From positions 226,190 to 290,189 of the forward strand of contig NW_026042446.1 of the NCBI RefSeq assembly GCF_023856365.1: a stretch of 64,000 bases of DNA, read 5' to 3'. The notes under the pieces were generated by a model. It was not told the DNA's origin. It made no database searches and saw nothing but the letters and a program-made list of their open reading frames with translations. Below, one piece after another: positions 1 to 64,000 of the stretch; positions within the stretch are counted from its first letter, which is position 1; each line of letters starts with the position of its first letter. A program made the position numbers and the translations under genes. This DNA is from Brienomyrus brachyistius (Eukaryota > Chordata > Actinopteri > Osteoglossiformes > Mormyridae).

Positions 1-159
1 CGCGACAAATTCATCGTTCAGTTCTACCAGAATCACTCTTGGCACTCTGAAAGAGCGGATAAGCCACAAATCATCACTGGGAAGATAATCATTGTCATCT
101 CTAAATACTCCCTCCCTTAATATTTGGGCACAATGTCCTCTGCCATAATCAAGCTGCAT
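1..159 (-). pseudogene. HARBI1-like transposase relic (truncated by window start)
   Basis: On the minus strand, reading down from an ATG at 159, the frame contains VFRDDNDYLPSDDLWLI followed by an SFRVPR motif. This matches the pattern of the N-terminal region of fish PIF/Harbinger nucleases (FRD...DD..L..RFR.PR..L.EL). The rest of the relic lies beyond the window edge and is visible at the other unit boundaries. Family assignment is from memory of the motif pattern. It is too short and broken to be an active transposase. Confidence 0.65.
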
Positions 160-179
160 GTTATGGATTTTTACACTGA

Positions 180-380
180 TGGTTCACACTCTTCCCCAAT
201 CAGGAACCGTGGGTTGACAGATTGATCCGCGCTGCAGTGAACGCCCAGACCACCGCTTATAATGCTGGTCTCAACACTGGACTTTCTACTACGGCGCTGT
301 GGAGAGCATCCCGACTCAGAACATTACTTCCTGATTTGGGAATAGCTGTGTTCAGGATCGAAAAGCCTGCAATTATTTAA
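180..380 (+). pseudogene. LINE-like retrotransposon relic
   Basis: A plus-strand frame of about 66 codons without a start runs to a TAA at 378-380. It contains FPNQEPWVD followed by a LIRAAV..QTTAYNAGL segment. This resembles the FPNQKPW(V/I) segment with a following ARTAAYNSG-like stretch that lies between the endonuclease and reverse transcriptase domains in fish non-LTR elements. No RT catalytic motif is present and the similarity fades after about codon 45. The match is from recalled family patterns, so the family name is tentative. It directly follows the HARBI1-like relic on the opposite strand. Confidence 0.5.
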
Positions 381-1108
381 ATCTGATTTTAGGAAAACTT
401 GTCATGGTATAAAAAGCACACCACCAAATGCATGAAATCTGAGTAAAATGTTTACCTTTTTAACGCAACCATAATAGAGGGGTCTGCATTTGCATTTATC
501 ACAGTCCCTGTAACAATCTAACATCATAGCACCACAACTATTGCGGATTCAGCCAACGGTGGCAACGTTACTAGCCAGCAGCGTTGTGCAGGTTACTGGA
601 AATTACTAGTTATCAATTACTGCATATAAAAGTACTTATAACGAGGGTGGGACTGGGCCATGAGTCTGCGAGGAGTTTCGACGTGTGGTGGGTGCGGCAA
701 GGGGCAGCATCAGCGCATGCTCCCCCAGCTTGACCTAACCTGTATATATATATATATATATGTATATATATAGCCTGATAAAGGAAGATAAGAGTGGGCT
801 AAAGGTTGCATATTGATCACTTTAACATCGCGCCAACATCGGGGGAATATGGAATCAAATGATCGGTGGCGATGTTTCTGCAACACAGAGATGTTTGCTG
901 ATGGGTTTTCAAGCATCGCGGAGATATAGTGCCAATGCATGTGTGCTCTCTGGCTAGTTATATTATTTCAGCGTTGCAGCCATGACAGTGCCAGACAATA
1001 CAACCGTCTAATTGTATCTGTCAGCGTACCTACAATATCACACATTCATCACGCCACGGTGAGGTCGGATGGCGTTACATCATAAACAGGAAATTAGGGG
1101 AACATGCT
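374..1108 (+). repeat. Internal direct repeat, block A
   Basis: Block A matches block B (2095-2664) from AATCTGAT through GGGAACATGCT with scattered differences. It carries 161 extra bases (about 696-856) that B lacks, including a TA tract. Both blocks contain GGTATAAAAAGCACACC, a TATA-box-like string, near the 5' end. The two blocks are clearly older duplicates than the array copies, since they differ at many positions while array copies are nearly identical. They could be remnant terminal repeats of an element, but no primer-binding site or terminal-repeat ends are convincing. Confidence 0.9.
742..772. repeat. TA dinucleotide tract
   Basis: Two TA runs separated by one TG step lie inside the extra 161 bases of block A. 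Their length varies between units and accounts for a good part of the unit length differences, as expected for a slippage-prone microsatellite. Confidence 0.95.
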
Positions 1109-2094
1109 AACACTGATATCTCTTCAAGCCATCATTAGTGGCTCCCTCATCTGGCCTCAGAAGTGGTTGCATCCCAGAGCCACCTGCTGGTCTTGGTGGC
1201 ACTTCAGTGTTTGCCTGTAGAGGAGATGCTCAGTGGCAGTGATGGTGGGAGTCCCAGATGAGACAAGATGAGCACAGAGCTGTCCAGCCCATTGTTGCCA
1301 AAGGTCACATTCTACCAGAATGCCCTGACACTAACTTCCAAACATCCCACGGACCCCAGCTATCCCCTGTAGGGAAACTGAATAAGAAGCCTTTACCCTG
1401 GGCAGAAAATGCATTGTTTGTACAGTACGTCTTAGTGACAGAGTACCAATTTCAGAGGGCATTTTGTTGAAAAACATGCAGTGAAATATCTAATAACGAT
1501 ATCGGAACATTCAAACACAGCATACAATACAGTTTGCAAATGTAAACAGTTTTATTTAAAAGGACAGTTTAATTTCAGAGCCAATGGCCGTGTGACCAAA
1601 AACATTTGAATCATTATTATTCTCTTAGTAAAATGAAAAGCAGAAAACATTCCTGGAGCCTTCAATTTAGCGTGCACAGTGCCCTCTACAGGATTCTGTC
1701 GAAACAGCATCCCCGTCAGCCTCGTTCGCAGAACGTAGGAGTTCTTTTCCCAGCGTACCCTTTTCTTTATAAATCCCAAAATCTCCTTACAAATGTAAGT
1801 ATGAATGTTTGTCATCTTTTTCGGTCACACGAAGCCTTTATAAATGAGATTCCCCCATTAATGCGTTTACATGGCTATGCTCTGTAACTGCGCCATTAAA
1901 AACACATGAAAACATCTTAATTGCGTCAAGGCACGTAAACGTAGTCACATGACAAAAGATAACTTCGTGACTTAGCAAAGTGCAGGTTCTTCGTTTCCTC
2001 TGTGTGGACCATAGAGCTGTGTATCCGAGTCTGACGACCCGCCACGTTTTAAGATACAGAGAATACACGTCAATATGCTGCTATATTTTGGAAT
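1109..2094. other. Spacer between blocks A and B; no recognised gene
   Basis: Short open frames occur on both strands, the longest being 93 codons on plus (1606-1887) and 87 on minus (1552-1815). These two overlap each other, and neither resembles a family I know. A minus-strand AATAAA lies at 1552-1557, overlapping the stop of the minus frame, so a minus-strand 3' end is possible but unsupported. The same stretch recurs in every unit, with one T to C in unit 5 (near 42675) and several indels in unit 7. Confidence 0.6.
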
Positions 2095-2664
2095 TTTTTT
2101 AATCTGATCTCAGGAAAACTTGTCAAGGTATAAAAAGCACACCGCCATGAAATCTGAGTACAAATGTTTGCTTTTTTTTTTTTTAACGCAACCATAATAG
2201 AGGGGTCTGCATTTATCACAGTCCCTGTAACAATCTAACATCATAGCACCATAACTACTGCGGATTCAGCCAACGGCGGCAACGTCACTAGTCAGCAGTG
2301 TTGTGCAGGTTACTGGAAATTACTACTCATCAATTACCGCATATAAATGTACTTTTAATACGGGTGGGATTGGACCATGTGTCTGCCAGGAGTTTCGACG
2401 TGTGGTGGGTGCAAATGGTCGGTGGCGATGTTTCTGCAACACAGAGATGTTTGCTGATGGGTTTTCAAGCATCGCGGAGACATAGTGCCAATGCATGTGT
2501 GCTCTCTGGCTAGTTATATTATTTCAGTGTTGCAGCTATGACAGTGCCAGACAATACAACCGTCTAATTGTATCTATCAGCGTACCTACAATACCACCCA
2601 TTCATTGCGCCATGGTGAGGTCGGGTGGCGTTACATCATAAACGGGAAATTAAGGGAACATGCT
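2095..2664 (+). repeat. Internal direct repeat, block B
   Basis: Shorter partner of block A. It contains a poly-T run (2172-2184, 13 T) that varies in length from unit to unit and lies downstream of the TATAAAAAG string. The 161-base segment of A is absent at the junction GGTGC/AAATGGTCGG. Confidence 0.9.
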
Positions 2665-3636
2665 GCCTTTATCCATTAATATTTTCACGCAAGACAAAGG
2701 TAAAGAGTGCATTTAAATTTCAGCACCTTCCGTGTTTTTTAATGGCAATTAGTTACATTACTCCTTACAGACAAGAGTAGTGGGATTATAGTAACGCCTT
2801 ACTACCAACACTGCTAGGCTTGCTAATGCTAACGTTAGCAGTACAGCCTTATGCTACTTCCTCTCGCAAGATAAGATAGCGTTACTGTCACTGTGCAAAT
2901 ACAATGAGATGTCTTTGGAGCAAGGCTGTCGACGCCATGTTAAGGATAAAAGTACAAGTAAAATACAATATAAAATCAAAGAAACATACACCAACAGTAA
3001 AGAAGAACAAGGATGCGTAAAATACTGGTACCGGAAGCAAATAAACCAATAAAACACAGTCAGAGGAACACTGGAGAGTTCGGAGCAGCTGCGAATGTGC
3101 CGCCATCATTGTTCAGAATTCTTCACTTTGCGTTGCTACAGTGGAAGAGTGAAATGGCTGAAGATGGATTACAGAATTTTCCAAGTGTGCTAAACATTCA
3201 GTTGTAAATAAAAACCAGTGTGAGATAAGAACGTCTCCTCGCCATTTCCTTCTATTCTGATTGAATGGGTCGCTTAACGATCGCTGTGAATTCTGGGAGT
3301 TTGTGGAACGTCACGTCTGCAGCTCTCGCGTTACTTGCTGCCAGGAAGGAATTCTATTTAAATACTTCAATACATTTTATTTATAACATTTTCTGTTTTT
3401 AGGCGTGTCTTCTAAATTTACGGTGCTTCTATTATCTTTCCGCGCTTTTGTCAATATATATCGTGTGTCTGGTCATTTGATTAAAGTGCTTGAAGACTTT
3501 GCCGCGCGCTGACACTAATCGACCACCATATCTTAGCAACCGCATCATAACAATTCTAATTCCGTTTCGAGTTTTGATTCAAACATTCAAAGCAGCTCAG
3601 ATTTGCACTTTCCCAGCAAAAGACAAGACGCGAAAG
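2665..3636. other. Spacer and possible promoter region upstream of candidate exon 1
   Basis: No convincing gene. A perfect 14-base palindrome, TGCTAACGTTAGCA, lies at 2827-2840. A short plus-strand frame ending at 3207 is immediately followed by an overlapping AATAAA (3207-3212), which could be an old 3' end. The stretch from about 3240 to 3636 has relatively more CpG (for example AACGTCACGTCTGCAG and GCCGCGCGCTG) and precedes the best start-codon context, so promoter or 5' UTR function is possible. Unit-diagnostic substitutions lie at 3301 and 3504. Confidence 0.45.
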
Positions 3637-4033
3637 ATGTCTGCCTTCATCTACCTGCGGAGAATCGACTGGCTCCTGCCAAATGACGCCGTCAGTGTCC
3701 GGATTGCTCCGGAAGACATCCCCGGTTCAGTCAGCCATGGTAAGAACGGCAAAATGATGCCTAGAATATCTCAGCACTCGAAGAATGAAAGTCAGAACAG
3801 GCTTGGCTGGTCTTGTTGAATCTTGCAGTCTGTGATAACTATCTTATTTTGGAACTACGTGTCTTAGGATACTAAATAATAAAATGGTTCACCTTTAGCC
3901 CAACGGTGATTTGTTACCATGAAGCAGTAAAAATACGGGGCTCTTTTCAGCATGTCTGCTGTACTGCACAATGAAATCCGTAAAATCTGTGGCTGTGATG
4001 TGTTTGAACATAACAGGAAAGCGACGTCAAATG
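3637..4033 (+). CDS. Candidate 5' exons of the array gene (exon 1 3637-3739, exon 2 3951-4033)
   Basis: Exon 1 begins at an ATG in a good context (GCGAAAGATGT) and encodes 34 residues starting MSAFIYLRRIDWLLPNDAVS. It ends in phase 1 at CATG|GTAAGAA, a strong splice donor. The next acceptor, CTCTTTTCAG|CATG at 3941-3950, opens an 83-base exon ending AAATG|GTAAGGT. Joining them keeps the frame open through 28 more codons. Unit 2 differs in exon 1 by one change that leaves an Arg codon synonymous, which fits a coding role but is a single event. I do not recognise the encoded sequence. The link to the 320-codon frame 3.7 kb downstream is inferred from strand and order only. A second frame of exon 2 (28 codons from ATG at 3952) is also open, so the frame is not settled. 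Confidence 0.42.
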
Positions 4034-5486
4034 GTAAGGTAACAGGTGAACATGTCCCACATTGGCAAAAGCCAGCCAACGGGAGTAACCCCCCTCCTTC
4101 TGGGGGTGTGCCTAAATTCTCGTCTGAACGCGCTCATTTATTCACTTGCAGGGTGTTGCCATGAGATGGCGCTTTCTTTACAAAAACACATTTTAGTTGT
4201 GGTCACAAGTTCATACACAAGTACAACAAGTATCAACGAGAATCTTTTGGTAGCCATTAGCAAGCTTCTGGCATAATTGATACTTTAAAGTAAACTGAAG
4301 CTACAGCCAAAGTTTTTACAACACCGGAGACAAACAGGGCTAGGTACTTGGATAGCGAGCATGCCGGTACATACTAATCCAGCGCTATGATGTCATACAG
4401 TAACGAGACAGGAACTGTTTTGAAGCTTGGCATCCTGATCAGGAGTGACAATTTGTTGTTCTAATATTCATTTATTGTTTTGCATTGTTCCTGGAATAAT
4501 GTGATTGCACATTTTATTCATCGACGTTTAATCCGTTGCATGTTATAAACTGTAAAAAGGCTAGTATTGTGTCTTTTCTTACAGTTGTTTTCAATTGCTA
4601 AGACAGGGTAGTATCTAGGGTAGCATCTCCACATGCCTGATCCATCCTTGGCATTGCTCTGGAGGAATATCCTGGCATCCAACATTCATTGTTTGATCTT
4701 GTGTCAACTGACATAATTTCTTTGTATTATGTGTTTTTTACAATCTGTTTTAGAAAGGGTCTTGATAGTGATTTAGCAAAATGACATGTTTCAGTTTTGA
4801 CTGTCTTATTAGCAGTTTTTGGGTCAGTATGTAGGTATGTGCAAATTGGCCTCTGAAAATGTAATATTGTGAGTGAGACAGGAATCCATGGCTTTTGAAG
4901 CATTTAGTCATTGATTGCATTTTGTATGAAAGCAAAGTGAAATGCTAAACAGTTTAGCCCACATAAGTAAATGTTGTGGTGACTGCATGAAGAGTTTTGA
5001 GAAAGCAACTTCAGTATTGCAGTATTTGTCTTAGCAAATGAAAAAAAAACCTGTAAAATTCACACTGCCTTTCCAAACTGATTGGTGTGAAGAGCAGTGA
5101 CAGACAGTCCAGACTGATGGGCCATTGACAGTATGCAAAGGTCTGGTGACTCCAAAGTCACTTCAAAGTTGTAACACTTTAGTAATCAAACCTCATACAA
5201 TTTTCTGAATGTCTCATTCACCTTTGTGTAGCCATCCCCTATGTCTGTAAGCTTCAGAACTCAAGCTTAGGCTAGAAATATTTATAATGTGATTTTTTAC
5301 AATTTGTCAGCACCACTGAAAATAAGTTTTTGAAAAGTGTATGTTTAAAGTAGATTTTAACAAAAAAAAAAAAATATATATAGAATAATCACATTCTAAA
5401 TGTTGACAGATTATTGGTGCTGAGTTTGTGCTGAATAAAAGCATTCGTAGCACTTTGGGATAAATGTTTTTTAGACAGGTGAAATA
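4034..5486. other. Intron-like stretch, no recognised gene
   Basis: AT-rich sequence with many stops in all frames. It holds acceptor-like sites (CATTTATTCACTTGCAG ending at 4151, GTGTCTTTTCTTACAG ending at 4583) that could lead into further small exons, but none gives a persuasive coding exon. Also present are a C5/G5 hairpin near 4089-4107, a 12-base palindrome TCCTGATCAGGA near 4434, and an A-run followed by TA repeats near 5361-5381 that varies between units. Confidence 0.5.
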
Positions 5487-6463
5487 TTTAACAGTTTTTC
5501 TGAATTGCTGAAATATTAGAAATCGTTTTGGGAACAAAACTGCCGATTGCCAAAAGTCATTTATTGAATCAGTTACTTCTTTGGCAAAACTTTAAACCAT
5601 GGTCACCTAGTTAGACACAATTTGCAGATCTCAGTCATCCTTTTTGCAAAACTCAAAACACATTCCCATTCATCAAAACACATTTTGCGCTATGGTGAAC
5701 TTTGATGCAAAATAGAAAACACAGGCCACAGAAGTGAAGCGCAGCCAGCACACAGTAGTCATTTGAACACAATGACTCAAAACTATTCACACACATTTCT
5801 AAACATTTGAGGAAGCCAAAGAGTGACTAGAACATAGAATACGTGCCATAGAAGGATAGGAGTTGCATTTTGAAGTCAAGGTACAAATGGGTCACACAGA
5901 GGATTCTTTCTGCATCACTCAACAAGGGATAGCATCGCTAGACCCAGCCCTGAGACATGGCGATGAGGCAGGATGAATATTCTTCTGTGACTCTGGCTTG
6001 GCAGTTGCACAACATTTTACTGTAATATGCCTCTCGTTTGTTTACTTTTTGGCGTTGTTCTTTACAGTCACTTTTCTGGAGTACTGAGTATGGCAAACGT
6101 TACATATTAATTATCAGTCATATGGTAGACGACCATAATTTTTTTTAACTATTATTATAGTCTTACGGTTTCTCATTTACATGTCAACAACAGTTTTGAT
6201 TGGTACTGTTTTCATTTTTTGCTGTAGAGTGCTATGACTGTTCAGTAGTGTACCTTTACCCAACTGACGAGATGCATGGTCTGAAAACAGTGTTTGCTTT
6301 TGAGCAAAGATAATATAGTTTTGAGAAGATTGTTTGATTTTGCAAGACAAGCGTAAGGTTTTGTGAGTTTAGCTTGAATTTTAGAGTTTGTGCTTAGTGG
6401 TTTGATTACAGGAGATGAGAGATTTTAGGACATGTGTTTTAGCAATTCAGAAAAACAGTAAAA
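5487..6463. mobile_element. MITE-like element with terminal inverted repeats
   Basis: The left end (5487-5513) reads TTTAACAGTTTTTCTGAATT and on to GCTGAAA. The right end (6438-6463) reads TTTAGCAATTCAGAAAAACA and on to GTAAAA. As reverse complements they match at about 24 of 27 positions. The interior has no long open frame, so this would be a non-autonomous DNA transposon of about 977 bases. Superfamily and target-site duplication are unclear; a TTAA-like site on the left is not matched cleanly on the right. Confidence 0.55.
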
Positions 6464-6667
6464 TGTCAAGGCCTGTCAGACTACTTTGAAAGTGGGTGAG
6501 AGGCCTCAGACTCCATAGGGTTACAGTAAATACTTGTTATGCTATGTTTCTTTTATGTTCCTCTTTTTGTGTCTGGTACTATGACAAAAAATCCCAGTCT
6601 ATCTATCTAGTGCTACTTCATTATCCCATTGTCTTTCTGCAATGTTCTCATGTACAGTACTGTCAGC

Positions 6668-6781
6668 AAAACAGCATGATACTACCACCACCATGCTTGA
6701 CCGTTGGTTCAGTGTTCTTAGGTTAAGAAAACAACCTCACCTTGATCCCCTGCAAACATATCTCTTTTCATTGTGGCCAAG
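6668..6781 (-). pseudogene. Tc1-like transposase relic
   Basis: On the minus strand one frame reads NTEPTVKHGGGSIMLFC and then stops. Upstream of it (higher coordinates) another frame reads GHNEKRYVCRG. Both are hallmark strings of fish Tc1 transposases (FGHNEKRYVWR... and ...TVKHGGGSIMLWGCF), which lie close together before the second catalytic Asp. Stops and frameshifts separate them and the rest of the gene is missing, so this is a short dead fragment. The plus-strand open frames over this stretch are antisense shadows of it, at least up to about 6800. Confidence 0.78.
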
Positions 6782-7072
6782 CAGAGAAGTTTATGACAGA
6801 TTCACACGTCATCGTGACTGCCCCCAGCCCTCCTGTGAATGTGCAGCCATCAGCAGCCTTTCAGACTGTTAGCCAGAAGGAAAGACAGAACAGACTAAGG
6901 AATGCGTCCGTTTTATTCAAGCACAGTACAGAACCATAAGCATTTTTATTTTTCATTTTCCACTCTGTCCACCTTTATTCTCCACAAGCAACCGTATTAC
7001 TTTGTTTAGGCCTGTAATTATTGTATTGCACACATCTTGGGTCCGCCTTATCTCCAAAAGGTGAAGTAAAAT

Positions 7073-7218
7073 ACAAAATTCTAATTTCATCAATAAACTG
7101 ACTAAAACACATTTTGCTAGTTTTAGGCCATCTTTGCCTCACAACAGAAACAATTTCTTACATTTCTCAGGCCATCTATTGCAGTGTAGTCAGTTTATTA
7201 ATGAAATTGGAATTTTGT
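7073..7218. repeat. 31-base inverted repeat with 84-base spacer
   Basis: Arm 7073-7103 (ACAAAATTCTAATTTCATCA and on to AATAAACTGACT) and arm 7188-7218 are reverse complements at 29 of 31 positions. The spacer contains AGGCCATCT twice. Transcribed, this could fold into a long hairpin. It may be a small foldback transposon or the remains of one; it lies just upstream of a candidate 24-base exon. Confidence 0.85.
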
Positions 7219-7264
7219 CTAAATATAAGAAAATTATACTTCCTTAGATTTTCATTTTCTGCAG

Positions 7265-7721
7265 TGGAGTTACAATACCTGATTTCAGGTAAGTCATTTC
7301 TGCTTCCATAATCACTGCTCTCCCTGGTGGATGGATAAATCATTGCAAGTACTTTACACACATCATCGTGGGGGATCTCATTATAGCCAAGGTGCCACCC
7401 AAGGCCCAGCAGGGACCTGTCATGGACCAGCCAAGGACCAGCCAAGGCCCCATCATGGAAACAGGGGAAAATTCAAGCGGCTACATCTGTAAATTTGGTG
7501 CACATGAACCTTTCCAGTGTTGTTTTTCGCTGTTGTTCTGCATATCAGGGAATCTGTGCACTACATGGTGTGTTTTTATAGGTCAAGTTCCCCTGCTGAA
7601 ATGCAGGCAGCCCAATTCAAGACCAGCGCATAAGTCTCCCAAGCATGTGTTTCCTATATCCGATAAGATGGCAGAATTTCTCTCAATGTGCAATACTGAC
7701 TGCCAAGTGCGATATCTGTGA
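7265..7721 (+). other. Candidate 24-base exon (7265-7288) and open segment (7293-7721)
   Basis: A pyrimidine-rich acceptor (GATTTTCATTTTCTGCAG) is followed 24 bases later by CAG|GTAAGT, a consensus donor, which would make an in-frame micro-exon of 8 codons with two of three frames open. After it, one frame stays open from 7293 to a TGA at 7719-7721. It includes a Gln/Pro-rich part (VPPKAQQGPVMDQP, residues near 7383) and QVPLLKCRQPNSRPAHK. It has no ATG at its 5' end, so it could only be internal exon sequence. Possible internal acceptors include TTTTTATAG|GTCAAG near 7581. No family is recognised. Matching positions are +10330, +20656, +30984, +41314 and +51646 in units 2-6; in unit 6 one T is missing near 59221, which breaks the frame. 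Confidence 0.3.
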
Positions 7722-7773
7722 TGTATGTGATGTACTTTTCTTGTAGAGTGACATAAGGATTCACTTTAATTAA

Positions 7774-8736
7774 ATGTGTGTCCCCTATCTTTATAATCCA
7801 AAAGGACGAACCAGTACCAGCAGTGGAGGCCGTCAGAAGAAATGCCGCACTGGGCCACCGGCACCCAGCTCCCAAACCATATCTGGATCTGCTCCCATCC
7901 CGTTGGCGACCAGCAGGGCTCAGCAGGGCAGAAGACGCCGTAGAAATACGGCGGGAGGCCGGTCAGGCCGTAGAAAGAAGTGTAAAAAACAGAAGGGGCC
8001 ATTTACAAAAAATTTGCAGAACCTGCTAACCTTCAGTAACCCCTTTGATTCAATCCAGGTGGGTGACAAGATCCCGTGTGTGGATCTCACCCAGAGTGAC
8101 GACGAGGTTGCTACCATCCTGTGTCGCACTCCATCAATGTCAGAGCCTGAGCCCTGCTCACCAGCCTTCTCCTCCACTTCCTTCTTATTTCCATCACCAG
8201 TCCCATCCTCTTTTGCCTCCTCTCCATCCCCATCTTTTTTTACAGACTCTCCTCCTCCGTCACCATGTGTAGTCTCACCTGTAAGCCCATCTCCACACCC
8301 ATCTTCACCTCCAGCCACAGTTCATCCCACCCCTCTGTATCAGGTTCCAGCGCAAGCTGCAGCCCCCTCATCTGAGCTGGTTACGGGTCCGACACCCCTA
8401 CTTATTTCCCCTTCTGTTGTTTTTGAGAAAATGGAAAGATTCAATAAGATGCATAACTTTTATCTATGCAACTATTCTAAAATGACCTATGATGCCAAGT
8501 GCCTTGCTCATTACTGGTGTAATCAGTTTTGGAATGATTTTCAACATGCAGTTTACATCTGCAAGCAGGGGAAGAATCAAAATTCAGAGAATCACTACTC
8601 ATATGGTGATAATGAGGGTGCCCAAGCTGAGCTGATATTTGATGATGAGGCGCTGGATCAGCTAAGTGCCATCCCCGGGGTCCTGGAGATGGCTGTGGAG
8701 ATGGGCTATCAGTGTGATGTAAATAGTTTTTCATAG
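7774..8736 (+). CDS. Uncharacterised basic, Pro/Ser-rich protein, 320 codons (probable terminal exon)
   Basis: This is the longest open frame in the unit. Residues 52-73 hold two basic clusters (GRRRRRN and GRRKKCKKQK), a likely nuclear localisation signal. Residues 102-111 read CVDLTQSDDE, which fits a SUMO-interaction motif (hydrophobic-D-L-T followed by Ser and acidic residues). Residues 118-215 are Pro/Ser-rich and probably disordered. Residues 216-320 form a compact-looking end with aromatic residues, Cys 232/243/249/263, His 246/258 and an acidic tail. I recognise no family, so no molecular function is given; a nuclear role is inferred. The ATG at 7774 lies in an AT-rich, intron-like context and the AG sites at 7804 and 7823 look like acceptors, so the true coding part may start near residue 11-18 of a spliced product. 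The stop is TAG at 8734-8736, with an AATAAA about 290 bases later. The protein is identical in units 1-5. Confidence 0.6.
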   Translation: MCVPYLYNPKGRTSTSSGGRQKKCRTGPPAPSSQTISGSAPIPLATSRAQQGRRRRRNTAGGRSGRRKKCKKQKGPFTKNLQNLLTFSNPFDSIQVGDKIPCVDLTQSDDEVATILCRTPSMSEPEPCSPAFSSTSFLFPSPVPSSFASSPSPSFFTDSPPPSPCVVSPVSPSPHPSSPPATVHPTPLYQVPAQAAAPSSELVTGPTPLLISPSVVFEKMERFNKMHNFYLCNYSKMTYDAKCLAHYWCNQFWNDFQHAVYICKQGKNQNSENHYSYGDNEGAQAELIFDDEALDQLSAIPGVLEMAVEMGYQCDVNSFS

Positions 8737-8775
8737 AACCTGTAAATAATTAGGTGAGACATCTCACAAGTACTT

Positions 8776-8998
8776 AGGATAATATAAGATTAAGGTAGTT
8801 TAACCTTATCTTAACTAATCCTAAGATTGTATGATATAAGATTACATAGGATAAGACTAAGAATAGGTTAAGATAAGGTTGTATATAATGTAAGATAACA
8901 TAGAATAAGATAAGACTAAGATAGGATAAGTTAAGATTAAAGTAAGATAGTATGACATAAGATTACATAGGATAAGATAAGAATAGGTTAAGATAAGA
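8776..8998 (+). repeat. ATAAG-rich degenerate minisatellite in the presumed 3' UTR
   Basis: Runs of ATAAGA, AGGATAAG and GGTTAAGATAAG follow each other with little other sequence. A 22-base segment (8799-8820) stands in the opposite sense (AACCTTATCTTAAC) and can pair with GTTAAGATAAGG about 60 bases downstream. The tract lies between the stop codon and the AATAAA, so it would be transcribed with the 320-codon frame. Confidence 0.9.
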
Positions 8999-9022
8999 CT
9001 TCTTATTCTTGTTTTTCTATTA

Positions 9023-9028
9023 AATAAA
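9023..9028 (+). terminator. Polyadenylation signal AATAAA
   Basis: A canonical AATAAA lies 287 bases after the TAG of the 320-codon frame, and a GT-rich stretch (GGTTTGTGTCTGTGAGG) follows within about 20-40 bases, as expected for cleavage and polyadenylation. No transcript evidence is available. Confidence 0.55.
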
Positions 9029-10213
9029 TATGGATTATTTTGCGTATGGTTTGTGTCTGTGAGGTTATTTAAAATATTGTGAAGTTTGACACAAAATTTG
9101 ATTAGTTTAAATAATGATTGGTTAAACTGATGTACATGTAGAGAATTGTAGTGGTCTTGCTATTGAATTAAAGGACTCTTCAGATCTCAAGTGCAGTGCA
9201 AAAAGTATAGAGGGGTAATTCATTAAATGCTGCACGCACAGGGACATTTTTTTGGTGTTAAATCCAAATTGCATGACCATTCTACTGCAAATACAGGCCT
9301 TTAAGTTTAAAGGTGCCATGGAACTCTACTTTGAAAGCTTGTGAAACAGCAAAAAAGTTGTTGTTTCTTTGTTTTCTGCACATGCGTCCACCAACCGGAA
9401 GGAGCCAGAGAGTGGCATTAAGAGTCTGCAGCTGTGTATTATTGCAACAGTAGACTAAGCTAATTTCCTAGATCCTTAAATTTGCAAGCACTCATTTGAA
9501 GAGACAATGAACCTTTACCATATGTAAACTTAATCAACTTAAAACACATAAAAGACATTCTCCTTCACCTTCTCCCTTATACTACAAGCCTTCCATTTCA
9601 GTTTAGCTGATTTTTAACACAGCTGACTTCTCCACTTGTAATGAATCCTGCATATGTGACAAACCACGATACGCCACTGCCTGGTCATGCCTGTGAAGTT
9701 AACTAGAATGTCACTAGCAGGCTGGCAAATTAATCCACAAGTTGTAGAGTACAGCACTGCTGCTTGCTAATTGCTTTATTTTTCCCGCCTATAATGACAT
9801 TCAGTGAGGAATATTTGATAGCGTACTTTCCTGCATACTTTGTCAATTTGCACCAGGCACCAACGCAGCTTCTCCCCTTGGTTTACTAGTCATGGGAAAA
9901 CAATGTTCGCGGTGAGCAAGCTGGGCCCAACAGGGTGTGTCACGTGACTTACTTGCATCTTGCCACAGGCAGTGATGGGCTATATTAAAATGTCTGTAAG
10001 CCTAGTGATAAAGGTCCTTAAAATGACAGAAAGCAAACTAATAAATAAAACTACACATTTTTGTTAATACTTTCAAATGCGTCAGACACATACAGTAAGA
10101 TCTCTCAAAGTATTTTCTGACATTTTTTTTTCCCGCCCACTAAAATACAAATCAGAAAATGCTCAGAAGCAATTACACATGTATTCTAAATACGTTGAAC
10201 TACATCCACACTA
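9029..10213. other. Unit tail without a recognised gene
   Basis: AT-rich sequence with no long open frame. TTTAAAGGTGCCATGG near 9306-9321 looks like the end of a non-autonomous fish transposon of a type I have seen described with an AAAGGTGCC terminus, but I could not find its partner end. A CACGTG E-box-like site lies near 9941. The same stretch recurs in each unit; in unit 6 it carries about five single-base indels. Confidence 0.4.
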
Positions 10214-10491
10214 GGGAAACTTAAAATATTATCTTGACAGTTGGTTAAAACCAGGCACAACTTGAGGAATAATGGAACTCAAAATGGGCTGGGATATCCC
10301 TGATCTGTCTGCCAGTTCCTTTCGGTATGTTCCGCGACAAATTCATCGTTCAGTTCTACCAGAATCACTCTTGGCACTCTGAAAGAGCGGATAAGCCACA
10401 AATCATCACTGGGAAGATAATCATTGTCATCTCTAAATACTCCCTCCCTTAATATTTGGGCACAATGTCCTCTGCCATAATCAAGCTGCAT
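10214..10491 (-). pseudogene. HARBI1-like (PIF/Harbinger) transposase relic
   Basis: PIF/Harbinger elements encode a DDE nuclease related to vertebrate HARBI1. On the minus strand, the frame from the ATG at 10491 gives the N-terminal FRD...DDLWLI...FRVPR pattern and an EHTERN segment, and ends near 10279. A second frame over about 10232-10325 reads KELADRSGISQPILSS and continues toward a YFKFP-like stretch. ELADRSGIS is typical of this family, but normally lies roughly 25 residues after the T.RN segment. So the relic has lost an internal block and shifted frame, and it has stops further on. The catalytic DDE residues are absent. It spans the arbitrary unit boundary, so it is one continuous piece in the array. 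Confidence 0.75.
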
Positions 10492-10511
10492 GTTATGGAT
10501 TTTTACACTGA

Positions 10512-10712
10512 TGGTTCACACTCTTCCCCAATCAGGAACCGTGGGTTGACAGATTGATCCGCGCTGCAGTGAACGCCCAGACCACCGCTTATAATGCTGG
10601 TCTCAACACTGGACTTTCTACTACGGCGCTGTGGAGAGCATCCCGACTCAGAACATTACTTCCTGATTTGGGAATAGCTGTGTTCAGGATCGAAAAGCCT
10701 GCAATTATTTAA
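10512..10712 (+). pseudogene. LINE-like relic, unit 2
   Basis: Same 66-codon open stretch with the FPNQEPWVD motif. No difference from unit 1 was seen. Confidence 0.48.
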
Positions 10713-11438
10713 ATCTGATTTTAGGAAAACTTGTCATGGTATAAAAAGCACACCACCAAATGCATGAAATCTGAGTAAAATGTTTACCTTTTTAACGCAA
10801 CCATAATAGAGGGGTCTGCATTTGCATTTATCACAGTCCCTGTAACAATCTAACATCATAGCACCACAACTATTGCGGATTCAGCCAACGGTGGCAACGT
10901 TACTAGCCAGCAGCGTTGTGCAGGTTACTGGAAATTACTAGTTATCAATTACTGCATATAAAAGTACTTATAACGAGGGTGGGACTGGGCCATGAGTCTG
11001 CGAGGAGTTTCGACGTGTGGTGGGTGCGGCAAGGGGCAGCATCAGCGCATGCTCCCCCAGCTTGACCTAACCTGTATATATATATATATATGTATATATA
11101 TAGCCTGATAAAGGAAGATAAGAGTGGGCTAAAGGTTGCATATTGATCACTTTAACATCGCGCCAACATCGGGGGAATATGGAATCAAATGATCGGTGGC
11201 GATGTTTCTGCAACACAGAGATGTTTGCTGATGGGTTTTCAAGCATCGCGGAGATATAGTGCCAATGCATGTGTGCTCTCTGGCTAGTTATATTATTTCA
11301 GCGTTGCAGCCATGACAGTGCCAGACAATACAACCGTCTAATTGTATCTGTCAGCGTACCTACAATATCACACATTCATCACGCCACGGTGAGGTCGGAT
11401 GGCGTTACATCATAAACAGGAAATTAGGGGAACATGCT
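10706..11438 (+). repeat. Block A, unit 2
   Basis: The TA tract is 2 bases shorter than in unit 1; otherwise the same. Confidence 0.88.
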
Positions 11439-12424
11439 AACACTGATATCTCTTCAAGCCATCATTAGTGGCTCCCTCATCTGGCCTCAGAAGTGGTTGC
11501 ATCCCAGAGCCACCTGCTGGTCTTGGTGGCACTTCAGTGTTTGCCTGTAGAGGAGATGCTCAGTGGCAGTGATGGTGGGAGTCCCAGATGAGACAAGATG
11601 AGCACAGAGCTGTCCAGCCCATTGTTGCCAAAGGTCACATTCTACCAGAATGCCCTGACACTAACTTCCAAACATCCCACGGACCCCAGCTATCCCCTGT
11701 AGGGAAACTGAATAAGAAGCCTTTACCCTGGGCAGAAAATGCATTGTTTGTACAGTACGTCTTAGTGACAGAGTACCAATTTCAGAGGGCATTTTGTTGA
11801 AAAACATGCAGTGAAATATCTAATAACGATATCGGAACATTCAAACACAGCATACAATACAGTTTGCAAATGTAAACAGTTTTATTTAAAAGGACAGTTT
11901 AATTTCAGAGCCAATGGCCGTGTGACCAAAAACATTTGAATCATTATTATTCTCTTAGTAAAATGAAAAGCAGAAAACATTCCTGGAGCCTTCAATTTAG
12001 CGTGCACAGTGCCCTCTACAGGATTCTGTCGAAACAGCATCCCCGTCAGCCTCGTTCGCAGAACGTAGGAGTTCTTTTCCCAGCGTACCCTTTTCTTTAT
12101 AAATCCCAAAATCTCCTTACAAATGTAAGTATGAATGTTTGTCATCTTTTTCGGTCACACGAAGCCTTTATAAATGAGATTCCCCCATTAATGCGTTTAC
12201 ATGGCTATGCTCTGTAACTGCGCCATTAAAAACACATGAAAACATCTTAATTGCGTCAAGGCACGTAAACGTAGTCACATGACAAAAGATAACTTCGTGA
12301 CTTAGCAAAGTGCAGGTTCTTCGTTTCCTCTGTGTGGACCATAGAGCTGTGTATCCGAGTCTGACGACCCGCCACGTTTTAAGATACAGAGAATACACGT
12401 CAATATGCTGCTATATTTTGGAAT

Positions 12425-12993
12425 TTTTTTAATCTGATCTCAGGAAAACTTGTCAAGGTATAAAAAGCACACCGCCATGAAATCTGAGTACAAATGTTTG
12501 CTTTTTTTTTTTTAACGCAACCATAATAGAGGGGTCTGCATTTATCACAGTCCCTGTAACAATCTAACATCATAGCACCATAACTACTGCGGATTCAGCC
12601 AACGGCGGCAACGTCACTAGTCAGCAGTGTTGTGCAGGTTACTGGAAATTACTACTCATCAATTACCGCATATAAATGTACTTTTAATACGGGTGGGATT
12701 GGACCATGTGTCTGCCAGGAGTTTCGACGTGTGGTGGGTGCAAATGGTCGGTGGCGATGTTTCTGCAACACAGAGATGTTTGCTGATGGGTTTTCAAGCA
12801 TCGCGGAGACATAGTGCCAATGCATGTGTGCTCTCTGGCTAGTTATATTATTTCAGTGTTGCAGCTATGACAGTGCCAGACAATACAACCGTCTAATTGT
12901 ATCTATCAGCGTACCTACAATACCACCCATTCATTGCGCCATGGTGAGGTCGGGTGGCGTTACATCATAAACGGGAAATTAAGGGAACATGCT
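12425..12993 (+). repeat. Block B, unit 2
   Basis: The poly-T run is one base shorter than in unit 1; otherwise the same. Confidence 0.88.
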
Positions 12994-13965
12994 GCCTTTA
13001 TCCATTAATATTTTCACGCAAGACAAAGGTAAAGAGTGCATTTAAATTTCAGCACCTTCCGTGTTTTTTAATGGCAATTAGTTACATTACTCCTTACAGA
13101 CAAGAGTAGTGGGATTATAGTAACGCCTTACTACCAACACTGCTAGGCTTGCTAATGCTAACGTTAGCAGTACAGCCTTATGCTACTTCCTCTCGCAAGA
13201 TAAGATAGCGTTACTGTCACTGTGCAAATACAATGAGATGTCTTTGGAGCAAGGCTGTCGACGCCATGTTAAGGATAAAAGTACAAGTAAAATACAATAT
13301 AAAATCAAAGAAACATACACCAACAGTAAAGAAGAACAAGGATGCGTAAAATACTGGTACCGGAAGCAAATAAACCAATAAAACACAGTCAGAGGAACAC
13401 TGGAGAGTTCGGAGCAGCTGCGAATGTGCCGCCATCATTGTTCAGAATTCTTCACTTTGCGTTGCTACAGTGGAAGAGTGAAATGGCTGAAGATGGATTA
13501 CAGAATTTTCCAAGTGTGCTAAACATTCAGTTGTAAATAAAAACCAGTGTGAGATAAGAACGTCTCCTCGCCATTTCCTTCTATTCTGATTGAATGGGTC
13601 GCTTAACGATCGCTGTGAATTCTGGGAGTCTGTGGAACGTCACGTCTGCAGCTCTCGCGTTACTTGCTGCCAGGAAGGAATTCTATTTAAATACTTCAAT
13701 ACATTTTATTTATAACATTTTCTGTTTTTAGGCGTGTCTTCTAAATTTACGGTGCTTCTATTATCTTTCCGCGCTTTTGTCAATATATATCGTGTGTCTG
13801 GTCATTTGATTAAAGTGCTTGAAGACTTTGCCGCGCGCTGACACTAATCGACCACCATATCTTAGCAACCGCATCATAACAATTCTAATTCCGTTTCGAG
13901 TTTTGATTCAAACATTCAAAGCAGCTCAGATTTGCACTTTCCCAGCAAAAGACAAGACGCGAAAG

Positions 13966-14363
13966 ATGTCTGCCTTCATCTACCTGCGGAGAATCGACTG
14001 GCTCCTGCCAAATGACGCCGTCAGTGTCCGCATTGCTCCGGAAGACATCCCCGGTTCAGTCAGCCATGGTAAGAACGGCAAAATGATGCCTAGAATATCT
14101 CAGCACTCGAAGAATGAAAGTCAGAACAGGCTTGGCTGGTCTTGTTGAATCTTGCAGTCTGTGATAACTATCTTATTTTGGAACTACGTGTCTTAGGATA
14201 CTAAATAATAAAATGGTTCACCTTTAGCCCAACGGTGATTTGTTACCATGAAGCAGTAAAAATACGGGGCTCTTTTCAGCATGTCTGCTGTACTGCACAA
14301 TGAAATCCGTTAAAATCTGTGGCTGTGATGTGTTTGAACATAACAGGAAAGCGACGTCAAATG
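13966..14363 (+). CDS. Candidate 5' exons, unit 2 (frameshift in exon 2)
   Basis: Exon 1 (13966-14068) carries CGC where other units read CGG, both Arg. Exon 2 (14280-14363) has one extra T (CCGTTAAAATC), so it is 84 bases and leaves in a different phase. If the gene model is right, this copy is altered. Confidence 0.4.
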
Positions 14364-15816
14364 GTAAGGTAACAGGTGAACATGTCCCACATTGGCAAAA
14401 GCCAGCCAACGGGAGTAACCCCCCTCCTTCTGGGGGTGTGCCTAAATTCTCGTCTGAACGCGCTCATTTATTCACTTGCAGGGTGTTGCCATGAGATGGC
14501 GCTTTCTTTACAAAAACACATTTTAGTTGTGGTCACAAGTTCATACACAAGTACAACAAGTATCAACGAGAATCTTTTGGTAGCCATTAGCAAGCTTCTG
14601 GCATAATTGATACTTTAAAGTAAACTGAAGCTACAGCCAAAGTTTTTACAACACCGGAGACAAACAGGGCTAGGTACTTGGATAGCGAGCATGCCGGTAC
14701 ATACTAATCCAGCGCTATGATGTCATACAGTAACGAGACAGGAACTGTTTTGAAGCTTGGCATCCTGATCAGGAGTGACAATTTGTTGTTCTAATATTCA
14801 TTTATTGTTTTGCATTGTTCCTGGAATAATGTGATTGCACATTTTATTCATCGACGTTTAATCCGTTGCATCTTATAAACTGTAAAAAGGCTAGTATTGT
14901 GTCTTTTCTTACAGTTGTTTTCAATTGCTAAGACAGGGTAGTATCTAGGGTAGCATCTCCACATGCCTGATCCATCCTTGGCATTGCTCTGGAGGAATAT
15001 CCTGGCATCCAACATTCATTGTTTGATCTTGTGTCAACTGACATAATTTCTTTGTATTATGTGTTTTTTACAATCTGTTTTAGAAAGGGTCTTGATAGTG
15101 ATTTAGCAAAATGACATGTTTCAGTTTTGACTGTCTTATTAGCAGTTTTTGGGTCAGTATGTAGGTATGTGCAAATTGGCCTCTGAAAATGTAATATTGT
15201 GAGTGAGACAGGAATCCATGGCTTTTGAAGCATTTAGTCATTGATTGCATTTTGTATGAAAGCAAAGTGAAATGCTAAACAGTTTAGCCCACATAAGTAA
15301 ATGTTGTGGTGACTGCATGAAGAGTTTTGAGAAAGCAACTTCAGTATTGCAGTATTTGTCTTAGCAAATGAAAAAAAAAACCTGTAAAATTCACACTGCC
15401 TTTCCAAACTGATTGGTGTGAAGAGCAGTGACAGACAGTCCAGACTGATGGGCCATTGACAGTATGCAAAGGTCTGGTGACTCCAAAGTCACTTCAAAGT
15501 TGTAACACTTTAGTAATCAAACCTCATACAATTTTCTGAATGTCTCATTCACCTTTGTGTAGCCATCCCCTATGTCTGTAAGCTTCAGAACTCAAGCTTA
15601 GGCTAGAAATATTTATAATGTGATTTTTTACAATTTGTCAGCACCACTGAAAATAAGTTTTTGAAAAGTGTATGTTTAAAGTAGATTTTAACAAAAAAAA
15701 AAAATATATATAGAATAATCACATTCTAAATGTTGACAGATTATTGGTGCTGAGTTTGTGCTGAATAAAAGCATTCGTAGCACTTTGGGATAAATGTTTT
15801 TTAGACAGGTGAAATA

Positions 15817-16793
15817 TTTAACAGTTTTTCTGAATTGCTGAAATATTAGAAATCGTTTTGGGAACAAAACTGCCGATTGCCAAAAGTCATTTATTGAATC
15901 AGTTACTTCTTTGGCAAAACTTTAAACCATGGTCACCTAGTTAGACACAATTTGCAGATCTCAGTCATCCTTTTTGCAAAACTCAAAACACATTCCCATT
16001 CATCAAAACACATTTTGCGCTATGGTGAACTTTGATGCAAAATAGAAAACACAGGCCACAGAAGTGAAGCGCAGCCAGCACACAGTAGTCATTTGAACAC
16101 AATGACTCAAAACTATTCACACACATTTCTAAACATTTGAGGAAGCCAAAGAGTGACTAGAACATAGAATACGTGCCATAGAAGGATAGGAGTTGCATTT
16201 TGAAGTCAAGGTACAAATGGGTCACACAGAGGATTCTTTCTGCATCACTCAACAAGGGATAGCATCGCTAGACCCAGCCCTGAGACATGGCGATGAGGCA
16301 GGATGAATATTCTTCTGTGACTCTGGCTTGGCAGTTGCACAACATTTTACTGTAATATGCCTCTCGTTTGTTTACTTTTTGGCGTTGTTCTTTACAGTCA
16401 CTTTTCTGGAGTACTGAGTATGGCAAACGTTACATATTAATTATCAGTCATATGGTAGACGACCATAATTTTTTTTAACTATTATTATAGTCTTACGGTT
16501 TCTCATTTACATGTCAACAACAGTTTTGATTGGTACTGTTTTCATTTTTTGCTGTAGAGTGCTATGACTGTTCAGTAGTGTACCTTTACCCAACTGACGA
16601 GATGCATGGTCTGAAAACAGTGTTTGCTTTTGAGCAAAGATAATATAGTTTTGAGAAGATTGTTTGATTTTGCAAGACAAGCGTAAGGTTTTGTGAGTTT
16701 AGCTTGAATTTTAGAGTTTGTGCTTAGTGGTTTGATTACAGGAGATGAGAGATTTTAGGACATGTGTTTTAGCAATTCAGAAAAACAGTAAAA
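15817..16793. mobile_element. MITE-like element, unit 2
   Basis: Same element and same ends. It carries G at the position matching 5736. Confidence 0.53.
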
Positions 16794-16997
16794 TGTCAAG
16801 GCCTGTCAGACTACTTTGAAAGTGGGTGAGAGGCCTCAGACTCCATAGGGTTACAGTAAATACTTGTTATGCTATGTTTCTTTTATGTTCCTCTTTTTGT
16901 GTCTGGTACTATGACAAAAAATCCCAGTCTATCTATCTAGTGCTACTTCATTATCCCATTGTCTTTCTGCAATGTTCTCATGTACAGTACTGTCAGC

Positions 16998-17111
16998 AAA
17001 ACAGCATGATACTACCACCACCATGCTTGACCGTTGGTTCAGTGTTCTTAGGTTAAGAAAACAACCTCACCTTGATCCCCTGCAAACATATCTCTTTTCA
17101 TTGTGGCCAAG
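16998..17111 (-). pseudogene. Tc1-like transposase relic, unit 2
   Basis: Same fragment. The private C of unit 2 near 17326 lies about 200 bases away. Confidence 0.76.
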
Positions 17112-17402
17112 CAGAGAAGTTTATGACAGATTCACACGTCATCGTGACTGCCCCCAGCCCTCCTGTGAATGTGCAGCCATCAGCAGCCTTTCAGACTGTT
17201 AGCCAGAAGGAAAGACAGAACAGACTAAGGAATGCGTCCGTTTTATTCAAGCACAGTACAGAACCATAAGCATTTTTATTTTTCATTTTCCACTCTGTCC
17301 ACCTTTATTCTCCACAAGCAACCGCATTACTTTGTTTAGGCCTGTAATTATTGTATTGCACACATCTTGGGTCCGCCTTATCTCCAAAAGGTGAAGTAAA
17401 AT

Positions 17403-17548
17403 ACAAAATTCTAATTTCATCAATAAACTGACTAAAACACATTTTGCTAGTTTTAGGCCATCTTTGCCTCACAACAGAAACAATTTCTTACATTTCTCAG
17501 GCCATCTATTGCAGTGTAGTCAGTTTATTAATGAAATTGGAATTTTGT
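17403..17548. repeat. Inverted repeat, unit 2
   Basis: Both arms and the spacer match unit 1. Confidence 0.84.
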
Positions 17549-18103
17549 CTAAATATAAGAAAATTATACTTCCTTAGATTTTCATTTTCTGCAGTGGAGT
17601 TACAATACCTGATTTCAGGTAAGTCATTTCTGCTTCCATAATCACTGCTCTCCCTGGTGGATGGATAAATCATTGCAAGTACTTTACACACATCATCGTG
17701 GGGGATCTCATTATAGCCAAGGTGCCACCCAAGGCCCAGCAGGGACCTGTCATGGACCAGCCAAGGACCAGCCAAGGCCCCATCATGGAAACAGGGGAAA
17801 ATTCAAGCGGCTACATCTGTAAATTTGGTGCACATGAACCTTTCCAGTGTTGTTTTTCGCTGTTGTTCTGCATATCAGGGAATCTGTGCACTACATGGTG
17901 TGTTTTTATAGGTCAAGTTCCCCTGCTGAAATGCAGGCAGCCCAATTCAAGACCAGCGCATAAGTCTCCCAAGCATGTGTTTCCTATATCCGATAAGATG
18001 GCAGAATTTCTCTCAATGTGCAATACTGACTGCCAAGTGCGATATCTGTGATGTATGTGATGTACTTTTCTTGTAGAGTGACATAAGGATTCACTTTAAT
18101 TAA

Positions 18104-19066
18104 ATGTGTGTCCCCTATCTTTATAATCCAAAAGGACGAACCAGTACCAGCAGTGGAGGCCGTCAGAAGAAATGCCGCACTGGGCCACCGGCACCCAGCT
18201 CCCAAACCATATCTGGATCTGCTCCCATCCCGTTGGCGACCAGCAGGGCTCAGCAGGGCAGAAGACGCCGTAGAAATACGGCGGGAGGCCGGTCAGGCCG
18301 TAGAAAGAAGTGTAAAAAACAGAAGGGGCCATTTACAAAAAATTTGCAGAACCTGCTAACCTTCAGTAACCCCTTTGATTCAATCCAGGTGGGTGACAAG
18401 ATCCCGTGTGTGGATCTCACCCAGAGTGACGACGAGGTTGCTACCATCCTGTGTCGCACTCCATCAATGTCAGAGCCTGAGCCCTGCTCACCAGCCTTCT
18501 CCTCCACTTCCTTCTTATTTCCATCACCAGTCCCATCCTCTTTTGCCTCCTCTCCATCCCCATCTTTTTTTACAGACTCTCCTCCTCCGTCACCATGTGT
18601 AGTCTCACCTGTAAGCCCATCTCCACACCCATCTTCACCTCCAGCCACAGTTCATCCCACCCCTCTGTATCAGGTTCCAGCGCAAGCTGCAGCCCCCTCA
18701 TCTGAGCTGGTTACGGGTCCGACACCCCTACTTATTTCCCCTTCTGTTGTTTTTGAGAAAATGGAAAGATTCAATAAGATGCATAACTTTTATCTATGCA
18801 ACTATTCTAAAATGACCTATGATGCCAAGTGCCTTGCTCATTACTGGTGTAATCAGTTTTGGAATGATTTTCAACATGCAGTTTACATCTGCAAGCAGGG
18901 GAAGAATCAAAATTCAGAGAATCACTACTCATATGGTGATAATGAGGGTGCCCAAGCTGAGCTGATATTTGATGATGAGGCGCTGGATCAGCTAAGTGCC
19001 ATCCCCGGGGTCCTGGAGATGGCTGTGGAGATGGGCTATCAGTGTGATGTAAATAGTTTTTCATAG
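18104..19066 (+). CDS. 320-codon array protein, unit 2
   Basis: Encodes the same 320 residues as unit 1. If the upstream exon model holds, the frameshift in exon 2 of this unit could disconnect it from its 5' exons. Confidence 0.6.
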   Translation: MCVPYLYNPKGRTSTSSGGRQKKCRTGPPAPSSQTISGSAPIPLATSRAQQGRRRRRNTAGGRSGRRKKCKKQKGPFTKNLQNLLTFSNPFDSIQVGDKIPCVDLTQSDDEVATILCRTPSMSEPEPCSPAFSSTSFLFPSPVPSSFASSPSPSFFTDSPPPSPCVVSPVSPSPHPSSPPATVHPTPLYQVPAQAAAPSSELVTGPTPLLISPSVVFEKMERFNKMHNFYLCNYSKMTYDAKCLAHYWCNQFWNDFQHAVYICKQGKNQNSENHYSYGDNEGAQAELIFDDEALDQLSAIPGVLEMAVEMGYQCDVNSFS

Positions 19067-19105
19067 AACCTGTAAATAATTAGGTGAGACATCTCACAAG
19101 TACTT

Positions 19106-19358
19106 AGGATAATATAAGATTAAGGTAGTTTAACCTTATCTTAACTAATCCTAAGATTGTATGATATAAGATTACATAGGATAAGACTAAGAATAGGTTA
19201 AGATAAGGTTGTATATAATGTAAGATAACATAGAATAAGAAAAGAGTAAGATAGGATAAGTTAAGATTAAAGTAAGATAGTATGACATAAGATTACATAG
19301 GATAAGATAAGAATAGGTTAAGATAAGACTTCTTATTCTTGTTTTTCTATTAAATAAA
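19106..19358 (+). repeat. ATAAG tract and AATAAA, unit 2
   Basis: The tract reads AATAAGAAAAGAGTAAG where units 1, 3, 5 and 6 read AATAAGATAAGACTAAG. AATAAA lies at 19353-19358. Confidence 0.88.
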
Positions 19359-20543
19359 TATGGATTATTTTGCGTATGGTTTGTGTCTGTGAGGTTATTT
19401 AAAATATTGTGAAGTTTGACACAAAATTTGATTAGTTTAAATAATGATTGGTTAAACTGATGTACATGTAGAGAATTGTAGTGGTCTTGCTATTGAATTA
19501 AAGGACTCTTCAGATCTCAAGTGCAGTGCAAAAAGTATAGAGGGGTAATTCATTAAATGCTGCACGCACAGGGACATTTTTTTGGTGTTAAATCCAAATT
19601 GCATGACCATTCTACTGCAAATACAGGCCTTTAAGTTTAAAGGTGCCATGGAACTCTACTTTGAAAGCTTGTGAAACAGCAAAAAAGTTGTTGTTTCTTT
19701 GTTTTCTGCACATGCGTCCACCAACCGGAAGGAGCCAGAGAGTGGCATTAAGAGTCTGCAGCTGTGTATTATTGCAACAGTAGACTAAGCTAATTTCCTA
19801 GATCCTTAAATTTGCAAGCACTCATTTGAAGAGACAATGAACCTTTACCATATGTAAACTTAATCAACTTAAAACACATAAAAGACATTCTCCTTCACCT
19901 TCTCCCTTATACTACAAGCCTTCCATTTCAGTTTAGCTGATTTTTAACACAGCTGACTTCTCCACTTGTAATGAATCCTGCATATGTGACAAACCACGAT
20001 ACGCCACTGCCTGGTCATGCCTGTGAAGTTAACTAGAATGTCACTAGCAGGCTGGCAAATTAATCCACAAGTTGTAGAGTACAGCACTGCTGCTTGCTAA
20101 TTGCTTTATTTTTCCCGCCTATAATGACATTCAGTGAGGAATATTTGATAGCGTACTTTCCTGCATACTTTGTCAATTTGCACCAGGCACCAACGCAGCT
20201 TCTCCCCTTGGTTTACTAGTCATGGGAAAACAATGTTCGCGGTGAGCAAGCTGGGCCCAACAGGGTGTGTCACGTGACTTACTTGCATCTTGCCACAGGC
20301 AGTGATGGGCTATATTAAAATGTCTGTAAGCCTAGTGATAAAGGTCCTTAAAATGACAGAAAGCAAACTAATAAATAAAACTACACATTTTTGTTAATAC
20401 TTTCAAATGCGTCAGACACATACAGTAAGATCTCTCAAAGTATTTTCTGACATTTTTTTTTCCCGCCCACTAAAATACAAATCAGAAAATGCTCAGAAGC
20501 AATTACACATGTATTCTAAATACGTTGAACTACATCCACACTA

Positions 20544-20821
20544 GGGAAACTTAAAATATTATCTTGACAGTTGGTTAAAACCAGGCACAACTTGAGGAAT
20601 AATGGAACTCAAAATGGGCTGGGATATCCCTGATCTGTCTGCCAGTTCCTTTCGGTATGTTCCGCGACAAATTCATCGTTCAGTTCTACCAGAATCACTC
20701 TTGGCACTCTGAAAGAGCGGATAAGCCACAAATCATCACTGGGAAGATAATCATTGTCATCTCTAAATACTCCCTCCCTTAATATTTGGGCACAATGTCC
20801 TCTGCCATAATCAAGCTGCAT
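20544..20821 (-). pseudogene. HARBI1-like transposase relic, unit 2/3 boundary
   Basis: Same relic with the same internal loss and frameshift as at 10214-10491. I see no copy-specific change. Confidence 0.73.
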
Positions 20822-20841
20822 GTTATGGATTTTTACACTGA

Positions 20842-21042
20842 TGGTTCACACTCTTCCCCAATCAGGAACCGTGGGTTGACAGATTGATCCGCGCTGCAGT
20901 GAACGCCCAGACCACCGCTTATAATGCTGGTCTCAACACTGGACTTTCTACTACGGCGCTGTGGAGAGCATCCCGACTCAGAACATTACTTCCTGATTTG
21001 GGAATAGCTGTGTTCAGGATCGAAAAGCCTGCAATTATTTAA
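20842..21042 (+). pseudogene. LINE-like relic, unit 3
   Basis: Same open stretch. The unit-specific 3-base deletion lies about 20 bases downstream of its stop codon. Confidence 0.48.
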
Positions 21043-21766
21043 ATCTGATTTTAGGAAAACTTAATGGTATAAAAAGCACACCACCAAATGCATGAAATCT
21101 GAGTAAAATGTTTACCTTTTTAACGCAACCATAATAGAGGGGTCTGCATTTGCATTTATCACAGTCCCTGTAACAATCTAACATCATAGCACCACAACTA
21201 TTGCGGATTCAGCCAACGGTGGCAACGTTACTAGCCAGCAGCGTTGTGCAGGTTACTGGAAATTACTAGTTATCAATTACTGCATATAAAAGTACTTATA
21301 ACGAGGGTGGGACTGGGCCATGAGTCTGCGAGGAGTTTCGACGTGTGGTGGGTGCGGCAAGGGGCAGCATCAGCGCATGCTCCCCCAGCTTGACCTAACC
21401 TGTATATATATATATATATGTATATATATAGCCTGATAAAGGAAGATAAGAGTGGGCTAAAGGTTGCATATTGATCACTTTAACATCGCGCCAACATCGG
21501 GGGAATATGGAATCAAATGATCGGTGGCGATGTTTCTGCAACACAGAGATGTTTGCTGATGGGTTTTCAAGCATCGCGGAGATATAGTGCCAATGCATGT
21601 GTGCTCTCTGGCTAGTTATATTATTTCAGCGTTGCAGCCATGACAGTGCCAGACAATACAACCGTCTAATTGTATCTGTCAGCGTACCTACAATATCACA
21701 CATTCATCACGCCACGGTGAGGTCGGATGGCGTTACATCATAAACAGGAAATTAGGGGAACATGCT
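21036..21766 (+). repeat. Block A, unit 3
   Basis: This copy lacks GTC just before ATGGTATAAAAAG near its 5' end. Block B retains GTC at that spot, so the deletion is derived. Confidence 0.88.
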
Positions 21767-22752
21767 AACACTGATATCTCTTCAAGCCATCATTAGTGGC
21801 TCCCTCATCTGGCCTCAGAAGTGGTTGCATCCCAGAGCCACCTGCTGGTCTTGGTGGCACTTCAGTGTTTGCCTGTAGAGGAGATGCTCAGTGGCAGTGA
21901 TGGTGGGAGTCCCAGATGAGACAAGATGAGCACAGAGCTGTCCAGCCCATTGTTGCCAAAGGTCACATTCTACCAGAATGCCCTGACACTAACTTCCAAA
22001 CATCCCACGGACCCCAGCTATCCCCTGTAGGGAAACTGAATAAGAAGCCTTTACCCTGGGCAGAAAATGCATTGTTTGTACAGTACGTCTTAGTGACAGA
22101 GTACCAATTTCAGAGGGCATTTTGTTGAAAAACATGCAGTGAAATATCTAATAACGATATCGGAACATTCAAACACAGCATACAATACAGTTTGCAAATG
22201 TAAACAGTTTTATTTAAAAGGACAGTTTAATTTCAGAGCCAATGGCCGTGTGACCAAAAACATTTGAATCATTATTATTCTCTTAGTAAAATGAAAAGCA
22301 GAAAACATTCCTGGAGCCTTCAATTTAGCGTGCACAGTGCCCTCTACAGGATTCTGTCGAAACAGCATCCCCGTCAGCCTCGTTCGCAGAACGTAGGAGT
22401 TCTTTTCCCAGCGTACCCTTTTCTTTATAAATCCCAAAATCTCCTTACAAATGTAAGTATGAATGTTTGTCATCTTTTTCGGTCACACGAAGCCTTTATA
22501 AATGAGATTCCCCCATTAATGCGTTTACATGGCTATGCTCTGTAACTGCGCCATTAAAAACACATGAAAACATCTTAATTGCGTCAAGGCACGTAAACGT
22601 AGTCACATGACAAAAGATAACTTCGTGACTTAGCAAAGTGCAGGTTCTTCGTTTCCTCTGTGTGGACCATAGAGCTGTGTATCCGAGTCTGACGACCCGC
22701 CACGTTTTAAGATACAGAGAATACACGTCAATATGCTGCTATATTTTGGAAT

Positions 22753-23320
22753 TTTTTTAATCTGATCTCAGGAAAACTTGTCAAGGTATAAAAAGCACAC
22801 CGCCATGAAATCTGAGTACAAATGTTTGCTTTTTTTTTTTAACGCAACCATAATAGAGGGGTCTGCATTTATCACAGTCCCTGTAACAATCTAACATCAT
22901 AGCACCATAACTACTGCGGATTCAGCCAACGGCGGCAACGTCACTAGTCAGCAGTGTTGTGCAGGTTACTGGAAATTACTACTCATCAATTACCGCATAT
23001 AAATGTACTTTTAATACGGGTGGGATTGGACCATGTGTCTGCCAGGAGTTTCGACGTGTGGTGGGTGCAAATGGTCGGTGGCGATGTTTCTGCAACACAG
23101 AGATGTTTGCTGATGGGTTTTCAAGCATCGCGGAGACATAGTGCCAATGCATGTGTGCTCTCTGGCTAGTTATATTATTTCAGTGTTGCAGCTATGACAG
23201 TGCCAGACAATACAACCGTCTAATTGTATCTATCAGCGTACCTACAATACCACCCATTCATTGCGCCATGGTGAGGTCGGGTGGCGTTACATCATAAACG
23301 GGAAATTAAGGGAACATGCT
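22753..23320 (+). repeat. Block B, unit 3
   Basis: The poly-T run is two bases shorter than in unit 1. Confidence 0.88.
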
Positions 23321-24292
23321 GCCTTTATCCATTAATATTTTCACGCAAGACAAAGGTAAAGAGTGCATTTAAATTTCAGCACCTTCCGTGTTTTTTAATG
23401 GCAATTAGTTACATTACTCCTTACAGACAAGAGTAGTGGGATTATAGTAACGCCTTACTACCAACACTGCTAGGCTTGCTAATGCTAACGTTAGCAGTAC
23501 AGCCTTATGCTACTTCCTCTCGCAAGATAAGATAGCGTTACTGTCACTGTGCAAATACAATGAGATGTCTTTGGAGCAAGGCTGTCGACGCCATGTTAAG
23601 GATAAAAGTACAAGTAAAATACAATATAAAATCAAAGAAACATACACCAACAGTAAAGAAGAACAAGGATGCGTAAAATACTGGTACCGGAAGCAAATAA
23701 ACCAATAAAACACAGTCAGAGGAACACTGGAGAGTTCGGAGCAGCTGCGAATGTGCCGCCATCATTGTTCAGAATTCTTCACTTTGCGTTGCTACAGTGG
23801 AAGAGTGAAATGGCTGAAGATGGATTACAGAATTTTCCAAGTGTGCTAAACATTCAGTTGTAAATAAAAACCAGTGTGAGATAAGAACGTCTCCTCGCCA
23901 TTTCCTTCTATTCTGATTGAATGGGTCGCTTAACGATCGCTGTGAATTCTGGGAGTTTGTGGAACGTCACGTCTGCAGCTCTCGCGTTACTTGCTGCCAG
24001 GAAGGAATTCTATTTAAATACTTCAATACATTTTATTTATAACATTTTCTGTTTTTAGGCGTGTCTTCTAAATTTACGGTGCTTCTATTATCTTTCCGCG
24101 CTTTTGTCAATATATATCGTGTGTCTGGTCATTTGATTAAAGTGCTTGAAGACTTTGCCGCGCGCTGACACTAATCGACCACCATATCTTAGCAACCGCA
24201 TCATAACAATTCTAATTCCGTTTCGAGTTTTGATTCAAACATTCAAAGCAGCTCAGATTTGCACTTTCCCAGCAAAAGACAAGACGCGAAAG

Positions 24293-24689
24293 ATGTCTGC
24301 CTTCATCTACCTGCGGAGAATCGACTGGCTCCTGCCAAATGACGCCGTCAGTGTCCGGATTGCTCCGGAAGACATCCCCGGTTCAGTCAGCCATGGTAAG
24401 AACGGCAAAATGATGCCTAGAATATCTCAGCACTCGAAGAATGAAAGTCAGAACAGGCTTGGCTGGTCTTGTTGAATCTTGCAGTCTGTGATAACTATCT
24501 TATTTTGGAACTACGTGTCTTAGGATACTAAATAATAAAATGGTTCACCTTTAGCCCAACGGTGATTTGTTACCATGAAGCAGTAAAAATACGGGGCTCT
24601 TTTCAGCATGTCTGCTGTACTGCACAATGAAATCCGTAAAATCTGTGGCTGTGATGTGTTTGAACATAACAGGAAAGCGACGTCAAATG
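24293..24689 (+). CDS. Candidate 5' exons, unit 3
   Basis: Exon 1 24293-24395 and exon 2 24607-24689, both with the same splice signals as unit 1. Confidence 0.4.
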
Positions 24690-26142
24690 GTAAGGTAACA
24701 GGTGAACATGTCCCACATTGGCAAAAGCCAGCCAACGGGAGTAACCCCCCTCCTTCTGGGGGTGTGCCTAAATTCTCGTCTGAACGCGCTCATTTATTCA
24801 CTTGCAGGGTGTTGCCATGAGATGGCGCTTTCTTTACAAAAACACATTTTAGTTGTGGTCACAAGTTCATACACAAGTACAACAAGTATCAACGAGAATC
24901 TTTTGGTAGCCATTAGCAAGCTTCTGGCATAATTGATACTTTAAAGTAAACTGAAGCTACAGCCAAAGTTTTTACAACACCGGAGACAAACAGGGCTAGG
25001 TACTTGGATAGCGAGCATGCCGGTACATACTAATCCAGCGCTATGATGTCATACAGTAACGAGACAGGAACTGTTTTGAAGCTTGGCATCCTGATCAGGA
25101 GTGACAATTTGTTGTTCTAATATTCATTTATTGTTTTGCATTGTTCCTGGAATAATGTGATTGCACATTTTATTCATCGACGTTTAATCCGTTGCATGTT
25201 ATAAACTGTAAAAAGGCTAGTATTGTGTCTTTTCTTACAGTTGTTTTCAATTGCTAAGACAGGGTAGTATCTAGGGTAGCATCTCCACATGCCTGATCCA
25301 TCCTTGGCATTGCTCTGGAGGAATATCCTGGCATCCAACATTCATTGTTTGATCTTGTGTCAACTGACATAATTTCTTTGTATTATGTGTTTTTTACAAT
25401 CTGTTTTAGAAAGGGTCTTGATAGTGATTTAGCAAAATGACATGTTTCAGTTTTGACTGTCTTATTAGCAGTTTTTGGGTCAGTATGTAGGTATGTGCAA
25501 ATTGGCCTCTGAAAATGTAATATTGTGAGTGAGACAGGAATCCATGGCTTTTGAAGCATTTAGTCATTGATTGCATTTTGTATGAAAGCAAAGTGAAATG
25601 CTAAACAGTTTAGCCCACATAAGTAAATGTTGTGGTGACTGCATGAAGAGTTTTGAGAAAGCAACTTCAGTATTGCAGTATTTGTCTTAGCAAATGAAAA
25701 AAAAACCTGTAAAATTCACACTGCCTTTCCAAACTGATTGGTGTGAAGAGCAGTGACAGACAGTCCAGACTGATGGGCCATTGACAGTATGCAAAGGTCT
25801 GGTGACTCCAAAGTCACTTCAAAGTTGTAACACTTTAGTAATCAAACCTCATACAATTTTCTGAATGTCTCATTCACCTTTGTGTAGCCATCCCCTATGT
25901 CTGTAAGCTTCAGAACTCAAGCTTAGGCTAGAAATATTTATAATGTGATTTTTTACAATTTGTCAGCACCACTGAAAATAAGTTTTTGAAAAGTGTATGT
26001 TTAAAGTAGATTTTAACAAAAAAAAAAAAATATATATAGAATAATCACATTCTAAATGTTGACAGATTATTGGTGCTGAGTTTGTGCTGAATAAAAGCAT
26101 TCGTAGCACTTTGGGATAAATGTTTTTTAGACAGGTGAAATA

Positions 26143-27119
26143 TTTAACAGTTTTTCTGAATTGCTGAAATATTAGAAATCGTTTTGGGAACAAAACTGCC
26201 GATTGCCAAAAGTCATTTATTGAATCAGTTACTTCTTTGGCAAAACTTTAAACCATGGTCACCTAGTTAGACACAATTTGCAGATCTCAGTCATCCTTTT
26301 TGCAAAACTCAAAACACATTCCCATTCATCAAAACACATTTTGCGCTATGGTGAACTTTGATGCAAAATAGAAAACACAGGCCACAGAAGTTAAGCGCAG
26401 CCAGCACACAGTAGTCATTTGAACACAATGACTCAAAACTATTCACACACATTTCTAAACATTTGAGGAAGCCAAAGAGTGACTAGAACATAGAATACGT
26501 GCCATAGAAGGATAGGAGTTGCATTTTGAAGTCAAGGTACAAATGGGTCACACAGAGGATTCTTTCTGCATCACTCAACAAGGGATAGCATCGCTAGACC
26601 CAGCCCTGAGACATGGCGATGAGGCAGGATGAATATTCTTCTGTGACTCTGGCTTGGCAGTTGCACAACATTTTACTGTAATATGCCTCTCGTTTGTTTA
26701 CTTTTTGGCGTTGTTCTTTACAGTCACTTTTCTGGAGTACTGAGTATGGCAAACGTTACATATTAATTATCAGTCATATGGTAGACGACCATAATTTTTT
26801 TTAACTATTATTATAGTCTTACGGTTTCTCATTTACATGTCAACAACAGTTTTGATTGGTACTGTTTTCATTTTTTGCTGTAGAGTGCTATGACTGTTCA
26901 GTAGTGTACCTTTACCCAACTGACGAGATGCATGGTCTGAAAACAGTGTTTGCTTTTGAGCAAAGATAATATAGTTTTGAGAAGATTGTTTGATTTTGCA
27001 AGACAAGCGTAAGGTTTTGTGAGTTTAGCTTGAATTTTAGAGTTTGTGCTTAGTGGTTTGATTACAGGAGATGAGAGATTTTAGGACATGTGTTTTAGCA
27101 ATTCAGAAAAACAGTAAAA
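26143..27119. mobile_element. MITE-like element, unit 3
   Basis: Same element, with T at the position matching 5736 (AAGTTAAGCGC). Confidence 0.53.
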
Positions 27120-27323
27120 TGTCAAGGCCTGTCAGACTACTTTGAAAGTGGGTGAGAGGCCTCAGACTCCATAGGGTTACAGTAAATACTTGTTATGCTA
27201 TGTTTCTTTTATGTTCCTCTTTTTGTGTCTGGTACTATGACAAAAAATCCCAGTCTATCTATCTAGTGCTACTTCATTATCCCATTGTCTTTCTGCAATG
27301 TTCTCATGTACAGTACTGTCAGC

Positions 27324-27437
27324 AAAACAGCATGATACTACCACCACCATGCTTGACCGTTGGTTCAGTGTTCTTAGGTTAAGAAAACAACCTCACCTTG
27401 ATCCCCTGCAAACATATCTCTTTTCATTGTGGCCAAG
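27324..27437 (-). pseudogene. Tc1-like transposase relic, unit 3
   Basis: Same fragment, unchanged. Confidence 0.76.
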
Positions 27438-27728
27438 CAGAGAAGTTTATGACAGATTCACACGTCATCGTGACTGCCCCCAGCCCTCCTGTGAATGTGC
27501 AGCCATCAGCAGCCTTTCAGACTGTTAGCCAGAAGGAAAGACAGAACAGACTAAGGAATGCGTCCGTTTTATTCAAGCACAGTACAGAACCATAAGCATT
27601 TTTATTTTTCATTTTCCACTCTGTCCACCTTTATTCTCCACAAGCAACCGTATTACTTTGTTTAGGCCTGTAATTATTGTATTGCACACATCTTGGGTCC
27701 GCCTTATCTCCAAAAGGTGAAGTAAAAT

Positions 27729-27874
27729 ACAAAATTCTAATTTCATCAATAAACTGACTAAAACACATTTTGCTAGTTTTAGGCCATCTTTGCCTCACAA
27801 CAGAAACAATTTCTTACATTTCTCAGGCCATCTATTGCAGTGTAGTCAGTTTATTAATGAAATTGGAATTTTGT
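27729..27874. repeat. Inverted repeat, unit 3
   Basis: Both arms and the spacer match unit 1. Confidence 0.84.
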
Positions 27875-28429
27875 CTAAATATAAGAAAATTATACTTCCT
27901 TAGATTTTCATTTTCTGCAGTGGAGTTACAATACCTGATTTCAGGTAAGTCATTTCTGCTTCCATAATCACTGCTCTCCCTGGTGGATGGATAAATCATT
28001 GCAAGTACTTTACACACATCATCGTGGGGGATCTCATTATAGCCAAGGTGCCACCCAAGGCCCAGCAGGGACCTGTCATGGACCAGCCAAGGACCAGCCA
28101 AGGCCCCATCATGGAAACAGGGGAAAATTCAAGCGGCTACATCTGTAAATTTGGTGCACATGAACCTTTCCAGTGTTGTTTTTCGCTGTTGTTCTGCATA
28201 TCAGGGAATCTGTGCACTACATGGTGTGTTTTTATAGGTCAAGTTCCCCTGCTGAAATGCAGGCAGCCCAATTCAAGACCAGCGCATAAGTCTCCCAAGC
28301 ATGTGTTTCCTATATCCGATAAGATGGCAGAATTTCTCTCAATGTGCAATACTGACTGCCAAGTGCGATATCTGTGATGTATGTGATGTACTTTTCTTGT
28401 AGAGTGACATAAGGATTCACTTTAATTAA

Positions 28430-29392
28430 ATGTGTGTCCCCTATCTTTATAATCCAAAAGGACGAACCAGTACCAGCAGTGGAGGCCGTCAGAAGAAATG
28501 CCGCACTGGGCCACCGGCACCCAGCTCCCAAACCATATCTGGATCTGCTCCCATCCCGTTGGCGACCAGCAGGGCTCAGCAGGGCAGAAGACGCCGTAGA
28601 AATACGGCGGGAGGCCGGTCAGGCCGTAGAAAGAAGTGTAAAAAACAGAAGGGGCCATTTACAAAAAATTTGCAGAACCTGCTAACCTTCAGTAACCCCT
28701 TTGATTCAATCCAGGTGGGTGACAAGATCCCGTGTGTGGATCTCACCCAGAGTGACGACGAGGTTGCTACCATCCTGTGTCGCACTCCATCAATGTCAGA
28801 GCCTGAGCCCTGCTCACCAGCCTTCTCCTCCACTTCCTTCTTATTTCCATCACCAGTCCCATCCTCTTTTGCCTCCTCTCCATCCCCATCTTTTTTTACA
28901 GACTCTCCTCCTCCGTCACCATGTGTAGTCTCACCTGTAAGCCCATCTCCACACCCATCTTCACCTCCAGCCACAGTTCATCCCACCCCTCTGTATCAGG
29001 TTCCAGCGCAAGCTGCAGCCCCCTCATCTGAGCTGGTTACGGGTCCGACACCCCTACTTATTTCCCCTTCTGTTGTTTTTGAGAAAATGGAAAGATTCAA
29101 TAAGATGCATAACTTTTATCTATGCAACTATTCTAAAATGACCTATGATGCCAAGTGCCTTGCTCATTACTGGTGTAATCAGTTTTGGAATGATTTTCAA
29201 CATGCAGTTTACATCTGCAAGCAGGGGAAGAATCAAAATTCAGAGAATCACTACTCATATGGTGATAATGAGGGTGCCCAAGCTGAGCTGATATTTGATG
29301 ATGAGGCGCTGGATCAGCTAAGTGCCATCCCCGGGGTCCTGGAGATGGCTGTGGAGATGGGCTATCAGTGTGATGTAAATAGTTTTTCATAG
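28430..29392 (+). CDS. 320-codon array protein, unit 3
   Basis: Encodes the same 320 residues as unit 1. Confidence 0.6.
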   Translation: MCVPYLYNPKGRTSTSSGGRQKKCRTGPPAPSSQTISGSAPIPLATSRAQQGRRRRRNTAGGRSGRRKKCKKQKGPFTKNLQNLLTFSNPFDSIQVGDKIPCVDLTQSDDEVATILCRTPSMSEPEPCSPAFSSTSFLFPSPVPSSFASSPSPSFFTDSPPPSPCVVSPVSPSPHPSSPPATVHPTPLYQVPAQAAAPSSELVTGPTPLLISPSVVFEKMERFNKMHNFYLCNYSKMTYDAKCLAHYWCNQFWNDFQHAVYICKQGKNQNSENHYSYGDNEGAQAELIFDDEALDQLSAIPGVLEMAVEMGYQCDVNSFS

Positions 29393-29431
29393 AACCTGTA
29401 AATAATTAGGTGAGACATCTCACAAGTACTT

Positions 29432-29684
29432 AGGATAATATAAGATTAAGGTAGTTTAACCTTATCTTAACTAATCCTAAGATTGTATGATATAAGATTA
29501 CATAGGATAAGACTAAGAATAGGTTAAGATAAGGTTGTATATAATGTAAGATAACATAGAATAAGATAAGACTAAGATAGGATAAGTTAAGATTAAAGTA
29601 AGATAGTATGACATAAGATTACATAGGATAAGATAAGAATAGGTTAAGATAAGACTTCTTATTCTTGTTTTTCTATTAAATAAA
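29432..29684 (+). repeat. ATAAG tract and AATAAA, unit 3
   Basis: The tract matches unit 1. AATAAA lies at 29679-29684. Confidence 0.88.
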
Positions 29685-30869
29685 TATGGATTATTTTGCG
29701 TATGGTTTGTGTCTGTGAGGTTATTTAAAATATTGTGAAGTTTGACACAAAATTTGATTAGTTTAAATAATGATTGGTTAAACTGATGTACATGTAGAGA
29801 ATTGTAGTGGTCTTGCTATTGAATTAAAGGACTCTTCAGATCTCAAGTGCAGTGCAAAAAGTATAGAGGGGTAATTCATTAAATGCTGCACGCACAGGGA
29901 CATTTTTTTGGTGTTAAATCCAAATTGCATGACCATTCTACTGCAAATACAGGCCTTTAAGTTTAAAGGTGCCATGGAACTCTACTTTGAAAGCTTGTGA
30001 AACAGCAAAAAAGTTGTTGTTTCTTTGTTTTCTGCACATGCGTCCACCAACCGGAAGGAGCCAGAGAGTGGCATTAAGAGTCTGCAGCTGTGTATTATTG
30101 CAACAGTAGACTAAGCTAATTTCCTAGATCCTTAAATTTGCAAGCACTCATTTGAAGAGACAATGAACCTTTACCATATGTAAACTTAATCAACTTAAAA
30201 CACATAAAAGACATTCTCCTTCACCTTCTCCCTTATACTACAAGCCTTCCATTTCAGTTTAGCTGATTTTTAACACAGCTGACTTCTCCACTTGTAATGA
30301 ATCCTGCATATGTGACAAACCACGATACGCCACTGCCTGGTCATGCCTGTGAAGTTAACTAGAATGTCACTAGCAGGCTGGCAAATTAATCCACAAGTTG
30401 TAGAGTACAGCACTGCTGCTTGCTAATTGCTTTATTTTTCCCGCCTATAATGACATTCAGTGAGGAATATTTGATAGCGTACTTTCCTGCATACTTTGTC
30501 AATTTGCACCAGGCACCAACGCAGCTTCTCCCCTTGGTTTACTAGTCATGGGAAAACAATGTTCGCGGTGAGCAAGCTGGGCCCAACAGGGTGTGTCACG
30601 TGACTTACTTGCATCTTGCCACAGGCAGTGATGGGCTATATTAAAATGTCTGTAAGCCTAGTGATAAAGGTCCTTAAAATGACAGAAAGCAAACTAATAA
30701 ATAAAACTACACATTTTTGTTAATACTTTCAAATGCGTCAGACACATACAGTAAGATCTCTCAAAGTATTTTCTGACATTTTTTTTTCCCGCCCACTAAA
30801 ATACAAATCAGAAAATGCTCAGAAGCAATTACACATGTATTCTAAATACGTTGAACTACATCCACACTA

Positions 30870-31147
30870 GGGAAACTTAAAATATTATCTTGACAGTTGG
30901 TTAAAACCAGGCACAACTTGAGGAATAATGGAACTCAAAATGGGCTGGGATATCCCTGATCTGTCTGCCAGTTCCTTTCGGTATGTTCCGCGACAAATTC
31001 ATCGTTCGGTTCTACCAGAATCACTCTTGGCACTCTGAAAGAGCGGATAAGCCACAAATCATCACTGGGAAGATAATCATTGTCATCTCTAAATACTCCC
31101 TCCCTTAATATTTGGGCACAATGTCCTCTGCCATAATCAAGCTGCAT
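30870..31147 (-). pseudogene. HARBI1-like transposase relic, unit 3/4 boundary
   Basis: Same relic. A substitution near 31008 changes a Leu codon to Pro in the N-terminal frame, a private change of this copy. Confidence 0.73.
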
Positions 31148-31167
31148 GTTATGGATTTTTACACTGA

Positions 31168-31368
31168 TGGTTCACACTCTTCCCCAATCAGGAACCGTGG
31201 GTTGACAGATTGATCCGCGCTGCAGTGAACGCCCAGACCACCGCTTATAATGCTGGTCTCAACACTGGACTTTCTACTACGGCGCTGTGGAGAGCATCCC
31301 GACTCAGAACATTACTTCCTGATTTGGGAATAGCTGTGTTCAGGATCGAAAAGCCTGCAATTATTTAA
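31168..31368 (+). pseudogene. LINE-like relic, unit 4
   Basis: Same open stretch, unchanged. Confidence 0.48.
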
Positions 31369-32094
31369 ATCTGATTTTAGGAAAACTTGTCATGGTATAA
31401 AAAGCACACCACCAAATGCATGAAATCTGAGTAAAATGTTTACCTTTTTAACGCAACCATAATAGAGGGGTCTGCATTTGCATTTATCACAGTCCCTGTA
31501 ACAATCTAACATCATAGCACCACAACTATTGCGGATTCAGCCAACGGTGGCAACGTTACTAGCCAGCAGCGTTGTGCAGGTTACTGGAAATTACTAGTTA
31601 TCAATTACTGCATATAAAAGTACTTATAACGAGGGTGGGACTGGGCCATGAGTCTGCGAGGAGTTTCGACGTGTGGTGGGTGCGGCAAGGGGCAGCATCA
31701 GCGCATGCTCCCCCAGCTTGACCTAACCTGTATATATATATATATATGTATATATATAGCCTGATAAAGGAAGATAAGAGTGGGCTAAAGGTTGCATATT
31801 GATCACTTTAACATCGCGCCAACATCGGGGGAATATGGAATCAAATGATCGGTGGCGATGTTTCTGCAACACAGAGATGTTTGCTGATGGGTTTTCAAGC
31901 ATCGCGGAGATATAGTGCCAATGCATGTGTGCTCTCTGGCTAGTTATATTATTTCAGCGTTGCAGCCATGACAGTGCCAGACAATACAACCGTCTAATTG
32001 TATCTGTCAGCGTACCTACAATATCACACATTCATCACGCCACGGTGAGGTCGGATGGCGTTACATCATAAACAGGAAATTAGGGGAACATGCT
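31362..32094 (+). repeat. Block A, unit 4
   Basis: Same structure as unit 2, including the 161-base extra segment. Confidence 0.88.
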
Positions 32095-33080
32095 AACACT
32101 GATATCTCTTCAAGCCATCATTAGTGGCTCCCTCATCTGGCCTCAGAAGTGGTTGCATCCCAGAGCCACCTGCTGGTCTTGGTGGCACTTCAGTGTTTGC
32201 CTGTAGAGGAGATGCTCAGTGGCAGTGATGGTGGGAGTCCCAGATGAGACAAGATGAGCACAGAGCTGTCCAGCCCATTGTTGCCAAAGGTCACATTCTA
32301 CCAGAATGCCCTGACACTAACTTCCAAACATCCCACGGACCCCAGCTATCCCCTGTAGGGAAACTGAATAAGAAGCCTTTACCCTGGGCAGAAAATGCAT
32401 TGTTTGTACAGTACGTCTTAGTGACAGAGTACCAATTTCAGAGGGCATTTTGTTGAAAAACATGCAGTGAAATATCTAATAACGATATCGGAACATTCAA
32501 ACACAGCATACAATACAGTTTGCAAATGTAAACAGTTTTATTTAAAAGGACAGTTTAATTTCAGAGCCAATGGCCGTGTGACCAAAAACATTTGAATCAT
32601 TATTATTCTCTTAGTAAAATGAAAAGCAGAAAACATTCCTGGAGCCTTCAATTTAGCGTGCACAGTGCCCTCTACAGGATTCTGTCGAAACAGCATCCCC
32701 GTCAGCCTCGTTCGCAGAACGTAGGAGTTCTTTTCCCAGCGTACCCTTTTCTTTATAAATCCCAAAATCTCCTTACAAATGTAAGTATGAATGTTTGTCA
32801 TCTTTTTCGGTCACACGAAGCCTTTATAAATGAGATTCCCCCATTAATGCGTTTACATGGCTATGCTCTGTAACTGCGCCATTAAAAACACATGAAAACA
32901 TCTTAATTGCGTCAAGGCACGTAAACGTAGTCACATGACAAAAGATAACTTCGTGACTTAGCAAAGTGCAGGTTCTTCGTTTCCTCTGTGTGGACCATAG
33001 AGCTGTGTATCCGAGTCTGACGACCCGCCACGTTTTAAGATACAGAGAATACACGTCAATATGCTGCTATATTTTGGAAT

Positions 33081-33648
33081 TTTTTTAATCTGATCTCAGG
33101 AAAACTTGTCAAGGTATAAAAAGCACACCGCCATGAAATCTGAGTACAAATGTTTGCTTTTTTTTTTTAACGCAACCATAATAGAGGGGTCTGCATTTAT
33201 CACAGTCCCTGTAACAATCTAACATCATAGCACCATAACTACTGCGGATTCAGCCAACGGCGGCAACGTCACTAGTCAGCAGTGTTGTGCAGGTTACTGG
33301 AAATTACTACTCATCAATTACCGCATATAAATGTACTTTTAATACGGGTGGGATTGGACCATGTGTCTGCCAGGAGTTTCGACGTGTGGTGGGTGCAAAT
33401 GGTCGGTGGCGATGTTTCTGCAACACAGAGATGTTTGCTGATGGGTTTTCAAGCATCGCGGAGACATAGTGCCAATGCATGTGTGCTCTCTGGCTAGTTA
33501 TATTATTTCAGTGTTGCAGCTATGACAGTGCCAGACAATACAACCGTCTAATTGTATCTATCAGCGTACCTACAATACCACCCATTCATTGCGCCATGGT
33601 GAGGTCGGGTGGCGTTACATCATAAACGGGAAATTAAGGGAACATGCT
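33081..33648 (+). repeat. Block B, unit 4
   Basis: The poly-T run is two bases shorter than in unit 1. Confidence 0.88.
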
Positions 33649-34620
33649 GCCTTTATCCATTAATATTTTCACGCAAGACAAAGGTAAAGAGTGCATTTAA
33701 ATTTCAGCACCTTCCGTGTTTTTTAATGGCAATTAGTTACATTACTCCTTACAGACAAGAGTAGTGGGATTATAGTAACGCCTTACTACCAACACTGCTA
33801 GGCTTGCTAATGCTAACGTTAGCAGTACAGCCTTATGCTACTTCCTCTCGCAAGATAAGATAGCGTTACTGTCACTGTGCAAATACAATGAGATGTCTTT
33901 GGAGCAAGGCTGTCGACGCCATGTTAAGGATAAAAGTACAAGTAAAATACAATATAAAATCAAAGAAACATACACCAACAGTAAAGAAGAACAAGGATGC
34001 GTAAAATACTGGTACCGGAAGCAAATAAACCAATAAAACACAGTCAGAGGAACACTGGAGAGTTCGGAGCAGCTGCGAATGTGCCGCCATCATTGTTCAG
34101 AATTCTTCACTTTGCGTTGCTACAGTGGAAGAGTGAAATGGCTGAAGATGGATTACAGAATTTTCCAAGTGTGCTAAACATTCAGTTGTAAATAAAAACC
34201 AGTGTGAGATAAGAACGTCTCCTCGCCATTTCCTTCTATTCTGATTGAATGGGTCGCTTAACGATCGCTGTGAATTCTGGGAGTCTGTGGAACGTCACGT
34301 CTGCAGCTCTCGCGTTACTTGCTGCCAGGAAGGAATTCTATTTAAATACTTCAATACATTTTATTTATAACATTTTCTGTTTTTAGGCGTGTCTTCTAAA
34401 TTTACGGTGCTTCTATTATCTTTCCGCGCTTTTGTCAATATATATCGTGTGTCTGGTCATTTGATTAAAGTGCTTGAAGACTTTGCCACGCGCTGACACT
34501 AATCGACCACCATATCTTAGCAACCGCATCATAACAATTCTAATTCCGTTTCGAGTTTTGATTCAAACATTCAAAGCAGCTCAGATTTGCACTTTCCCAG
34601 CAAAAGACAAGACGCGAAAG

Positions 34621-35017
34621 ATGTCTGCCTTCATCTACCTGCGGAGAATCGACTGGCTCCTGCCAAATGACGCCGTCAGTGTCCGGATTGCTCCGGAAGA
34701 CATCCCCGGTTCAGTCAGCCATGGTAAGAACGGCAAAATGATGCCTAGAATATCTCAGCACTCGAAGAATGAAAGTCAGAACAGGCTTGGCTGGTCTTGT
34801 TGAATCTTGCAGTCTGTGATAACTATCTTATTTTGGAACTACGTGTCTTAGGATACTAAATAATAAAATGGTTCACCTTTAGCCCAACGGTGATTTGTTA
34901 CCATGAAGCAGTAAAAATACGGGGCTCTTTTCAGCATGTCTGCTGTACTGCACAATGAAATCCGTAAAATCTGTGGCTGTGATGTGTTTGAACATAACAG
35001 GAAAGCGACGTCAAATG
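34621..35017 (+). CDS. Candidate 5' exons, unit 4
   Basis: Exon 1 34621-34723 and exon 2 34935-35017, unchanged. The upstream region carries the A variant at unit position 3504. Confidence 0.4.
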
Positions 35018-36470
35018 GTAAGGTAACAGGTGAACATGTCCCACATTGGCAAAAGCCAGCCAACGGGAGTAACCCCCCTCCTTCTGGGGGTGTGCCTAAA
35101 TTCTCGTCTGAACGCGCTCATTTATTCACTTGCAGGGTGTTGCCATGAGATGGCGCTTTCTTTACAAAAACACATTTTAGTTGTGGTCACAAGTTCATAC
35201 ACAAGTACAACAAGTATCAACGAGAATCTTTTGGTAGCCATTAGCAAGCTTCTGGCATAATTGATACTTTAAAGTAAACTGAAGCTACAGCCAAAGTTTT
35301 TACAACACCGGAGACAAACAGGGCTAGGTACTTGGATAGCGAGCATGCCGGTACATACTAATCCAGCGCTATGATGTCATACAGTAACGAGACAGGAACT
35401 GTTTTGAAGCTTGGCATCCTGATCAGGAGTGACAATTTGTTGTTCTAATATTCATTTATTGTTTTGCATTGTTCCTGGAATAATGTGATTGCACATTTTA
35501 TTCATCGACGTTTAATCCGTTGCATGTTATAAACTGTAAAAAGGCTAGTATTGTGTCTTTTCTTACAGTTGTTTTCAATTGCTAAGACAGGGTAGTATCT
35601 AGGGTAGCATCTCCACATGCCTGATCCATCCTTGGCATTGCTCTGGAGGAATATCCTGGCATCCAACATTCATTGTTTGATCTTGTGTCAACTGACATAA
35701 TTTCTTTGTATTATGTGTTTTTTACAATCTGTTTTAGAAAGGGTCTTGATAGTGATTTAGCAAAATGACATGTTTCAGTTTTGACTGTCTTATTAGCAGT
35801 TTTTGGGTCAGTATGTAGGTATGTGCAAATTGGCCTCTGAAAATGTAATATTGTGAGTGAGACAGGAATCCATGGCTTTTGAAGCATTTAGTCATTGATT
35901 GCATTTTGTATGAAAGCAAAGTGAAATGCTAAACAGTTTAGCCCACATAAGTAAATGTTGTGGTGACTGCATGAAGAGTTTTGAGAAAGCAACTTCAGTA
36001 TTGCAGTATTTGTCTTAGCAAATGAAAAAAAAACCTGTAAAATTCACACTGCCTTTCCAAACTGATTGGTGTGAAGAGCAGTGACAGACAGTCCAGACTG
36101 ATGGGCCATTGACAGTATGCAAAGGTCTGGTGACTCCAAAGTCACTTCAAAGTTGTAACACTTTAGTAATCAAACCTCATACAATTTTCTGAATGTCTCA
36201 TTCACCTTTGTGTAGCCATCCCCTATGTCTGTAAGCTTCAGAACTCAAGCTTAGGCTAGAAATATTTATAATGTGATTTTTTACAATTTGTCAGCACCAC
36301 TGAAAATAAGTTTTTGAAAAGTGTATGTTTAAAGTAGATTTTAACAAAAAAAAAAAAATATATATAGAATAATCACATTCTAAATGTTGACAGATTATTG
36401 GTGCTGAGTTTGTGCTGAATAAAAGCATTCGTAGCACTTTGGGATAAATGTTTTTTAGACAGGTGAAATA

Positions 36471-37447
36471 TTTAACAGTTTTTCTGAATTGCTGAAATAT
36501 TAGAAATCGTTTTGGGAACAAAACTGCCGATTGCCAAAAGTCATTTATTGAATCAGTTACTTCTTTGGCAAAACTTTAAACCATGGTCACCTAGTTAGAC
36601 ACAATTTGCAGATCTCAGTCATCCTTTTTGCAAAACTCAAAACACATTCCCATTCATCAAAACACATTTTGCGCTATGGTGAACTTTGATGCAAAATAGA
36701 AAACACAGGCCACAGAAGTGAAGCGCAGCCAGCACACAGTAGTCATTTGAACACAATGACTCAAAACTATTCACACACATTTCTAAACATTTGAGGAAGC
36801 CAAAGAGTGACTAGAACATAGAATACGTGCCATAGAAGGATAGGAGTTGCATTTTGAAGTCAAGGTACAAATGGGTCACACAGAGGATTCTTTCTGCATC
36901 ACTCAACAAGGGATAGCATCGCTAGACCCAGCCCTGAGACATGGCGATGAGGCAGGATGAATATTCTTCTGTGACTCTGGCTTGGCAGTTGCACAACATT
37001 TTACTGTAATATGCCTCTCGTTTGTTTACTTTTTGGCGTTGTTCTTTACAGTCACTTTTCTGGAGTACTGAGTATGGCAAACGTTACATATTAATTATCA
37101 GTCATATGGTAGACGACCATAATTTTTTTTAACTATTATTATAGTCTTACGGTTTCTCATTTACATGTCAACAACAGTTTTGATTGGTACTGTTTTCATT
37201 TTTTGCTGTAGAGTGCTATGACTGTTCAGTAGTGTACCTTTACCCAACTGACGAGATGCATGGTCTGAAAACAGTGTTTGCTTTTGAGCAAAGATAATAT
37301 AGTTTTGAGAAGATTGTTTGATTTTGCAAGACAAGCGTAAGGTTTTGTGAGTTTAGCTTGAATTTTAGAGTTTGTGCTTAGTGGTTTGATTACAGGAGAT
37401 GAGAGATTTTAGGACATGTGTTTTAGCAATTCAGAAAAACAGTAAAA
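36471..37447. mobile_element. MITE-like element, unit 4
   Basis: Same element, with G at the position matching 5736. Confidence 0.53.
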
Positions 37448-37651
37448 TGTCAAGGCCTGTCAGACTACTTTGAAAGTGGGTGAGAGGCCTCAGACTCCAT
37501 AGGGTTACAGTAAATACTTGTTATGCTATGTTTCTTTTATGTTCCTCTTTTTGTGTCTGGTACTATGACAAAAAATCCCAGTCTATCTATCTAGTGCTAC
37601 TTCATTATCCCATTGTCTTTCTGCAATGTTCTCATGTACAGTACTGTCAGC

Positions 37652-37765
37652 AAAACAGCATGATACTACCACCACCATGCTTGACCGTTGGTTCAGTGTT
37701 CTTAGGTTAAGAAAACAACCTCACCTTGATCCCCTGCAAACATATCTCTTTTCATTGTGGCCAAG
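37652..37765 (-). pseudogene. Tc1-like transposase relic, unit 4
   Basis: Same fragment, unchanged. Confidence 0.76.
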
Positions 37766-38056
37766 CAGAGAAGTTTATGACAGATTCACACGTCATCGTG
37801 ACTGCCCCCAGCCCTCCTGTGAATGTGCAGCCATCAGCAGCCTTTCAGACTGTTAGCCAGAAGGAAAGACAGAACAGACTAAGGAATGCGTCCGTTTTAT
37901 TCAAGCACAGTACAGAACCATAAGCATTTTTATTTTTCATTTTCCACTCTGTCCACCTTTATTCTCCACAAGCAACCGTATTACTTTGTTTAGGCCTGTA
38001 ATTATTGTATTGCACACATCTTGGGTCCGCCTTATCTCCAAAAGGTGAAGTAAAAT

Positions 38057-38202
38057 ACAAAATTCTAATTTCATCAATAAACTGACTAAAACACATTTTG
38101 CTAGTTTTAGGCCATCTTTGCCTCACAACAGAAACAATTTCTTACATTTCTCAGGCCATCTATTGCAGTGTAGTCAGTTTATTAATGAAATTGGAATTTT
38201 GT
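38057..38202. repeat. Inverted repeat, unit 4
   Basis: Both arms and the spacer match unit 1. Confidence 0.84.
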
Positions 38203-38757
38203 CTAAATATAAGAAAATTATACTTCCTTAGATTTTCATTTTCTGCAGTGGAGTTACAATACCTGATTTCAGGTAAGTCATTTCTGCTTCCATAATCACT
38301 GCTCTCCCTGGTGGATGGATAAATCATTGCAAGTACTTTACACACATCATCGTGGGGGATCTCATTATAGCCAAGGTGCCACCCAAGGCCCAGCAGGGAC
38401 CTGTCATGGACCAGCCAAGGACCAGCCAAGGCCCCATCATGGAAACAGGGGAAAATTCAAGCGGCTACATCTGTAAATTTGGTGCACATGAACCTTTCCA
38501 GTGTTGTTTTTCGCTGTTGTTCTGCATATCAGGGAATCTGTGCACTACATGGTGTGTTTTTATAGGTCAAGTTCCCCTGCTGAAATGCAGGCAGCCCAAT
38601 TCAAGACCAGCGCATAAGTCTCCCAAGCATGTGTTTCCTATATCCGATAAGATGGCAGAATTTCTCTCAATGTGCAATACTGACTGCCAAGTGCGATATC
38701 TGTGATGTATGTGATGTACTTTTCTTGTAGAGTGACATAAGGATTCACTTTAATTAA

Positions 38758-39720
38758 ATGTGTGTCCCCTATCTTTATAATCCAAAAGGACGAACCAGTA
38801 CCAGCAGTGGAGGCCGTCAGAAGAAATGCCGCACTGGGCCACCGGCACCCAGCTCCCAAACCATATCTGGATCTGCTCCCATCCCGTTGGCGACCAGCAG
38901 GGCTCAGCAGGGCAGAAGACGCCGTAGAAATACGGCGGGAGGCCGGTCAGGCCGTAGAAAGAAGTGTAAAAAACAGAAGGGGCCATTTACAAAAAATTTG
39001 CAGAACCTGCTAACCTTCAGTAACCCCTTTGATTCAATCCAGGTGGGTGACAAGATCCCGTGTGTGGATCTCACCCAGAGTGACGACGAGGTTGCTACCA
39101 TCCTGTGTCGCACTCCATCAATGTCAGAGCCTGAGCCCTGCTCACCAGCCTTCTCCTCCACTTCCTTCTTATTTCCATCACCAGTCCCATCCTCTTTTGC
39201 CTCCTCTCCATCCCCATCTTTTTTTACAGACTCTCCTCCTCCGTCACCATGTGTAGTCTCACCTGTAAGCCCATCTCCACACCCATCTTCACCTCCAGCC
39301 ACAGTTCATCCCACCCCTCTGTATCAGGTTCCAGCGCAAGCTGCAGCCCCCTCATCTGAGCTGGTTACGGGTCCGACACCCCTACTTATTTCCCCTTCTG
39401 TTGTTTTTGAGAAAATGGAAAGATTCAATAAGATGCATAACTTTTATCTATGCAACTATTCTAAAATGACCTATGATGCCAAGTGCCTTGCTCATTACTG
39501 GTGTAATCAGTTTTGGAATGATTTTCAACATGCAGTTTACATCTGCAAGCAGGGGAAGAATCAAAATTCAGAGAATCACTACTCATATGGTGATAATGAG
39601 GGTGCCCAAGCTGAGCTGATATTTGATGATGAGGCGCTGGATCAGCTAAGTGCCATCCCCGGGGTCCTGGAGATGGCTGTGGAGATGGGCTATCAGTGTG
39701 ATGTAAATAGTTTTTCATAG
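38758..39720 (+). CDS. 320-codon array protein, unit 4
   Basis: Encodes the same 320 residues as unit 1. The 22-base inversion of this unit starts 63 bases after the stop codon, inside the presumed 3' UTR. Confidence 0.6.
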   Translation: MCVPYLYNPKGRTSTSSGGRQKKCRTGPPAPSSQTISGSAPIPLATSRAQQGRRRRRNTAGGRSGRRKKCKKQKGPFTKNLQNLLTFSNPFDSIQVGDKIPCVDLTQSDDEVATILCRTPSMSEPEPCSPAFSSTSFLFPSPVPSSFASSPSPSFFTDSPPPSPCVVSPVSPSPHPSSPPATVHPTPLYQVPAQAAAPSSELVTGPTPLLISPSVVFEKMERFNKMHNFYLCNYSKMTYDAKCLAHYWCNQFWNDFQHAVYICKQGKNQNSENHYSYGDNEGAQAELIFDDEALDQLSAIPGVLEMAVEMGYQCDVNSFS

Positions 39721-39759
39721 AACCTGTAAATAATTAGGTGAGACATCTCACAAGTACTT

Positions 39760-40012
39760 AGGATAATATAAGATTAAGGTAGGATTAGTTAAGATAAGGT
39801 TAAACTAAGATTGTATGATATAAGATTACATAGGATAAGACTAAGAATAGGTTAAGATAAGGTTGTATATAATGTAAGATAACATAGAATAAGAAAAGAG
39901 TAAGATAGGATAAGTTAAGATTAAAGTAAGATAGTATGACATAAGATTACATAGGATAAGATAAGAATAGGTTAAGATAAGACTTCTTATTCTTGTTTTT
40001 CTATTAAATAAA
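39760..40012 (+). repeat. ATAAG tract and AATAAA, unit 4 (22-bp inversion at 39783-39804)
   Basis: Here the 22 bases read GATTAGTTAAGATAAGGTTA and on to AA, exactly the reverse complement of the other units, between TAG and CTA. The tract also has the AAAAGAG variant shared with unit 2. AATAAA lies at 40007-40012. Confidence 0.9.
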
Positions 40013-41197
40013 TATGGATTATTTTGCGTATGGTTTGTGTCTGTGAGGTTATTTAAAATATTGTGAAGTTTGACACAAAATTTGATTAGTTTAAATAATG
40101 ATTGGTTAAACTGATGTACATGTAGAGAATTGTAGTGGTCTTGCTATTGAATTAAAGGACTCTTCAGATCTCAAGTGCAGTGCAAAAAGTATAGAGGGGT
40201 AATTCATTAAATGCTGCACGCACAGGGACATTTTTTTGGTGTTAAATCCAAATTGCATGACCATTCTACTGCAAATACAGGCCTTTAAGTTTAAAGGTGC
40301 CATGGAACTCTACTTTGAAAGCTTGTGAAACAGCAAAAAAGTTGTTGTTTCTTTGTTTTCTGCACATGCGTCCACCAACCGGAAGGAGCCAGAGAGTGGC
40401 ATTAAGAGTCTGCAGCTGTGTATTATTGCAACAGTAGACTAAGCTAATTTCCTAGATCCTTAAATTTGCAAGCACTCATTTGAAGAGACAATGAACCTTT
40501 ACCATATGTAAACTTAATCAACTTAAAACACATAAAAGACATTCTCCTTCACCTTCTCCCTTATACTACAAGCCTTCCATTTCAGTTTAGCTGATTTTTA
40601 ACACAGCTGACTTCTCCACTTGTAATGAATCCTGCATATGTGACAAACCACGATACGCCACTGCCTGGTCATGCCTGTGAAGTTAACTAGAATGTCACTA
40701 GCAGGCTGGCAAATTAATCCACAAGTTGTAGAGTACAGCACTGCTGCTTGCTAATTGCTTTATTTTTCCCGCCTATAATGACATTCAGTGAGGAATATTT
40801 GATAGCGTACTTTCCTGCATACTTTGTCAATTTGCACCAGGCACCAACGCAGCTTCTCCCCTTGGTTTACTAGTCATGGGAAAACAATGTTCGCGGTGAG
40901 CAAGCTGGGCCCAACAGGGTGTGTCACGTGACTTACTTGCATCTTGCCACAGGCAGTGATGGGCTATATTAAAATGTCTGTAAGCCTAGTGATAAAGGTC
41001 CTTAAAATGACAGAAAGCAAACTAATAAATAAAACTACACATTTTTGTTAATACTTTCAAATGCGTCAGACACATACAGTAAGATCTCTCAAAGTATTTT
41101 CTGACATTTTTTTTTCCCGCCCACTAAAATACAAATCAGAAAATGCTCAGAAGCAATTACACATGTATTCTAAATATGTTGAACTACATCCACACTA

Positions 41198-41475
41198 GGG
41201 AAACTTAAAATATTATCTTGACAGTTGGTTAAAACCAGGCACAACTTGAGGAATAATGGAACTCAAAATGGGCTGGGATATCCCTGATCTGTCTGCCAGT
41301 TCCTTTCGGTATGTTCCGCGACAAATTCATCGTTCAGTTCTACCAGAATCACTCTTGGCACTCTGAAAGAGCGGATAAGCCACAAATCATCACTGGGAAG
41401 ATAATCATTGTCATCTCTAAATACTCCCTCCCTTAATATTTGGGCACAATGTCCTCTGCCATAATCAAGCTGCAT
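41198..41475 (-). pseudogene. HARBI1-like transposase relic, unit 4/5 boundary
   Basis: Same relic and same disruption. The nearby C to T at about 41177 lies just outside the recognisable part. Confidence 0.73.
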
Positions 41476-41495
41476 GTTATGGATTTTTACACTGA

Positions 41496-41696
41496 TGGTT
41501 CACACTCTTCCCCAATCAGGAACCGTGGGTTGACAGATTGATCCGCGCTGCAGTGAACGCCCAGACCACCGCTTATAATGCTGGTCTCAACACTGGACTT
41601 TCTACTACGGCGCTGTGGAGAGCATCCCGACTCAGAACATTACTTCCTGATTTGGGAATAGCTGTGTTCAGGATCGAAAAGCCTGCAATTATTTAA
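41496..41696 (+). pseudogene. LINE-like relic, unit 5
   Basis: Same open stretch, unchanged. Confidence 0.48.
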
Positions 41697-42422
41697 ATCT
41701 GATTTTAGGAAAACTTGTCATGGTATAAAAAGCACACCACCAAATGCATGAAATCTGAGTAAAATGTTTACCTTTTTAACGCAACCATAATAGAGGGGTC
41801 TGCATTTGCATTTATCACAGTCCCTGTAACAATCTAACATCATAGCACCACAACTATTGCGGATTCAGCCAACGGTGGCAACGTTACTAGCCAGCAGCGT
41901 TGTGCAGGTTACTGGAAATTACTAGTTATCAATTACTGCATATAAAAGTACTTATAACGAGGGTGGGACTGGGCCATGAGTCTGCGAGGAGTTTCGACGT
42001 GTGGTGGGTGCGGCAAGGGGCAGCATCAGCGCATGCTCCCCCAGCTTGACCTAACCTGTATATATATATATATATGTATATATATAGCCTGATAAAGGAA
42101 GATAAGAGTGGGCTAAAGGTTGCATATTGATCACTTTAACATCGCGCCAACATCGGGGGAATATGGAATCAAATGATCGGTGGCGATGTTTCTGCAACAC
42201 AGAGATGTTTGCTGATGGGTTTTCAAGCATCGCGGAGATATAGTGCCAATGCATGTGTGCTCTCTGGCTAGTTATATTATTTCAGCGTTGCAGCCATGAC
42301 AGTGCCAGACAATACAACCGTCTAATTGTATCTGTCAGCGTACCTACAATATCACACATTCATCACGCCACGGTGAGGTCGGATGGCGTTACATCATAAA
42401 CAGGAAATTAGGGGAACATGCT
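41690..42422 (+). repeat. Block A, unit 5
   Basis: Same structure as unit 2. Confidence 0.88.
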
Positions 42423-43408
42423 AACACTGATATCTCTTCAAGCCATCATTAGTGGCTCCCTCATCTGGCCTCAGAAGTGGTTGCATCCCAGAGCCACCTG
42501 CTGGTCTTGGTGGCACTTCAGTGTTTGCCTGTAGAGGAGATGCTCAGTGGCAGTGATGGTGGGAGTCCCAGATGAGACAAGATGAGCACAGAGCTGTCCA
42601 GCCCATTGTTGCCAAAGGTCACATTCTACCAGAATGCCCTGACACTAACTTCCAAACATCCCACGGACCCCAGCCATCCCCTGTAGGGAAACTGAATAAG
42701 AAGCCTTTACCCTGGGCAGAAAATGCATTGTTTGTACAGTACGTCTTAGTGACAGAGTACCAATTTCAGAGGGCATTTTGTTGAAAAACATGCAGTGAAA
42801 TATCTAATAACGATATCGGAACATTCAAACACAGCATACAATACAGTTTGCAAATGTAAACAGTTTTATTTAAAAGGACAGTTTAATTTCAGAGCCAATG
42901 GCCGTGTGACCAAAAACATTTGAATCATTATTATTCTCTTAGTAAAATGAAAAGCAGAAAACATTCCTGGAGCCTTCAATTTAGCGTGCACAGTGCCCTC
43001 TACAGGATTCTGTCGAAACAGCATCCCCGTCAGCCTCGTTCGCAGAACGTAGGAGTTCTTTTCCCAGCGTACCCTTTTCTTTATAAATCCCAAAATCTCC
43101 TTACAAATGTAAGTATGAATGTTTGTCATCTTTTTCGGTCACACGAAGCCTTTATAAATGAGATTCCCCCATTAATGCGTTTACATGGCTATGCTCTGTA
43201 ACTGCGCCATTAAAAACACATGAAAACATCTTAATTGCGTCAAGGCACGTAAACGTAGTCACATGACAAAAGATAACTTCGTGACTTAGCAAAGTGCAGG
43301 TTCTTCGTTTCCTCTGTGTGGACCATAGAGCTGTGTATCCGAGTCTGACGACCCGCCACGTTTTAAGATACAGAGAATACACGTCAATATGCTGCTATAT
43401 TTTGGAAT

Positions 43409-43978
43409 TTTTTTAATCTGATCTCAGGAAAACTTGTCAAGGTATAAAAAGCACACCGCCATGAAATCTGAGTACAAATGTTTGCTTTTTTTTTTTTTAA
43501 CGCAACCATAATAGAGGGGTCTGCATTTATCACAGTCCCTGTAACAATCTAACATCATAGCACCATAACTACTGCGGATTCAGCCAACGGCGGCAACGTC
43601 ACTAGTCAGCAGTGTTGTGCAGGTTACTGGAAATTACTACTCATCAATTACCGCATATAAATGTACTTTTAATACGGGTGGGATTGGACCATGTGTCTGC
43701 CAGGAGTTTCGACGTGTGGTGGGTGCAAATGGTCGGTGGCGATGTTTCTGCAACACAGAGATGTTTGCTGATGGGTTTTCAAGCATCGCGGAGACATAGT
43801 GCCAATGCATGTGTGCTCTCTGGCTAGTTATATTATTTCAGTGTTGCAGCTATGACAGTGCCAGACAATACAACCGTCTAATTGTATCTATCAGCGTACC
43901 TACAATACCACCCATTCATTGCGCCATGGTGAGGTCGGGTGGCGTTACATCATAAACGGGAAATTAAGGGAACATGCT
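43409..43978 (+). repeat. Block B, unit 5
   Basis: The poly-T run has the same length as in unit 1. Confidence 0.88.
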
Positions 43979-44950
43979 GCCTTTATCCATTAATATTTTC
44001 ACGCAAGACAAAGGTAAAGAGTGCATTTAAATTTCAGCACCTTCCGTGTTTTTTAATGGCAATTAGTTACATTACTCCTTACAGACAAGAGTAGTGGGAT
44101 TATAGTAACGCCTTACTACCAACACTGCTAGGCTTGCTAATGCTAACGTTAGCAGTACAGCCTTATGCTACTTCCTCTCGCAAGATAAGATAGCGTTACT
44201 GTCACTGTGCAAATACAATGAGATGTCTTTGGAGCAAGGCTGTCGACGCCATGTTAAGGATAAAAGTACAAGTAAAATACAATATAAAATCAAAGAAACA
44301 TACACCAACAGTAAAGAAGAACAAGGATGCGTAAAATACTGGTACCGGAAGCAAATAAACCAATAAAACACAGTCAGAGGAACACTGGAGAGTTCGGAGC
44401 AGCTGCGAATGTGCCGCCATCATTGTTCAGAATTCTTCACTTTGCGTTGCTACAGTGGAAGAGTGAAATGGCTGAAGATGGATTACAGAATTTTCCAAGT
44501 GTGCTAAACATTCAGTTGTAAATAAAAACCAGTGTGAGATAAGAACGTCTCCTCGCCATTTCCTTCTATTCTGATTGAATGGGTCGCTTAACGATCGCTG
44601 TGAATTCTGGGAGTCTGTGGAACGTCACGTCTGCAGCTCTCGCGTTACTTGCTGCCAGGAAGGAATTCTATTTAAATACTTCAATACATTTTATTTATAA
44701 CATTTTCTGTTTTTAGGCGTGTCTTCTAAATTTACGGTGCTTCTATTATCTTTCCGCGCTTTTGTCAATATATATCGTGTGTCTGGTCATTTGATTAAAG
44801 TGCTTGAAGACTTTGCCGCGCGCTGACACTAATCGACCACCATATCTTAGCAACCGCATCATAACAATTCTAATTCCGTTTCGAGTTTTGATTCAAACAT
44901 TCAAAGCAGCTCAGATTTGCACTTTCCCAGCAAAAGACAAGACGCGAAAG

Positions 44951-45347
44951 ATGTCTGCCTTCATCTACCTGCGGAGAATCGACTGGCTCCTGCCAAATGA
45001 CGCCGTCAGTGTCCGGATTGCTCCGGAAGACATCCCCGGTTCAGTCAGCCATGGTAAGAACGGCAAAATGATGCCTAGAATATCTCAGCACTCGAAGAAT
45101 GAAAGTCAGAACAGGCTTGGCTGGTCTTGTTGAATCTTGCAGTCTGTGATAACTATCTTATTTTGGAACTACGTGTCTTAGGATACTAAATAATAAAATG
45201 GTTCACCTTTAGCCCAACGGTGATTTGTTACCATGAAGCAGTAAAAATACGGGGCTCTTTTCAGCATGTCTGCTGTACTGCACAATGAAATCCGTAAAAT
45301 CTGTGGCTGTGATGTGTTTGAACATAACAGGAAAGCGACGTCAAATG
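44951..45347 (+). CDS. Candidate 5' exons, unit 5
   Basis: Exon 1 44951-45053 and exon 2 45265-45347, unchanged. Confidence 0.4.
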
Positions 45348-46800
45348 GTAAGGTAACAGGTGAACATGTCCCACATTGGCAAAAGCCAGCCAACGGGAGT
45401 AACCCCCCTCCTTCTGGGGGTGTGCCTAAATTCTCGTCTGAACGCGCTCATTTATTCACTTGCAGGGTGTTGCCATGAGATGGCGCTTTCTTTACAAAAA
45501 CACATTTTAGTTGTGGTCACAAGTTCATACACAAGTACAACAAGTATCAACGAGAATCTTTTGGTAGCCATTAGCAAGCTTCTGGCATAATTGATACTTT
45601 AAAGTAAACTGAAGCTACAGCCAAAGTTTTTACAACACCGGAGACAAACAGGGCTAGGTACTTGGATAGCGAGCATGCCGGTACATACTAATCCAGCGCT
45701 ATGATGTCATACAGTAACGAGACAGGAACTGTTTTGAAGCTTGGCATCCTGATCAGGAGTGACAATTTGTTGTTCTAATATTCATTTATTGTTTTGCATT
45801 GTTCCTGGAATAATGTGATTGCACATTTTATTCATCGACGTTTAATCCGTTGCATGTTATAAACTGTAAAAAGGCTAGTATTGTGTCTTTTCTTACAGTT
45901 GTTTTCAATTGCTAAGACAGGGTAGTATCTAGGGTAGCATCTCCACATGCCTGATCCATCCTTGGCATTGCTCTGGAGGAATATCCTGGCATCCAACATT
46001 CATTGTTTGATCTTGTGTCAACTGACATAATTTCTTTGTATTATGTGTTTTTTACAATCTGTTTTAGAAAGGGTCTTGATAGTGATTTAGCAAAATGACA
46101 TGTTTCAGTTTTGACTGTCTTATTAGCAGTTTTTGGGTCAGTATGTAGGTATGTGCAAATTGGCCTCTGAAAATGTAATATTGTGAGTGAGACAGGAATC
46201 CATGGCTTTTGAAGCATTTAGTCATTGATTGCATTTTGTATGAAAGCAAAGTGAAATGCTAAACAGTTTAGCCCACATAAGTAAATGTTGTGGTGACTGC
46301 ATGAAGAGTTTTGAGAAAGCAACTTCAGTATTGCAGTATTTGTCTTAGCAAATGAAAAAAAAAACCTGTAAAATTCACACTGCCTTTCCAAACTGATTGG
46401 TGTGAAGAGCAGTGACAGACAGTCCAGACTGATGGGCCATTGACAGTATGCAAAGGTCTGGTGACTCCAAAGTCACTTCAAAGTTGTAACACTTTAGTAA
46501 TCAAACCTCATACAATTTTCTGAATGTCTCATTCACCTTTGTGTAGCCATCCCCTATGTCTGTAAGCTTCAGAACTCAAGCTTAGGCTAGAAATATTTAT
46601 AATGTGATTTTTTACAATTTGTCAGCACCACTGAAAATAAGTTTTTGAAAAGTGTATGTTTAAAGTAGATTTTAACAAAAAAAAAATATATATATAGAAT
46701 AATCACATTCTAAATGTTGACAGATTATTGGTGCTGAGTTTGTGCTGAATAAAAGCATTCGTAGCACTTTGGGATAAATGTTTTTTAGACAGGTGAAATA

Positions 46801-47777
46801 TTTAACAGTTTTTCTGAATTGCTGAAATATTAGAAATCGTTTTGGGAACAAAACTGCCGATTGCCAAAAGTCATTTATTGAATCAGTTACTTCTTTGGCA
46901 AAACTTTAAACCATGGTCACCTAGTTAGACACAATTTGCAGATCTCAGTCATCCTTTTTGCAAAACTCAAAACACATTCCCATTCATCAAAACACATTTT
47001 GCGCTATGGTGAACTTTGATGCAAAATAGAAAACACAGGCCACAGAAGTTAAGCGCAGCCAGCACACAGTAGTCATTTGAACACAATGACTCAAAACTAT
47101 TCACACACATTTCTAAACATTTGAGGAAGCCAAAGAGTGACTAGAACATAGAATACGTGCCATAGAAGGATAGGAGTTGCATTTTGAAGTCAAGGTACAA
47201 ATGGGTCACACAGAGGATTCTTTCTGCATCACTCAACAAGGGATAGCATCGCTAGACCCAGCCCTGAGACATGGCGATGAGGCAGGATGAATATTCTTCT
47301 GTGACTCTGGCTTGGCAGTTGCACAACATTTTACTGTAATATGCCTCTCGTTTGTTTACTTTTTGGCGTTGTTCTTTACAGTCACTTTTCTGGAGTACTG
47401 AGTATGGCAAACGTTACATATTAATTATCAGTCATATGGTAGACGACCATAATTTTTTTTAACTATTATTATAGTCTTACGGTTTCTCATTTACATGTCA
47501 ACAACAGTTTTGATTGGTACTGTTTTCATTTTTTGCTGTAGAGTGCTATGACTGTTCAGTAGTGTACCTTTACCCAACTGACGAGATGCATGGTCTGAAA
47601 ACAGTGTTTGCTTTTGAGCAAAGATAATATAGTTTTGAGAAGATTGTTTGATTTTGCAAGACAAGCGTAAGGTTTTGTGAGTTTAGCTTGAATTTTAGAG
47701 TTTGTGCTTAGTGGTTTGATTACAGGAGATGAGAGATTTTAGGACATGTGTTTTAGCAATTCAGAAAAACAGTAAAA
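46801..47777. mobile_element. MITE-like element, unit 5
   Basis: Same element, with T at the position matching 5736. Confidence 0.53.
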
Positions 47778-47981
47778 TGTCAAGGCCTGTCAGACTACTT
47801 TGAAAGTGGGTGAGAGGCCTCAGACTCCATAGGGTTACAGTAAATACTTGTTATGCTATGTTTCTTTTATGTTCCTCTTTTTGTGTCTGGTACTATGACA
47901 AAAAATCCCAGTCTATCTATCTAGTGCTACTTCATTATCCCATTGTCTTTCTGCAATGTTCTCATGTACAGTACTGTCAGC

Positions 47982-48095
47982 AAAACAGCATGATACTACC
48001 ACCACCATGCTTGACCGTTGGTTCAGTGTTCTTAGGTTAAGAAAACAACCTCACCTTGATCCCCTGCAAACATATCTCTTTTCATTGTGGCCAAG
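47982..48095 (-). pseudogene. Tc1-like transposase relic, unit 5
   Basis: Same fragment, unchanged. Confidence 0.76.
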
Positions 48096-48386
48096 CAGAG
48101 AAGTTTATGACAGATTCACACGTCATCGTGACTGCCCCCAGCCCTCCTGTGAATGTGCAGCCATCAGCAGCCTTTCAGACTGTTAGCCAGAAGGAAAGAC
48201 AGAACAGACTAAGGAATGCGTCCGTTTTATTCAAGCACAGTACAGAACCATAAGCATTTTTATTTTTCATTTTCCACTCTGTCCACCTTTATTCTCCACA
48301 AGCAACCGTATTACTTTGTTTAGGCCTGTAATTATTGTATTGCACACATCTTGGGTCCGCCTTATCTCCAAAAGGTGAAGTAAAAT

Positions 48387-48532
48387 ACAAAATTCTAATT
48401 TCATCAATAAACTGACTAAAACACATTTTGCTAGTTTTAGGCCATCTTTGCCTCACAACAGAAACAATTTCTTACATTTCTCAGGCCATCTATTGCAGTG
48501 TAGTCAGTTTATTAATGAAATTGGAATTTTGT
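48387..48532. repeat. Inverted repeat, unit 5
   Basis: Both arms and the spacer match unit 1. Confidence 0.84.
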
Positions 48533-49087
48533 CTAAATATAAGAAAATTATACTTCCTTAGATTTTCATTTTCTGCAGTGGAGTTACAATACCTGATTTC
48601 AGGTAAGTCATTTCTGCTTCCATAATCACTGCTCTCCCTGGTGGATGGATAAATCATTGCAAGTACTTTACACACATCATCGTGGGGGATCTCATTATAG
48701 CCAAGGTGCCACCCAAGGCCCAGCAGGGACCTGTCATGGACCAGCCAAGGACCAGCCAAGGCCCCATCATGGAAACAGGGGAAAATTCAAGCGGCTACAT
48801 CTGTAAATTTGGTGCACATGAACCTTTCCAGTGTTGTTTTTCGCTGTTGTTCTGCATATCAGGGAATCTGTGCACTACATGGTGTGTTTTTATAGGTCAA
48901 GTTCCCCTGCTGAAATGCAGGCAGCCCAATTCAAGACCAGCGCATAAGTCTCCCAAGCATGTGTTTCCTATATCCGATAAGATGGCAGAATTTCTCTCAA
49001 TGTGCAATACTGACTGCCAAGTGCGATATCTGTGATGTATGTGATGTACTTTTCTTGTAGAGTGACATAAGGATTCACTTTAATTAA

Positions 49088-50050
49088 ATGTGTGTCCCCT
49101 ATCTTTATAATCCAAAAGGACGAACCAGTACCAGCAGTGGAGGCCGTCAGAAGAAATGCCGCACTGGGCCACCGGCACCCAGCTCCCAAACCATATCTGG
49201 ATCTGCTCCCATCCCGTTGGCGACCAGCAGGGCTCAGCAGGGCAGAAGACGCCGTAGAAATACGGCGGGAGGCCGGTCAGGCCGTAGAAAGAAGTGTAAA
49301 AAACAGAAGGGGCCATTTACAAAAAATTTGCAGAACCTGCTAACCTTCAGTAACCCCTTTGATTCAATCCAGGTGGGTGACAAGATCCCGTGTGTGGATC
49401 TCACCCAGAGTGACGACGAGGTTGCTACCATCCTGTGTCGCACTCCATCAATGTCAGAGCCTGAGCCCTGCTCACCAGCCTTCTCCTCCACTTCCTTCTT
49501 ATTTCCATCACCAGTCCCATCCTCTTTTGCCTCCTCTCCATCCCCATCTTTTTTTACAGACTCTCCTCCTCCGTCACCATGTGTAGTCTCACCTGTAAGC
49601 CCATCTCCACACCCATCTTCACCTCCAGCCACAGTTCATCCCACCCCTCTGTATCAGGTTCCAGCGCAAGCTGCAGCCCCCTCATCTGAGCTGGTTACGG
49701 GTCCGACACCCCTACTTATTTCCCCTTCTGTTGTTTTTGAGAAAATGGAAAGATTCAATAAGATGCATAACTTTTATCTATGCAACTATTCTAAAATGAC
49801 CTATGATGCCAAGTGCCTTGCTCATTACTGGTGTAATCAGTTTTGGAATGATTTTCAACATGCAGTTTACATCTGCAAGCAGGGGAAGAATCAAAATTCA
49901 GAGAATCACTACTCATATGGTGATAATGAGGGTGCCCAAGCTGAGCTGATATTTGATGATGAGGCGCTGGATCAGCTAAGTGCCATCCCCGGGGTCCTGG
50001 AGATGGCTGTGGAGATGGGCTATCAGTGTGATGTAAATAGTTTTTCATAG
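49088..50050 (+). CDS. 320-codon array protein, unit 5
   Basis: Encodes the same 320 residues as unit 1. Confidence 0.6.
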   Translation: MCVPYLYNPKGRTSTSSGGRQKKCRTGPPAPSSQTISGSAPIPLATSRAQQGRRRRRNTAGGRSGRRKKCKKQKGPFTKNLQNLLTFSNPFDSIQVGDKIPCVDLTQSDDEVATILCRTPSMSEPEPCSPAFSSTSFLFPSPVPSSFASSPSPSFFTDSPPPSPCVVSPVSPSPHPSSPPATVHPTPLYQVPAQAAAPSSELVTGPTPLLISPSVVFEKMERFNKMHNFYLCNYSKMTYDAKCLAHYWCNQFWNDFQHAVYICKQGKNQNSENHYSYGDNEGAQAELIFDDEALDQLSAIPGVLEMAVEMGYQCDVNSFS

Positions 50051-50089
50051 AACCTGTAAATAATTAGGTGAGACATCTCACAAGTACTT

Positions 50090-50342
50090 AGGATAATATA
50101 AGATTAAGGTAGTTTAACCTTATCTTAACTAATCCTAAGATTGTATGATATAAGATTACATAGGATAAGACTAAGAATAAGTTAAGATAAGGTTGTATAT
50201 AATGTAAGATAACATAGAATAAGATAAGACTAAGATAGGATAAGTTAAGATTAAAGTAAGATAGTATGACATAAGATTACATAGGATAAGATAAGAATAG
50301 GTTAAGATAAGACTTCTTATTCTTGTTTTTCTATTAAATAAA
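50090..50342 (+). repeat. ATAAG tract and AATAAA, unit 5
   Basis: The tract reads AAGAATAAGTTAAG where units 1-4 read AAGAATAGGTTAAG. AATAAA lies at 50337-50342. Confidence 0.88.
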
Positions 50343-51527
50343 TATGGATTATTTTGCGTATGGTTTGTGTCTGTGAGGTTATTTAAAATATTGTGAAGTT
50401 TGACACAAAATTTGATTAGTTTAAATAATGATTGGTTAAACTGATGTACATGTAGAGAATTGTAGTGGTCTTGCTATTGAATTAAAGGACTCTTCAGATC
50501 TCAAGTGCAGTGCAAAAAGTATAGAGGGGTAATTCATTAAATGCTGCACGCACAGGGACATTTTTTTGGTGTTAAATCCAAATTGCATGACCATTCTACT
50601 GCAAATACAGGCCTTTAAGTTTAAAGGTGCCATGGAACTCTACTTTGAAAGCTTGTGAAACAGCAAAAAAGTTGTTGTTTCTTTGTTTTCTGCACATGCG
50701 TCCACCAACCGGAAGGAGCCAGAGAGTGGCATTAAGAGTCTGCAGCTGTGTATTATTGCAACAGTAGACTAAGCTAATTTCCTAGATCCTTAAATTTGCA
50801 AGCACTCATTTGAAGAGACAATGAACCTTTACCATATGTAAACTTAATCAACTTAAAACACATAAAAGACATTCTCCTTCACCTTCTCCCTTATACTACA
50901 AGCCTTCCATTTCAGTTTAGCTGATTTTTAACACAGCTGACTTCTCCACTTGTAATGAATCCTGCATATGTGACAAACCACGATACGCCACTGCCTGGTC
51001 ATGCCTGTGAAGTTAACTAGAATGTCACTAGCAGGCTGGCAAATTAATCCACAAGTTGTAGAGTACAGCACTGCTGCTTGCTAATTGCTTTATTTTTCCC
51101 GCCTATAATGACATTCAGTGAGGAATATTTGATAGCGTACTTTCCTGCATACTTTGTCAATTTGCACCAGGCACCAACGCAGCTTCTCCCCTTGGTTTAC
51201 TAGTCATGGGAAAACAATGTTCGCGGTGAGCAAGCTGGGCCCAACAGGGTGTGTCACGTGACTTACTTGCATCTTGCCACAGGCAGTGATGGGCTATATT
51301 AAAATGTCTGTAAGCCTAGTGATAAAGGTCCTTAAAATGACAGAAAGCAAACTAATAAATAAAACTACACATTTTTGTTAATACTTTCAAATGCGTCAGA
51401 CACATACAGTAAGATCTCTCAAAGTATTTTCTGACATTTTTTTTTCCCGCCCACTAAAATACAAATCAGAAAATGCTCAGAAGCAATTACACATGTATTC
51501 TAAATACGTTGAACTACATCCACACTA

Positions 51528-51805
51528 GGGAAACTTAAAATATTATCTTGACAGTTGGTTAAAACCAGGCACAACTTGAGGAATAATGGAACTCAAAATG
51601 GGCTGGGATATCCCTGATCTGTCTGCCAGTTCCTTTCGGTATGTTCCGCGACAAATTCATCGTTCAGTTCTACCAGAATCACTCTTGGCACTCTGAAAGA
51701 GCGGATAAGCCACAAATCATCACTGGGAAGATAATCATTGTCATCTCTAAATACTCCCTCCCTTAATATTTGGGCACAATGTCCTCTGCCATAATCAAGC
51801 TGCAT
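51528..51805 (-). pseudogene. HARBI1-like transposase relic, unit 5/6 boundary
   Basis: Same relic and same disruption, with no copy-specific change seen. Confidence 0.73.
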
Positions 51806-51825
51806 GTTATGGATTTTTACACTGA

Positions 51826-52026
51826 TGGTTCACACTCTTCCCCAATCAGGAACCGTGGGTTGACAGATTGATCCGCGCTGCAGTGAACGCCCAGACCACC
51901 GCTTATAATGCTGGTCTCAACACTGGACTTTCTACTACGGCGCTGTGGAGAGCATCCCGACTCAGAACATTACTTCCTGATTTGGGAATAGCTGTGTTCA
52001 GGATCGAAAAGCCTGCAATTATTTAA
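51826..52026 (+). pseudogene. LINE-like relic, unit 6
   Basis: Same open stretch, unchanged. This part of unit 6 precedes the indel-rich segment. Confidence 0.48.
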
Positions 52027-52388
52027 ATCTGATTTTAGGAAAACTTGTCATGGTATAAAAAGCACACCACCAAATGCATGAAATCTGAGTAAAATGTTTA
52101 CCTTTTTAACGCAACCATAATAGAGGGGTCTGCATTTGCATTTATCACAGTCCCTGTAACAATCTAACATCATAGCACCACAACTATTGCGGATTCAGCC
52201 AACGGTGGCAACGTTACTAGCCAGCAGCGTTGTGCAGGTTACTGGAAATTACTAGTTATCAATTACTGCATATAAAAGTACTTATAACGAGGGTGGGACT
52301 GGGCCATGAGTCTGCGAGGAGTTTCGACGTGTGGTGGGTGCGGCAAGGGGCAGCATCAGCGCATGCTCCCCCAGCTTGACCTAACCTG

Positions 52389-52420
<32 letters not shown>

Positions 52421-52756
52421 GCCTGATAAAGGAAGATAAGAGTGGGCTAAAGGTTGCATATTGATCACTTTAACATCGCGCCAACATCGGGGGAATATGG
52501 AATCAAATGATCGGTGGCGATGTTTCTGCAACACAGAGATGTTTGCTGATGGGTTTTCAAGCATCGCGGAGATATAGTGCCAATGCATGTGTGCTCTCTG
52601 GCTAGTTATATTATTTCAGCGTTGCAGCCATGACAGTGCCAGACAATACAACCGTCTAATTGTATCTGTCAGCGTACCTACAATATCACACATTCATCAC
52701 GCCACGGTGAGGTCGGATGGCGTTACATCATAAACAGGAAATTAGGGGAACATGCT
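52020..52756 (+). repeat. Block A, unit 6
   Basis: This copy carries the longest TA tract (about 52388-52420). The extra dinucleotides remove a stop on the minus strand and lengthen a chance open frame there. Confidence 0.88.
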
Positions 52757-53742
52757 AACACTGATATCTCTTCAAGCCATCATTAGTGGCTCCCTCATCT
52801 GGCCTCAGAAGTGGTTGCATCCCAGAGCCACCTGCTGGTCTTGGTGGCACTTCAGTGTTTGCCTGTAGAGGAGATGCTCAGTGGCAGTGATGGTGGGAGT
52901 CCCAGATGAGACAAGATGAGCACAGAGCTGTCCAGCCCATTGTTGCCAAAGGTCACATTCTACCAGAATGCCCTGACACTAACTTCCAAACATCCCACGG
53001 ACCCCAGCTATCCCCTGTAGGGAAACTGAATAAGAAGCCTTTACCCTGGGCAGAAAATGCATTGTTTGTACAGTACGTCTTAGTGACAGAGTACCAATTT
53101 CAGAGGGCATTTTGTTGAAAAACATGCAGTGAAATATCTAATAACGATATCGGAACATTCAAACACAGCATACAATACAGTTTGCAAATGTAAACAGTTT
53201 TATTTAAAAGGACAGTTTAATTTCAGAGCCAATGGCCGTGTGACCAAAAACATTTGAATCATTATTATTCTCTTAGTAAAATGAAAAGCAGAAAACATTC
53301 CTGGAGCCTTCAATTTAGCGTGCACAGTGCCCTCTACAGGATTCTGTCGAAACAGCATCCCCGTCAGCCTCGTTCGCAGAACGTAGGAGTTCTTTTCCCA
53401 GCGTACCCTTTTCTTTATAAATCCCAAAATCTCCTTACAAATGTAAGTATGAATGTTTGTCATCTTTTTCGGTCACACGAAGCCTTTATAAATGAGATTC
53501 CCCCATTAATGCGTTTACATGGCTATGCTCTGTAACTGCGCCATTAAAAACACATGAAAACATCTTAATTGCGTCAAGGCACGTAAACGTAGTCACATGA
53601 CAAAAGATAACTTCGTGACTTAGCAAAGTGCAGGTTCTTCGTTTCCTCTGTGTGGACCATAGAGCTGTGTATCCGAGTCTGACGACCCGCCACGTTTTAA
53701 GATACAGAGAATACACGTCAATATGCTGCTATATTTTGGAAT

Positions 53743-54311
53743 TTTTTTAATCTGATCTCAGGAAAACTTGTCAAGGTATAAAAAGCACACCGCCATGAAA
53801 TCTGAGTACAAATGTTTGCTTTTTTTTTTTTAACGCAACCATAATAGAGGGGTCTGCATTTATCACAGTCCCTGTAACAATCTAACATCATAGCACCATA
53901 ACTACTGCGGATTCAGCCAACGGCGGCAACGTCACTAGTCAGCAGTGTTGTGCAGGTTACTGGAAATTACTACTCATCAATTACCGCATATAAATGTACT
54001 TTTAATACGGGTGGGATTGGACCATGTGTCTGCCAGGAGTTTCGACGTGTGGTGGGTGCAAATGGTCGGTGGCGATGTTTCTGCAACACAGAGATGTTTG
54101 CTGATGGGTTTTCAAGCATCGCGGAGACATAGTGCCAATGCATGTGTGCTCTCTGGCTAGTTATATTATTTCAGTGTTGCAGCTATGACAGTGCCAGACA
54201 ATACAACCGTCTAATTGTATCTATCAGCGTACCTACAATACCACCCATTCATTGCGCCATGGTGAGGTCGGGTGGCGTTACATCATAAACGGGAAATTAA
54301 GGGAACATGCT
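53743..54311 (+). repeat. Block B, unit 6
   Basis: The poly-T run is one base shorter than in unit 1. Confidence 0.88.
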
Positions 54312-55283
54312 GCCTTTATCCATTAATATTTTCACGCAAGACAAAGGTAAAGAGTGCATTTAAATTTCAGCACCTTCCGTGTTTTTTAATGGCAATTAGT
54401 TACATTACTCCTTACAGACAAGAGTAGTGGGATTATAGTAACGCCTTACTACCAACACTGCTAGGCTTGCTAATGCTAACGTTAGCAGTACAGCCTTATG
54501 CTACTTCCTCTCGCAAGATAAGATAGCGTTACTGTCACTGTGCAAATACAATGAGATGTCTTTGGAGCAAGGCTGTCGACGCCATGTTAAGGATAAAAGT
54601 ACAAGTAAAATACAATATAAAATCAAAGAAACATACACCAACAGTAAAGAAGAACAAGGATGCGTAAAATACTGGTACCGGAAGCAAATAAACCAATAAA
54701 ACACAGTCAGAGGAACACTGGAGAGTTCGGAGCAGCTGCGAATGTGCCGCCATCATTGTTCAGAATTCTTCACTTTGCGTTGCTACAGTGGAAGAGTGAA
54801 ATGGCTGAAGATGGATTACAGAATTTTCCAAGTGTGCTAAACATTCAGTTGTAAATAAAAACCAGTGTGAGATAAGAACGTCTCCTCGCCATTTCCTTCT
54901 ATTCTGATTGAATGGGTCGCTTAACGATCGCTGTGAATTCTGGGAGTCTGTGGAACGTCACGTCTGCAGCTCTCGCGTTACTTGCTGCCAGGAAGGAATT
55001 CTATTTAAATACTTCAATACATTTTATTTATAACATTTTCTGTTTTTAGGCGTGTCTTCTAAATTTACGGTGCTTCTATTATCTTTCCGCGCTTTTGTCA
55101 ATATATATCGTGTGTCTGGTCATTTGATTAAAGTGCTTGAAGACTTTGCCACGCGCTGACACTAATCGACCACCATATCTTAGCAACCGCATCATAACAA
55201 TTCTAATTCCGTTTCGAGTTTTGATTCAAACATTCAAAGCAGCTCAGATTTGCACTTTCCCAGCAAAAGACAAGACGCGAAAG

Positions 55284-55680
55284 ATGTCTGCCTTCATCTA
55301 CCTGCGGAGAATCGACTGGCTCCTGCCAAATGACGCCGTCAGTGTCCGGATTGCTCCGGAAGACATCCCCGGTTCAGTCAGCCATGGTAAGAACGGCAAA
55401 ATGATGCCTAGAATATCTCAGCACTCGAAGAATGAAAGTCAGAACAGGCTTGGCTGGTCTTGTTGAATCTTGCAGTCTGTGATAACTATCTTATTTTGGA
55501 ACTACGTGTCTTAGGATACTAAATAATAAAATGGTTCACCTTTAGCCCAACGGTGATTTGTTACCATGAAGCAGTAAAAATACGGGGCTCTTTTCAGCAT
55601 GTCTGCTGTACTGCACAATGAAATCCGTAAAATCTGTGGCTGTGATGTGTTTGAACATAACAGGAAAGCGACGTCAAATG
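55284..55680 (+). CDS. Candidate 5' exons, unit 6
   Basis: Exon 1 55284-55386 and exon 2 55598-55680, unchanged. This part of unit 6 precedes the indel-rich segment. Confidence 0.4.
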
Positions 55681-57132
55681 GTAAGGTAACAGGTGAACAT
55701 GTCCCACATTGGCAAAAGCCAGCCAACGGGAGTAACCCCCCTCCTTCTGGGGGTGTGCCTAAATTCTCGTCTGAACGCGCTCATTTATTCACTTGCAGGG
55801 TGTTGCCATGAGATGGCGCTTTCTTTACAAAAACACATTTTAGTTGTGGTCACAAGTTCATACACAAGTACAACAAGTATCAACGAGAATCTTTTGGTAG
55901 CCATTAGCAAGCTTCTGGCATAATTGATACTTTAAAGTAAACTGAAGCTACAGCCAAAGTTTTTACAACACCGGAGACAAACAGGGCTAGGTACTTGGAT
56001 AGCGAGCATGCCGGTACATACTAATCCAGCGCTATGATGTCATACAGTAACGAGACAGGAACTGTTTTGAAGCTTGGCATCCTGATCAGGAGTGACAATT
56101 TGTTGTTCTAATATTCATTTATTGTTTTGCATTGTTCCTGGAATAATGTGATTGCACATTTTATTCATCGACGTTTAATCCGTTGCATGTTATAAACTGT
56201 AAAAAGGCTAGTATTGTGTCTTTTCTTACAGTTGTTTTCAATTGCTAAGACAGGGTAGTATCTAGGGTAGCATCTCCACATGCCTGATCCATCCTTGGCA
56301 TTGCTCTGGAGGAATATCCTGGCATCCAACATTCATTGTTTGATCTTGTGTCAACTGACATAATTTCTTTGTATTATGTGTTTTTTACAATCTGTTTTAG
56401 AAAGGGTCTTGATAGTGATTTAGCAAAATGACATGTTTCAGTTTTGACTGTCTTATTAGCAGTTTTTGGGTCAGTATGTAGGTATGTGCAAATTGGCCTC
56501 TGAAAATGTAATATTGTGAGTGAGACAGGAATCCATGGCTTTTGAAGCATTTAGTCATTGATTGCATTTTGTATGAAAGCAAAGTGAAATGCTAAACAGT
56601 TTAGCCCACATAAGTAAATGTTGTGGTGACTGCATGAAGAGTTTTGAGAAAGCAACTTCAGTATTGCAGTATTTGTCTTAGCAAATGAAAAAAAAACCTG
56701 TAAAATTCACACTGCCTTTCCAAACTGATTGGTGTGAAGAGCAGTGACAGACAGTCCAGACTGATGGGCCATTGACAGTATGCAAAGGTCTGGTGACTCC
56801 AAAGTCACTTCAAAGTTGTAACACTTTAGTAATCAAACCTCATACAATTTTCTGAATGTCTCATTCACCTTTGTGTAGCCATCCCCTATGTCTGTAAGCT
56901 TCAGAACTCAAGCTTAGGCTAGAAATATTTATAATGTGATTTTTTACAATTTGTCAGCACCACTGAAAATAAGTTTTTGAAAAGTGTATGTTTAAAGTAG
57001 ATTTTAACAAAAAAAAAAAATATATATAGAATAATCACATTCTAAATGTTGACAGATTATTGGTGCTGAGTTTGTGCTGAATAAAAGCATTCGTAGCACT
57101 TTGGGATAAATGTTTTTTAGACAGGTGAAATA

Positions 57133-58109
57133 TTTAACAGTTTTTCTGAATTGCTGAAATATTAGAAATCGTTTTGGGAACAAAACTGCCGATTGCCAAA
57201 AGTCATTTATTGAATCAGTTACTTCTTTGGCAAAACTTTAAACCATGGTCACCTAGTTAGACACAATTTGCAGATCTCAGTCATCCTTTTTGCAAAACTC
57301 AAAACACATTCCCATTCATCAAAACACATTTTGCGCTATGGTGAACTTTGATGCAAAATAGAAAACACAGGCCACAGAAGTTAAGCGCAGCCAGCACACA
57401 GTAGTCATTTGAACACAATGACTCAAAACTATTCACACACATTTCTAAACATTTGAGGAAGCCAAAGAGTGACTAGAACATAGAATACGTGCCATAGAAG
57501 GATAGGAGTTGCATTTTGAAGTCAAGGTACAAATGGGTCACACAGAGGATTCTTTCTGCATCACTCAACAAGGGATAGCATCGCTAGACCCAGCCCTGAG
57601 ACATGGCGATGAGGCAGGATGAATATTCTTCTGTGACTCTGGCTTGGCAGTTGCACAACATTTTACTGTAATATGCCTCTCGTTTGTTTACTTTTTGGCG
57701 TTGTTCTTTACAGTCACTTTTCTGGAGTACTGAGTATGGCAAACGTTACATATTAATTATCAGTCATATGGTAGACGACCATAATTTTTTTTAACTATTA
57801 TTATAGTCTTACGGTTTCTCATTTACATGTCAACAACAGTTTTGATTGGTACTGTTTTCATTTTTTGCTGTAGAGTGCTATGACTGTTCAGTAGTGTACC
57901 TTTACCCAACTGACGAGATGCATGGTCTGAAAACAGTGTTTGCTTTTGAGCAAAGATAATATAGTTTTGAGAAGATTGTTTGATTTTGCAAGACAAGCGT
58001 AAGGTTTTGTGAGTTTAGCTTGAATTTTAGAGTTTGTGCTTAGTGGTTTGATTACAGGAGATGAGAGATTTTAGGACATGTGTTTTAGCAATTCAGAAAA
58101 ACAGTAAAA
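57133..58109. mobile_element. MITE-like element, unit 6
   Basis: Same element, with T at the position matching 5736. Confidence 0.53.
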
Positions 58110-58313
58110 TGTCAAGGCCTGTCAGACTACTTTGAAAGTGGGTGAGAGGCCTCAGACTCCATAGGGTTACAGTAAATACTTGTTATGCTATGTTTCTTTT
58201 ATGTTCCTCTTTTTGTGTCTGGTACTATGACAAAAAATCCCAGTCTATCTATCTAGTGCTACTTCATTATCCCATTGTCTTTCTGCAATGTTCTCATGTA
58301 CAGTACTGTCAGC

Positions 58314-58427
58314 AAAACAGCATGATACTACCACCACCATGCTTGACCGTTGGTTCAGTGTTCTTAGGTTAAGAAAACAACCTCACCTTGATCCCCTGCA
58401 AACATATCTCTTTTCATTGTGGCCAAG
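58314..58427 (-). pseudogene. Tc1-like transposase relic, unit 6
   Basis: Same fragment, unchanged. Confidence 0.76.
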
Positions 58428-58718
58428 CAGAGAAGTTTATGACAGATTCACACGTCATCGTGACTGCCCCCAGCCCTCCTGTGAATGTGCAGCCATCAGC
58501 AGCCTTTCAGACTGTTAGCCAGAAGGAAAGACAGAACAGACTAAGGAATGCGTCCGTTTTATTCAAGCACAGTACAGAACCATAAGCATTTTTATTTTTC
58601 ATTTTCCACTCTGTCCACCTTTATTCTCCACAAGCAACCGTATTACTTTGTTTAGGCCTGTAATTATTGTATTGCACACATCTTGGGTCCGCCTTATCTC
58701 CAAAAGGTGAAGTAAAAT

Positions 58719-58864
58719 ACAAAATTCTAATTTCATCAATAAACTGACTAAAACACATTTTGCTAGTTTTAGGCCATCTTTGCCTCACAACAGAAACAAT
58801 TTCTTACATTTCTCAGGCCATCTATTGCAGTGTAGTCAGTTTATTAATGAAATTGGAATTTTGT
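58719..58864. repeat. Inverted repeat, unit 6
   Basis: Both arms and the spacer match unit 1. Confidence 0.84.
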
Positions 58865-59418
58865 CTAAATATAAGAAAATTATACTTCCTTAGATTTTCA
58901 TTTTCTGCAGTGGAGTTACAATACCTGATTTCAGGTAAGTCATTTCTGCTTCCATAATCACTGCTCTCCCTGGTGGATGGATAAATCATTGCAAGTACTT
59001 TACACACATCATCGTGGGGGATCTCATTATAGCCAAGGTGCCACCCAAGGCCCAGCAGGGACCTGTCATGGACCAGCCAAGGACCAGCCAAGGCCCCATC
59101 ATGGAAACAGGGGAAAATTCAAGCGGCTACATCTGTAAATTTGGTGCACATGAACCTTTCCAGTGTTGTTTTTCGCTGTTGTTCTGCATATCAGGGAATC
59201 TGTGCACTACATGGTGTGTTTTATAGGTCAAGTTCCCCTGCTGAAATGCAGGCAGCCCAATTCAAGACCAGCGCATAAGTCTCCCAAGCATGTGTTTCCT
59301 ATATCCGATAAGATGGCAGAATTTCTCTCAATGTGCAATACTGACTGCCAAGTGCGATATCTGTGATGTATGTGATGTACTTTTCTTGTAGAGTGACATA
59401 AGGATTCACTTTAATTAA

Positions 59419-60380
59419 ATGTGTGTCCCCTATCTTTATAATCCAAAAGGACGAACCAGTACCAGCAGTGGAGGCCGTCAGAAGAAATGCCGCACTGGGC
59501 CACCGGCACCCATCTCCCAAACCATATCTGATCTGCTCCCATCCCGTTGGCGACCAGCAGGGCTCAGCAGGGCAGAAGACGCCGTAGAAATACGGCGGGA
59601 GGCCGGTCAGGCCGTAGAAAGAAGTGTAAAAAACAGAAGGGGCCATTTACAAAAAATTTGCAGAACCTGCTAACCTTCAGTAACCCCTTTGATTCAATCC
59701 AGGTGGGTGACAAGATCCCGTGTGTGGATCTCACCCAGAGTGACGACGAGGTTGCTACCATCCTGTGTCGCACTCCATCAATGTCAGAGCCTGAGCCCTG
59801 CTCACCAGCCTTCTCCTCCACTTCCTTCTTATTTCCATCACCAGTCCCATCCTCTTTTGCCTCCTCTCCATCCCCATCTTTTTTTACAGACTCTCCTCCT
59901 CCGTCACCATGTGTAGTCTCACCTGTAAGCCCATCTCCACACCCATCTTCACCTCCAGCCACAGTTCATCCCACCCCTCTGTATCAGGTTCCAGCGCAAG
60001 CTGCAGCCCCCTCATCTGAGCTGGTTACGGGTCCGACACCCCTACTTATTTCCCCCTTCTGTTGTTTTTGAGAAAATGGAAAGATTCAATAAGATGCATA
60101 ACTTTAATCTATGCAACTATTCTAAAATGACCTATGATGCCAAGTGCCTTGCTCATTACTGGTGTAATCAGTTTTGGAATGATTTTCAACATGCAGTTTA
60201 CATCTGCAAGCAGGGGAAGAATCAAAATTCAGAGAATCACTACTCATATGGTGATAATGAGGGTGCCCAAGCTGAGCTGATATTTGATGATGTAGGCGCT
60301 GGATCAGCTAAGTGCCATCCCCGGGGTCCTGGAGATGGCTGTGGAGATGGGCTATCAGTGTGATGTAAATAGTTTTTCAT
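59419..60380 (+). pseudogene. 320-codon array protein, unit 6 (broken by indels)
   Basis: The frame is disrupted by a missing G near 59529, an extra C near 60052 and an extra T near 60293, with substitutions near 59513 and 60106. It splits into pieces at 59419-59673, 59547-60071 and 60076-60363. Either this copy is decayed or the sequence here is unpolished; the even spread of similar single-base indels to the window end, including through noncoding parts, favours the second. Confidence 0.6.
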
Positions 60381-60421
60381 AGAACCTGTAAATAATTAGG
60401 TGAGACATCTCACAAGTACTT

Positions 60422-60674
60422 AGGATATATAAAGATTAAGGTAGTTTAACCTTATCTTAACTAATCCTAAGATTGTATGATATAAGATTACATAGGATAA
60501 GACTAAGAATAAGTTAAGATAAGGTTGTATATAATGTAAGATAACATAGAATAAGATAAGACTAAGATAGGATAAGTTAAGATTAAAGTAAGATAGTATG
60601 ACATAAGATTACATAGGATAAGATAAGAATAGGTTAAGATAAGACTTCTTATTCTTGTTTTTCTATTAAATAAA
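60422..60674 (+). repeat. ATAAG tract and AATAAA, unit 6
   Basis: The tract shares AAGAATAAGTTAAG with unit 5 and begins with a private rearranged GGATATATAAAG. AATAAA lies at 60669-60674. Confidence 0.86.
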
Positions 60675-61857
60675 TATGGATTATTTTGCGTATGGTTTGT
60701 GTCTGTGAGGTTATTTAAAATATTGTGAAGTTTGACACAAAATTTGATTAGTTTAAATAATGATTGGTTAAACTGATGTACATGTAGAGAATTGTAGTGG
60801 TCTTGCTATTGAATTAAAGGACTCTTCAGATCTCAAGTGCAGTGCAAAAAGTATAGAGGGGTAATTCATTAAATGCTGCACGCACAGGACATTTTTTTGG
60901 TGTTAAATCCAAATTGCATGACCATTCTACTGCAAATACAGGCCTTTAAGTTTAAAGGTGCCATGGAACTCTACTTTGAAAGCTTGTGAAACAGCAAAAA
61001 AGTTGTTGTTTCTTTGTTTTCTGCACATGCGTCCACCAACCGGAAGGAGCCAGAGAGTGGCATTAAGAGTCTGCAGCTGTGTATTATTGCAACAGTAGAC
61101 TAAGCTAATTTCCTAGATCCTTAAATTTGCAAGCACTCATTTGAAGAGACAATGAACCTTTACCATATGTAAACTTAATCAACTTAAAACACATAAAAGA
61201 CATTCTCCTTCACCTTCTCCCTTATACTACAAGCCTTCCATTTCAGTTTAGCTGATTTTTAACACAGCTGACTTCTCCACTTGTAATGAATCCTGCATAT
61301 GTGACAAACCACGATACGCCACTGCCTGGTCCATGCCTGTGAAGTTAACTAGAATGTCACTAGCAGGCTGGCAAATTAATCCACAAGTTGTAGAGTACAG
61401 CACTGCTGCTTGCTAATTGCTTTATTTTTCCCGCCTATAATGACATTCAGTGAGGAATATTTGATAGCGTACTTTCCTGCATACTTTGTCATTTGCACCA
61501 GGCACCAACGCAGCTTCTCCCCTTGGTTTACTAGTCATGGGAAAACAATGTTCGCGGTGAGCAAGCTGGGCCCAACAGGGTGTGTCACGTGACTTACTTG
61601 CATCTTGCCACAGCAGTGATGGGCTATATTAAAATGTCTGTAAGCCTAGTGATAAAGGTCCTTAAAATGACAGAAAGCAAACTAATAAATAAAACTACAC
61701 ATTTTTGTTAATACTTTCAAATGCGTCAGACACATACAGTAAGATCTCTCAAAGTATTTTCTGACATTTTTTTTTCCCGCCCACTAAAATACAAATCAGA
61801 AAATGCTCAGAAGCAATTACACATGTATTCTAAATACGTTGAACTACATCCACACTA

Positions 61858-62134
61858 GGGAAACTTAAAATATTATCTTGACAGTTGGTTAAAACCAGGC
61901 ACAACTTGAGGAATAATGGAACTCAAAATGGGCTGGATATCCCTGATCTGTCTGCCAGTTCCTTTCGGTATGTTCCGCGACAAATTCATCGTTCAGTTCT
62001 ACCAGAATCACTCTTGGCACTCTGAAAGAGCGGATAAGCCACAAATCATCACTGGGAAGATAATCATTGTCATCTCTAAATACTCCCTCCCTTATTATTT
62101 GGGCACAATGTCCTCTGCCATAATCAAGCTGCAT
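61858..62134 (-). pseudogene. HARBI1-like transposase relic, unit 6/7 boundary
   Basis: Same relic, with one G missing near 61936 and a substitution near 62094. The missing base changes the downstream reading frame, so the open stretch is longer here (to about 61889), but it does not restore the family frame. Confidence 0.7.
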
Positions 62135-62154
62135 GTTATGGATTTTTACACTGA

Positions 62155-62357
62155 TGGTTCACACTCTTCCCCAATCAGGAACCGTGGGTTGACAGATTGA
62201 TCCGCGCTGCAGTGAACGCCCAGACCACCGCTTATAATGCTGGTCTCAAAACACTGGACTTTCTACTACGGCGCTGTGGAGAGCATCCCGACTCAGAACA
62301 TTACTTCCTGATTTGGGAATAGCTGTGTTCAGGATCGAAAAGCCTGCAATTATTTAA
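62155..62357 (+). pseudogene. LINE-like relic, unit 7 (frameshifted)
   Basis: Two extra A bases near 62248 break the frame that is open in all other copies. Confidence 0.45.
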
Positions 62358-63082
62358 ATCTGATTTTAGGAAAACTTGTCATGGTATAAAAAGCACACCA
62401 CCAAATGCATGAAATCTGAGTAAAATGTTTACCTTTTTAACGCAACCATAATAGAGGGGTCTGCATTTGCATTTATCACAGTCCCTGTAACAATCTAACA
62501 TCATAGCACCACAACTATTGCGGATTCAGCCAACGGTGGCAACGTTACTAGCCAGCAGCGTTGTGCAGGTTACTGGAAATTACTAGTTATCAATTACTGC
62601 ATATAAAAGTACTTATAACGAGGGTGGGACTGGGCCATGAGTCTGCGAGGAGTTTCGACGTGTGGTGGGTGCGGCAAGGGGCAGCATCAGCGCATGCTCC
62701 CCCGCTTGACCTAACCTGTATATATATATATATATGTATATATATAGCCTGATAAAGGAAGATAAGAGTGGGCTAAAGGTTGCATATTGATCACTTTAAC
62801 ATCGCGCCAACATCGGGGGAATATGGAATCAAATGATCGGTGGCGATGTTTCTGCAACACAGAGATGTTTGCTGATGGGTTTCAAGCATCGCGGAGATAT
62901 AGTGCCAATGCATGTGTGCTCTCTGGCTAGTTATATTATTTCAGCGTTGCAGCCATGACAGTGCCAGACAATACAACCGTCTAATTGTATCTGTCAGCGT
63001 ACCTACAATATCACACATTCATCACGCCACGGTGAGGTCGGATGGCGTTACATCATAAACAGGAAATTAGGGGAACATGCTA
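62349..63082 (+). repeat. Block A, unit 7
   Basis: Single bases are missing near 62703 and 62880 relative to all other copies. Confidence 0.85.
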
Positions 63083-64000
63083 ACACTGATATCTCTTCAA
63101 GCCATCATTAGTGGCTCCCATCAACTGGCCTCAGAAGTGGTTGCATCCCAGAGCCACCTGCTGGTCTTGGTGGCACTTCAGTGTTTGCCTGTAGAGGAGA
63201 TGCTCAGTGGCAGTGATGGTGGGAGTCCCAGATGAGACAAGATGAGCACAGAGCTGTCCAGCCCATTGTTGCCAAAGGTCACATTCTACCAGAATGCCCT
63301 GACACTAACTTCCAAACATCCCACGGACCCCAGCTATCCCCTGTAGGGAAACTGAATAAGAAGCCTTACCCTGGGCAGAAAATGCATTGTTTGTACAGTA
63401 CGTCTTAGTGACAGAGTACCAATTTCAGAGGGCATTTTGTTGAAAAACATGCAGTGAAATATCTAATAACGATATCGGAACATTCAACACAGCATACAAT
63501 ACAGTTTGCAAATGTAAACAGTTTTATTTAAAAGGACAGTTTAATTTCAGAGCCAATGGCCGTGTGACCAAAAACATTTGAATCATTATTATTCTCTTAG
63601 TAAAATGAAAAGCAGAAAACATTCCTGGAGCCTTCAATTTAGCGTGCACAGTGCCCTCTAAGGATTCTGTCGAAACAGCATCCCCGTCAGCCTCGTTCGC
63701 AGAACGTAGGAGTTCTTTTCCCAGCGTACCCTTTTCTTTATAAATCCCAAAATCTCCTTACAAATGTAAGTATGAATGTTTGTCATCTTTTTCGGTCACA
63801 CGAAGCCTTTATAATGAGATTCCCCCATTAATGCGTTTACATGGCTATGCTCTGTAACTGCGCCATTAAAAACACATGAAAACATCTTAATTGCGTCAAG
63901 GCACGTAACGTAGTCACATGACAAAAGATAACTTCGTGACTTAGCAAAGTGCAGGTTCTTCGTTTCCTCTGTGTGGACCATAGAGCTGTGTATCCGAGTC

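Follow-up and report, generated by a model that had tools for sequence, protein, structure and literature searches.

The window that we analysed is a stretch of 64,000 nucleotides from the weakly electric fish Brienomyrus brachyistius (Mormyridae), and it is a head-to-tail array from one end to the other: six complete units of 10,326–10,332 bp, followed by 2,025 bp of a seventh. The first-pass annotation had described a repeated unit of 10.33 kb with no other sequence between copies, and both points are borne out: most shared 21-mers recur at a spacing of 10,321–10,334 bp, and in the unit alignment the units abut throughout. Its statement that the copies differ only by scattered bases needs some qualification. 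Pairs of full units in the window do differ at just 2–26 aligned sites (0.02–0.25%), but unit 4, alone among the six, has a 22-bp inversion, and the end of the window is rich in indels. The window's last base is also the last base of its contig (C166; 290,189 bp), and the final 4.8 kb holds 18 indel events against 13 in the remaining 59.2 kb, a density about 17-fold higher. Three of these indels shift the frame of the unit-6 ORF. Because the burst lies at the exact contig end, it probably reflects poor end sequence, frameshifts included, rather than decay.

As had been proposed, each unit carries one candidate gene. The predicted gene has two coding exons, bounded by GT/AG and about 4 kb apart, and a product of 344 amino acids (Table 1). 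Exon 2 is identical and open in units 1–5. On C11, the contig that holds the main array, 14 of the 15 copies within the left 200 kb are open over 303–314 amino acids, and the other copy is truncated. (Because the copies are near-identical, open frames alone are no proof of selection.) As for the dead transposons that the annotation placed in every unit, the longest stop-to-stop frame outside the gene has 142 amino acids. Besides the CpG stretches in Table 1, there are CpG-rich windows (1.07–1.17) at 1651–2100, away from exon 1, and CpG-free windows at 7051–7350 and 8701–9000. The ends of the unit may look Harbinger-like. The near identity of the units fits the earlier suggestion that amplification came after the putative transposon insertions had decayed.

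Table 1. Positions of units, exons and other features in the window
Feature	Position	Strand	Basis or remark
Unit 1, reference phase	1..10332	+	unit alignment
Unit 2	10333..20662	+	unit alignment
Unit 3	20663..30988	+	unit alignment
Unit 4	30989..41316	+	unit alignment
Unit 5	41317..51646	+	unit alignment
Unit 6	51647..61975	+	unit alignment
Unit 7, partial, cut by end of C166	61976..64000	+	unit alignment and contig end
Direct repeat D1, copy A (unequal-crossover substrate)	856..1108	+
Direct repeat D1, copy B	2412..2664	+
CpG-rich stretch, o/e 1.1–1.45	3151..3750	+	over presumed promoter and exon 1
Coding exon 1, unit 1	3637..3739	+	ends at GTAAGA donor; same exon-1 residues in P0008
Exon-1 homologues, units 2–6	13966–14068, 24293–24395, 34621–34723, 44951–45053, 55284–55386	+
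Intron stretch, CpG o/e zero	4651..5400	.	four overlapping 300-bp windows
Stretch without differences to third C11 edge unit	7465..8709	+	alignment
Tract where the first two C11 edge units show nearly all of their exon-2 differences	7756..8673	+	alignment
Coding exon 2 with stop, unit 1	7805..8736	+	acceptor giving frame of P0001 and P0008
Exon-2 homologues, units 2–6	18135–19066, 28461–29392, 38789–39720, 49119–50050, 59450–60382	+	last copy has three indels
22-bp inversion, unit 4 only among six units	39783..39804	.	unit comparison
Indel-rich contig end, probably sequencing error	59218..64000	.	indel list

Extent of the array in the assembly

A 44-mer from exon 1 has 240 exact matches across the assembly and none in the reversed control; this count is known from the assembly alone and mixes haplotypes, and the exact copy number may be wrong. 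The main array spans about 702 kb of C11, a chromosome-sized contig of 29,449,873 bp, and lies inside it at 25.47–26.18 Mb (25,473,309 to about 26,175,891). Both edges are assembled, with altered edge units and without any N in the stretches read. Another contig, C44, shares the left junction with C11 (99.88% identity over 6,000 bp), whereas its unit spacings then differ; both contigs come from one individual. Eight other contigs whose starts were read all begin inside a unit. Among the matches listed, four exon-2 marker copies are isolated from the array, on C11 at 19.9 and 22.75 Mb, and the remaining matches are on contigs that either open within a unit or share the left junction. Exact exon-2 markers are of two types (39 R-type and 220 Q-type), and the R places are interspersed. 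The units on other contigs are probably the second haplotype together with unresolved parts of the C11 array.

Exchange between units

The array had been called young or strongly homogenised, and C11 agrees with this, with traces of unequal crossover and of gene conversion. Some C11 units are longer or shorter by 1,556 bp and carry hybrid copies of the direct repeat D1, with the polarity that crossover predicts: in the two duplication units the middle D1 copy has the pattern BBAAAAAAAAAAA, against AAAAAAAAAAABB for the copy in the deletion unit. Of the 30 full-length D1 copies within the left 200 kb of that contig, 29 are pure A or pure B. Across 17 units the four-gamete test fails in 132 of 496 site pairs, a count that linked sites inflate; the sites show weak spatial autocorrelation (permutation p = 0.041).

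Exon 2 has a history of its own. For example, in one edge unit of C11, exon 2 differs at 52 of 927 sites and the adjoining intron at 16 of 3,512. Two inner units carry only the start of the tract that separates the window from the first two edge units (to 7903 and to 7857). Next to the stretch where the third edge unit has no differences, its intron differs mostly by 4–10%; on its 3' side the difference is 6% before alignment is lost. Also, the diverged exon tracts are nested. This pattern indicates that coding exon 2 moves between units as a conversion tract. In the part of the array that was read, inner units are more alike and left-edge units are more divergent.

So we conclude, with good confidence, that this is a gene-bearing macrosatellite of B. 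brachyistius whose 10.33-kb unit holds one two-exon gene of a mormyrid family. The unit has multiplied head to tail into the array of roughly 0.7 Mb on C11. Copy number and unit length shift by unequal homologous recombination within the internal direct repeats, as the hybrid junctions show, and presumably between whole units as well. In the part read, exchange and gene conversion keep the inner units alike. Judging from the tract ends, exon 2 may be exchanged as a separate tract because the subfamilies share that part.

The gene family and the nature of the array

Protein searches gave eleven relatives of the gene, namely ten mormyrid records and P0007 (from a 1,720-bp contig), and no named relatives outside the Mormyridae; one search gave ten of the eleven, another all of them and a further one three. 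These searches require shared 5-residue words, and the one that gave the eleven scored only 8,000 candidates, which leaves room for remote relatives to escape. The database relatives are predictions chosen for open frames. With E values up to 1 allowed, Pfam gave no family for the exon-2 ORF or for two other ORFs, and PDB gave weak matches only (best E 0.65 and 0.42) and no solved relative. The structure model of P0001 has a mean pLDDT of 45.3 and a pTM of 0.27; most of it is below pLDDT 50, and only residues from about 240 to 290 reach 64–74. We considered VDLTQSDDE as a SUMO-interacting motif and dropped the idea, as most relatives in which this stretch is present have E in place of V. The records seen of this family assign no function. 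It is possible, though we would lean slightly against it, that the product is a nuclear protein made in the germ line, with a basic region, a Ser/Pro-rich middle and a C-terminal helical pair, and that the array serves dosage or is a tolerated, self-expanding locus.

Is the gene just a passenger? The array might be a non-functional satellite that spreads by recombination alone, which is compatible with the recombination part of our explanation. We think this less likely than not, yet it is the most credible of the alternatives. Besides the truncated copy and the lack of a known domain, it is favoured by dN/dS, which is 0.050/0.085 inside the array and 0.232/0.285 to the second subfamily. These high values suggest that coding constraint is weak or that change is favoured. 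Comparing coding with intron divergence gives a mixed answer (p = 0.013 with 444 sites and p = 0.31 with the safest 192). On the other hand, relatives from two species, at 58–79% identity, align across exon 1 through exon 2, and 101 of the 104 copies in the second subfamily lack an internal stop.

Near-identical copies of that second subfamily, at least 104 in number, lie on 21 contigs in both orientations, and 23 of the 83 gaps between listed neighbours are 40–57 kb. The family is amplified twice, as the tandem macrosatellite on C11 and as these copies on at least 21 contigs; the latter contigs might belong to a B, sex-limited or germ-line-restricted chromosome, with the two subfamilies as rivals in a transmission conflict. 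We consider this unlikely. If true, it would account for the rapid change of the coding exon and for the high copy numbers.

We give slightly less weight still to the idea that C11 is an X, Y, Z or W chromosome that bears an ampliconic array for gonad dosage. Multicopy genes in tandem are characteristic of sex chromosomes, and many of them are expressed in the testis; the first-pass annotation also listed B chromosomes and heterochromatin as places where such arrays are known. However, both presumed haplotypes carry the array, and two papers on mormyrid cytogenetics, in the portions available, report no distinguishable sex chromosomes. One of the two papers, again in part, mentions that the single karyotyped specimen of B. 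brachyistius had an unpaired metacentric whose nature is unclear; this bears on the reading with a B, sex-limited or germ-line-restricted chromosome. Should both amplifications prove to belong to a sex chromosome or a B chromosome, an open question of mormyrid cytogenetics would become testable.

It is very improbable that the assembler, or failed purging of haplotypes, multiplied a few units. The eight contigs that begin inside a unit and the indel-rich end of the window might suggest it, and authors who used this genome suspect, in the part of their paper drawn on, that four kcna7a genes are two paralogs plus assembly error. But the assembled edges, the polarised crossover junctions, the nested exon tracts and the second left junction with its other spacings make such an origin hardly likely. 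An array of RNA genes (rRNA, snRNA or tRNA) can be dismissed, with no Rfam matches at the gathering score and no tRNAs in the window, and so can a phage origin, for which the search gave no match.

Of the known systems, human macrosatellites are the closest to the macrosatellite that we propose. PRR20 on 13q21, TAF11-like on 5p15, RS447 and D4Z4/DUX4 also consist of head-to-tail units several kb long, with an ORF per unit and one main locus (PMC3018141, in part). Macrosatellites vary in copy number among individuals or alleles, and some have been shown to be unstable in meiosis; what the fish array displays are products of past crossover. Four human arrays that were measured span 20–387 kb, with 3–154 units per allele, and TAF11-like, PRR20 and ZAV are testis-expressed (same source). 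In contrast, the fish array on C11 is longer, at about 702 kb, its marker occurs 240 times in the assembly, and its gene has a sizeable intron. None of the searches that we ran links the fish family to the human macrosatellite genes. In the titles and abstract openings searched, we found no account of the array in B. brachyistius, and LOC125751473 occurs in none of the papers searched; we drew on parts of PMC7449985, PMC8520028, PMC12188244, PMC9997568, PMC10029256 and PMC3018141.

This is a large array of near-identical fish protein genes, and its exchange events can be read base by base. A single locus, with its probable second haplotype, thereby offers a test of models of concerted evolution that involve crossover inside units, exon-limited conversion and differing edge units. 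Ampliconic families of sex chromosomes, such as TSPY and mouse Slx/Sly, are multicopy with nearly identical copies; the fish family resembles them in this, in being apparently lineage-restricted, and in having two separately amplified subfamilies, but its main array sits within a single contig of chromosome size. As in rDNA-type concerted evolution, the inner units are homogeneous, the left-edge units differ more, and both unequal crossover and conversion have left traces. Unlike rDNA-type arrays, the fish array is protein-coding, without an Rfam family in the window, and a diverged exon type persists inside it.

Array structure and extent

The array behaves like a human gene-bearing macrosatellite, with which it shares one defining feature, a unit of several kilobases repeated head to tail. 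In the window, shared 21-mers lie mostly 10,321-10,334 bp apart, and 659 21-mers are unique. Six full units, each 10,326-10,332 bp long, are followed by a seventh that is cut to 2,025 bp, with zero intervening sequence, which bears out the first-pass annotation of a head-to-tail array of more than six copies with no other sequence between them. Between any two full units there are 2 to 26 differing sites. Because the window's last base is also the last base of its contig, C166 (290,189 bp), the dense indels at the window's end (see table) and the disrupted unit-6 reading frame would be contig-end errors.

We searched the window's own assembly (985,274,225 bp in 1,384 contigs). A 44-mer from exon 1 has 240 exact matches (195 plus, 45 minus), and the reversed control has 0. 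Among the 100 matches listed, 57 are on C11, the main-array contig (25,479,507 to 26,169,371), 20 on C44, and 23 on C151. We examined 250 kb of C11 sequence (200 kb from the array's left end plus two stretches, of 30 and 20 kb, nearer its right end); interior stretches of 470 and 29 kb are represented by marker positions alone. On the left the array begins at 25,473,309, and the final matches on the right (26,175,248-26,175,891) fall inside a degraded unit. The left flank (C11 25,440,001-25,470,000) holds several elements with long open frames, some of them in series about 4.65 kb apart; we take the elements adjoining the left edge to be of Ty3/Gypsy type.

The left junction also occurs on C44 (2,533,434 bp), at 99.88% identity over 6,000 bp, and is followed by a different series of spacings. 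We take C44 to be the other haplotype of the C11 array, so the 240 matches are probably a mixture of haplotypes; less probably, C44 is a duplicated locus. All eight further contigs whose first 1,000 bp we compared (C44, C151, C166, C237, C250, C271, C656, and C812) start inside a unit.

Features of the array and of the second subfamily (exons in coordinates of unit 1, the inversion and contig end in those of the window)
Feature	Position	Description	Context
Coding exon 1	3637-3739	encodes MSAFIYLRRIDWLLPNDAVSVRIAPEDIPGSVSHG, last codon split by intron	followed by GTAAGA donor
Coding exon 2	7805-8736		preceded by AAAAG acceptor
22-bp perfect inversion	39783-39804	unit 4, sole carrier among six units	adjoins inverted repeat (I7)
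Indel-rich contig end	59218-64000	18 indel events in the final 4.8 kb vs 13 in the remaining 59.2 kb	copies here unfit for variant counts
P0009-type contigs	C28, C29, C31, C32, C34, C35, C37, C40, C43, C47, and 11 further		

The gene and its coding sequence

The two coding exons are separated by an intron of 4,065 bp. In the predicted product of 344 amino acids, residues 36-105 are basic (net charge +20), the middle part is 48% serine plus proline, and the C-terminal part is acidic. A structure model of the relative P0001 predicts two helices with moderate confidence in the C-terminal part and is poor elsewhere. The residues from exon 1 are those of another relative, P0008, and exon 2 matches P0001 at 100% identity over 94%. 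The exon-2 reading frame matches B. brachyistius LOC125751473 (C11, 29,449,873 bp) and LOC125729865 (C812, 57,601 bp), and no Pfam family matches it. The 11 protein relatives comprise six from B. brachyistius, four from Paramormyrops kingsleyae, and one from a short contig. Any functional role for the gene would be a guess. The CpG observed/expected ratio is 1.1-1.45 across the presumed promoter and exon 1; positions 1651-2100 are also CpG rich, and CpG is absent from four overlapping intron windows and from single windows elsewhere in the unit. This pattern would fit a promoter that escapes methylation in the germ line.

Between the window and edge unit 1 (the first unit at the array's left end on C11), dN is 0.050 and dS is 0.085. 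Against the second subfamily (P0009 type), over 148 codons, dN and dS are 0.232 and 0.285 (NG86) or 0.256 and 0.239 (YN00), and divergence in the adjoining intron is 0.154 (324 sites). Differences are more frequent in coding sequence (93/444 vs 45/324 in the intron, p = 0.013); in codons 1-64, the most safely aligned part, there is no excess over the intron (33/192, p = 0.31). Given these ratios and counts, either coding constraint may be weak or change may be favoured. Of the 15 exon-2 copies read on C11, 14 are open over 303-314 amino acids and one is cut at 228, which is little evidence of selection because the copies are nearly identical.

Exchange between units

Of 97 unit spacings on C11, C44, and C151, 61 are within 40 bp of 10,330, 8 are near 10,910, 4 are near 10,750, 2 are 1,556 bp longer, 1 is 1,556 bp shorter, and 21 have other values. 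The unit contains D1, a 253-bp direct repeat at 856 (copy A) and 2412 (copy B), which are 1,556 bp apart and differ at 13 diagnostic sites. Two longer C11 units (26.118 and 26.130 Mb) have an extra middle copy that reads BBAAAAAAAAAAA, and a shorter C151 unit has a single copy that reads AAAAAAAAAAABB. Crossover between copies A and B is expected to yield just such duplication and deletion products. The crossover points differ between them, so there were at least two events. Among 30 full-length D1 copies in the left 200 kb of the C11 array, 29 are wholly of A or wholly of B type. The remaining copy (25,584,113) is out of register, as is D1 in the window's indel-rich unit 7, probably because of a one-base indel.

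Across 17 units (11 from C11 and 6 from the window), 132 of 496 pairs of 32 informative sites fail the four-gamete test, a count that is inflated because many of the sites are linked. Neighbouring units are slightly more similar (rank correlation 0.277, permutation p = 0.041, same 17 units).

We also compared edge units with the window in 300-bp bins. Edge units 1 and 2 differ by 0-1.3% outside 7501-8700, save for the poorly aligning first 300 bp of unit 1, and by 3.7-8.7% in three exon-2 bins, with differences from 7756 to 8673; they also contain additional sequence, about 167 and 410 bp long. In edge unit 1, 52 of 927 exon-2 sites differ vs 16 of 3,512 aligned intron sites. The third edge unit has the reverse pattern: its first 3 kb is 0-1.4% from the window, its intron is mostly 4-10% away (one bin is at 1.2% and two barely align), 7465-8709 has zero differences, and the sequence downstream diverges and soon ceases to align. 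Two inner C11 units have the diverged exon type at its beginning alone, over 7756-7903 in one and 7756-7857 in the other.

A marker for the diverged exon 2 (R type) has 39 exact matches, 13 of them within the C11 array; the others are on C240 and C332 and on six contigs that start within a unit (C44, C151, C166, C237, C271, and C812). The marker for the common type (Q type) has 220, and among the 100 listed, four lie outside the array (C11, 19.9 and 22.75 Mb). DNA common to the window and the second subfamily, of which we compared 1 kb, runs from about 7490 into exon 2. Conversion may be confined by the extent of homology common to the subfamilies, because this onset is close to the left tract end.

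The four exact exon-2 marker copies outside the array on C11 form two isolated pairs, with members 11.7-11.8 kb apart (19,908,518 and 19,920,363; 22,752,005 and 22,763,662). On C166, at 15,092-50,254, the exon-2 marker recurs at three consecutive spacings of about 11.7 kb, an additional unit-length variant.

A second amplification

When P0009 was used as the query, 136 of 1,154 candidates were scored; at least 104 places have 96-100% identity to it and are spread over 21 contigs (C28 to C462). These are on both strands (51 plus, 53 minus), and 3 have an internal stop. Among the gaps between listed neighbours, 23 of 83 are 40-57 kb and most others are larger. A 1-kb probe of coding sequence and intron matched at least 40 places on 14 of these contigs (40 scored among 431 candidates), each at 99-100%. 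The published chromosome number is 2n = 48. Given the contigs' place in the size order (C28 is 4.68 Mb) vs this number, all 21 are likely unplaced. A bolder reading, which we consider quite improbable, has two competing amplifications linked to a chromosome that is unpaired or limited to one sex; its grounds are the second amplification and one old karyotype, cited in a later paper, in which a single B. brachyistius specimen had an unpaired metacentric of unclear nature. A more diverged set (about 60-92%) lies on C4 (8.86-10.40 Mb) and C49, and several of its members have stops.
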